This document shows, piece after piece, positions 1-64,000 of a stretch of DNA of 64,000 bases. How positions within the stretch are numbered: position 1 is the stretch's first letter; each line of letters begins with the position of its first letter. A model generated the notes under the pieces. That model was not told where the DNA came from. It did not search any database and saw only the letters and a list, made by a program, of their open reading frames with translations. A program made the position numbers and the translations under genes. The DNA is from Aporrectodea caliginosa (taxonomy: Eukaryota > Annelida > Clitellata > Crassiclitellata > Lumbricidae), in the NCBI GenBank assembly GCA_020284085.1, contig JACEVL010000099.1:2268229-2332228 (forward strand). The letters are read 5' to 3'.

Positions 1-1598
1 TGAACCAGGTGTTGATCAAAATTCTGACTATACACAAGAATATCATCCAGATAACACAAGACAGACTTAAAATGTAAGTTCTGAAAAACTCTGGACATGA
101 GTAACTGAAAAAATGATGGCAAATTTCTTAAACCGAACGGTGCAGCTCGAAATTGAAACTGACCCTGATGTGTTATAAAACTCGATTTTTCCCTCGAGTC
201 AGGGTGTAACGATATTTGGTGATAACCACTCCGTAAATCCAACAAACTGAAATACTTAGGCTTTGCCTCTGTCACAGCATCAAAAATATCCGTTAATTGA
301 GGTAATGGAAAACTTATCGGTGTGGTGACAGCATTGAGCTTTCTATAATCAACACAAAAACGAATCTCTCCGTTTTTCTTTTTCACCAACACAACAGGCG
401 AACTCCACATACTATCACTCGGTTCAATCAACCCTGCTGATAACATTTTTTCTGTCTGTGATGCTATTTCGGCCTTGGCAGCAATAGAATGTCGATAAGC
501 CTTTTGGTGGATGGGTACGGCGGAACCAGTATGAATCGAATGTTGAGTAAAGCTAGTTCTGCCAAGATCGGTCAATGATGCCGAAAATGTACCTAAATTG
601 GCTTTCAGAAAATCCTTCAATCTAACATTCTCATCCGCAGACAAGTTATCAGAATGATAATTAATTTTAAGGTCGTCCAAAGATCTTGATTGTTCAGTGC
701 CAGTCAGATTATTCGCATTATCATGATCATTAGAGGATGCGTTATCATGTTTTTTTATTGGCACCCTCAGATCGTCCAAGGGCATTGCATGATTGAAATG
801 TGTAGCGTTGGTGCGTGTGGTTGGTGGTTGTTCCTGATTATCACCAGAAAACGATGCCAACACATCTGAAAGAATAGGTTCCACGCACGCTAACGACTTA
901 TGCCGCGGCAGCCAAAGTACTTGATTTGTTGGGTTCAAAACCTTGCAAACAGCCGTTCTTTTAGAAGAATCGATGGCGCTCCTTGCACAAATGAATTTAC
1001 GTTTTGCCTCAATTGGGAATGGTTCAATTATCGATGTGTCAGACGAATACTTAGCCGGTAGTAAAACTGGCACCAAAGTTTCAGACAAAGGTGGTAAAAC
1101 AGTTGCATGCAGAGTACAGACAGTGTTAGAACGAACATTAGAAGTTGACAAACGAGTGGCAGTCAAATTATCATAAAAGGTGACAACCTTTTCATCAAAA
1201 TCGATCCGTGCCCCACTCGCCTCCAAAAAATCTAATCCCAAGATCAAACTGTACCCCACCTGTGGCAGAATCAATACCTCACAAGGAATGCTCAACCCCG
1301 TAATCGTTACAGTAATTTCCGCTCTACCTTGTACCTGCACAGGATGACCGTCAGCCAAAAACACATCTCTATTGTCTTCCTCCCTCAATGGTTTTAAAGG
1401 AATTTTTAGTTTTTGCAGAAATGCGGCACTCATGCAAGACACACTCGCCCCAGAATCAAGCAAAGATTGTACAGTATGATTCCTAATCGTGACAAAAATT
1501 GTGTTTCTATGCATTGCAACTTTATCAGTCTGCGCATAAATTCTGTCCGTGTTAACGTTTATCCCGCCCGCCGACTGTGGACGACGGGAAGCGAATTC
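1..1598 (-). CDS. Retrotransposon Pol: aspartic protease and reverse transcriptase (partial)
   Basis: The frame continues directly from gag after one TAG codon and stays open to the window edge. An aspartic protease is seen near 1450-1460 (active-site LLDSGAS), with the flap and the later ILGLDFL motif near 1235. The RT begins around 430, with the VLVKKK...RFCVDYRKLN block, the SLLDLRSGYHQI block and the FGLRNLPS block, and reaches the catalytic YLDD at about 45-56. The thumb, RNase H and integrase are beyond the edge. Translation probably needs stop-codon read-through, or the TAG is a mutation. Confidence 0.8.
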
Positions 1599-2933
1599 CT
1601 ATGTTTGACTATAGCGCCCCTTTGTTGACCTGCAAACAGACTGTAAATGACCTCGCTTAGAACACCTAAAACAAGTAACCCCCCGGGCGCGACAGAAGTT
1701 ATTTGAAGTATGAATACCTCCACAATTTCCACATGTTGGCTTTGAAGTTGTGCGCCAGGCGTTCAGTGGCTGCGAACGGTAAGGCGGTCGTGGTCGCCAC
1801 GACGGTGAATCATGTGGTCGATTATTCTCCGAGTGTCCTGGATAAGACTGCGCCGATGGTGGATAGCCTCGTGAAGTCGATGTCGCGTAGGGCTCGAGAC
1901 GTGGCTCCAACACTGGCTTAGGTGACTGATCCACGAACGTGACATGATGGGGTGAAGGCGTCCTGCGTCTCGTAGAATTAATCGCTGCGACACTCGTAAT
2001 CTGTAGTTGCTTTAGCTCCTCGCGGATAGCGGCGAGCTCGGACACAGTGTGACGGATATGGTGATCAGTGTCTGATTGGTCTTCCTGCGACAATTCCGTC
2101 AATCGTCCCCATTTCCGTAGCCCCTCTATTGTAGTTAAATCATGCTGCAGAACATGCTGTCTAATGTTCGAACGTAGACCGTTCAATGCCACGAGGAACG
2201 TCTGGCCAGCGTCGACATCAAGTTTTTGAGCCGCTTGCTGGACACTTGTTAAGAAATCATCAACAGACTGGTGCGGTAATTGTTTGAGACTCCACAAGTC
2301 AGCAGCGCGTTTCCAGGCATCCGTCGCTTTAGGTCCGTAACGCAGGGTCAGAGCGTCCCGCAAGGCAATAAAACTCTCACGTGTTGCCTGCGACTGCGTG
2401 TTAAACCACACAGCTGCTCCATTCTTAAGCAGAAGCGGTAATGCTGCTAATTTCTGCGCCCCCGACATGCGTCGAAACGTTGACCATAGTTCGAAATTCT
2501 TCAAAAACTCAAGAATGTCTTCCTGCTGATTTCCCGTAAATGGTGAGGGAACCAATGTATTCCCAGCCATTTCAGAGTCAGATGATATTGAATCAGCGTC
2601 AGAACCGTCGTCAGAATCGATAACAGCGTTGCTTGATTGCGGCGACAAAACGAATGCCGGAGACGTAGATAGAAAAGCGTCTGCAGGCGGTGTGAGAACC
2701 TGTGGCGCAGACGTGGAGGGAAAAGCGTCAGCAAGCGGTGTGGGAACCGGTGGCGAAGACGTAGTGGTCAAAGCGTCTGCAGGCGGAGCGAGGACAGCAA
2801 ATGGAGAATCAGTGGGAAGATTCAAAGAAGATGGCAGCAACCCAGAGAAGCCGGATCCCGTTGGAGTAGAAATTAGTGTCTTACCGGAACGAAGTAAGTA
2901 ACGGCCTGTTGTTTGATTGTCCGGCCCACTCAT
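1599..2933 (-). CDS. Retrotransposon Gag protein with CCHC zinc knuckle
   Basis: A 444-residue ORF. Residues about 40-95 are a low-complexity Ser/Pro/Ala region with repeated ADAF/ADAL modules. The middle (about 125-270) is alpha-helix-rich and resembles the retrotransposon Gag capsid family, with the conserved pattern of Trp/Phe and a tail of short hydrophobic helices. Near the C terminus there is a CX2CX3HX5C motif followed by a classical CX2CX4HX4C knuckle, the nucleic-acid-binding part of nucleocapsid. An in-frame TAG lies just upstream of the ATG, so the start is well supported. It ends at a TAG that is in frame with pol. It would package element RNA in a virus-like particle. Confidence 0.85.
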   Translation of the reverse strand: MSGPDNQTTGRYLLRSGKTLISTPTGSGFSGLLPSSLNLPTDSPFAVLAPPADALTTTSSPPVPTPLADAFPSTSAPQVLTPPADAFLSTSPAFVLSPQSSNAVIDSDDGSDADSISSDSEMAGNTLVPSPFTGNQQEDILEFLKNFELWSTFRRMSGAQKLAALPLLLKNGAAVWFNTQSQATRESFIALRDALTLRYGPKATDAWKRAADLWSLKQLPHQSVDDFLTSVQQAAQKLDVDAGQTFLVALNGLRSNIRQHVLQHDLTTIEGLRKWGRLTELSQEDQSDTDHHIRHTVSELAAIREELKQLQITSVAAINSTRRRTPSPHHVTFVDQSPKPVLEPRLEPYATSTSRGYPPSAQSYPGHSENNRPHDSPSWRPRPPYRSQPLNAWRTTSKPTCGNCGGIHTSNNFCRARGVTCFRCSKRGHLQSVCRSTKGRYSQT

Positions 2934-3047
2934 CTATGTGATGTTCTAGGAGTACGGTGCGTGTGACGAGTGTCTGTAGTCAGATGATCCAGAAACGTTG
3001 TCTCGAGAGGTACGGAAGCGACCTTTTCTTTTGAGTTCTCCACCACT

Positions 3048-3291
3048 TGTAGTGTCGTTCTACTACTATCGTGTACTCTGTATATTCAGTAAGTAAGTCT
3101 ACTGTAACACTCTTTATTGTTTAACACCCATTATACACTATGTAAGCTGCACAGAGCTCGTGACTCCACCACACGCACCGACTGGTGATAATTGCCGGAA
3201 CTGTCCTTAAATACTCCCACGATGACGACGATGGCAGCCTAGCCGGCCAGCCGCACATGCATGCACCAGCTCCTCCCATGATGACACTACA
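3048..3291 (-). repeat. 5' LTR of the left retrotransposon
   Basis: The ends are inverted: TGTAGTGTC at 3048 and GACACTACA ending at 3291, the TG...CA form expected of an LTR. Read on the minus strand it holds a TATA-like TATTTAAG near 3207-3214 and an AATAAAGAG poly(A) signal near 3110-3118. Just inside, two bases from the LTR, the minus strand reads TGGTGGAG, a possible tRNA primer-binding site. I have not matched it to a specific tRNA. Confidence 0.65.
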
Positions 3292-3419
3292 GTAGCTTAA
3301 GAACTCTAAACTGCAGGCGAGCGAGTTGTCGAGTTTGGTAATTCACAATTAATTGTAGGCCCTACTACAGACAAACGACCTCAGATGTTTGCTGGTTGAT
3401 AAGGCTTGGTTTTCTGTCT

Positions 3420-3482
3420 AGGCTTGAATCATGTAGTGATGAAGATAGTAATATTATCTTCAACACTACGTGATTCAAGCCT
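3420..3482. repeat. Hairpin-forming inverted repeat, 28-nt arms
   Basis: Arms at 3420-3447 and 3455-3482 are complementary with two mismatches around a 7-nt loop. It lies between the retrotransposon LTR and the hAT-like coding remnant, and overlaps the start of the latter. It could be a foldback end or a hairpin left by rearrangement. Confidence 0.75.
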
Positions 3483-3957
3483 TGATACACAACTCAGCCA
3501 AAAACCTTGTATCAGTATATGGTGACGACCTCGATGAAAACCTTGTTAATGACCTCATGCAGTTTCCTTATTTAGTCCACATGTTTAAAGACGAGACACG
3601 AAACGCAGGCCTCAACATAAGTCAGGTGCAGTTCATGTACCAATTGGCCTAATACTTGATTAATGTGTTCAAAGTTCATTTCCAAATGTGGAAATTTGTT
3701 AATACTTTATGTACTTGGTGCTCTTGGTTTGTAGTGCTGAACGCTCAGTTTCTATCATGAAGCTAATTAAGAACAGGACACGCACACGTATGACATATGA
3801 GCGACTCGTTCATCTTGAAGTGCTGAGCATGCTGAATGATATTCTACGCCAATTGGATTTTAATCAGTCTATAGTTGACTTTGCCAATAGAAAAGTGCGC
3901 AAAATCTCTATTGAGCTTAGCCTACACAAATTTAGACCCAACTATAGGCCTAACTGA
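3470..3957 (+). pseudogene. hAT-family transposase C-terminal remnant
   Basis: Two adjacent plus-strand frames (3470-3652 and 3709-3957) are separated by a stop and a frame change. The second contains CSAERSVSIMKLIKNRTRTR and later SIVDFANRKVRK, which match the well-known hAT C-terminal dimerisation region (CSAERSFS...LK...MSQERL...). No upstream catalytic core is seen. It is a broken fragment of a DNA transposon, inactive as it stands. Confidence 0.7.
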
Positions 3958-4856
3958 GCTAATTAACTGACTCAAGCTGTCTGTTTTTAGTTTGGCGATC
4001 CTGCTTATAGATAGTTTTACTTTCTTTTTCTGTGTGTATCAGTGACTTCTATTGAAAACTGGATAAGAAGCTTTAGACTTATATATTTGTTTTGTATTTG
4101 AGAAATTATTTAATAACTATTAATATTACAGAAGACACTGTTATAAGCAAAATGATCCTCTCAGTTTATTTTAATTTGTATGGATTTAAACAAATTGGTC
4201 AATTATTAAACATAGCCTTTATCACCTTCACCCGTATGAGTACGTATACTGTGTTATAACTGCAGGTATAGAGGTTATCCCTGTTGAAGACAGCGCATCA
4301 ACAAAGAAAAAATCCGCTGCACATAAGGGCCCACTATATTTGGCGCCCATGGGCCCACACCCTAAATCCGGTCCTGTTTTGAAGCGTCATAGATCGATGC
4401 CTGAAGCATTGTTATAATGACGTTATAGAAATTCCAAGATAAGATTTCATTAGATAGGTAGACTACATGTTTAATGTTCAGAGCTGAAGAATTCAACTGA
4501 TTCGAAGAAATCCCTCCCGCCAACACTTTTCATCAGTTCAAATCTTACAGCACTGCTTCACTAATTATTATTATTTTAAAACAATGGACACGGTTCAGCA
4601 TTAAATATCGTGATAATCCTTTTTATCTATCCATCCTTGCCTTAGACCACCAGCGTTTGACACCGATTCTGTTCCAAGGCAATTTTGCATTGCCAGGTCT
4701 GAAGAACTCCTCCCCAGAATTTCACTATGAAAAGGCCAACTAATATATTTTTTGGTTAAATGGTGAACGCTCTGACGAGTAGTTTAACTTCGACATGTCA
4801 TTAGAATTTAAAACAAATATACATGATCAAAACATTCAAGGTACTTTAGAACTTAC
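3958..4856. other. No gene seen; intron or flank of the leftmost receptor gene
   Basis: No coding exon or tRNA-like element is visible. From about 4370 rightward the sequence is clearly similar to 28.08 kb onward, marking the left end of a segmental duplication. If the signal-peptide exon at 4857-4920 is used, this is its first intron. Confidence 0.5.
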
Positions 4857-4920
4857 CCCAAAAGACAAATATTAACAGCCAGGTGGAAAAAAGATTTCTG
4901 TACGATACTTTCTTGAACAT
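4857..4920 (-). CDS. Signal-peptide exon of a further two-CTLD receptor (gene 0, rest not in view)
   Basis: ATG at 4920 opens a 21-codon hydrophobic leader (starts MFKKVSYRNLF) ending in phase 1 at a GTAAGT donor. It is the direct paralogue of the first exon of gene 2 at 28598-28661, with the same 64-nt length, phase and surroundings. The lectin exons would lie to the left, beyond the retrotransposon and hAT remnant, so the gene may be disrupted or have a very long first intron. It starts about 1.7 kb downstream of the stop of gene 1. Confidence 0.6.
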
Positions 4921-6653
4921 TTTCTCCTTCATTTACCAATGATTTTCGACGCTGTGTGTGTAGGCAGCTACGTCTATGCACAGTTAACCTAATTGTACGA
5001 TCACATGCAGCGCTGTTGCAATAACTAAACCACGAAACTGTTAGATCCGTGACAGCATGCAGGGCACCCAGCAATGTTACCTGACTCTTATCCATTCAGT
5101 TATTATAAATATTATGATTCATGTCGTATGGTTCGCGACCAGCCTCTTTGCATGAAACCCCGCTACACGACACAGAAACAGGAAGTTGCTATCGTTTGTT
5201 TGTGTATACGGCCTGTTTGATCTCGAGTATTATGCCGATCTTTGTATTGAAACAGACGGAACAAGCCGCTCTTTGAACAATCTATGCTACATGCAGGAAA
5301 ACGTCGAATGAAGCCGACTCTAATTACCTTCCTAGGCTTGTCATGCTGACGCGTCAACAAGTGCATAGTTTCAATTGCAAGTAAAAGGGGTATATGATTT
5401 GCTGTTGTTGATGTTTTAATAAATATTTCAACCAGTCAATCATTCAGTCTATATGTCAATCGGTCAGTCAGTCAAACAGTCAGCCATCTATCTAACCCAG
5501 CCGATCAGTCAATCATTCATTCTTTCTGCGTCGAACACTCTTTACAATTTATTATACTTATCCATTATTAGATACACTTCACTTCAAATCATTTATTGTG
5601 GAGCAACAATGTAGATTGCTCTGCAGAAGTTGCGAGATCATATTTTTTAACCAATCGTTTCAGCTGAAAATTGTAATTAACCTAAAATCGAAAGCTATCA
5701 AAAAATTGTTGTGATGCACCCGATATGAACGGTGCATCAAGAATGTTTTTAAAGAAACTTTTCGATGCATGTTATAATTGCTTGGCATTAAATTATTTAC
5801 TGATGTTTACATGATTATTACGAATGGAAGACACGATGAGTTCATCTGAGTTTTTTACCCTTCCATAATAATTATATCATGTGATTATATCATGTGATAG
5901 TCTATCTAAAATTCTGTAGGCCTACTACTGACATATAAATTACTATGTATCATTGTGAATAAATGAACTTGTATTGGATTGACCTAATGGCTATGAAAAA
6001 TGAAAACACCCAGGTATTCACTGGACTCATTCCCACGATGTTAGGATTCGTCCAATGCGGCTCAAATGAAAAAGAGCAGAAACTGAGACTACATTATGGA
6101 ATATGGATACATTAATTTATTTAACTGAATAATGAAAGATATTATACAATTAAACATGAAAAAATTTTTATAATGATTGTCTGTACGGCTTTGAGAAATG
6201 AATCACAGGCCTACGCAGTAAACAGAGGAAACTCGGAATATATATCACGGGATTCACGGCACATAATATAAGAACTTAGAAGTTATTCAATCGTATTCAA
6301 ACGGTCACAGTTTACATCTCTAAAGAAATGCTTACAATCAATTTTGCGCTTGGATTACAGCATTCTCAATCGATCATCTGCTGGTATCTTAAATAATTAG
6401 TCTTTAATATTCGAGAACTGCACGTTCAGTATAATAATTGACACATTTTATGGCATTAAAATATCAGTCATAATGTTCTGTTTATAACACATTTTCTTCT
6501 TTTATTATTGTTCTATGTAAAATTCGGAGTAATTGGACTAAAACTTTGATGCAGGAGATGCGGTCAAATCATCTTAATACTAAAGTTCTTATATAATTTC
6601 AGAGTAATATCTCCATCGTACTCATAGACTTGTGACATCCCAATGTTTCCAGT
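4921..6653. other. Intergenic region between gene 1 and gene 0, part of a segmental duplication
   Basis: No exon is seen. Blocks at 4921-5560 and 5950-6120 match 28.66-29.35 kb and 29.58-29.72 kb. Both carry runs of CAGT/CAAT-type simple repeat (near 5450-5510 and 29215-29290). It should contain the promoter of gene 0 and the 3' UTR of gene 1. Confidence 0.6.
6501..6506 (-). terminator. Possible poly(A) signal of gene 1
   Basis: AATAAA on the minus strand about 150 nt past the gene 1 stop codon. The position is plausible for 3' end formation, but the region is AT-rich and chance matches are likely. Confidence 0.35.
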
Positions 6654-9600
6654 TTAACCAATAGCATCCGGAGGAACGGCCTCTGCTGGATCACTTACTA
6701 CATCAAGCTCATGAGGATTACTTGTAATAGGCTCTTCCTTGACAACCTTGCTCTTTTCAAATTCCAACGTGGCGTACACAATGGTCGTTTGAGGTTCGTT
6801 TGCAGTGTCTCCAATCTCCTCGTCGTGTACTTTTCGGGTAACTTCTGCATAAAAACCACAGATCTCGTCGGTGTCTTTGCACTCTGCCGCCTGAGTTTGG
6901 TTTCCATCTGACTGTTGATCCTTTTCATCAGTAGCTTTTCTAAAAAATGTTTTTCATCTTTGACTTTAAATGCAAGAATCAGGCCTATATATTCATAATT
7001 ATAGGACATTTGTATAATGTCCCTAAAAGTAAGAGCCACGCCTCGAGTATGGAAGGGCAATGTTATATAAGCATAAAACCTATAGATTTCATATCCACAA
7101 TGCTGTAATTAAACCAGGAAAGATCACCTGCATGCATAGTTTGATCATAGGCAATGGTGATTATCGAATAAAATTTAAGTTAGTTATAAAGATAAACCAA
7201 ACGTAACTATTAACATTTATCGTTGGAGTCGATTTACTCTATCAAATAATTGTCGTCACAAAATCTGCGTTTTTAGATAAAAGTCACAGAACTTACTTTT
7301 TGCATAATTTTCTGCAGCTGAAGATCAAAACGACAATGAAAATGATAAGGCCAACAGTTACTCCTAGAATGATTGCTACCAGACGTTCCGTGGAAAAGCC
7401 TGCATAGAAAACATCAATTCATAGCATACAGTGAACAATAAGCTTACTGAAAGGAATCAAGAACGACACAAACATCAGTCAAATAACATAAAGCTGTAAT
7501 GATATTCTTAGGGCAACTTTAAGTTGAAAAGAACATTGTGTGAATGGGAGAACAGCATCAAATAAGCTTAGCATAAGCATTATTGGATTCATAAATGATA
7601 GTCCAGCTGTAATTTATTGAGATATGGTTCATAGCGTTTTAGTGTGCAAGTTATGTATAAATACAAGTAGTAGGCCTATTACCATGCAAAATTACAGATT
7701 TACTTGTTGAGATGCTCTGATTTTCTCTCTGCGACCAAGTCGATGTGACTGCAATGAAAATCAAGAATTTACTCAGGGATAAAACTACAGACATCAATCA
7801 AATCACATAAAGCAAATACGAATCAGTATCTCACATGGTTTGTTTAAGAGATTAACAATGATTGCTGTAATGATACTAAATAATATAATATCTTTTTTCT
7901 TTAATCAAGCGCCTGACAAACGCATTGCGCTGTACATTTACATGCTATGAAATTGAAACAATCTTAACTACTAACAGAACAGACAGCCTGCAATACACGG
8001 CGCTAATAGCAGCCTACAAAGCATGTCCGCCCAACGGGGGCTCGAACTCGGTACCTCTCGCTCTCAACGCCAGATGTTATCCAATGCGCCATCGCCCCTC
8101 CCCCCCCCCGGGGGAAATTGTAAGTTGAACAGAACATTGTTTATATGGGAGCACAGCACCAAATAGCCTAAGCATGATAGGCTTGATAAATGATAGACCA
8201 GCTGTAGGCCTAATTTATAGAGATACAGTTCATATCGTTTTGGTGTGCAAGTTATTTATAAATACAAGTAGTATTACCATGCAAAATTACAGATTCACTT
8301 GTTGAGGTGCTCTGATTTTCTCTCTTTGACCAAGTCGATGTGGCTGCAATAAAAATCCAGAATTTATACAGGGATAAAACTACAGACATCAATCAAATGA
8401 CGCAAACCAATTACTAATCAGCATCTCATATGGGTCACGATGGATTTTTATATAGAAACAAAATTGACAGTGATAACTGTAGTGATATTCTTACGCAATG
8501 TGTAAGTTGAACATACAGTAGGCCTAACATTGTGCTATTCACTAGTGGGACCATAACATCAAAATAAGAGCTTAAGCATTATAGAGGTGACAACTAACAG
8601 AAAAGTTGTAACTTATAGAGAACATAGTCGTAGCATTTTAGTGTGCAGGTCATGTATAAATACAAGTAGTGTTACCGTGCAAAATTACAGAAGCACTTGT
8701 TGAATTGTCCTGATTTCGTCTCTTGGACAAAGTTGACGTGACTGCAATAAAATTCAGAGTTTAATTGACTTTAACTACGAAAATAATTATAGTTTACTGT
8801 GCATTTCTTTCCTAACTGATGCAATAGTCTCATTCTTAATCACATTTAACATCATATAGGTAAGTGCAGAGAGCGCTTTTGATTTCTGACTTGTACTGTT
8901 TCAAGAACGGTGCTATAGAAATTTTCAATTATCAAATCAAATCAAATCAAATCTCTTTTATTGAAGCCAAATGAAAACACATAACATTTCAACATAAAGT
9001 ATTAGGATTGGCCGCAATTTACAATTGCTTCTACAGTGTACAGGTTGCATTATTCAATAAACAATGTCGATGTCAGCACAATCGAAATGAATAGCTTAGG
9101 TGGGAAATGAATAGCTCAGTGGGACCATAACATCAAAATAATAGCTTAAGCGTTACAGAAGTGACAACTGACAGAAAAAGAAAACTTAGTTCGACAGATG
9201 CACCTTTCACAGGTACGCAGGACATAGGCTAACTGTCATTTATTTCTGAAATCTCGAGATCTATTAGGATATCACTTGAAGAGTCCTTTGATTGCTTATG
9301 ATTCGATGTGACATTAGAAACATTCCAGTTATAGATGTAGCTACAACGATAATAAAGTTAACTTACAAATTCCTGAGTTGTCAGTAGATGTGCTTGATGC
9401 TGTGGACGTTTTCATGGGACTCGCTGTAAGGACAGTCGCAGTTCCTGTGTAAATACGAATGTTTATCTTATTATATAGCTTTATGAACATTCCAGTTATA
9501 GATGTAGCAAAGTGTACAGCAAAATAAATCTAACTTACGAATATTTGATTCCTCAGTTGATTTGCCTGATGTAATGGGCGTTTCCACGGAACTCGCTGTA

Positions 9601-12600
9601 TGGACAGGCACTGTTTCTGTGCAAACATAAAGAAATTCGCATATTTCGTGTTATATTTGTCGGTGGATCTACGGTCGGTTTTGTAGACGGTTCATTTTTG
9701 ATGAAGGGATGTATGCATGCATGTATGTATGTATATATGTATGTAACTATGTATACAAAATGTATTCGGCTATTTAAGCAGCGCCTTTCATCACCTCAGA
9801 TTTGCAGATGGCTCAATCTACTTGACTTAATTCTATAACGCCGAGTCATAATGTCCAACACAGCAGTCGATGGCCGCATCAAACGAAATCCTAATAGTAT
9901 AGCCCCAAGTCGCCGCCATAGCCGCCGAGCCGCCGAATTTTTGTCCAAGCCGCTTAGCCGCCGGAAATTTTACGGCTTAGCCGAAAAACCGCCGAGAATG
10001 TTTTTACGGCTAGCCGCCGGAAACATATTCAGCTAATTCAGCTAGAACACGCACAAAGTTGTGATTGTAAAGTTTTCCTGCTGGTTTCAAAGAGTTATGA
10101 TTTTGTAGATTACCGTACAAGTTCGGACTTATTGAAACTGTACTGTTTCGAATGACTTTTTGTGTGCCACAATTAATTGCTCATTTTTATGGTATTGTAT
10201 CAGATGTCCTAATGTCTAATTAATTGGCTTTTTGGAACTCTATAGTCAATACACGTTTTGAACGAACTATGTTTCAAGCCGTATTTTTTACGGCTAGCCG
10301 AAAAAGGTTTTTTACGTCATTTTACGGCTAGCCGAAAAGCCGCCGTAAATTTTTTCAAGCCATCCGTTAGCCCAAAAAATTGCGGCTTGGCGGTATGCCT
10401 AATAGTCAATGGAGTTCTCGAGAGTAATGAATAAATTACAGTCATGGCCTATAATACGTACCTGTGAATGGTGCATCTGTCGAACTACGATTTCTTTTTT
10501 CTGAAAAGCACAATAATTCAAGAGATGCTTTTATAAGTGTCAGCCATAATACAAACCTGAGCTTTCTGCCTCTTGTTTGATCAAATAAACGAATATACAT
10601 ACATACTAAAATGGTTTAAAAGTATTCGCCATAGTTGCTACAAAATTTCACCAAGGAAAGATTTCTTTATATCGTCTGGGGCAACATAACCGTCCACTTG
10701 TTTTTGTACAAAAATGACCTACCTATCTGACAGATAACGTTTTTCTTCACAGAACATTTATCCCGATTCCACTTTGAACTTTCGTTAATGAACAAACAGT
10801 CATCTCCTGTGTTTCCGTAATCGTTCAGCAAATTGTATTTGATATCGTGCACGTCTAAAACAAGTATCGGAAATGAGATAATGATTAAAGACGCTTAGAA
10901 CTACTTAAAAACTGCGATTCTAATAAAATTTCCAAGAAATTTCCCATTTTATTGGTGCCTTTATAACTGTTTTTTTCGCGTAAACGGTTTTAGTTTGCAC
11001 TGAAATTCGAGCGATCAGAAGACAACTGACAAACCTTGAAGACGTGTGGCAGTATTTATATGTATTGTGTAATATATAATTTAATCTTCAAGAGGTGCGT
11101 TGAAATTCTATGAGTTAAGTTTTAACCCACCTGTTATATTCCAAATCCACCATATTCGATGTAATCCAATCCAGTATTCGTTCTCAGCATCTGCCTGCAA
11201 AGTAGAAACGTCCCGTTTTAGGCGATCGAGATCTCCGTCTTCGCTGAATGTCGCTAGGTCACCTCCACCTTTCAGACATTCGTTTCTCGCCTTGTTCAGA
11301 CTTAGCCTAAAGTTGGTTGTCCAGTTAAGACATCCATCTTTCCACAAAATAGACTTTGGTGACTTAGTTGTGCATCTGACACCTGCAAGTGATTTTGACA
11401 TCATTCAATAAAAACATTTTTTATCTCAGATTTCTGGTAATCCATAATATTCAAAACACTGATTTAAATTAACTGACGCAAAGATCTCGTGACTAATATT
11501 CCAGACTACGCATTATCATATCGGTGGTTATGACCAGATAAAAACTTAACTCATGTTCTTAGCAATGCCATGAATCATAGACCCACCATTAGCATTACAT
11601 TGGAATTAAATTATAATCATGACTGATTCACTCTAATTCTAATAGTAAAATAAGTAGTTCACAAAATCAAGTTTTAAGTTACAAGTGAACCGAACGATGC
11701 AGCTGTATAGCTTACCGGGTAAGATGCAGATATAGTTATATTCATATTTTGGATAACGTGCTTCATATTCCAGTTGTTTGGTTAGAACTGCTTGAGTTTC
11801 ATGAATGCAATTATTACTGTTGCCCGTTTGCTGATGACACTTCGGCTCCTCTACGATAAACGGTACTCAATGAACAAATACAAAGACCTAAATGTATCCT
11901 CTTAGGCCGCAATTAATCATAATCTGAAGATGAGGCAGATTGAGAGGCAATTAGCAAAGATGGTTGTGTGTAAACAACATAATTCTCAAATAGGATTTTA
12001 AGTCACGAGCAGAGTGTAAATCTGTGTAAAATATTAACTGTACGACCTTTTCTTATGATTACCAGTATTTCTTCGCTCTATCGAAACCTGTCTCAGCTAA
12101 TTAAGAACCACTGTTATAAGCTGATGATTTAGGTTTTATTGTGGCTGTCTGAAGGATGTTTTAAACTACGCCACAGGCTATGGCCCAGCTGATGAGTCTG
12201 CTCACAAGACGGATAGCAGCATGGAGGTACGTAAGAAAGTGCTACACTAAAACAACACTGTTGCTCAAATCCCTTTTCCAACAAAACTAGATGGAGTCGA
12301 ATTCAACGTTGGATGGAAGTAGGGTAAATATTGAATAAAAAGTTGAGCCAAGCAAGAGAATGACTGATTTTAACTTTTACACGAAAGAGCGATAAGCAAC
12401 AAATAATGTATGAATAGAGTTCCATAGATTCTAAACCCATACACGTGTAAATTACGTAAAATTATGTAATTACCCGCTTCCTTAACGGTTTGATTATTCA
12501 GCCATCTCCATTTGCGATTGCCAACGTATCGTCCAGCTGTCCACACTGCCTGGACTGAAACATTCTTCGTTAGATAATCTACTAACGCTCTTTGCTCTTT

Positions 12601-14572
12601 CTCAGTTAGAATAACTGGCAAGGTTGCGTCCAGTTCTCTGCATGTCTTCCATGCTTTGTCCCAGTCGATGGAAGAGACGTTTGGCATGAAGTAACAGATG
12701 GTTGTTGATTCAACGTCAAAGCACTCTCTATGACTGTCATGGCAAGCCACGTAGAACGCAAAGCCTCATGAGAAACGGATAAGCAGGTTCATCGTCACAA
12801 CAACATTAAATTTACTTCGTGAATTCATAATTTTTATTGACTTCCGACCCATCCGTTAATTCTGCAGTCTTCCCTTACCTTAGAGCGGATGGGGATCTGT
12901 CTATTCGATGGATTCTGGGTCTATAATATCTAGTGATTACGGGTTCGAACATTTTTGACAACCCTAGAGAAGTTCATTGCACAAGATAATTATATCTCAG
13001 TTTAGTTTCAAAATTACTGAACTAACGCGCGCAATAAATGCAATAAGTAACTTTAGCAACAATTTAGTTCCACATTTGTCACTTCGGTTTCCACGACGGT
13101 TAGCGTCCTGGACAGTACCGGTAAAATGAGTCAATCGAAAGGTTTTGGGCGTAAATTTCGTCCAAGACAGATAATTATTTGATCAAAAAGTCTGCTGCAC
13201 TTGCGCCTTCAAACGAAATAAGGTAAAACTGAATACATTGTTCACTACCCTTTTGGGAGATCAGGCGATGAGGTATAGGACTCGCCACGCGCCCTTACGT
13301 GACGAGGGTATGAAAAAATTACTTATTATATCCTGCTGAGGGCTGCCTCATCTTGCGTCGCGCTTAAAAGTCTGCTGTTCTTTTCACCTTTTACTACTGC
13401 AACTGGATTATTACAGATATAGCAGAGACACAATGCAGAGTTCATGGCCATGATAGTCATAGTTATCATGATTTACTAGAATATAGTGAAACACTCTTGG
13501 AAGGTACTAGAATATCATGAAACACTATGGAAGGTACTAGAATATCATGAAACACTATGGAAGGTACTAGAATATCATGAAACACTATGGAAGGCACTAG
13601 AATATCATGAAACACTATGGAAGGTACTAGAATATCATGAAACACTCTGGAAGGTACTAGAATATCATGAAACACTCTGGAAGGTACTAGAATATCATGA
13701 AACACTCTGGAAGGTACTAGAATATCATGAAACACTATGGAAGGTACTAGAATATCATGAAACACTATGGAAGGTACTAGAATATCATGAAACACTATGG
13801 AAGGTACTAGAATATCATGAAACACTCTGGAAGGTACTAGAATATCATGAAACACTCTGGAAGGTACTAGAATATCATGAAACACTCTGGAAGGTACTAG
13901 AATATCATGAAACACTATGGAAGGTACTAGAATATCATGAAACACTATGGAAGGTACTAGAATATCATGAAACACTATGGAAGGTACTAGAATATCATGA
14001 AACACTATGGAAGGTACTAGAATATCATGAAACACTATGGAAGGTACTAGAATATCATGAAACACTATGGAAGGTACTAGAATATCATGAAACACTCTGG
14101 AAGGTACTAGAATATCATGAAACACTCTGGAAGGTACTAGAATATCATGAAACACTCTGGAAGTGGCGCTTTATAAATGTGCAGTCAAACTGATAATTAC
14201 GCTTACACGACTCTCGTCTATGCAAAGAGTGGTCAATGTTAGTATGAGCTTTTAGCTTGTCTTGGTTCCTGTTAATACATGATTGCAGCTGTTATACGTT
14301 TTTGTACAATAAATTCCAACTCAATAAACTCCTTTGAGCGTCCATAATATTACAATTTTATTGATTGTGCAATGACCTCTGGCTTACAATAAACCTAAAA
14401 GCATAAACTACCAAAAACTAGCCAAGAAGAAGTCCCTCGAAAATACCCTCAGATTTTAACATTTAATCCTCTAATAATCCCTCGAATAAAAATACTCAAA
14501 AAATAAATTGTAATAAAACTCACCAGAAAACACAGCAACTGCAAGTTTCAAAGAAGAGCTTATCGAGCACAT
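6654..14572 (-). CDS. Gene 1: type I receptor, two CTLDs, mucin-like stalk, TM, ITIM tail
   Basis: Thirteen exons join in frame to about 525 residues: signal peptide 14524-14572; CTLD-A 12474-12764 and 11716-11850; CTLD-B 11131-11382 and 10723-10854; stalk 10462-10500, 9539-9616, 9367-9444, 8697-8741, 8299-8343, 7704-7748; TM 7297-7399; tail 6654-6939. CTLD-A has paired Cys and VWTAGR in place of WIGL; CTLD-B has the canonical WIGL and WNITG. No EPN/QPD plus WND sugar-calcium site is visible. The stalk is rich in Ser/Thr with N-glycosylation sequons. The tail has GFYAEV (Tyr about 461) and the ITIM TIVYATL (Tyr about 486), known in this motif class to recruit SH2 phosphatases. Intron 1 holds the 30-bp minisatellite. 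The 8697 exon has a weak donor (GTGCTT). Exon edges are inferred from splice signals and paralogue comparison. Likely an inhibitory cell-surface receptor; the ligand is unknown. Confidence 0.8.
7704..8741 (-). repeat. Triplicated 45-nt stalk exon with flanking intron
   Basis: Exons at 7704-7748, 8299-8343 and 8697-8741 are homologous, all 45 nt and phase 1, encoding a TSTWS...N...STS module. Flanking intron sequence is duplicated too, including a GTATTACC...AAAATTACAG stretch beside each. Further copies occur in gene 3 (32741-32782) and gene 4 (39042-39086). Repeated duplication lengthens the stalk by 15 residues per copy. Confidence 0.8.
7935..8120 (-). mobile_element. tRNA-derived SINE, family B (copy 1)
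   Basis: On the minus strand, from about 8118 downward, there is an A-box-like TGGCGCATTGG and a B-box GAGTTCGAGCC, followed by a body ending near 7940. The same body is found in plus orientation at 44.70-44.98 kb. The tRNA-like head plus a repeated unrelated body identifies a SINE, not a tRNA gene. It lies in the intron between stalk exons of gene 1. Confidence 0.75.
8936..8958. repeat. (AAATC)n microsatellite after a LINE-like 3' tail
   Basis: A short run of AAATC units follows GGTGCTATAGAAATT, the 3'-tail motif seen at many LINE/SINE ends in this window. It is probably the tail of a truncated element. Confidence 0.6.
9188..9216 (+). repeat. Inverted partial copy of a gene 1 stalk exon with its donor site
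   Basis: The plus strand here reads TTCGACAGATGCACC, then a Thr-coding end and GTACG. The same string occurs on the minus strand as the real stalk exon at 10462-10500. The match extends upstream through the A-rich start of the exon. It is a small inverted duplication 1.2 kb away, in antisense orientation to gene 1. Confidence 0.7.
9890..10406. mobile_element. Foldback/MITE-like element with 9-bp target duplication (GCCGCC-rich)
   Basis: CCTAATAGT occurs at 9890-9898 and 10398-10406, flanking a 499-bp insert. The ends are imperfect inverted repeats (ATAGCCCCAAGTCGC against ATACCGCCAAGCCGC), and subterminal GCCGCC/GGCTAGCCG words recur in both halves. A 9-bp duplication is typical of Mutator-like elements. 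No transposase is encoded. It lies in the intron between stalk exons of gene 1. Confidence 0.7.
13475..14163. repeat. 30-bp minisatellite, about 22-23 units
   Basis: A tandem unit of exactly 30 bp (AAGGTACTAGAATATCATGA followed by AACACTATGG) is repeated with almost no variation except one A/C site and one T/C change. Because 30 is a multiple of three and the unit lacks stops in several frames, both strands show long artificial ORFs. It lies in intron 1 of gene 1. The right end abuts GGCGCTTTATAAATG, a LINE-type 3' tail. Confidence 0.97.
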
Positions 14573-14833
14573 TGCTTACAATCGACAAACGCGGTTAATA
14601 CAAAATAATCAAAAACCCAACTTCTTATGGAATTGGTTTCAGTGGAAAATCGTGACAATGTACCCCAATATGTCGTTCTAATATTAACTCACTTCCGCTC
14701 GTGACAGACGATGATGCAAGCTGAGCAAAAATTAAACAAAGTACGATTAATTCATCCGCTTATGCATAATATATATATATTTATGGATTAGGTATATATA
14801 GGCCTAGTGTTAGACAGACAGATACATGTAGGC
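14573..14833 (-). promoter_or_regulatory. 5' flank of gene 1 (type II leader), conserved with gene 5
   Basis: About 190 bp upstream of the gene 1 ATG match 62265-62480 upstream of gene 5, including the shared AAAAACCCAACTTCTTA and GTGGAAAATCGTGACAA stretches. Conservation outside coding sequence suggests a shared promoter or simply recent duplication. No convincing TATA box is seen. An LTR element has inserted at 14834, about 260 bp upstream of the ATG. Confidence 0.45.
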
Positions 14834-15979
14834 TGTAACGATCCCCTACTTATAGTTATAAGACTATAATAGAGTGTGTCCTGATCGTGAACACGTGTTA
14901 CCTTTAATGTCTTTATCAATCGTGATTGGTTGAATGTGTGTCATATTTTACAGTTCAACCAATAAAATCAAGTCAACTCAGCTAGTTTGAATATTAATTA
15001 TAATTTAAATGAATATGTCAAATATTACAATATGGTCTCGTTTAATCTAGTCTAGGGGTAATTAACTGAAATTACTAAATGTTCTAACTTAACCTTACTT
15101 AGACCAGCATAATATATCTAGTCTTAAGTATTATGGGGAATCTAAAATACCTCCCACGTAGATATTTGAAGCAACTTCTAGGCACTTCGAAATGTCTCCA
15201 CCACGGATATGCGCAGTCTTCACTATTGGATGAAGGCGATGGCGTCGGTTGACCAGATGAGCTGATCCATTTTCTTTGTATTTAATTTGATGTAGCTCCA
15301 CATATTCTCAAGAAAGCGTAGGAGTTATGAAGAATAAAGACAGTACCTTGAAGCTTCCATGTTAACTCCACAACGTACAGTTAATCCTCCGTTCAGTTCG
15401 AATAAGTTCCGACGACGAATTCAAACAACGTTCGAAGATTTGAACTCCTGTGTGTAGCGAGACGACGTTTGACTTCGCTCGAAATAAAGATTCCTCAAAC
15501 TGAATCTATTGCTACCACACTGTTCCTATACTATCCGAGTATAGTTCAAGTCGTAATCGTATCGACTTACGACTGTTTAAACTTTATAACGCTCTATTGC
15601 TTTATCGTCGCAACTAGAAGCGTTTACACAACGTCCATTCTCATCAGCGACAGATGAAGAAGTCCGTAACGGTTCTTTGACACCTCACCTGTAGCTTCAG
15701 TGCGCATGCGCGGTTAGGCAACCGTGACTCCTTTTGAATTCAGCCAATGGCATGATCACAACTCCGTAGTGTATCCATGACGTTCAAATTATTAACCCCA
15801 TTAATTAAATAAAATCTCTGAACTGCCAGTCAATCTACGCCGGTCAATTAATAATGTTTAATACAACAAAGGCTACTGTAACAGTTAATTGATATCTGTA
15901 TACTCTTATCTAATATCTACATAGGCTTATACATGTAATAGATGGGAATGTTTGTATTAATATCAAGGGAATCGTTACA
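14834..15979 (-). repeat. 3' LTR of the 14.8-20.8 kb element
   Basis: Begins TGTAACGATCCCC and ends GGGAATCGTTACA, inverted ends of at least 9 bp. It is 1146 bp, the same length as its partner at 19703-20848. The adjoining interior on the minus strand ends GGGGGGTCTG, a likely polypurine primer. It is the LTR nearer gene 1, so its regulatory sequences could affect that gene. Confidence 0.93.
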
Positions 15980-16223
15980 ACAGACCCCCCAACAAGTAGA
16001 ATTTACTATAAATTCTCTATTCTATGACCTTGTTACATTAAACAAACTTCTCATCTATTCCTATGTTCAACATAAAACTAACATTAAAACTATAGCTATC
16101 GCTATAATAACTCTTACAACACTTAATTACTCCCAGAGATAGATATTCTCTGATAATCACCATTTATCTTACCTATACTCTAATTTACCTATCATCTATT
16201 TACATCTGGTTCTGACACACTAA

Positions 16224-16733
16224 CTACTCCTGTCCTCTGCTTAGATAGTCTGCGACTACATTGTCACTACCTCTAATGTATTTGACTCTGAATTTATAGT
16301 TCTGCAGTGCTAAGTACCAACGCATTACCCTTGCATTCCTAATACTACCAGTCTTTAAGTATTGTAATCCGCAGTGGTCAGTCTTCATGGTAAATTCTTT
16401 CCCATATAAGTACCGGTTAAACTTTTGAATCCCCCACACCATCGCAAGGCACTCTCTCTCTTCCACCGAATACTTTCTCTCTCTCTCACTGAACTTCTTG
16501 CTAGCATATGCTACTGGATGCATAATCCCTTCATAATTCTGCATCAGCACACATCCCATTGCAACATTAGATGCATCTGTCCTGACTACAAATTCTTCAC
16601 CTATATCAGGTAACTTCAGAATGGGATCTCCTGACAATGCTATTTTTAAGTCCTGAAAAGATTTTTCAAGAGTGGCATCCCAATCAACCACTATCTTGGC
16701 GCTCTTCTTCGTTAACTCCGTTAACGGTCTCAT
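16224..16733 (-). CDS. Retroelement RT-connection and RNase H fragment
   Basis: 169 residues matching the end of Ty3/Gypsy RT and its RNase H: RPLTELTKK, then VVRTDASNVAMGCVLMQ (Asp), YSVEERECLAMVWGIQKF (Glu) and MKTDHCGLQYL (Asp), ending in the VADYLSRG signature that normally precedes integrase. The RT palm upstream and integrase downstream are absent: only about 270 and 245 bp remain on the two sides. Confidence 0.85.
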   Translation of the reverse strand: MRPLTELTKKSAKIVVDWDATLEKSFQDLKIALSGDPILKLPDIGEEFVVRTDASNVAMGCVLMQNYEGIMHPVAYASKKFSERERKYSVEERECLAMVWGIQKFNRYLYGKEFTMKTDHCGLQYLKTGSIRNARVMRWYLALQNYKFRVKYIRGSDNVVADYLSRGQE

Positions 16734-17004
16734 AACTTCAGCACAGTTGGGTATAAATTTCCTATAATAATTTACAGCTCCTAAGAAATTCCCTAAATAT
16801 ACTAAAATTACTTTTCGTGTAGATCACTCAACTCTACAATGACTAGTCTTATGCTCAACTAATCATTAACATAAACTCTTCGAACAAACTAACATTACAC
16901 AGTTCAATTCACACTATGTATATTACTTAACATTATAACTTCACTTTATAATTTTTGCGTAACTACAGCAATTATCTTAACACCTTAATATCTATAGTAC
17001 TTAG

Positions 17005-18504
17005 CTATCGCTCCCAATGTGGTTTCCTCCACCACTGCTCATCCCTATGACATCTTGGAACTCCTTTCCATCTGTCAAATCCACTGGATCTCTTCCAACC
17101 AAATTTCCTTAAATTTTCCACTTCGCCTCTATCTCTACACACGCGACATTTTATATCAGCGTAAGTATCGTTATCACGCCTTCTCCAAAATCCATCAGAA
17201 GATCTCTCCGGTCTTCTTTGATTTTCTTTTCTAAATGGTTTTCTCTGTTGCGCATTACCCATTCGGTACGCACGAGCTTCTCCATTCCCTCTTGATCTCC
17301 AATCATTTCCATTCCTACTTCTAACTCTGGCTGCAACTGATTCTGCCCTATTCACATCACTGTTCCCTCGCTCTGACCTTCGCCAATTCCACTTATTCTC
17401 TTTATATCTCATCTGTTTGTCGAATTTATCCTTTGCCTGATAATTCGCATAACTCCTAGTATCAGGATTTCCTAGTCTCCTCTCAGATCTACAATCTTCT
17501 CTTAAGTACTCCTGTACCACATTCATTGCAAACATATTCTCTACAGGTTTTTCTATTTCCTCTCGTTCATCCTGTTCTATTGGACTATCCTCAGGTTCTT
17601 TAATCTGGGCTCTATCATCATTTAAAACCTTGTGATCATTTATAGTCCTTTCTCGACTGTCTTTCTTGAGCATAGTTTCTGTAGCTATCTCAGCGTTTGT
17701 TCCCACATCAATTGTCTTCCTCACTGGTTTCTGGACGATACGAGCCTTCTCATATAGACTCGGCCCAACAATTAGTTCTACAACTAAATTCTCGATCACT
17801 AGAGCTTCAGCTTTTCCAACAAACTCATCTCCTTGTATGTCTATCCAGGCCGTGGGATAATCTTCTCGCATCCCATTTGCAAAAACACACGTCACTTTAC
17901 GTCCTGTATAAGGTCTAGGTTTTTCTAATCCCTTCCTTACAGCAACACATGACGAACCCGTATCATATAGACATTTCACTGTTTGTCCATTAACTAAAAC
18001 GGTGCTCATGTTTTCCTTTTCAGCGAGAGTTTTGCCATCATTACTCTTAGCGCTGTTATGTTTGTAACATGCTATGTGTACTGTTGGTCTCGCTTCATCA
18101 CCTTTCATTTCCTCTACACATTGCATCGTAGCCACTGTGTGAGTCTTATTTGTTTGTCTCGCTTTATCGCATTTATTAGCGTAATGCAGCCACGAACCGC
18201 AGTTGTAACATCCCCGCTTCTTATTATCGACGTTATCACTCACTGCCTTACGTTCTCTGAAATCCCAATCATTCTTAAACTTACCTCCATTATCTCTGGA
18301 TTTATTCTTGTTAGGATTCCCATTAAACTTCTCACTTTCCTTTCGTCCAGACTCGCTCATGTGATCTCTAAGATCTTTATCCCGCTTTTTAAAAGTGGGG
18401 ACCCACTTCTTCTCTCTGCTTTCTTTTGCTTCGACATAGTTCTGAGCCTGCACTAGCGTATCTGCTAAACTCATCTTTCCTTTTTCCTTAAGAAAACATC
18501 TCAT
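17005..18504 (-). CDS. Retroelement nucleocapsid zinc knuckle plus aspartic protease
   Basis: 499 residues. It starts with the end of the Gag capsid region, then a basic linker, a CX2CX4HX4C knuckle (CYNCGSWLHYANKC, about residue 98) and an aspartic protease with LYDTGSS at about residue 180. The last 200 residues are Arg/Glu/Asn-rich with no recognisable RT. The frame ends before any RT catalytic motif, at the junction of an internal deletion. Confidence 0.75.
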   Translation of the reverse strand: MRCFLKEKGKMSLADTLVQAQNYVEAKESREKKWVPTFKKRDKDLRDHMSESGRKESEKFNGNPNKNKSRDNGGKFKNDWDFRERKAVSDNVDNKKRGCYNCGSWLHYANKCDKARQTNKTHTVATMQCVEEMKGDEARPTVHIACYKHNSAKSNDGKTLAEKENMSTVLVNGQTVKCLYDTGSSCVAVRKGLEKPRPYTGRKVTCVFANGMREDYPTAWIDIQGDEFVGKAEALVIENLVVELIVGPSLYEKARIVQKPVRKTIDVGTNAEIATETMLKKDSRERTINDHKVLNDDRAQIKEPEDSPIEQDEREEIEKPVENMFAMNVVQEYLREDCRSERRLGNPDTRSYANYQAKDKFDKQMRYKENKWNWRRSERGNSDVNRAESVAARVRSRNGNDWRSRGNGEARAYRMGNAQQRKPFRKENQRRPERSSDGFWRRRDNDTYADIKCRVCRDRGEVENLRKFGWKRSSGFDRWKGVPRCHRDEQWWRKPHWER

Positions 18505-18531
18505 GTCGTCGTCGCAAGTAACAAAGAATAA

Positions 18532-18921
18532 TTATTGATCCTTCAATATTAGTGCTTCTAGGCCATCATAATCATCTTTAAATTCTGCCATCAGTAACCA
18601 CTGTCTCAAATATCTCTGTACTCTCAACATGAATTGTTCCACCGTCTCATCATCCTGCCTTCTAGCAGATTTGAAAAGCCTACGGTACCCTCCTTCTGTA
18701 AGCTTAAACCTCCTAAGCAACTCCTGCTTCAACTTAGCATAATCATGTGCTTGTTCAATGTCTAGCCTCTGGTACACCTCTAGGGCTTTTCCTTCAAGCG
18801 ACCTAGCAAGTGTCATTGCCCAAAACCTCTCGGGTACCTCGTAAACAACACACGCCCGTTCAAACCTTAGCAGGTAGGCGTCGAGGCAATCCTTTTCTTC
18901 CCGAAACATTGGCATCTTCAC
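18532..18921 (-). CDS. Retroelement Gag capsid-like segment
   Basis: 129 residues resembling the Gag/SCAN-type helical region: DAYLLRFER, the AMTLARSLEGKALEVYQRL block and the ETVEQFMLRVQRYLRQWL block fit the pattern of Gag capsids from Ty3/Gypsy elements. It ends at an in-frame TAA after ILKDQ, and the same frame continues into the zinc-knuckle/protease ORF, so the TAA is probably a disabling mutation. Confidence 0.75.
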   Translation of the reverse strand: MKMPMFREEKDCLDAYLLRFERACVVYEVPERFWAMTLARSLEGKALEVYQRLDIEQAHDYAKLKQELLRRFKLTEGGYRRLFKSARRQDDETVEQFMLRVQRYLRQWLLMAEFKDDYDGLEALILKDQ

Positions 18922-18953
18922 ATTCTTAGAGCGATCTCCAGCATGCTCTCTTC

Positions 18954-19301
18954 CTACACCATCTTGAACGAAATCTCCTCGTTATCATGAGCCGCTCTAA
19001 TTTCTAATTCTTTTAATTTGATTTCCTTCATATTTTCTAACTCCATCTGTTTCAGTTTCGCTTCTCTCTCATCTGAGATTCTCTTTTGTTCTATCTCCAT
19101 TTGTTTCAGATTAGCTTCTCTAAGTTTATCCTCTCTTTCTAGCGCTTGCTTCTTTTCTTCTCTCGCTATGTCCTCAACGCGTTTCTTTTCTTCTCTCGCT
19201 ATACATTCTTCTTGTTTCACCCGAACAAACTCCCTCAGTTCCGTTCCTTCGTACCCTAACTCTGAAGCAATCTTCATCCATTTTTGGAATTCAGCTGCCA
19301 T
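18954..19301 (-). CDS. Retroelement Gag N-terminal part, coiled coil
   Basis: 115 residues. After a short N terminus with FQKWM, nearly all of residues 30-105 is a charged Glu/Lys/Arg coiled coil with the heptad-like repeat REEKK / LKQMEIE. It ends in a stop and the next gag segment is in a different frame, so a frameshift separates them. It is followed on the minus strand by the capsid-like segment at 18532-18921. Confidence 0.65.
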   Translation of the reverse strand: MAAEFQKWMKIASELGYEGTELREFVRVKQEECIAREEKKRVEDIAREEKKQALEREDKLREANLKQMEIEQKRISDEREAKLKQMELENMKEIKLKELEIRAAHDNEEISFKMV

Positions 19302-19428
19302 TGAAATGGTTATTAATTATAGTCGAACGCGCTATAAAAAATTCGATAGACACTGTTTAAACTTTAGTGAACTACCTTGACCTGACCTATTTCACACCAA
19401 TAACAGTTGGTCTTATAAGTACTACTTA

Positions 19429-19546
19429 TAACCTGACCTTACGATAACCAATAAGCGTCAGCGTTTCAACTTGCAGCTACGTCACTTTTAACCTGACCTT
19501 ACGATAACCAATAAGCGTCAGCGTTTCGACTTGCAGCTACGTCAGG
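19429..19546. repeat. Two tandem 62-bp units in the leader of the LTR element
   Basis: The unit beginning TAACCTGACCTTACGATAAC is repeated twice with one base change (TTTCAACTT against TTTCGACTT). It lies between the 5' LTR and gag. Leader repeats in LTR elements can act in packaging or transcription; none is shown here. Confidence 0.85.
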
Positions 19547-19702
19547 CATACAATTAATACGTTAGTCAATTTCCAATCGCACCAGAATCAGTAATATCTA
19601 TTACTAACGCTACTGTGGAGCTAATCACACTAATCCGTGGCTTATATCCCCTAATTAATTATCTTAATTAATTGTTCTAATCTCGGACGTGGCACCCAGA
19701 TT

Positions 19703-20848
19703 TGTAACGATCCCCTACTTATAGTTATAAGACTATAATAGAGTGTGTCCTGATCGTGAACACGTGTTACCTTTAATGTCTTTATCAATCGTGATTGGTT
19801 GAATGTGTGTCATATTTTACAGTTCAACCAATAAAATCAAGTCAACTCAGCTAGTTTGAATATTAATTATAATTTAAATGAATATGTCAAATATTACAAT
19901 ATGGTCTCGTTTAATCTAGTCTAGGGGTAATTAACTGAAATTACTAAATGTTCTAACTTAACCTTACTTAGACCAGCATAATATATCTAGTCTTAAGTAT
20001 TATGGGGAATCTAAAATACCTCCCACGTAGATATTTGAAGCAACTTCTAGGCACTTCGAAATGTCTCCACCACGGATATGCGCAGTCTTCACTATTGGAT
20101 GAAGGCGATGGCGTCGGTTGACCAGATGAGCTGATCCATTTTCTTTGTATTTAATTTGATGTAGCTCCACATATTCTCAAGAAAGCGTAGGAGTTATGAA
20201 GAATAAAGACAGTACTTTGAAGCTTCCATGTTAACTCCACAACGTACAGTTAATCCTCCGTTCAGTTCGAATAAGTTCCGACGACGAATTCAAACAACGT
20301 TCGAAGATTTGAACTCCTGTGTGTAGCGAGACGACGTTTGACTTCGCTCGAAATAAAGATTCCTCAAACTGAATCTATTGCTACCACACTGTTCCTATAC
20401 TATCCGAGTATAGTTCAAGTCGTAATCGTATCGACTTACGACTGTTTAAACTTTATAACGCTCTATTGCTTTATCGTCGCAACTAGAAGCGTTTACACAA
20501 CGTCCATTCTCATCAGCGACAGATGAAGAAGTCCGTAACGGTTCTTTGACACCTCACCTGTAGCTTCAGTGCGCATGCGCGGTTAGGCAACCGTGACTCC
20601 TTTTGAATTCAGCCAATGGCATGATCACAACTCCGTAGTGTATCCATGACGTTCAAATTATTAACCCCATTAATTAAATAAAATCTCTGAACTGCCAGTC
20701 AATCTACGCCGGTCAATTAATAATGTTTAATACAACAAAGGCTACTGTAACAGTTAATTGATATCTGTATACTCTTATCTAATATCTACATAGGTTTATA
20801 CATGTAATAGATGGGAATGTTTGTATTAATATCAAGGGAATCGTTACA
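19703..20848 (-). repeat. 5' LTR of the 14.8-20.8 kb element
   Basis: 1146 bp, nearly identical to the LTR at 14834-15979. In minus-strand transcription it would drive the element. The 62-codon plus-strand ORF present in both LTRs is a shadow without a known match. Confidence 0.93.
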
Positions 20849-21105
20849 TAGGCCTACTGATGGAAAGACAGACACGGACATACAGTCACGAATACAGACA
20901 CACAGCGACACAAATACGCAGACAGAGACATAAATAATTATATAGACACCAAAAATAGGCGCATGAACACAAAGTGAGAAAGCTGTACATATGAAAACAT
21001 TTCAGATAAACTTTTGGCTGATATCTGGTGGATAGCAAATAATCAACAAGACGATGTCATTTTAACAGGAATATCTGAACATTTCTGAAAAGTTGACTAA
21101 GTCTG

Positions 21106-22079
21106 TTAACCCTCAGGCTACCAAGGTTTTTTTGCGACATCGGCTACCAAGGGGGGGGGGGGTGAGACGACCCCTCTGGATTTCGTGTTTGGTTTCAAAT
21201 ATCATAACTTGTAATACAGCATTGGATTCAGCATTCATTTCTGCACAGAATGGTATATTTAGTTGTACATTATGTGAATGCACCTCGAAATTACATCACT
21301 TTAAACAACGGAACCCCCTTAATTAGCGATATTTTATATTATTGCGTACATTTTGTACTTTTTGGATAAAACAAATATAAAATTATGTGTGTTTTGAAAC
21401 TGATCTATAAGATACACATACATCCCTACATATGTTTATATACGTATAAATATACATCCATACATATATAATCCATACATATATATCGGTTTACGTTGTG
21501 ATGCTGTATTCAGCCGTTTTCACACATATTACGCGTATTATTATTTATTTTGATCACTTCCGGTTTTCAAAAGACAAACATGTAAGTATGCAAATGAAGC
21601 CCTACATTCCCTCTAAAGAATGGTGTATTTGGTTCTCTTCCAGGAATATAAATGAATACGCTACAGACAAAAAACTAAAGGGGAGTCCTTCCATTCAGCC
21701 ATTTTTCACGCATATTACGCGTATTATTATTTATTTGGATCACTTCCGGCTTTCAAAAGACAAACATCTAAGTATGCAAATGAAGCCCTGCATTCCCTCT
21801 AAATAATGGTATATTTGTTTGTCTTCCAGGAAGAAAAATGAGTACGCTATAGACAAAAAACTAAGGGGGGTCGTATCAACCCCCCCTGGTACCTCGGGTA
21901 TATCGGGTGTAACTTTTGAATGGCGTGAGATATCACAATGATGTTTACCTCAAAATGTGCGCAAATGATCCTGCTACAGCTACCTAAATTATCAAAATTA
22001 TATTTCAAATGGAACAAGTTTTAGAAGCAAAAAACCTAGGGGGTCGTAATAACCCCCCCCTTGGTAGCCCGAGGGTTAA
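21106..22079. mobile_element. piggyBac-like MITE (copy 1), TTAA-flanked
   Basis: Ends are TTAA-CCCTCAGGCTACCAAGG and CCTTGGTAGCCCGAGGG-TTAA. TTAA target duplications with CCC/GGG tips are characteristic of piggyBac elements. It is 974 bp with no transposase. Inside, a stretch of about 185 bp (around 21509 and 21694) is tandemly duplicated, and GGGGGG/CCCCCC runs form further inverted pairs. A second, oppositely oriented copy lies at 54.9-55.8 kb. Confidence 0.8.
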
Positions 22080-24539
22080 GATATTCTGAAGGTTCTATAC
22101 GTGTAAATCTCTTAGAGAGGAGCCGCTTATTTCAGTCACCTTGTACCTCAAAATCATCCAACGGTAATTGTACAATGATTATTGGAAGTAAACCGTTGCA
22201 TATTTTATGCATCTTTATTGCATAATTCAATACAAATCCCAAATTACATTAATACTTTATTTCTGGAATAATCTGTCTTGCAACTTGTGAAATTTCATGT
22301 GCTTAGGGAAACGAGACCTCTTTGGCCTCGTTTTCCTAAACCATGAAAATCTACTTGATCGTTGTTTTGTGTTATCATTTCCGCAGTGTCTGTAATATGT
22401 TTCTCTAGAACTGGCGCTATAGAATTATGCTATTACATTTACAATCACTTCAATGGCGGAAGAAACTAGATAATTATATCAATGAATTATTTAAATGCCG
22501 TTTGAAGAACGCCGGCGATCTATGGCCTAACATCATCTATTTAGAGCAATTAGCCTGTTATACATGTAGTGCATTAGTTTATCACACAGGCTCAAAGATA
22601 AACCGTATCATACAAGGCATGTAATCATCCATTTGCAGCCGATTTGGTGAAGATCCTGGTTCCGCATTCGTAGAGGCAGCGTACCAGATAAGTTTTAAAC
22701 AGGGCTGAATGCTGCATCAGAGGCTGAAGCAGCATTCAGCTCTAAGTCACGCAAAAATTCACACAACTTCCGCTTACTGTATACAGTGCTATTGAGCTCA
22801 TGTTACACTAGGACGCAATGGGTATTATGAAGAGGAAATTAAAGTATACATAATGTTTAGATTATATTTAGGGCTAGATTTGGGCTTCGGATATTATTTG
22901 AGTGTGACCATGCCCGTATGAAGGCTGGTTAGCTAGTATAGCTACATGTTTAAAGTGTATGTCTAGGCGTCTGGAGGCCTCTGGATGTGAAGATGCAAGT
23001 TGGAACGCCGATCGCTGCTTTTGTCATAGATCTGAATCTCGGGCTACCACGGTCCGTACACGAGAGCCTTTAATGGCGTGGCACATATTTCAAGCTGACA
23101 GCGGTGGTATAGGGTTTCATCCAATAAGTGCATATGAGCAGGGTCGAAGCCATACGGTAGCTCTAGGACGGTCCTCACACGGAGACCTTAAATGGCGTGG
23201 CACCAATTCAAAATGGCACCTATGGTGAAGTCCTCACCCGATAAATTCAGTGAAAAAAGGGCAGAGCGAGACCATGCTGTCGCTACAGAAATACATGGAA
23301 CCACTTCTCATGTCGTCTACTCTAGCCTAAATGGTGCTCAATAGTATACTAAAGACTTGCTCAAGGGCCATGAGTCAAGACCACTGTTTACTGTTAGCAA
23401 GTCCTTAGAACTGAATTGATCAGCATCACTTATTGATGATAATATCAATTGCGGAGTCTATCAAGTAGGCCTACAGTACATGTATTACATGTACCTGATA
23501 GAATTCGCTCTATCAAGATAAGAAATCAGATGTTCAGATACTCCAATATACCAGAATCGGGTTGCACAGATGAAAAACTTATCTAGCGCACCACTTTACA
23601 TGTTAGGTGACAAAGAGCACAGTTACAATTTATAATATCAAGCAAAATTACGATAGTTTATAAGAAAAGTCATTTTCAAAAGCGGACGAGCCTGCTTTAC
23701 GTTTAGAGTATAAAACGGTAAAACTAACATAGAAAAAATATACGATTTTATATGAGCACATTCGTAATAATTATTCGTGGCCAGTTTTCTGTACAATAGC
23801 AACCTTCACAGATCCGTGAACGACTGACGTGGGGACTCAAAGCATAAGCAGACTAGTTCAAGCACTCAAAATGCAACATGATATGAATCATGCCATGATG
23901 TTTTAGTCACGTTATAGACACTTAATAATAACGCCTTTATCTACTTTACATATTATATTCTACTCCATCCTTAATGATGCTAAAATATATACAAAAGGCT
24001 TGGTCAAGATCCATGAGTCACACCGATCAAGTCTTCAACGTTGCATAGCTTATTCACAATTGTAGATGTTTGTCACTGAATAACGTCGCCGTGTTCGTCA
24101 TAAGAAGAAGTGCTACTCGCATCATTAGAGTAACTTCGAATTTCGGTATTCCCCGCATTTTACTCAGATTGGCACTCTTCTTCCTTTATCTGACTCTGAA
24201 CGGACCCCCCCTCCATTTTAGATTCGAGTCTGGCCCTTCGCAGTTCGAGGCCTACAGTTACTGACTTGCATGCAGATTAGGCCTAGCACTTGATTGGAAC
24301 TACTTTAACAATATCCAAATAGCGGTTACATCCTGAACGCAACTAGGCCTAATTAAATTTAGTGAACGGCAAACGCACAAAAGAACGCTGAAATATGAGC
24401 AGTGATGAATGTTCAGTCAGTTTACACGCGTTTCTGATCGTTAGTTCAGCTACGTACAGGTTAGGATAAATGCCATACTGAACTTCATAATTGTCTAAGC
24501 AGCCCTCCAAACTCCAAACTCCAAAGCTAACAGTTCGAC
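22080..24539. other. 2.4 kb without a recognisable gene, downstream of gene 2
   Basis: No exon fits the receptor family here. It holds a hairpin at 22293-22348, a short inverted repeat at 22706-22742, a LINE-type tail word (GGCGCTATAGAA near 22412) and a loosely repeated module near 23030-23215 containing AATGGCGTGGCAC twice. The 89-codon plus-strand ORF over that module has no features of a real protein. Confidence 0.5.
22293..22348. repeat. Hairpin-forming inverted repeat
   Basis: TTTCATG-GCTTAGG-AAACGAG pairs with CTCGTTTTCCTAAACCATGAAA around an 11-nt loop, with a few bulges. No terminator role applies in this eukaryotic context. Confidence 0.6.
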
Positions 24540-27500
24540 CTACAGATCTTCATAGAGCGGTTCTTCATAGTATTGGACATTTCGTCCCAGTTGCGTTGGT
24601 TTTAAGTCCGCGTAGAAGCCATTGTCTACCACTTCTGATCTGTGTAGAACCTCGTAGCTTTTGTCAATATCTGTTTCCACGTCAGCTTTCATCCTGGCTT
24701 TTCTGAAGCAAAAAGAAAACAGTTGTAAAAAAGAACTTTTCAGAAATGGGAACATGTTTACCGAAGAACAAATCCGATTTTTCTTCCTCTTTCTCTCTTT
24801 CGTAGCACCATTTTATACACCACCCACAGTTGCCATACGAGTTTCATCTCTTCCGACCTATATATTTCAATCTGAAATGGAACCATATCTACCAACCGTA
24901 ATCGTAATCCAAATCGTAAAATGCAAATTTATAAGGCGCTACCCAAAAGCTAAGCGCAGATTCACGAGCGCTGCGTCAAGTCAGAGAGGTTGTCCAGAAA
25001 GCAATGTCCAGCGGGGATCCGAGTTCGATTGCCTGAGAGATCAGAGAAAGAGAAGGCAGAGAGATTAGGCAGATCACCCACAGATTTTAGTTGAATTAGG
25101 TGGTTCGAGCCAATTTGTATCTATCGTCTCTGTACAAATTCTGTTACTTAATAAAATCGCCAGAAGTAGCACTGAAACTTGTAAGCCTTATGCGAACGGA
25201 ACCAATATTTGAGATACCTACCGTTTATTTCTCCCAATGATGATGATCGCCGATATAAGGAAGAAGAGGAGGAGCACACTGCCAACGACGACTCCGATAA
25301 GAATGCCGGTGAATGCTAAAACACATTTAGTATGTCTGAAGATACTATAGACTCAGAACGTTTGCTTCTATTGACTTTAGCATCATCAAGCTAGCGTATG
25401 TCGGTCCTTTATGGTGTAGAAAAAGGCGCTACGTTAATTTCTAGATAGTAGCCTACAAAAAAACTAACAGCAGAATGACACATGACACACGAATGGGAGT
25501 TAAAAATTTAGCAATATAGCTTTTGTTAAACCAGTTAAATACTATCTGGTGTAGACAAGCTCTAAGTTCACATTTATTTTACATGGTCTGTGTCAATACT
25601 AATCGCGATGGAAATAAACTTCAAAACTCACCAAAAACCGGGTTATTTTTTCCTGTCGTCGGTTGAGTGAATTCTGTAATCAGAAGCCAAGAAATCTTTT
25701 AGTAACATAGGCCTAAGGTTCCTGTTTTGCAGTGGAAGAAGCCACAAAGAACGAGCTCAGGTTATAAAAAGACTAGAGATTTCTCTAGAAGTCGTATCGG
25801 ATGAATTACACATCACATATATGCCATAGTTTACCCATATGCAACTGGGAACATCTATAGATTAGACTGGCTAGGATTTATGAGGTTGGACTAGATTAGA
25901 TTAAACAGACTGAATTTCATTTGAATAGATTTTAATCACGTCACGTTTTACTGCCAATAGCACATCCAAACATCTTTTCTCGTAATACAAAGCTACCCTG
26001 AAATCCGTTCATTCTGATGAATGCCGTTGATAATTCTCAACGCCAGTCAAAGCCTTAACATAACGGTTAAAAGTGGAAAAATCTTTCTCAATGACTATAG
26101 AACGTACATTTTTAATTCACTGGAGTATAGATAGACTATTTTAATTGATTCAATAGAAGGATATTGTAACTGTTGCATAGATTGTAAGGCCTACCTGTTT
26201 GACAGACGAATCTCTTTTTATCACTGCATGAGGTTAATTGTAACCGGTAACCAGGTACCAGCAAAAGCAAACAACCGTGTTCTGCCCTGTCGTTGGAATC
26301 CAACAAATTGTATTTGATGTCTTCTATTGTGTCTGAAATAAATTCAAATTTAAAAAGCACAAAACAAGTTATGACATCTTTTCCAAGTCCATAGGTGTTT
26401 GAACACTTTCTTTAGAGGGTTGCCAAATCAGCATTAGGTCATCGTGATAAAAATCATGATATTTTACCATAAAATTCATGATAGTTTACCGTACCCTACC
26501 CTGACAAACCTAACCCCATTTTCCTTACCTACTATTAGAATGAAATGTCATTATACTACTTTGGTTGCAGTTGGTTTACCTGATGCATTCCAAATCAATA
26601 AGTTTCGTCGCAAGCCAATCCAGTAATTTTTTCTCCTGTTGAGTCGATCTGAGACAAGTTGAAGGTCTCCATCTTCGGTGAATGTCGCCAAATCACCTCC
26701 GCCTTCGAGGCATGCGTGTCTTGCCCCATTATAATTCAGGTTTGTGCTACTTAATACTAGACAGTCACCTTTCCTGGAAAACGAATTGTTGCCGTTGCAA
26801 TGGACACCTACAAAGAAATATTTAGCTGAATGTAATTGCGAAAGTTTTATTCTTTAGGCCTATTGTTTATGGTTTTGTTTTCAAAACTGCATAAGAGCAG
26901 CGACGTCAGCACAGAACTCTGGAATTAATAGTGGAACTGTATTGCCTCAAGTGGCTCAGGAGATATTTAAGCTCATCTTAAGATGCACCTCCTTAGTCAA
27001 TGTGTCAGCGCCTTTATAAGTTTCCTCAAAGGGGCAATACTTAGTGCTCAGATACGTGCATGCTTTGCATGCAGGTATATCTGAGACACTGAGACTGGTT
27101 TAGCATTAATTATAGTTACAGCTAACCGGAGAGCTGGCAGATGTAGTCATTTGATTCCGTCGAAGAACGAGCCTCATATTTCAATTCGCTGTTTAAAATT
27201 GCATTGATTCCTCTTCTTTTAAAAAGGCTGATATTTTGGAGCAGTCCTAAAAGACAACAATATCAGAAAGCAATAAGAAGTTTTCAAAATAATAAACAAC
27301 TATGCCAAACCACAATACTCTTAACATTAACACATCATTAACAGAATGAAACATTTTCTCATCAACTGTTCGTCATTTCTGTTCTTTTATTCATTATTTT
27401 GATCAAAAAAATTAATATCTTGAAATCTCATATGACATGAATTATATAAGATGAATGCATGACTAGTACATTCGCATAAGGCAAAGCATAGTAGATACCT

Positions 27501-28661
27501 TCGTTTCTCAGTGGCTGACCGTTGATCCATCTCCACTGGTTGTCAGCAATGTATCTTCCAGCTGTCCATACGCACGAATTAGACACATTTTGGCGCAGAT
27601 AGTTCTTGAGCAATGTCTGAATGTAGGCGCTTGAAATGACCGGTAGAGAGGCATTCAAATTCCTACAGGTGTTCCAGGCTGATTCCCAATCCGTGCGAGA
27701 GTCATTTACCATGAAGTAACAGACGTTTCTCTGGTCGACACTGAAGCATTTCCAGTGGTATCTTTCCTGACAAATGCTTTGAAGAATCAATTCTAAAATT
27801 CAGATTCCAAATCCTGGATACAGTGTGATCCAATGACAACTATGCGAAGTCCACACGCTTGAAATTACATTGACGAGCTAATCTGACTGGTTATGGAAAT
27901 CGCTATAGAAATGCCCAGATGCATGCATACGATAATATCTAGTAACTACACTCTTGATATTACATTGATGAGATTTTGAGAGGTTATGAAAATAGCTTTA
28001 AAATGCCCAGATGCATACATAATATAAGGTAAATAAGTCACAGTGTGAATCTTTGAATTTATCGGACTGAAATTCTGTTTTGAAGAGTTGTCGATTGATG
28101 CCTGAAGCACTGTATAATGACGTTATAGAAGTACTAAGGTTAGAGTTCATTAAATGGGCAGAATCCATATTCAATGTCCAGGGTTGAGGAATTCGACTCA
28201 TTCGAGGAAGTCCTTTCCATCAACACTGTTTATTCTCAATACAAAAACCAAAAATCTTGTATTTATTACTAAATGTATTACACCAATCTTCTGCTAAGCC
28301 CCTTTTGAAACACTGGGCATGATTCAATACCCGGCATTAAATAACGTTCTAATCATATGTATCTATCCTTCCTTGTCGCACACCATCAGCGTTTAAGAAC
28401 GACTCTGTTCCAACGCAATTTTGTGTCGTCTGCTCTGAACGATCCTCTCCATAATTTCATCATGAAAGGCCTAGTATTATTATATTATATTTGTCGGTTA
28501 AATGTAGAACGAGATGATCATTAGTCCAACTTCAACATTTTATTAAAATTTACAACGATAGACATAATGAAAACAATCAAAGTACTTTTGAACTTACCAC
28601 CAAAGATAAATATCAACAGCCAGACCGAAAACAGATTTGTATAGGATGCTTTCATGAACAT
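24540..28661 (-). CDS. Gene 2: type I receptor, two CTLDs, short stalk, TM, YxxL-rich (ITAM-like) tail
   Basis: Eight exons join to about 380 residues: signal peptide 28598-28661; CTLD-A 27499-27792 and 27127-27246; CTLD-B 26580-26807 and 26195-26332; stalk 25632-25673; TM 25222-25315; tail 24540-24702. It is compact, without transposon-filled introns. CTLD-A again has VWTAGR, here preceded by an extra Cys, while the Cys usually found early in its second exon are absent. CTLD-B has WIGL and WNASG. The tail has KSYEVL, GFYADL, QYYEEP and PLYEDL. The first two give YxxL-x10-YxxL, close to the ITAM pattern (YxxI/L-x6-12-YxxI/L), and there is no I/V-x-Y-x-x-L ITIM. The TM helix has no charged residue, so any activating signal would be carried in cis. 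Likely an activating or mixed-function partner of the ITIM members; this is inference from motifs only. Confidence 0.8.
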
Positions 28662-30071
28662 TTTCTCTTTTTCTCTTTTATTTACCAAAATTAATGTTTC
28701 TAATGGTATTCTCACATTTCTGTCCTCTCTGTGTGCGATGTGCACCAACGCCTGCCCAGTAACCACAGTTAACCTAATTGGAGCACTGCATACAACGCTG
28801 TTATAATTACTAAATCACGAAACAGTTAGATCCGCGACAACGTGCAGGGTAGGTCTACCCACGTTATATGACTCAGTCCGTAGGGTTCATGTCCAACTTC
28901 TTTTGCAAGAGTCCTCGCGGCACGACACACAAACAGGATGTTATTATGGTTTTGTGTGTGTTTGGCCTTAGTACACACAGGTCTGTATGGTCCCGTGTAT
29001 TTGACCCATCCTTGAGTTGAAACAGATGGAACAACCCCCCTTCCCCCGTTGGACAATCACTGGTGCACTGAAAAGTTCAATGAATCCCACTCTAATGACC
29101 CTTCTGGGCTTGTCATACTGACGCCTCTACAGTAGCATGTTTTAATGGCAAATTAAATGGCAAATTAAAACTGTCTGCGATTTGTTTTTGTTGATGGTTC
29201 AATAAAATTAATGTTTCAGTCAGTCAATCAGTCAGTTGGTCAGGAAGTGAGTGAGTCAGTCAGTTATTAAGTAAGTCAATCAATCAATCCGCAGACCAAT
29301 CAGCCATCTACCTCACCCAGCCAACCGATCAATCAATCATTCCTTCTGCATCAAATACCCTTTACAATACCTCTCCAAACATTTTAGCAAGTAGTGTTAC
29401 TTAGTTGAGGACCGTTGAAATTCTGTATTAAGATGAGACAAATTTCACTTAAAATCGCACATTGTAAGGCAACAATGTACTTATCTCATTATATTATGTT
29501 AGAGATCAGATTTTGTATCCTAACGTTCTCAGCTCCCCAGCTAAAAATTGTAAGCAACCTAAAAGCGAAAGCTACAGAAAACTTAATGGCTATGGAGAGT
29601 GATAAGAATCCTGCTATTCGTTGGCCTCATATCCACGATGTTAGAATTCGTCCAATGCGGCTTCAATGTCAAATAGCAGCAAATGAGACTACATTATGGG
29701 ATATCTATAGATGCTTTACTTTACTTAACTGAATAATGAACGATGTATAAATAAACATGCTAAAATGATTGTAATGATGGTTTTTATGGTTCTGGGAAAT
29801 GAACGATAGGCCTACGTTGCATTAACATTTCAGCTATAATGTTCTGTTTATAAAAGGTTTTCATCTTATTTATAGTTTCATGTAAAATTCGGAGTAATTA
29901 GGTAAACGTCGAAGCAGCCCATGCAGTCAAATCATCTTAATATTGTGGTCTTGCATAATTTTAGGGTCAATGTTTCCATCGTACGCATGGACCTGAGATA
30001 CCCCCAATGTTTCCAGTTTAACCAATAGCATCCGAAGGAACAGGATTTGCTGGAACACTTGCTGCATGAAG
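28662..30071. other. Intergenic region between gene 3 and gene 2, segmental duplicate of 4.92-6.65 kb
   Basis: No exon is seen. It should carry the gene 2 promoter and the gene 3 3' UTR. It aligns in blocks with 4921-6653 and extends into coding exons on both sides. After the gene 3 stop, degenerate sequence of the longer gene 4 tail is still readable (fossil ISQVHA-like coding near 29980-30010). Confidence 0.6.
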
Positions 30072-31656
30072 CTAATGAGGTTTTCTTGCAACAGACTTTT
30101 CCTTGGCAACCTTGTTGTTTGCAAATTCCAACGTGGCGTACATAATGCTCGTTTGAGGTTCGTTGATATTGTTGTCATGGTCCTCGTCGTATTCTTTTCG
30201 AGTAACTTCGGCGTACATACCACACATCTCATTCGTCTCCTCAGGACCTTTACATTCATCCCGAAGAGTTTGGTTTCCATCCGACAGTCGATCTTCTTCA
30301 CCAGTAGCTTCTCTAAAAATGTTTTTAATCGCTGTTTAAATGTAGCCATTACCTATTCATTTAGCGCAGCATAGGGAGCGCCGTTTATAGCCGCTCGAAT
30401 GAGAGTTGGCGTGATGTTTGTTAAGGCGCCCTTGTAACGGCAAGTGCGTTGTTACGGCGCCATAGAAGTTGTGGTTATTATTATTGTTATTACTATTTAT
30501 ATTATTAGAGTGTAGCGTCATTTCCAGATACTTAACCAGGGTGCTGAAAGTAAGAGCCGCGCTGCGGCGAAAGCGAACAGTTTTCTAGCGTTAATTAATT
30601 TCCAAGACTTGGGTAAAACAGAACTTCTAGAATTTATGTAACATATTAAGGACATATCTGCGAGACTGTATATAAAACAGGTAAGATGTTTTTAATCTGT
30701 ATGCATGATTAGATCAGACGCAACGGTGTTTATAACATGAACAATTTCAATTAAGAAGAAAACAGAATATAGGCCTAGCTCTCAATATTGATCTCAGTAG
30801 ATGGTTATTTTAAAGTGTTACATAATAATTATTATCGTCAATACAATTTGCTTTGTTAGATAAGCGAGGCAGAACATACTTTCTGCATAGCTTTCTGAGG
30901 GTGAAGATCAGTGCGACAATGACAATGACAAGACCAACAATAGCTCCAATGATGATTGCTACACGATGATGAGGTTCCATAGAAGAATCTGTATGAAAAA
31001 CATCAATTCATAGCATTTAGTGAAGAACTAAACTTCCGCATAGAATCAAATACGATACAGAAATCAATCAAATGACATAAAGTAATTACGAATCAGCATT
31101 TCATATGAGTTACGATAGAGTCTGATATACACTATGTCCCGATGAAAAGTAGACCCCAAACAGTATCGTACTCGTCTACGGTCGTGTGTTCGAGTCTCCG
31201 AGAACAAGGCTGACATTTTGAATACCAGCTGTAGCTGAACTTCACTTCCATATGGCTCTTGTGTGTTGGAAATTTCCCCTTTTCAGTACTGCATCTCAAA
31301 CGTTCATAAACTTGACAAAATCAAGAACATTTCCAAACGGCGTTACGATTTGGTGGTAATATGGCTACTGTCGTTCTTAAAATTTGAGGCAAATGCTATA
31401 AGTTTTGATCTAGTTATAACACTTTTTCTTGGGGTCTACGTTTCATCGGGACACAGTGTAGTTTAAGAAATTGACAGTGATTACTGTACATTCTTAAGCA
31501 ATGTTTAGATTGAACAGAACATCGTGTGAATGGAAACGCAACCTCAAATAGCACGAGCATTATGGGATGATAATTGATAGACCAGTTGCTATTTATGAAG
31601 ATATAGTTCATGGCGTATTAGTGTGCAAGTCATAATATATTATATCAATACAAGTA

Positions 31657-32718
31657 GTATTACCCCGAAGCGGGACGTTTTGGCGCTAATAATAAACGTA
31701 GTAAATAATGTTAATTTTTTAATGCAAAAAAATATAAGTAGCATAGCCAATTTTTGTGGTGAGTTGGATTGATGAAAGTAGAATTTGGTAAATTAATACC
31801 ATCTTTTTAATGCTGTATTGTTCTTTCGTAAGAAAGCAGTCTACCAATGTCCATGTTTACTGTCATCAATCCAGCTTCCAGTGATGTAAGGAAGAAATTA
31901 AGAAATTAAGAAATTTCATCAATCCAGCTCCCATTGAAACAATTCTTTTCATCAATCCAGCTCCCATTGAAACAATTATTTTCATCAATCCAGCGTCCAT
32001 TGGCGGAAACAATTTTTTCATCAATGCAACTTCTAGTTCAGCAAAAATTCTTTCATCAATCCATCTTTCTTTCGCGAAATAATTTTTCATCAAACCAGCC
32101 ACCATTTTCCAAAGAACTTTCTCATCAAATCAAACATCGATTGCGTGTTTCTGAGATAGAAATGGAGTAACACCTCATCTTGCGCGCTAACATACCCTGT
32201 CGGATTCATTACGGTAGGTTTAGTGTCACTCGTAATCAAACCGTATCGCCAAACGGTGGCGCCTAAACGGCCGGCGCCAAAACGGCCGGCGCCAAAACGG
32301 CCGGTATCACGAAATAGAGTATTCGTCCTAGGACTATCCGGAGGAATGTATGAATTTATCCCCCCGGATGGAATAAACCGGTTTAGAGTATCCGGGGGGG
32401 GGTAAACCATTCTATCCCCCATCGGTATACGCATCACGATAGCCTCGGCGGAAGTCCAGTCAAAATCACCAAAAACGAAGTAAATTGATTTCAGGTCGAC
32501 TTACAAACTAAAGATACGCAATTTAAAAATGTAATGTGTACAATAAATCCAAACAGTACGACCGAATACACTTAGAAACCGTCAAAAATGCAAATTAAAC
32601 CGAATACACCATTTCGCTAAGGGGGATACTTATGTATGGGGGATACTCTATTTCGTGACACCGGCGCCAAAACGGCGGCGCCAAACGTCGGCGCCAAAGT
32701 CACGTACCGGTATTACCC
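31657..32718. mobile_element. Foldback/MITE-like element with 9-bp target duplication (GGCGCCAAAACGG repeats)
   Basis: GTATTACCC flanks the insert at 31657-31665 and 32710-32718. Paralogous introns at about 7675, 8275, 8670 and 39015 have the uninterrupted site, GTATTACC (or a close variant) followed directly by sequence leading to the stalk exon. The 1044-bp insert has imperfect inverted ends, GGCGCCAAAACGGCC arrays near the right, and a run of 35-bp TTCATCAATCCAGC units near 31915-32100. No transposase. It lies next to the stalk exon of gene 3. Confidence 0.75.
32307..32658. mobile_element. Smaller MITE nested in the 31.7-32.7 kb element
   Basis: TCACGAAATAGAGTATTC at the left is inverted as GATACTCTATTTCGTGA at the right, 352 bp apart, and the GGCGCCAAAACGG repeat of the host element continues on both sides. 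Internally it has CCCCCCGGAT/ATCCGGGGGG inverted stretches. A nested insertion is the simplest reading. Confidence 0.6.
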
Positions 32719-33804
32719 TCTTCCGGAATTACAGATCCACTTGTTGTAGTGTCATTTCCTCCATTTGACCAAGTTGATGTGACTGCAATAAAATCCTGAA
32801 TTATTTTCAAATTTGTTCATTTCGGTTGAAAACAACCTCTGATTTTTACCATCGGCTTGATAGGACCTTAGTTTGCTCCTGTCGGAACATTCAAAATCGA
32901 AGAGTTTCGACAACAAAGCTAATAAAGAGTTTTAGGTTGCATTAAAATTTTACAATAATGCATAAACACGCTGCTTCTATGCTTCAGGTTACGCCACGAG
33001 AAAGTTGAAATTGGAACAAATGGTTGAAATATAATTGTGTCTCACAGATGCCCTACCTTTGTCAAATTGCCTATCCATCACAGTCTTAGCGAACTGATCT
33101 TCTGGATGCAGACCGGTTTACGGCTTGGTTTTGGTGTACCATCGGTTGATGTCCATTCGAAACTGGCGCCATAGAAGTTGCTAATTACATTACAGTGTTT
33201 ATAATGCTGCATGAAGTACACAACTGCAATGAGAATCCTTCGTTTGGTGAAATTCCACTTAAATCATTTGTCTGTTTAGACCAATTGACGAAAATTACAA
33301 TACTAGTAAAGCAGTTAAAGAGAAGACCGCTACTATATCGAGGATGCATTTATTATAATAAAGCAATGATTCAAGATTTCTATGATTTCTATAGCGCCAC
33401 CATAACAATACACAAGGCATCAATCAATGGTCGCTACTGAGCAAATTCGTTAGCCATAAAATTATCAAAATCAAGGATAAGTTCGATCGTTCCAAGAGGG
33501 AACTAATACTGAATATCACTTAGCCTCGATATGGATATAATTGGATTTGGGATTCGAAGGAATCCTGTTGTCTGATACGTGACGCACATTTTAAGATTCC
33601 GGTCGAATTTAAACTTGCCGTGATGAGAAAGTGACCACTACGACGACACACAACAGAATTCATGTGATTCGCAATTACTTATTGAGTAACTTCTGCGTGT
33701 GGCATTTTCAAATGTTCTCAGCTAAAATGTTATCTAGGCCTATTGTATTTATCATGCATCTATTAAACGACACCATTTAAAGACGAAACATCTATCGATG
33801 GCGC

Positions 33805-33925
33805 TGAGCAATTATTGCGAGTGAAGGACCTACTCATGGTCCATACACAGTAACGGTCTTGGGGAGGATCGAACTCGTAATCTCCGGGTTAGAAGTCCAG
33901 TATTCTAATAAATCAGTTACCCTGT
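33805..33925 (-). mobile_element. Degraded tRNA-derived SINE, family A
   Basis: Contains GCGAGTGAAGGACCTACTCATGG-like sequence and a B-box GAGTTCGATCC on the minus strand, parallel to the well-preserved family A copies at 50.1 and 62.6 kb but with many changes. It lies in gene 3. Confidence 0.45.
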
Positions 33926-33959
33926 CCCTATCCCACGATAGAAATTCCGTAATTCCGTC

Positions 33960-34715
33960 CTATCTGGCCTCCCAACGTCGACACTTCAACCCTTAAACAT
34001 CTGTTCTGCACACCGCCGCTCGCCTAATAAAAGGTCTTGCCCTAGAGATCACATCACACAATCTCTTCAACAACTACACTGGCTTCCCATTCGCGCACGT
34101 ATCGCTTTCAAAATCTCCGTTCTCATGTATCATATCCATTCTGGAACCTCCCCCTCATATATGACATCCATGGTCGTGCCATGTTCTGCTTCAAATCCTA
34201 AAGGACACAGATCGGCCACTCGAGGAGACTTTACCGTTCTTCGCACCAAGAGGAAGTTTGGAAATCGTGCTTTTGCTGTCTCGGGACCTAGGGAATGGAA
34301 CAGTCTTCCAGCTACAATCCGTCAATGTTCATCTGTTACGCAATTTAAATCCAAATTAAAAACTTATCTATTCTCATTACACTATTCATCTGGAATGAGA
34401 TGCACGTCCTACGACGCTTCTTTCCACCACCTGTGCTCCAAAAGACTCTAAGAACTTTATACCTAGTGTTCTATACAAGCGAATTTTTAAGCCACCACGT
34501 TGACCCAAATCTTAAAAACTAACATTACTCCCTTTTTTTCTTTATAGTAGCCTTTGTGTATGTAAGTTGTGAAGCGGTGTGTCTTCCTGCTTGATAAATA
34601 AACGAATATATCATCAACTCCTGACTAAGAACACAGCGCAACGCGCTCTCGTGCAAGACTTGTCTTGTTAAAGCGCGTTATAAATGTCTAATTGTATTGT
34701 ATTGTATTGCATAGA
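33960..34715 (+). mobile_element. LINE ORF2 3' fragment with (ATTGT)n tail
   Basis: Coding traces match the end of CR1/L2-like non-LTR retrotransposon ORF2: AARLI-type block, LHWLP-like block with a broken frame, then an open stretch at 34125-34451 with REWNSLPATIRQ and FKSKLKTYLFS. It is followed by the tail and a short run of ATTGT units. 5'-truncated and inactive. It is in antisense orientation to gene 3. Confidence 0.75.
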
Positions 34716-34940
34716 AAGCCGTAGCATACATAATTATAGACTACTGTATTTTAAACCATTAACACGCATGCATTTCTGAAACTGTATTAATATATCAGAT
34801 ATACAAAGGAATATAAAATATTGTGAAATAACTGACAATTCAAAGCGCGTATGATAGGCCCTAGTACGAATCAACAGTTCAAACTTACCAACAAATAGTG
34901 CAATTAGAATTCTAATAATAAAATCTCGATTTGTTGGCAT

Positions 34941-35780
34941 ATTTTCTTCTGACAAAAATTTTCATGAAACTTCAATGAATGCCATATATTTCCATATACT
35001 TTTTCTGTTGCGAATGCTCGCTATAAAACGAAATTATTTGTGCGTGTGCCTCAGTTGCTCCTGGTCGAAACTGGAATTTATCTCTTCATGCACAGTCTTA
35101 ACTACACAACTTTACATGTCCTGCTACAGTCCCTATTATAATAGCCAGCCAGCAAAACGCATCGGTCTTTATTATGATACGAGTATCGCTTGTGCAGATC
35201 CATGTCACTTGGAGACGTTTCTAAAACCTACAAAGCCGCCGTCACAATTGTATCAAGTCTCTCATCATGTGCACGATAGTTGCGTAGGCTTAGCTGCTTG
35301 CACTGCCCTGACTTGTTGTCAGTGCCGGGTTGAGATGTAGGCGATATAGGAGGCTGCACTAGAGCGGCAAATTCCGACAAAACACATGATGGACACTTCC
35401 GTCTCAAAGATATCGTTTATGAGTAGGGTCGGCATTTTGTCCTCGCCTATAGCACAAAATTGTCGAAGCCTCTCAAAGGCCGCCTCTGCTTGTTGAAGCA
35501 ATAGAATGTTTTGCGTTTGCCCGATAGTATATATCTGAATTCTGTTATCGACTTCAAAATTGACGCATCAGTAGGCCTACATACAACTGTAATTTTAAAA
35601 TGAACTGTAGCAGGAAGTTGCTGGAAGATAACGTTAGAACAATTACATTAGCGTTCATGCGTTTAAAGTAGTTTTAACGTTATCAGCTTCCTGGTACAAC
35701 GCTATGGCAATAATTTAAGACACAGTAGGCCCTACTTTCATAAGCATATGCTATGTAAATTGTAACTGCTTTTACTATTG
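34941..35780 (-). promoter_or_regulatory. 5' flank of gene 3 (type III leader), conserved with two other copies
   Basis: The first 300 bp upstream of the ATG match 47225-47550 and 63617-63960. A TTTTATAGCG word (35019-35028, minus strand) lies about 80 bp upstream of the ATG and is kept in all three copies, a weak TATA-box candidate. Near 35605-35697 an AGGAAGTTG ... CAGCTTCCT inverted pair (ETS-type GGAA cores) is shared with the gene 4 flank. No gene is seen in this interval. Confidence 0.45.
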
Positions 35781-35913
35781 CTACTTCTATTTTCTACTCC
35801 AAGCTTGATTACTGTAGTTCCCTTTTCCTCAACCTTAACTCCACCCAAATTAAGTCTCTACAACCCGTCACCAGGTCACCCAAACATCCCATCATATTCC
35901 CGTCCTTAAATCA

Positions 35914-36002
<89 letters not shown>

Positions 36003-36980
36003 ATCATCATCATCATCATCATCAGGATCCATGGGCCGAAGGCCCGTAGGTGTCCAACGCTTGCATCGGATCCATGGGCCGAGGCTCGTTTGAGTCCAAT
36101 GCTTGCATTGGATTTCATACGTATTTTTTTTACGAACGGAGTATCTGCACCCATCCGTTCGACCTTCGCACTTCTCCCTTAAAGAGAGTTCCAGGCTTAG
36201 GACTGGCTCTGATATCCACTATCTTGTTGTATCAGGTTCCTTGGTTCACTTCAGTGGTTGAATATCCCTGAGCGCATCCACTTCAAAGTCCTATCACTAA
36301 CCTAAATTCCTAAAATCCCTACAAAACTCCCATCCACACCATACCTTCGAGAACTCCTTACCAGTCACCCCGCTCAACGCGATCATCCTCCGACCTCACT
36401 TTCTCCCGTCCTCACTCACTATTCGACTGAAGTTCCCAAACCTATCCGTATCCCACACTCACTTCGATCCTGGAACGAACTCCCCTCTGAATTCCGCATA
36501 TCCTCCACCAATACCGCCACTCAGACACCGTCACCTGCCTCAGACTTTCTACCTATCACCCCACAGGCTTCGCGACAGTTGAAGTCTAATCTTTTCAAGA
36601 ATTCCTACCCTGTTCCATCCGATCCTCTGCTTTCCATGCTTTCTTGTCTTCAGTGAAACCCGCCTTAACAGCCGCTCTGTCTCCTCTTTCTGGTCTCTAT
36701 GGGAACCGGACTCTGACCTCCACTGGACACTGATCTCAGGATGACCGCTCTGATTCCGGAGTGCGCCTCTGCGTGTATACACACACGGTTCGGTTCAGCT
36801 GTCCTAGTGTTTGATTCCTAGCTAACCGTGTTGGGGCACCTTTGTGAGTTACCTAAATGGTGCTGTACAAGTGCTCTGATAGATGCATGCATACATACAG
36901 CATCTTGAATAAGCTGGTGCCCTTCTCTAAACTTTGGAGTAGCGCTTTAGAAAGTTGAGTTTACGATTACGATTAAGCAA
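35780..36980 (+). mobile_element. LINE ORF2 3' remnant, split by a microsatellite
   Basis: YSKLDYC-like coding at about 35800 and a WNELPSEFRI-like block at about 36470 are the usual end motifs of non-LTR ORF2. Between them is a (TCA)n tract and two similar units of GGATCCATGGGCCGA. Frames are broken; it is a fossil. Confidence 0.6.
35917..36025. repeat. (TCA)n trinucleotide microsatellite
   Basis: About 35 nearly perfect TCA units with one interruption near 36001. The poly-Asp and poly-His style frames across it are artefacts. Confidence 0.97.
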
Positions 36981-37366
36981 TATAGAGACGAGACATGAAT
37001 TTACCATTTAATGTAAAACTCTGAATATATGCAACGGCACAGAATATGTTAGTTTTTCGGTGGTCACAATACACATTTCAAAATAACTGCATGCAATCAA
37101 ATTTTACATGTGATGTAATAAAATCTTGCTCTAGAAATGAAACATTCTCAATTGATAATATTATGTGAGTACTTCATTAAGCAGTTTTTTGTATTCGAGA
37201 ATAGTAAGTTCAGTATAATTATTGCACACATTTTGCTGCATTAAAATTTCAGTCAAACTGTTCTGTTTATCAAACGTTAACTTATCTATTATCATTATAC
37301 GTAAAATTCGGAGTAATAAGGCTAAACTTTGGAGTTGTAGATACAATCAAATCGTCCATAATTATA

Positions 37367-40300
37367 TTAAGGTCTTGATATAATTTCAGAGTAAATATTT
37401 GCATCTAGCGCATGAACCTGAGATATCCCAGCTGAACCAACTGGAGCACTTGCTGCATCAAGCCTAAGATGATTGCTTGTAACAGACTCTTCCTTGGCAA
37501 CCTTGTTGTTTGCAAATTCCAACGTGGCGTACACAATGCTCGTTTGAGGTTCGTTGATATTGTTTCCATGGTCCTCGTCGTGTACTGTTCGTGTAACTTC
37601 GGCGTACAAACCACACATCTCGTTTATCTCCTCAGTTCCTTTGTATTCATTCGGGTGAGTTTGGTTTATATCGGACAGTTGAAGTTCTTCATCAGAAGCT
37701 GCTCTGAAATGTTATCATCGTTGGTTTTAATAGTAAGATTTTTTTCTAAGCATTTAAGCATTTATATAATGCTTTTCCAGATACCTACTCAGAGGACCTA
37801 AGAGTAATTGCCGCGCCTCGAATATTTAAGGTGAGACTTGTATAAACAAAGAACTTCCAGGATTTATGCAACAATAAAGCATATCTACAAAACAAGAGAA
37901 ATATCCGGCTGCATAATTTGACCGATGAAAATTTCAGTAAAGAAGAAAAACAGAATAAGCTTATAGCTATCAACATTCGTCTGAAGATCCGAATGTATAT
38001 GAACATAAAATTTCTTATCGTCAATGATAAAATTTGCGTTGTTAGACAGACAGACAGAACTTACATGTACTTTTTGCATAATTTTCTGAAGGTGAAGATC
38101 AAGGTGACAATGATGACAAGACCAACAGCTCCTCCTAGGATGATAACTACCAGAAGCCACGTAGGAAATTCTGCATAGAAGACATCAATTCATACCATTT
38201 AATGAAGAACAACCTTAAACTGCCTAGAATTAAGTACAATACAGACATGAATCAAATGACTTAAAGAGGTAACGGGTAACGAATCAGCGTCTCGTATGGG
38301 TTACGATCATAGAGATGTATAATATATAAATATATCACTAGAGCGAGCATCTACCATCTATGGTGAAGCCGTGACCCTTAAGCTAGGCAAGCTAGGCATA
38401 GAGATGTATAATATAAATCGACGTCATCATCGACGTGAAATGCCTGGCCAACTGCCATGGCCACGTCACCAGTTATGTTAATGAGCGCTGGCTAAATTAT
38501 GTAGTGTGTAGATGTAGCAACTTATTAAAGCCCGAAAACGTGGCCGCTATAATATTATTTAATGGATAAGTTGTTATTTTGTGTCTTTTGAATTTTTTAA
38601 AGGCGTAATCTTCGAAAAGAAATTAAAGTCTCGCTTAAGCTTGACTGCGTCCATGCATGAATTTCAACCAATCAAAACGCGTCATTTCAATTTCCATTAA
38701 CTGCGGAACTCTCTTTAAGGTGTTACTATATCTATGATTGTGATTCAAAAAATGTTCAAAGGGAATATGCGTCATGTTCCCTCTAGCGTTAATAATATAT
38801 CTCATTGGTTACGATAGAGTTTGGCATAGTTTATTGTAGTGATGTTCTTGAGCAATGCATAAGTTGAGCAGAACATCGTGTGACTGGGAGCATAAACTTA
38901 AACAGCATAAGCATTATATAGGATGATAACAGAGAGACAAGTTGTAATTTATGGAGATATATAGTTCTTAGCGTTTTAGTGTGAAAGTTGAAAGTCATGT
39001 ATATATACAAGTAGTTTTACCATACAAAGTAACATATTCAATTGTTGAAGTGTTCTCATTTCCTCTCTGTGACCAAGTTGATGTGACTGCAATAAAAATC
39101 CAGAGTTTACATGAGTTAAAACTACGAAAATATTTAAAGTTTACTGTGTCTATAATTATTCTCCTCACTAGTTCTGAGCTGATTTATTTTGCTTTCAAAA
39201 CGGCGCTATATAAATTTTCAATAAATATGCAAATGGCATTAGGCCTACATTACTTCTGTATTAAAACAGTTTGCATTAGCCTATTAACAATGTCGATGTC
39301 GGCACAATGGAAATTTATAGCATGAGATGTGGCACTAGCAACATTCCAGTTATAGTAGCCTAGCTACATCGATAATAGGCCTACTACTAACTTACAAATA
39401 TCTGAGTCATCAGTTGACTCTTCTGTTGTTATGAATGTTTCCACGGGACTCGTTGTAAGGACAGTCATACAATACGTATAATAATATTTGCTGGATATAC
39501 GGTCCGGTTTCATTCTTATTTATTTTCAATGAGCGGATAAATGTAGATATGTACGTATGTAACTGGCTATTTATGCGGCGCCTTTTAGAAACCTTATGAT
39601 GGCTTTTGATTAGTATCGTCTTGGTGGTCTATCCCTAAGTAGAAAGTTAGCTGTTCAAATCTGCATGACCGCAGCTTTCTAGTTTATTAATCTAGGCTAT
39701 CTGATCCTTCGCTTAAAAAAGCAGTGTCGATTAAAAGCGGGAACATTTTTCATTGTCATGTTGCCTGTTTCATACAAATGTGGTTAACTAGTTGCTTTTT
39801 CTTATATCTCTTTCACAGATCTATTATATTGATTTACAGTTTTGCTCTTATTTAGGTCCATTTTAAGGTGGCACTGCATTGCTAACGTTTAATAAAGCTG
39901 ACGAAACATGGTCCTTGTAGCTCTATTCGGTCTCATAAACTATGGTAGTATTAATTCAATTAGAGCTAGGGTAATATTATGTCTCTGTGAAGTGGTTCTG
40001 TAATAACCAAAGTAGCACCATACATTTGTATACTTATCATCAAAAACTTAGTTGTCAAAATTATTCGTACATTGCTTTTCAGATAGTCGTCGTCCAATGT
40101 TTAACTGAATTATGTGCGAAGATCATACAATACAACCACTGGTCATAAAAGATTGTAAAACCAACCTGTTCGACACACTATGCCTACTTTTTTGCTTTCA
40201 TTACATCGAACTGGATGCGGTTTGTGGTCGCCTGGCTTCATAAAGATGCATTTGGTTTCGTTATTAGAAAAAGCGTTATAGTTGACAGCAGCGTCAGTGG

Positions 40301-43300
40301 ACTCTGAGAATAAATTATATGTCAGAGGATTGGAATAGCACCAGCAGTACATTATTTAGACATAATTACTAATGGTTTAAAATTAATTCAGATATAGTCT
40401 TATATAGACATGCATCGCGTCAGACCAATAAGTCTCAGAGGTCTGCTCTTACTAAAGAAATGCCAACAACTTTAGCCTGCTTTCTTGCTGCTCTCGTATT
40501 GATTATACCAACTCGGTTTTCGCAGATATCTCAGACCTTGAACACAGCAGGCTTCAACTAACCTTATATAATCTATTGACTTCTATAGCGACGTTGAAGA
40601 GCGTTGAAATATCTGTCTATGTTCAGCCTTCGTACCAACAAGTGTTGTTTTCGATCACAGGATGCTATGATTTATGTTGTGCCTATTATCAAGGCGGCTT
40701 AGGGTCTCGGTGGATGGTCCTAAGACTCTGGAATTTGGTGACCAGTTCTGTTTGTTCTATCAGTTGTCGTCGTGATATCGTTACAGTTCGAACTTGATTA
40801 TCTGATACATCAGAATTCCACCTCTTTTCTTCAACAAGTACTGATCCTTGTTTATTAAATCACTTGAAGTGATCATCGATTGTTGCCTTATGTAACTGTG
40901 CTATATAAGTCATGAGCTTAGATTGGCTGTGTAAAATATTTACATCTTTTAACAAGGTTAAGCTATAGCTGCAACGACAGAGGCTTCCTTCAACGAAATA
41001 TAGGTAATTTGATGTAGCTCAAAATGCGATTACAGTCTTTAATAAAAAGTACAAAATTCACCGTTTTTATATACCTGTTATATTCCAAATCCACAAAAAC
41101 CGGCTCAATCCTATCCAGTATGAATCGTTGATAAGAAGTTTCATATGGTGAGATTTGAAAACCGTGAGATCCTCATCGTCTTCAAAAGTGGCCAGGTCCC
41201 CTCCAGCATCCAAACATTTTCCTCTTGCATCGGAAAAATTCAATCTACGGTCGTTGTATACCACAATGCAGCCACTTCCAAAATGATTGACATCGCGTTT
41301 GGACTGGCAATTTGTATTACCTACAATTATTATAATAATGGACATAATTCGCAGATGTTAATTCAGATGCTTATTGGTACGAAATACCAGCTACCATTGG
41401 CATACTTTTAGTTGCAGATCTATCCACGGAAAATCGTGCGAACTGTATTCATAGACGCCGCTGCTACTCTTGGTCACTCTTTCCTTCTGACGGGCCTGCT
41501 GTAGCTCTGCCTTTACCGAAGATCTGAAGCTACAGTTTCAGTTTATCCTTAAAATCGTCCCTCTAGTTGCTGCCATTTCTCGTTTTTTCGAGCTACATTA
41601 TGTGACTCATACTGCACTGTCTTCTGTTTACGGATATTATTATTTTCAAGATTCTCCTCAAGGTGTGGGCATAAATAGTCATTGCGGCTAGGGAATACAT
41701 CATGGAGCTCCTGTCTCGTGCCACCCAGGTCAGTGATCGTTGCGTACTGCATCATCGAGGTTCACATCACATGAGTTCTACTTGCTAACCGGTATCATAT
41801 GGAAATTTGCTCTTGATCAATCAACTTTTATATTTAAAAAATCCAAAAGCACCCAGCAATTACAGTTGGCTTCCGGAGTAACTCAGGTCCTCAGAATTAC
41901 GGGTTTTGGAGCGTAAAAATTAACTCTGGTCTCATTGCTCGGAAGAACTCTGTAATTATACAGCCTTTCATGGAATCGTTCAGTCACAAGTGATGTTGCT
42001 CAGCAAAAGTATGCAGTATATAAACACTTGATACGGTAAGAAATCGATGCATTTAATAATAACTGACCACGATACTGGCAAATGCAGTGGTGCTCCTCAC
42101 GAGCAGATGCTGATGTATAGTTTAGTTCCTTCGTAAGAACTGCGTAATTTGTACTTCCGTTTTCTGCAAAACGAGCTGCAAAATCATCATTACAAGGCCA
42201 CCAACAGAATAATACCTGAAAACCGTCATAGAGATTGCAGACTATCAAAAGTTGTGCAATAGCATGCGGTATACAATATTTTTTGACGTATAATTATTAT
42301 CACTGCGCGCATCCATTATAAGATCCTCTTTCTAGTCTCCAAGGAGCAGCTGAGCAGTGCCCCAAAGTATCTTTCTGACCATATGCGAAAGCCGTCATAT
42401 GCAACCTCATCTCGTTCCTTGCGCTCTGCTGATTGGCTTGATCTTTTTGTTCCTAGGACTAGGACTGCCTTGGCTCAACGCCGGGCATTTGCTGTGGATG
42501 ATCCCTCTACTTGGAATGACCTCCGCCCCTCACTAAAGGCTAAACTAATGACTGGTTTTTCCAATTTGGTCTCTCGTTCTTTAAAGACGTTTCTTTCCCC
42601 CGGGGTTTTCGTGCTGAGAGCGCCTCTGAATAGTCATTCTGAGGAGGCGCTTTATAAATCTATAGATACGATACGATACGATCTATTCTATTCTATTCTA
42701 TCACTGTACAACCTAATCAGAGGCGCTTCCAGTGCGAAGGGCCCCTCGAAATAAGAAAAGTCTTAAGAGAACGAGGAGAAACAGTAGTGCCCTCACATAA
42801 CATCACAGCTCGAGTTATAGCCGGAAGGTAATTCCAAAACAAAGGACCAACCGAGGCATAGGCAAGATGTTGTGCTGTGGCAGTCCGAGACCGAGGAACT
42901 AGAAGGTCATGATGGTGTAAAGAGCAGGGAGGACGTCCAGAGGTAGCTGAGATAGGTCGTCTGATAAGATCACAGAGGTAGATGGGAGCTTGACCCAAAA
43001 ACGTTTTACACGTAAGGAAGAGAATTTTAAACTGAATCCGAGCAGTTAAAGGAAGCCAATGAAGGTCTTCAGTCATTAAAGTCTAAATATGGGAGAAACG
43101 AGGAAGGCAGGCGAACAAACGAGCAGCAGCAATAAGTACTGATTGGAGTGGAGTCAGACGGAGTTTTGGTACGCCAATAAGTAACGAGTTACAGTAGTCA
43201 ATGCGTGAACAGATCAAGGCATGAATCATGGAAGAAAATATCGGCGAGGGGACAGATCGTCGAATGGCACGTAGACGCCGCAAATGATCAAAACTGGACC

Positions 43301-46300
43301 GAGAGAGATTAGAGACATGTGCAGAGAAAGAAAGAGTACTGTCAAGAGTAACACCCAGGTCACGGACATTTGTCGAAAAAGTAAACTGAGGGAACTTCTT
43401 GGCAAGCAAATCGTAATCAAGTTTAATTAGCTGCTGACGAGTGCCAAGCCAGATCAATTGAGTCTTGGAAGATTTGAGCGAAAGACGATTAGAGGACATC
43501 CAACAATTGAGATCAGCAGAAAGAGATACAATAGATCGGGAAAAAGCAAGCTGGTGAAAAGAGGAGCTATGAACAAAGGCCTGGACATCATCAGCATAGA
43601 GGTAACCAGAGGCCGAATGTTTAGCAATGAGAAGAGGGATATCAGCTGTAATCATGATATAAAGAAGTGGACCCCGCACAGATCCTTGATGGACTCCAAA
43701 ATCAGCAGGTACTCATGAGGTGCGAGAGTCTCCTAGAATAACCATTTGTGTACGATCAGTAAGATAGGAGCGAAACCAAAGAAGAGGAAGGCCACTAAGA
43801 CCAAAGGAAATTTCAAGGCGATGTAACAGAATATCATGGTCTACCATATCAAAATGCTGAAGATGCATCATAAAGAGAAGTAACATGGGAAAACGTCGTT
43901 CAAGACAGCGGGTTGGACGACGCAGTTGATGACACTCGCGGTCGAACCAAACGGCAAGCGGTCGAACACGAATCTTGACACCACGGAGTGGAATCATATT
44001 GTCCAGAAGATTACTGATCGTAGAGGAGTAGAGATGTAGAGTTGTGAAGTTGACTGAAAGTCAGGTTGCGAAGTAGATGAGAAGAGAGGAGAATTTCTCA
44101 AAGCCTCACTGAAGGCGCCGCGGTCGAGAGACTTCCATCCACGAAGATACCGGAGAGCATGAATGGGTTGTGGATGAAGAGGAGGGATAGAGAATTCAAT
44201 AGGAGAGTGATCGGAGAGCGTCGGCGGGAGGATTCTTAAATCTTGTAACGTAGCGTCTTCAGGAGTGATGACAAGGTCAAGAGTACCGCCCTTAAGGTGT
44301 GTAGAGCCAGAGACATGCTGACGAAGGCCGAATTGTGTTAGAAGATCCAAATATCGGCTCGAAGGAGGTATAGAAGGGTCTACGAAGTGTAGGTTAAAAT
44401 CACCGATGATTAACAGTTGACTATTGTGAGTGATGAGACTCGCTAATACCGAAGAGAACTCATCGAAGAAACTGTCAGAGAGTGCAGCAGTTAACAATGT
44501 TAACGAGCCTCGAGGGGTCGCAATACTGATACAAACGAACGAAGTAATTTCCATATCGAGAACAATCCGGGAGAAACGAAGCGTAGAGCGAAGGTAAATG
44601 ACGATGCCGCCACCACGAGCAGGTTGTCCATCAAGAAGGGCAGGTCTTGGACGGTCGCAGAAGGAGTAGCCAGGCGGAGCAGCACGACAAATCAGTACAG
44701 GGGGCCCGATATCGCATTGGATAACATACTGGCATAGAGAGCGAGAGGTAGGCTACCGAGTTCTAGTCCCGTAGGGCGGACATGCTTTGTAGGCTGCTAT
44801 TAGCGCCGTGTATTGCAGGCTGTCTGTTCTGTTAGTAGTTAAGATTTATATCTTCTGTCATTTGTGTTCTTGTGAATTGTTTCAATTGCATAATTGTACA
44901 CTGTAACCGGTTGCGGTTTGTCAAACGGATTGTTTCAATAAACGAAATTATTATTATTATTATTATATTAAATCTTCAGATTATTATTATTATTATTATA
45001 TTAAATCTTCAGATCCACGGTGTCAACTTTCGGTGACAGCGAAGATGTCAAGTTGACGCTCGAGAAGAGTGTGACCGATAAAACCAAATTTATCGGAAAG
45101 GGATCGTGTATCCAGTAATCTGCCCGAAAACCAGAGGGTCAGCTGAAGGGCATTTTGAAAAGTAAACGGTGCCAAACGCACTGACGTGTGGACACGACGA
45201 ACGCGACACACTATCTAGATATCTGTTCCATCACTATTGAATATTTATATGGTCTCAATGACTGAAGATAAGAAAATAGGCGGCACCATGCTTATTACCA
45301 GGAATAGCGTATGGAGGCTGGAATCCGCACCCTCCAACACAATAGAGCGCTCGCTCTTCGGCCTCGTATAATTATAGCAATAGCATGCCTAGCGGAGTGA
45401 TTTGAATAATTGAACGTGAAAAATCAACGAGTGCTTCACTGTTTGAATGCTTCAATTAAGTTGGTGTTTTGTTGCTTGGCGAACATTTGTCATGCCTCTG
45501 TATAGATTTTCTGAGCAGCACAGAAGTTCGAGAGATTTCCAATGTAGATCTTTCAACTTAAGAGAAGGCACTGTTGCTACTACGTTGAAAGAAGCGTTCA
45601 ATTAAAATTACTAAAATAAATAAACACGTTAAATAAAATAACTTGAAAAATACTCAGTTTACCTTGATTACCAAACAGTTTTCCATTAAACCACCACCAG
45701 TTGTTTGTGTGAAATTGTCTTCCTGCTAGCCAGATCCGAGGAAGTGACGAGTTCTTCTCTTTCAGATAGTCATCAAGTGTTTTCTGAATTCTTTTGTTTT
45801 CAATTATAGGCAACGTAGAATTATTTTTCTTGCAAGCCTGTGAAGCATTTTTCCAAGTTATTCCCGTTCTTGTTCGGTCGGTTTGAAAATAACAGATAAC
45901 TTTACCATCGACTTCATAGCAACGTTCTTCGTTTCCGTTGCAACATTCCAAAATGGCAATCGCTTTGAAAGTTTCAATAACAAAGAATGTAAAGAGTTTA
46001 AGAGTTTATATTACACACACGAGTAAACAGACACAAAACTTCTTTGACTCCGTTTATTCCAAGAGAAAATTATGTAAAGTGGGAACTACTGGTCGAAATT
46101 CATAGCTGTAGTTTCACAGTGTTTCTAAGAACTCAGCATCAGACACAAAATTGCAGAATGAATGCTTAATAAGCTATAAGTCGGTGACATTCAGCTTAAT
46201 ACTTTAACGAGAGTGTACTAAAAGCGACTGGGAGACCAATGCAGCTTGTCGTTAAAGCGGCAAATCATTAGTTTGTTCAGACTACCTAAGGAAAAGTTTA

Positions 46301-47224
46301 ATACTAGAGAGGCAGCTAATGAGACAAGTGTTAATATGCCGAGCTGGAATTTACTCTATTAATACTGGATATCATTGAGAGATATCATTCAAAGGTCCAG
46401 AGAATATGCTTTTGGGAAGATTACAGTTCGTATCTTAAATTCTTAATTCCGAGCTCGTTACTGTAAAGCCAAGCGCAGGGCACCGGCTTATTCATGAGTG
46501 CTACGTTGTGTCACAGAGGTTGTTCAGAGATCGATGTCCTGTTTTAATCATCTTCGTTTATTAATTCAAACTGACACGAACGCAGTATGATTACAATTTA
46601 TAGTATGAACAGATTATCACAAGTTATTACAGAAGTCGAGTTTAACTGTTTGGCAGCCATGCAAGGCGCTCATCACATCCTATAGTGCTCGTTTTACCCA
46701 CGCCGTCTCGCGAATGAAAGGCTGAGTCAACCTTTCGGGGATTGCGGGAAGCGATCCAGCGTCCGTGCTTATCTTCTACTTTTCGTGTCAGAGTGTTGCC
46801 ATTACCCTAAACCCATTGTTGCTAGAGCGAACAGAAAGAGGGGGCAGAGCAGCAGCCAAGGCGGGTTTAATTGAAAACGAGAAAGCTTGGAAGTCGTCCG
46901 ATATGAGACCGACACCGCAATGGTTGCATTGAATTTTGAAAATATTATGAAACTGACCAGTTTTCTTGCTTAATAGAATTCATGCGATTGCTCATAATAT
47001 CTCATTATTCTGGGATAAATACTATTGTCAATCACTATTCCGCACACACGATGACAGAGCACGAAAATTGTAAACCAACAACGCTTTAACTGTACTAGTT
47101 ACTTTTCGGATATAGTAGAAGCCATAGGCCTATTATTGCGAAGTAACCGCCAATTCAACTAACGAAAAAAAAACTTTAACAGTTTATACTTACCAACAAA
47201 CAGTAAAGTTAGAATTCTAGTCAT
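37367..47224 (-). CDS. Gene 4: type I receptor, two CTLDs, no stalk, TM, ITIM tail with third Tyr motif
   Basis: Seven exons join to about 441 residues: signal peptide 47194-47224; CTLD-A 45663-45962 and 42068-42241; CTLD-B 41075-41320 and 40166-40303; TM 38071-38170; tail 37367-37703. CTLD-A is divergent (IWLAGR). CTLD-B has WIGL and WNITG. Two stalk exon copies exist (near 39397-39450 and 39042-39086), but one has lost its acceptor and the other its donor GT; skipping both keeps the frame. The leader is short because the upstream ATG of its paralogues is changed. The tail has GLYAEV (about Tyr363), the ITIM SIVYATL (about Tyr388) and NIYSEI (about Tyr434). The last is reached because a position that is TAA in genes 1 and 3 is TCA here. 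The CTLD-A intron carries LINE copies and a SINE. Likely inhibitory. Confidence 0.75.
42330..42716 (+). mobile_element. LINE ORF2 C-terminal fragment and 3' tail
   Basis: An open stretch (42383-42754) has the end motifs RSLRSADWLDLFVPRTRT, a TWNDLRPSLK block and LVSRSLKTFL, typical of CR1/L2-like ORF2. It is followed by a stem-like AGCGCCTCTGAATAG...GGAGGCGCTTTATAAAT tail and short GATAC/TATTC repeats. It lies head-on against the minus-strand LINE to its right, inside an intron of gene 4. Confidence 0.75.
42717..45222 (-). mobile_element. LINE with endonuclease and RT segments, broken, SINE inserted
   Basis: Reading leftward: an endonuclease N-terminal segment at 45023-45211 (LLDTRSLSDKF), more endonuclease at 43994-44685 (GDFN near 44396; LDLVIT and SDHSPIEF further on), an RT piece with DMVDHDILLHRL at 43713-43997, YADD-containing RT at 43083-43679 and the C terminus at 42717-43076. 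Domains match the copy at 52.7-54.5 kb. Frameshifts, stops and a deletion in the RT make it inactive. A SINE interrupts it near 44.7-45.0 kb. Same orientation as gene 4. Confidence 0.85.
44699..45015 (+). mobile_element. tRNA-derived SINE, family B (copy 2), inserted in the LINE
   Basis: Head with A-box ATCGCATTGGATAAC and B-box GAGTTCTAGTCCC, body matching 7935-8120 in reverse, then a tail ending in (ATT)n. ATTAAATCTTCAG occurs twice at the tail end, a possible target duplication or tail repeat. It gives the order of events: gene 4, then LINE, then SINE. Confidence 0.75.
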
Positions 47225-49228
47225 TATTTTTAAATTTTCTGGCGAATTCTTGTCTGCAAGTGGCGTCACACACTTCTAAAAATGCCTAAGATTTACAAAT
47301 ACTTTTTCATAGATTGCGAATGACCCAAACAAAGTCCGCTATAAAATGATTGTAAGTGTGCGCGTGCGGAATTCCTTTCTGCACGAGACTGCAGTTAAGT
47401 ATCTCTTCATTCCCAGTCTTAACTGGGCGATTTCATACGTCCGTGTAATCAGGTTTCTGACAGCCGATAGCCAAACAGCTCCCAGTTCTTGCTTTAGCAC
47501 TGACTTGAATATCGGTTGCGCAGACCCATGTCAGGTTTGACGTTTGTAAAGGTCAACAAGTCACCATCATAATTATATCAGATTCATCGCTAGGCCCTAT
47601 ATATATATGCGCGAATGTTGCTGAGGCCAATTTGGCTTGACTGCCCAACACTTCTGAGTTGTACTAGCCTACATTGTAAAACGATCTACATTGTTTTGTG
47701 TTTTCCTGTTAGAATAGGCCTATCTGAACTGTGTTAACATCAGTAAATACAAATGTAATTTTAAAATGAACTGCACCAGGAAGTTGATAACGTGTGAAGC
47801 ACTGATTTCCCAGCATATAACTTATTCTTATCGCTCTCAACTTCCTGTTATAGAAAAATCGCAACAATCTAGGGCACAGGACGTCAGAATACTTGCGCCA
47901 TGTAAACTGTCGTTACATTATATAGAGACCTCTACAGTTAATTTTTAAAAGGGAATAAAAAATATAACGCTTGTCATCAAGGTATTGTGTAACAAAAAGT
48001 TGCATCACTATAATGATAGGGACACACATGATTGTCCATAAGCTTAACGTTGAGGCTATAATAATTATAGCCTCAACGTTATGCATATAGGCGGGAACAC
48101 GGGCTTCAGAGGGACCAATGCTATAATAATTATTATTATAGCATTGGTCCATCTGAAGCCCGTGTTCCCGCCTATATGCATCACGTAGGCCTATGTCCAT
48201 AATCTCTGTTCAGTGCACTATGGTTATGGAATATGCAGTTACTTAAAATTTAGAAGTAGCAGCTTTATTATTCAACGTGAGGTCGGTCCAGAATCTGTAA
48301 GAGGGGTCTGATATGAGCCTGGTAAGGGTTCAATTTCTAATCTCCGAGGAAAGGAAAATTGCAGTTAGGCATCTGTTTCGAATGCCTCATCGATCGACGC
48401 CTTGTGAGCCAAGAAAAGGCGCTTTATGAGTTACCATATAATAATTATGATATCAGTGGAGCTGCTCAGCTGGATGGAGTACTTGCATCATTTCTTAAGG
48501 ATGCTGGTTATGAAAAGAACAACAGTAATGATAATTATTAACTGTCAATACGATTAGGCATAAAAGTCGCATAGGGAAATCTGCGTATTAAACATCATTA
48601 TTCGTTTTCATGAAAAGAAGCAACAAAAAATAGATTCATACACAAACGTATGCATGTAGGTATGCACTTGGCCATTTATACAGCACCTCTATTGTACTTT
48701 ACAAAGACGTTAAGCATAATTGTTTTCCTAGTGATCACGGCAATGGAGCTCAAATGGATTATGCAACCAACAACGTCCTTCGTAGTCAGATGGTTTTACA
48801 GTAGTTGGTTGGAAATAGTTCAAGGCATTCGATTCAACTAGAAGTAGTTTAAGACTCACAGTAACACTACAATAATTTTACCCATTTCGATTTGACTCAT
48901 GGTCCATAACAAATGCTGACTGCAAAGGTCTTGCAAATTCTGTCAGTGTGGCTTTAATCGTCTACTTAATAAATCATATTCTGGTTATCTATAAATTCTG
49001 ATTATGATTAAATCGAAGTAAGTAAAATACAGCGTGGAATAGCAGCTGTCATCAAAAGTCACGAATATAGAGCTGTTCTGCGTAAATATTTTGTAACATT
49101 TCAGTTCGAGGATATATAATTCCTCTCCGATGTCTGCTAAAAACTTGTTTTAATTGACGTATAAAATTGCAGAAAAATGCTTGGAATCACAGATGTGATT
49201 GTTGTGAAGCGTCGTGAATAAACTATCT
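47225..49228. other. Intergenic region between gene 5 and gene 4, with gene 4 promoter
   Basis: The first 320 bp match the flanks of gene 3 and of the exon at 63.6 kb, including TTTTATAGCG (47338-47347, minus strand). An AGGAAGTTG/CAACTTCCT inverted pair lies at about 47775-47852. Two strong palindromes follow at 48046-48181. The rest, including a 60-codon plus-strand ORF at 48359, shows no recognisable gene. Confidence 0.5.
48046..48181. repeat. Two abutting palindromes (17-nt and about 50-nt arms)
   Basis: 48046-48080 is a perfect palindrome around one central base. 48081-48181 has arms of about 50 nt with a single mismatch (CAGAGGGACC against CAGATGGACC) around a few AT bases. Both contain ATAATAATTAT at the centre. 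The near-perfect state suggests recent origin or gene conversion between arms. Confidence 0.9.
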
Positions 49229-62264
<13,036 letters not shown>

Positions 62265-62480
62265 TGCTAACAATCGACAAACACCGGAAATACAATTAAT
62301 CAAAAACCCAACTTCTTACAAAATTAGACTCTGTGGAAAATCGTGACAACGTAATATGTCGTGCTAATTTTAACTCATTGCCGCTCCCGACAGAATCTGA
62401 TGTCAATCCTACCATTATCTAGAGCAAACACACAGCAGTTTAAACGAAGTACAATTAGCACATCCTGATCGGTTTTATGT
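62265..62480 (-). promoter_or_regulatory. 5' flank of gene 5 (type II leader), conserved with gene 1
   Basis: Matches 14573-14760 over roughly 190 bp. No clear TATA box. The alternative leader exon at 63568-63616 lies 1.3 kb further upstream and could be a second promoter for this gene. Confidence 0.45.
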
Positions 62481-62574
62481 TTGTATATCCCACCCTGATG
62501 TACTAATTATGTGCACATGTCTAGAGACGGACAGACACACGACAGACACACCAACAAACATATATTGTATTTGA

Positions 62575-62776
62575 ACACTTGTTATAGCGCCTCTATTGCC
62601 CATTCAGAGGCGCTCCCGACTACTGCGCGGACGCTGAATCGGAGTTTCACGCCGAAGCGCATGAGCAATGCAGTGAAGGACTTGCCCAGGGTCCCTACGC
62701 GGCGGCTTGAGGTGGATTCGAACCCGCAACCCTCCAGCTGCAAGGCACCGAACATACCCTTACACCACCGCGCCCC
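62575..62776 (-). mobile_element. tRNA-derived SINE, family A (copy 2)
   Basis: Nearly identical to 50109-50318, including the B-box GGGTTCGAATCC and the GGAGCGCCTCTGAATGG...GGCGCTATAACAAG tail. It lies upstream of gene 5. Confidence 0.85.
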
Positions 62777-62779
62777 AGT

Positions 62780-62944
62780 TTTATTGTGTTGTATTATGTT
62801 GTATTGTACTCCACGTTTATATTGCGACCGAGCCACCCGCAGTAAAGATTCGAGAAATTTAATCTCTGATAAACCGACCGACCGAAATCGAACCCGGGCC
62901 GCCGACGTGGCGAGCAGGCTACCAACCCACTCGGCCACTCAGGA
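62780..62944 (-). mobile_element. tRNA-derived SINE, family D
   Basis: On the minus strand: A-box TGGCCGAGTGGGTTGGTAGC and B-box GGGTTCGATTTCGG with a CGGTCGGTCGG stretch after it, then a tail of TTGTA/ATAATAC-type repeats (62785-62815). Its head is adjacent to the family A copy, so two SINEs lie back to back. A single copy in this window; a tRNA pseudogene is the alternative. Confidence 0.6.
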
Positions 62945-63224
62945 TCTCATACAGATGTACATACAGAGCGTCATGCAGATAGACAGGAATACAGACAATC
63001 ATTCATATTCTGAGAATTTATGCTATACCATTTCAATATTGTCACTCTCTTTCACTCTACACATATCCGCAGCGTACACATTCTGTAAACCATCAACACT
63101 CATTCCTGACACTGTATTATACTATTAGGTAATCCAGTAGTTTAGGTTGGTAAATTATTTTAATGTCTTAAATGTGGTACTTGACGTTGGTAAGTAAGCA
63201 GTCTACCTATGTCCATGATAACTA

Positions 63225-63400
63225 CCATCAATCCAGCTTCCATTTCATCAAAAAATTACCAAAATTCTATTTAAGCAAAAAATATTTGTCATCAATGGAA
63301 CTTTTATTTAAGGAAAGAACTATTCTCATAGATCCAGCTTCTACTTACGGAAACAATTTTTGTCATCAATTCAGCTTCCATTTTAAATTGACCATAAAAA
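63225..63400. repeat. Degenerate CATCAATCCAGCTTCCATTT minisatellite
   Basis: Four to five units of about 36-40 bp of TCATCAATCCAGCTTCCATT type, strongly diverged. The same unit forms cores of the foldback elements at 31.9 and 58.6 kb, so this is probably a fragment of such an element. Confidence 0.55.
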
Positions 63401-63567
63401 ATAATTTACCAACTTATACTACGGGGTTATACCCTGCATAAAATATTTTAAATGGGGCCTACATATAAAAATCTCATATTTGGAATCAACGACGTTGAGA
63501 AGTAGCCTATGCCTAACCAACAAGTCCTGTAGTACGGGGTTAGTAAATATTGACAACTGAGACTTAC

Positions 63568-63616
63568 CAGCAAACAAGAGAATTATAATTCCATTGAAAT
63601 CTCGATTTGCTGGCAT
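63568..63616 (-). CDS. Signal-peptide exon, type III leader (gene 6, or alternative first exon of gene 5)
   Basis: ATG at 63616, leader MPANRDFNG plus a hydrophobic stretch, ending phase 1 at GTAAGTC. It is the paralogue of the first exons of gene 3 and gene 4. No lectin exon lies between it and the gene 5 leader at 62264, so it either splices into the gene 5 CTLD-A exon (the phase fits) or is a remnant. Confidence 0.6.
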
Positions 63617-64000
63617 TATATTTTTCGCTATAAATAGTTAAATGAAACTTCTACAAAAATGCCACATATCACCAGAGACTTTTTTCATCTGTTGCCAATG
63701 ACCCAGATCAAGTCCGCTATAAAAGGATTTTGAATGCGCACATGATGAAGGCATTTCTGCGCGTGGCTGAAATTTATATCTTCATTCGCACATTCAACTG
63801 GACGGTTTCATGCACCCGTGCTGACGGCCTATACCAAGTCAGCCACTCAGTTCCTGCTTTACCACGATACGATATCGGCTGCACAGACCAATGTCAGGTT
63901 CTGACGTTTATAAAAGTCAACAAGCCACCAGCATAATTATATCGGGATCATTGTCATATGCGTGAATATTTCGGAGGCCAATTTGCCTTCATTGTAAAAT
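63617..64000 (-). promoter_or_regulatory. 5' flank of the 63.6-kb leader exon, conserved with genes 3 and 4
   Basis: About 300 bp align with the flanks at 34941 and 47225. TTTTATAGCG at 63715-63724 (minus strand) is about 100 bp from the ATG. A GACGTTTATAAAAGTCAACAAG-like block near 63904 is also kept. Confidence 0.45.

Follow-up and report, generated by a model that had tools for sequence, protein, structure and literature searches.

The question raised by this stretch of the genome of the annelid Aporrectodea caliginosa is whether its C-type lectin-like domain (CTLD), transmembrane (TM) and tyrosine-bearing tail exons belong to one family of signalling receptors and, if so, how such a family relates to known ones. 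The window, that is, the whole 64,000-nucleotide stretch that was analysed, contains on the minus strand four receptor genes (g1, g2, g4 and g5), each with two intact CTLDs, a TM helix and a tyrosine-bearing tail; the cluster extends from position 4857, the last base of a lone leader exon, to position 63616, the ATG of g5 (Table 1). The initial annotation had counted five receptor loci sharing a layout of leader, two CTLDs, stalk, TM and tail. Four of them stand, whereas g3 is a deletion relic without CTLDs; stalk aside, the complete set of leader, both CTLDs, TM and tail is present in only three of the five loci (g2, g4 and g5), g1 lacking the leader and g3 the CTLDs. Similarly, of the two lone leader exons proposed, only the one at 4857-4932 is truly lone.

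The predicted spliced models of g1, g2, g4 and g5 are free of stops over 366-517 amino acids and have GT-AG borders. The Pfam family Lectin_C matches two stretches in each of them (E 4e-14 to 3e-18), and no other Pfam family scores above its own cut-off in the four models, the nearest miss being Glycophorin_A over the stalk and TM of g1 (29.9 vs. the 30.1 bits needed). No Ig or sushi match was found in these models at E 1, and Rfam gave no match at gathering score in the window. When single exons were used as tblastn queries within the window (26 queries, threshold E 1e-3), each of the four B1 and four A1 exons recovered its three counterparts (E 1e-36 to 3e-10), and each of the four tails with an immunoreceptor-type inhibitory motif (ITIM) recovered the other three (E 1e-33 to 1e-7). 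The recurring CTLD, TM and ITIM tail exons all lie on the minus strand and no query matched the plus strand at that threshold, as expected for the one-strand cluster originally described. At E 1e-3 neither the tail nor the TM exon of g2 matched a counterpart, and the same was true of the g5 TM exon, of B2 in g2 and g4 and of A2 in g4; these exons were assigned from position, open frame and phase, and in the case of B2 and A2 also from a joint alignment.

The common exon phases noted at the outset were also recovered: CTLD and stalk exons have lengths that are multiples of three and are phase 1-1, and the TM-to-tail intron is in phase 2 in all five loci. The three models that have both a leader and CTLDs carry the leader at the N-terminus and the TM and tyrosine tail at the C-terminus, which agrees with the type I, two-CTLD orientation first proposed.

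Table 1. Exons and related features of the receptor cluster, in window positions (g1 to g5, genes 1 to 5; g0, lone leader; in the text B1/B2 and A1/A2 are exons 1 and 2 of CTLD-B and CTLD-A; S1 and S2 are stalk exon types).
Locus	Feature	Position	Strand	Remarks
g5	leader exon	63568..63616	-	ATG at 63616; open, ends G|GTAAGT, phase 1
g5	CTLD-B exon 1	61264..61554	-	tblastn match to other B1 exons
g5	CTLD-B exon 2	60736..60861	-	matches g1 (tblastn)
g5	CTLD-A exon 1	60161..60409	-	tblastn match to other A1 exons
g5	CTLD-A exon 2	57619..57753	-	matches g1, g2 (tblastn)
g5	TM exon	50414..50525	-	placed by hydrophobicity, frame, phase
g5	tail exon	49229..49601	-	YAEI, ILYAAL (ITIM), C-terminal YANM
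g4	leader exon	47194..47224	-	DNA match to g5 leader region
g4	CTLD-B exon 1	45663..45962	-	tblastn match to other B1 exons
g4	CTLD-B exon 2	42068..42175	-	GTCAGT donor; placed by frame and alignment
g4	CTLD-A exon 1	41075..41320	-	tblastn match to other A1 exons
g4	CTLD-A exon 2	40166..40303	-	placed by frame and alignment
g4	remnant of S1-type stalk exon	39390..39465	-	no acceptor yielding an open phase-1 frame (by eye)
g4	S2 stalk exon	39021..39086	-	Thr/Ser-rich
g4	TM exon	38065..38170	-	hydrophobic; tblastn-supported
g4	tail exon	37367..37703	-	YAEV, IVYATL (ITIM), YSEI
g3	leader exon	34889..34940	-	
g3	remnant	32813..33047	-	matches end of g4 leader-B1 intron and first part of B1; stalk intron next
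g3	S2 stalk exon	32717..32782	-	
g3	TM exon	30880..30988	-	hydrophobic; tblastn-supported
g3	tail exon	30072..30312	-	YAEV, IMYATL (ITIM); stop shortly downstream
g2	leader exon	28598..28661	-	
g2	CTLD-B exon 1	27499..27792	-	tblastn match to other B1 exons
g2	CTLD-B exon 2	27127..27246	-	placed by frame and alignment
g2	CTLD-A exon 1	26580..26807	-	tblastn match to other A1 exons
g2	CTLD-A exon 2	26195..26332	-	tblastn-supported
g2	TM exon	25222..25315	-	placed by hydrophobicity, frame, phase
g2	tail exon	24540..24702	-	YEVL-x10-YADL and YEDL
g1	CTLD-B exon 1	12474..12764	-	weak acceptor CATGAG; tblastn match to other B1 exons
g1	CTLD-B exon 2	11716..11850	-	tblastn-supported
g1	CTLD-A exon 1	11131..11382	-	tblastn match to other A1 exons
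g1	CTLD-A exon 2	10723..10854	-	tblastn-supported
g1	A2-S1 intron, expected ectodomain/tail switch interval	9789..10701	-	lower limit from weak 48-bp g4 match
g1	two S1 stalk exons	9367..9616	-	9539-9616, 9367-9444
g1	three S2 stalk exons	7683..8741	-	8676-8741, 8278-8343, 7683-7748
g1	TM exon	7297..7399	-	hydrophobic; tblastn-supported
g1	tail exon	6654..6939	-	YAEV, IVYATL (ITIM)
g0	lone leader exon	4857..4932	-	relative of g2 leader, inside 1.5-kb repeated block

The predicted domains belong to the C-type lectin-like domain superfamily, the profiles of CTLD-A and CTLD-B both matching solved CTLDs over most of the profile length. In the joint alignment WIGL and five cysteines are invariant in all four CTLD-A sequences. 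CTLD-B is divergent, lacking WIGL throughout and, in two of the four (g2 and g4), also the inner cysteine pair. The classic sugar motifs EPN, QPD and WND occur in none of the 16 CTLD exons. As estimated from substitution rates, the CTLDs are under constraint (Ka 0.36-0.68 vs. Ks from 1.2 to saturated, in all six pairs). The stalk is variable and Thr/Ser-rich and is absent in two genes, one of them g2, where no stalk exon was found.

The tails were scored for the pattern [I/V/L/S]xYxx[I/V/L]. ITIMs had been claimed for genes 1, 3, 4 and 5 and a YxxL-rich tail for gene 2, and this is what was found: the core I-x-Y-A-[T/A]-L is present in four of the five tails, and that of g2 has three YxxL sites. 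A membrane-near YAE[V/I] and the distal ITIM are 24-25 residues apart in all four ITIM tails; the first tyrosine has G or N at -2, not I/V/L/S/T. Since one ITIM in a single tail is compatible with chance (shuffle P 0.04-0.20), the evidence for these motifs is their conservation across tails. The YAEV and EPQTxIxYAxLEF blocks changed less than the remainder of the tail in all six pairs (Fisher P 0.01 to 2e-5, for pairs that are not independent and blocks picked after viewing the alignment). Ka/Ks in the tails of g1, g3 and g4 is near 1 (0.78-1.0), so that constraint on the tail is confined at best to the motifs. Two of the g2 sites are arranged as YxxL-x10-YxxL (shuffle P 0.02), which fits the pattern YxxI/L-x6-8(12)-YxxI/L of the activating motif (ITAM) only with its wide spacer, the classic one being 6-8 residues. 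The g2 tail was also considered as a mutated ITIM tail; this was rejected, as it gave no tblastn match and only the joint alignment lines the tails up. Inspection by eye showed no charged residue of the kind used in DAP12-type adaptor pairing within any of the five hydrophobic segments, although an Arg borders the TM on its outer side in g1 and g3.

A new finding is that, judging from tree topology, ectodomain and tail of the cluster genes have different histories. In quartet analyses the CTLD tree groups g1 with g5 and the TM-tail tree groups g1 with g4, both in 1000 of 1000 distance bootstraps (972-1000 when CTLD-B or CTLD-A is taken singly). Consistently, the stalk, TM, tail and 3' flank of g1 show DNA homology to g4, and part of its leader intron shows homology to g5. 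The B2-A1 intron alone gave no g1-g5 match, and therefore the intron support for the g5-like half consists of one 264-bp stretch. Gene 1 seems to be either a hybrid or the product of gene conversion, its ectodomain being g5-like and its tail g4-like, and neighbours in the cluster appear to have exchanged their outer and inner halves.

Part of the cluster is decaying, because g1 is without a leader, g3 without an ectodomain and g4 carries a dead stalk exon. In g1, donor-plus-hydrophobicity scans and an HMM gave no convincing leader between the first CTLD exon and g2; the sole candidate in the interval, ending at 13415, is poor and unlike the other leaders and was discarded. In g3 a broken B1 start leads directly into the stalk intron and exon. 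The CTLDs were removed by an internal deletion, and a naturally CTLD-free receptor was rejected since the broken B1 start indicates deletion. In g4, use of the S1 exon was rejected, as no acceptor opens a phase-1 frame. These defects, together with the lone leader g0 and an LTR element of 6 kb (identity between its LTRs, 99.8%) upstream of the first CTLD exon of g1, could be taken to mean that the cluster consists mostly of pseudogenes broken by transposon insertions. This is very unlikely, given that four genes keep long stop-free models with intact splice dinucleotides and that Ka of the CTLDs is well below Ks in every pair. Even less probable is that exons of separate genes, e.g. of secreted lectins with two CTLDs and of unrelated membrane proteins next to them, were joined artificially into a receptor layout. 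Dual-CTLD proteins without a TM domain are indeed described (PMC514892), and in g5 7.1 kb holding repeats separate the CTLD-A and TM exons; however, order, strand and phases are identical in four loci, and only 0.9 kb lies between the last CTLD exon and the TM exon of g2.

A reading in terms of endocytic or scavenger lectin receptors, with YxxL/V/I as AP-2 sorting signals and ligand uptake as in the mannose-receptor family, deserves more weight than these two, but is still unlikely. Every tail has 2-3 YxxL/V/I sites, and YxxL/V is an AP-2 endocytosis signal too; moreover, LY75 and other multi-CTLD chains top the whole-chain ranking of solved matches, with scores summed over many CTLDs. On the other hand, the best single stretches against CTLD-B are single-CTLD chains of NK type (KLRB1A, CD69), and there are two CTLDs only, with no further domain above cut-off. 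In the tails, conservation extends past YxxL/V/I (to EPQTxI on the N-terminal side of the tyrosine and EF on the C-terminal side), and the spacing between the two sites is kept in all four ITIM tails.

We favour a tandem family of inhibitory receptors with one activating-like member (g2) and exchange between neighbours, and assign to this mechanism as a whole a probability of about 0.6. The CTLD pair would bind a protein ligand and a Src-type kinase would phosphorylate the tail; with two tyrosines phosphorylated, the ITIM tails would then attract either SHIP or an SHP-type phosphatase with tandem SH2 domains, and signalling would be damped. The tail of g2 might recruit a Syk-type kinase directly. 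Diversification would take place by exchange in the CTLD-stalk intron, through which one inhibitory tail would become joined to ectodomains of different kinds. By analogy, the cluster most likely works like the vertebrate NK lectins or the Botryllus FcoRs, being a member of neither: it is type I and dual-CTLD and has no Ig match. More tentatively, and with the odds against it, it may be a self/non-self locus of an invertebrate, based on lectins and resembling NK or allorecognition loci, where recombination within a single intron joins new ectodomains with two CTLDs to an inhibitory tail that the members have in common. If true, a modular repertoire would be built on type I dual-CTLD receptors in place of Ig domains or lectins of type II. 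The cluster is a concrete test of how new receptors may be made while the inhibitory output stays.

Group V NK receptors have one CTLD, the mannose receptor family has ricin-type and FN2 domains, CEACAMs are made of Ig domains, and the alr proteins of Hydractinia are Ig-like and not CTLD proteins. The cluster differs from group V in having two CTLDs per gene in all four CTLD-bearing loci, and from the mannose receptor family (group VI) in that the four models have just two CTLDs each, all other families scoring below cut-off. Group VI members are described with 8 or more CTLDs, and group V CTLDs as having lost sugar binding (PMC514892). Like the cluster, the group V receptors of the NK complex are reported as tandem, with ITIM-bearing and activating members, and NKG2F, with an ITIM-like site and no CTLD, resembles g3; however, they are type II (PMC1193534), unlike the three models with leader and CTLDs. 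Fugu F1, insect immulectins and C. elegans D1 share the two tandem CTLDs but are listed as having no TM domain (PMC514892). In line with the statement that no named family has this exact layout, none appeared among the titles and abstract openings listed by full-text literature searches or in the part of the Fugu CTLD classification consulted (PMC514892).

Clustered invertebrate receptors with ITIM/ITAM-like tails are already known from the account of the Botryllus schlosseri fuhc locus, where the fester co-receptors (FcoRs), TM proteins of type I, are encoded by a cluster of related genes, and which also mentions Hydractinia alr candidates with ITIM/ITAM motifs (PMC12065747). FcoR tails carry an ITIM, a hemITAM or a lone YxxI/L/V motif, a combination with type I orientation that the cluster shares; their alternative splicing mostly affects exons between TM and ectodomain, and the ectodomain is of Ig and sushi type (PMC12065747), in contrast to the two CTLDs found here. 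The described invertebrate ITIM/ITAM clusters that we found rest on Ig-type ectodomains (Hydractinia alr; Botryllus FcoR, PMC12065747) and the lectin NK receptors of vertebrates are type II (PMC1193534). A family that is type I, has two CTLDs, follows the same logic in its tails and shows visible exchange between neighbours may have solved this problem independently. A functional precedent for the ITIM-type tails is amphioxus BbLcLRR, an invertebrate receptor with YATV/YSEV-type sites (DDYATV and HDYSEV, read as ITIMs) that was inhibitory in Jurkat T cells and bound SHIP1 and, less, SHP1/2 (PMC8211107), but whose ectodomain is LRR and not CTLD. As to exchange, recombination or gene conversion between ITIM- and ITAM-bearing neighbours is reported for CEACAM1 and ITAM-bearing CEACAMs, with exchange of the tail-coding region named as a mechanism (PMC2832619); CEACAM pairs have a common ectodomain and different tails, whereas g1 and g4 have a common tail half and different ectodomains.

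Relatives were also searched for in sequence collections. In the protein database the g5 query gave no match at E 0.01 among 1734 candidates, and an alignment of the four proteins none at E 10 among 7998 candidates examined. These negatives weigh little because the search admitted only candidates between 0.55 and 1.75 times as long as the query, and animal genes from unspliced DNA would be present there merely as single exons. Searches of CTLD-B and the g1 tail against viral contigs and of CTLD-A against genome contigs gave no relative, as expected from non-animal collections. When the reverse transcriptase of a LINE in the window was the query, 3244 of 6693 candidates matched, the best of the 120 matches listed being 80% identical over the full query, so the protein database includes kin of the repeats of this animal.

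All receptor parts lie on the minus strand, and the first gene is therefore the one at high coordinates (locus g5). The gene models were assembled by hand from three-frame views. A full gene runs in the order leader, exons 1 and 2 of the C-type-lectin-like domain CTLD-B (B1, B2), exons 1 and 2 of CTLD-A (A1, A2), stalk exons, transmembrane (TM) exon and tail. We found five stalk exons in g1, one in g4 and none in g2 and g5. Phase is 1 at the end of leader exons and 1-1 for CTLD and stalk exons; between TM and tail, the intron is in phase 2 at all five loci. The spliced models of the four loci with both CTLDs comprise 444 (g5), 443 (g4), 366 (g2) and 517 aa (g1, without leader), with zero internal stops. 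Each contains two Lectin_C stretches and no other Pfam family above cut-off; Glycophorin_A remained 0.2 bits under cut-off in the g1 stalk and TM. The window has many introns and abundant animal-type LINE and LTR elements (types assigned by eye), and its GC content is 35-45% in 4-kb steps; gene structure and repeats suggest an invertebrate animal.

When single exons were used as queries (26 queries, E 1e-3), each B1 exon matched the three other B1 exons, each A1 exon the three other A1 exons, and each ITIM tail (g1, g3, g4, g5) the three other ITIM tails, on the minus strand only. At this threshold, B2 of g2 and g4, A2 of g4, TM of g2 and g5 and the g2 tail gave zero matches to the others; their basis is position, frame, phase and joint alignment. 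HMMs built per exon type (E < 1e-3) returned four sites each for B1, B2, A1 and A2, five for TM and five for the tail, which means only that further sites went unfound, given that the HMMs include the sites they recover.

Between CTLD pairs, Ka was 0.36-0.68 and Ks ranged from 1.2 to saturated, indicative of coding constraint. In all four loci, CTLD-A retains WIGL and five cysteines; CTLD-B is without WIGL, and its inner cysteine pair is missing from g2 and g4 and seems, from the alignment, to be present in g1 and g5. The motifs EPN, QPD and WND, together with four variants, were not found in any of the 16 CTLD exons, and for this reason a protein is a likelier ligand than a sugar. The whole-chain ranking of solved structures was headed by multi-CTLD chains (an IgY receptor, LY75 and PLA2R), whose scores sum over repeats. 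Among chains with a single CTLD, the nearest to CTLD-B were KLRB1A (E 4e-8) and CD69 (E 3e-7), with DC-SIGN similar, and the nearest to CTLD-A were snake-venom CTLDs (E 3e-8) and one mannose receptor 2 domain (E 3e-7); on sequence alone, neither domain is assignable to a vertebrate group.

The ITIM tails carry YAE[V/I] and, 24 or 25 residues further on, I-x-Y-A-[T/A]-L, a spacing suited to tandem-SH2 binding. The g4 tail has YSEI close to its end and the g5 tail terminates in YANM; this end, TIYANM, absent from every other tail model, matches both the YxN and YxxM SH2-binding patterns. The g2 tail contains YEVL, YADL and YEDL, the first two spaced as YxxL-x10-YxxL, an arrangement that also arises in 2% of shuffles. 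Since shuffling each ITIM tail gave a chance ITIM in 4-20% of cases, one ITIM on its own is proof of nothing. The motif blocks, picked after viewing the alignment, are less changed than the remaining tail in 6/6 pairs, which are not independent (Fisher P 0.01 to 2e-5). Tail Ka/Ks among g1, g3 and g4 is near 1 (0.24/0.31, 0.31/0.31, 0.16/0.16), and this counts against strong constraint on whole tails.

By analogy with known ITIM receptors (available part of PMC1193534), the four ITIM tails, once phosphorylated, should recruit SH2 phosphatases. The YAEV site may also count as inhibitory, because amphioxus BbLcLRR, whose YATV and YSEV sites are without the classic -2 residue, is inhibitory in a T-cell assay and binds SHIP1 and SHP1/2 (available part of PMC8211107). 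The g2 receptor could signal positively by itself; the hydrophobic segment of every TM lacks an internal charge to pair with a DAP12-type partner.

The available parts of the sources describe related systems: clustered type I receptors with ITIM/hemITAM in Botryllus (FcoR), with an ectodomain of Ig plus sushi, and ITIM/ITAM motifs in Hydractinia alr candidates (PMC12065747); TM-less dual-CTLD proteins, known from insects and nematodes with fish members predicted, and vertebrate type I CTLD proteins (PMC514892); and, in ascidians, CD94-like CTLD proteins, which are type II in Botryllus, Ciona transcripts for ITIM- and ITAM-bearing proteins, and a membrane protein of Halocynthia that bears two ITAMs (PMC5465252). 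A tandem cluster of type I receptors with two CTLDs and an ITIM or YxxL tail was not found among the literature matches listed. On this limited evidence, the combination would be a new form of a kind already known.

In quartets of g1, g2, g4 and g5, the loci with CTLDs (simple p-distances, 1000 bootstraps), 241 gap-free CTLD codons grouped g1+g5 vs. g2+g4 in 1000/1000 bootstraps, for amino acids and nucleotides alike; g1+g5 received 986 and 989 from CTLD-B alone and 972 and 1000 from CTLD-A alone (amino acids and nucleotides, of 1000). From 72 TM-tail codons, g1+g4 was obtained in 1000/1000 bootstraps. Nucleotide distances in CTLDs and TM-tail were 0.50 and 0.20 for g1-g4, and 0.33 and 0.51 for g1-g5. 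The g1-g4 DNA homology spans the 3' flank, the tail, the following intron and the TM, is seen also around the stalk exons and ends in a weak match. That of g1-g5 covers the CTLD exons, a 765-column block spanning B2 to A1 (60%; zero match for the B2-A1 intron by itself) and, in the leader intron, 264 bp. The switch between ectodomain and tail is expected in g1 within the intron that follows A2 and precedes the first stalk exon. A second duplicated block relates the stretch from g3 tail to g2 leader to that from g1 tail to the lone leader g0. Neighbouring genes exchanging DNA by unequal crossing-over or by gene conversion would account for the exchanged halves and the duplicated block. Exchange of the tail-coding region has already been named as a mechanism in CEACAMs; there, pairs homogenised by conversion have the ligand-binding end in common (available part of PMC2832619), whereas g1 and g4 share the inhibitory end.

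The g3-g4 alignment takes in the last part of the leader intron and the beginning of B1, after which it resumes only at the stalk exon (83% to the g4 exon S2). The CTLD part of g3 was lost by deletion. As the remaining exons join in frame until the stop after the ITIM, a CTLD-free product, comparable to human NKG2F, is possible but less likely than a relic. In g1, the stretch from the first CTLD exon to g2 yielded no convincing leader, and the acceptor of that exon is weak (CATGAG). The LTR retrotransposon upstream of g1 is a very recent insertion and probably sits within the first g1 intron, because the adjoining stretch resembles part of the g5 leader intron.

Coordinates of aligned stretches, repeats and mobile elements
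Feature	Coordinates	Observation
LTR retrotransposon, 6 kb, upstream of g1	14834-20848 (LTRs 14834-15979, 19703-20848)	LTRs 1146 bp, 99.8% identical; TAGGC (5-bp repeat) flanks both sides; gag- and pol-like frames (by eye)
g1/g5 intron stretch	14453-14716; 62148-62402	76% identical
g1/g4 alignment	6340-7499; 37122-38272	68%
Last g1-g4 match	about 9741-9788	48 bp
g3/g4 alignment	32813-33047; 45870-46119	64%
g5 tail end	49229-49249	TIYANM
Minisatellite	13474-14163	30-bp unit, 23 copies, 98% matches; one open frame per strand
LINE reverse-transcriptase region, two copies	42698-43890; 52762-53959	90% identical
Short repeat, two copies	50094-50318; 62560-62777	90% identical
Gag-like frame, below g0	1599-2933	444 aa; CCHC-like knuckle (by eye)

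The g1/g5 intron stretch is closer than the g1/g5 CTLD coding DNA (67%) and is possibly a regulatory element or an old repeat. The gene of the lone leader g0 may have been displaced by a transposon. Among the protein database matches listed, relatives of the LINE reverse transcriptase reach 80% identity across the full query.
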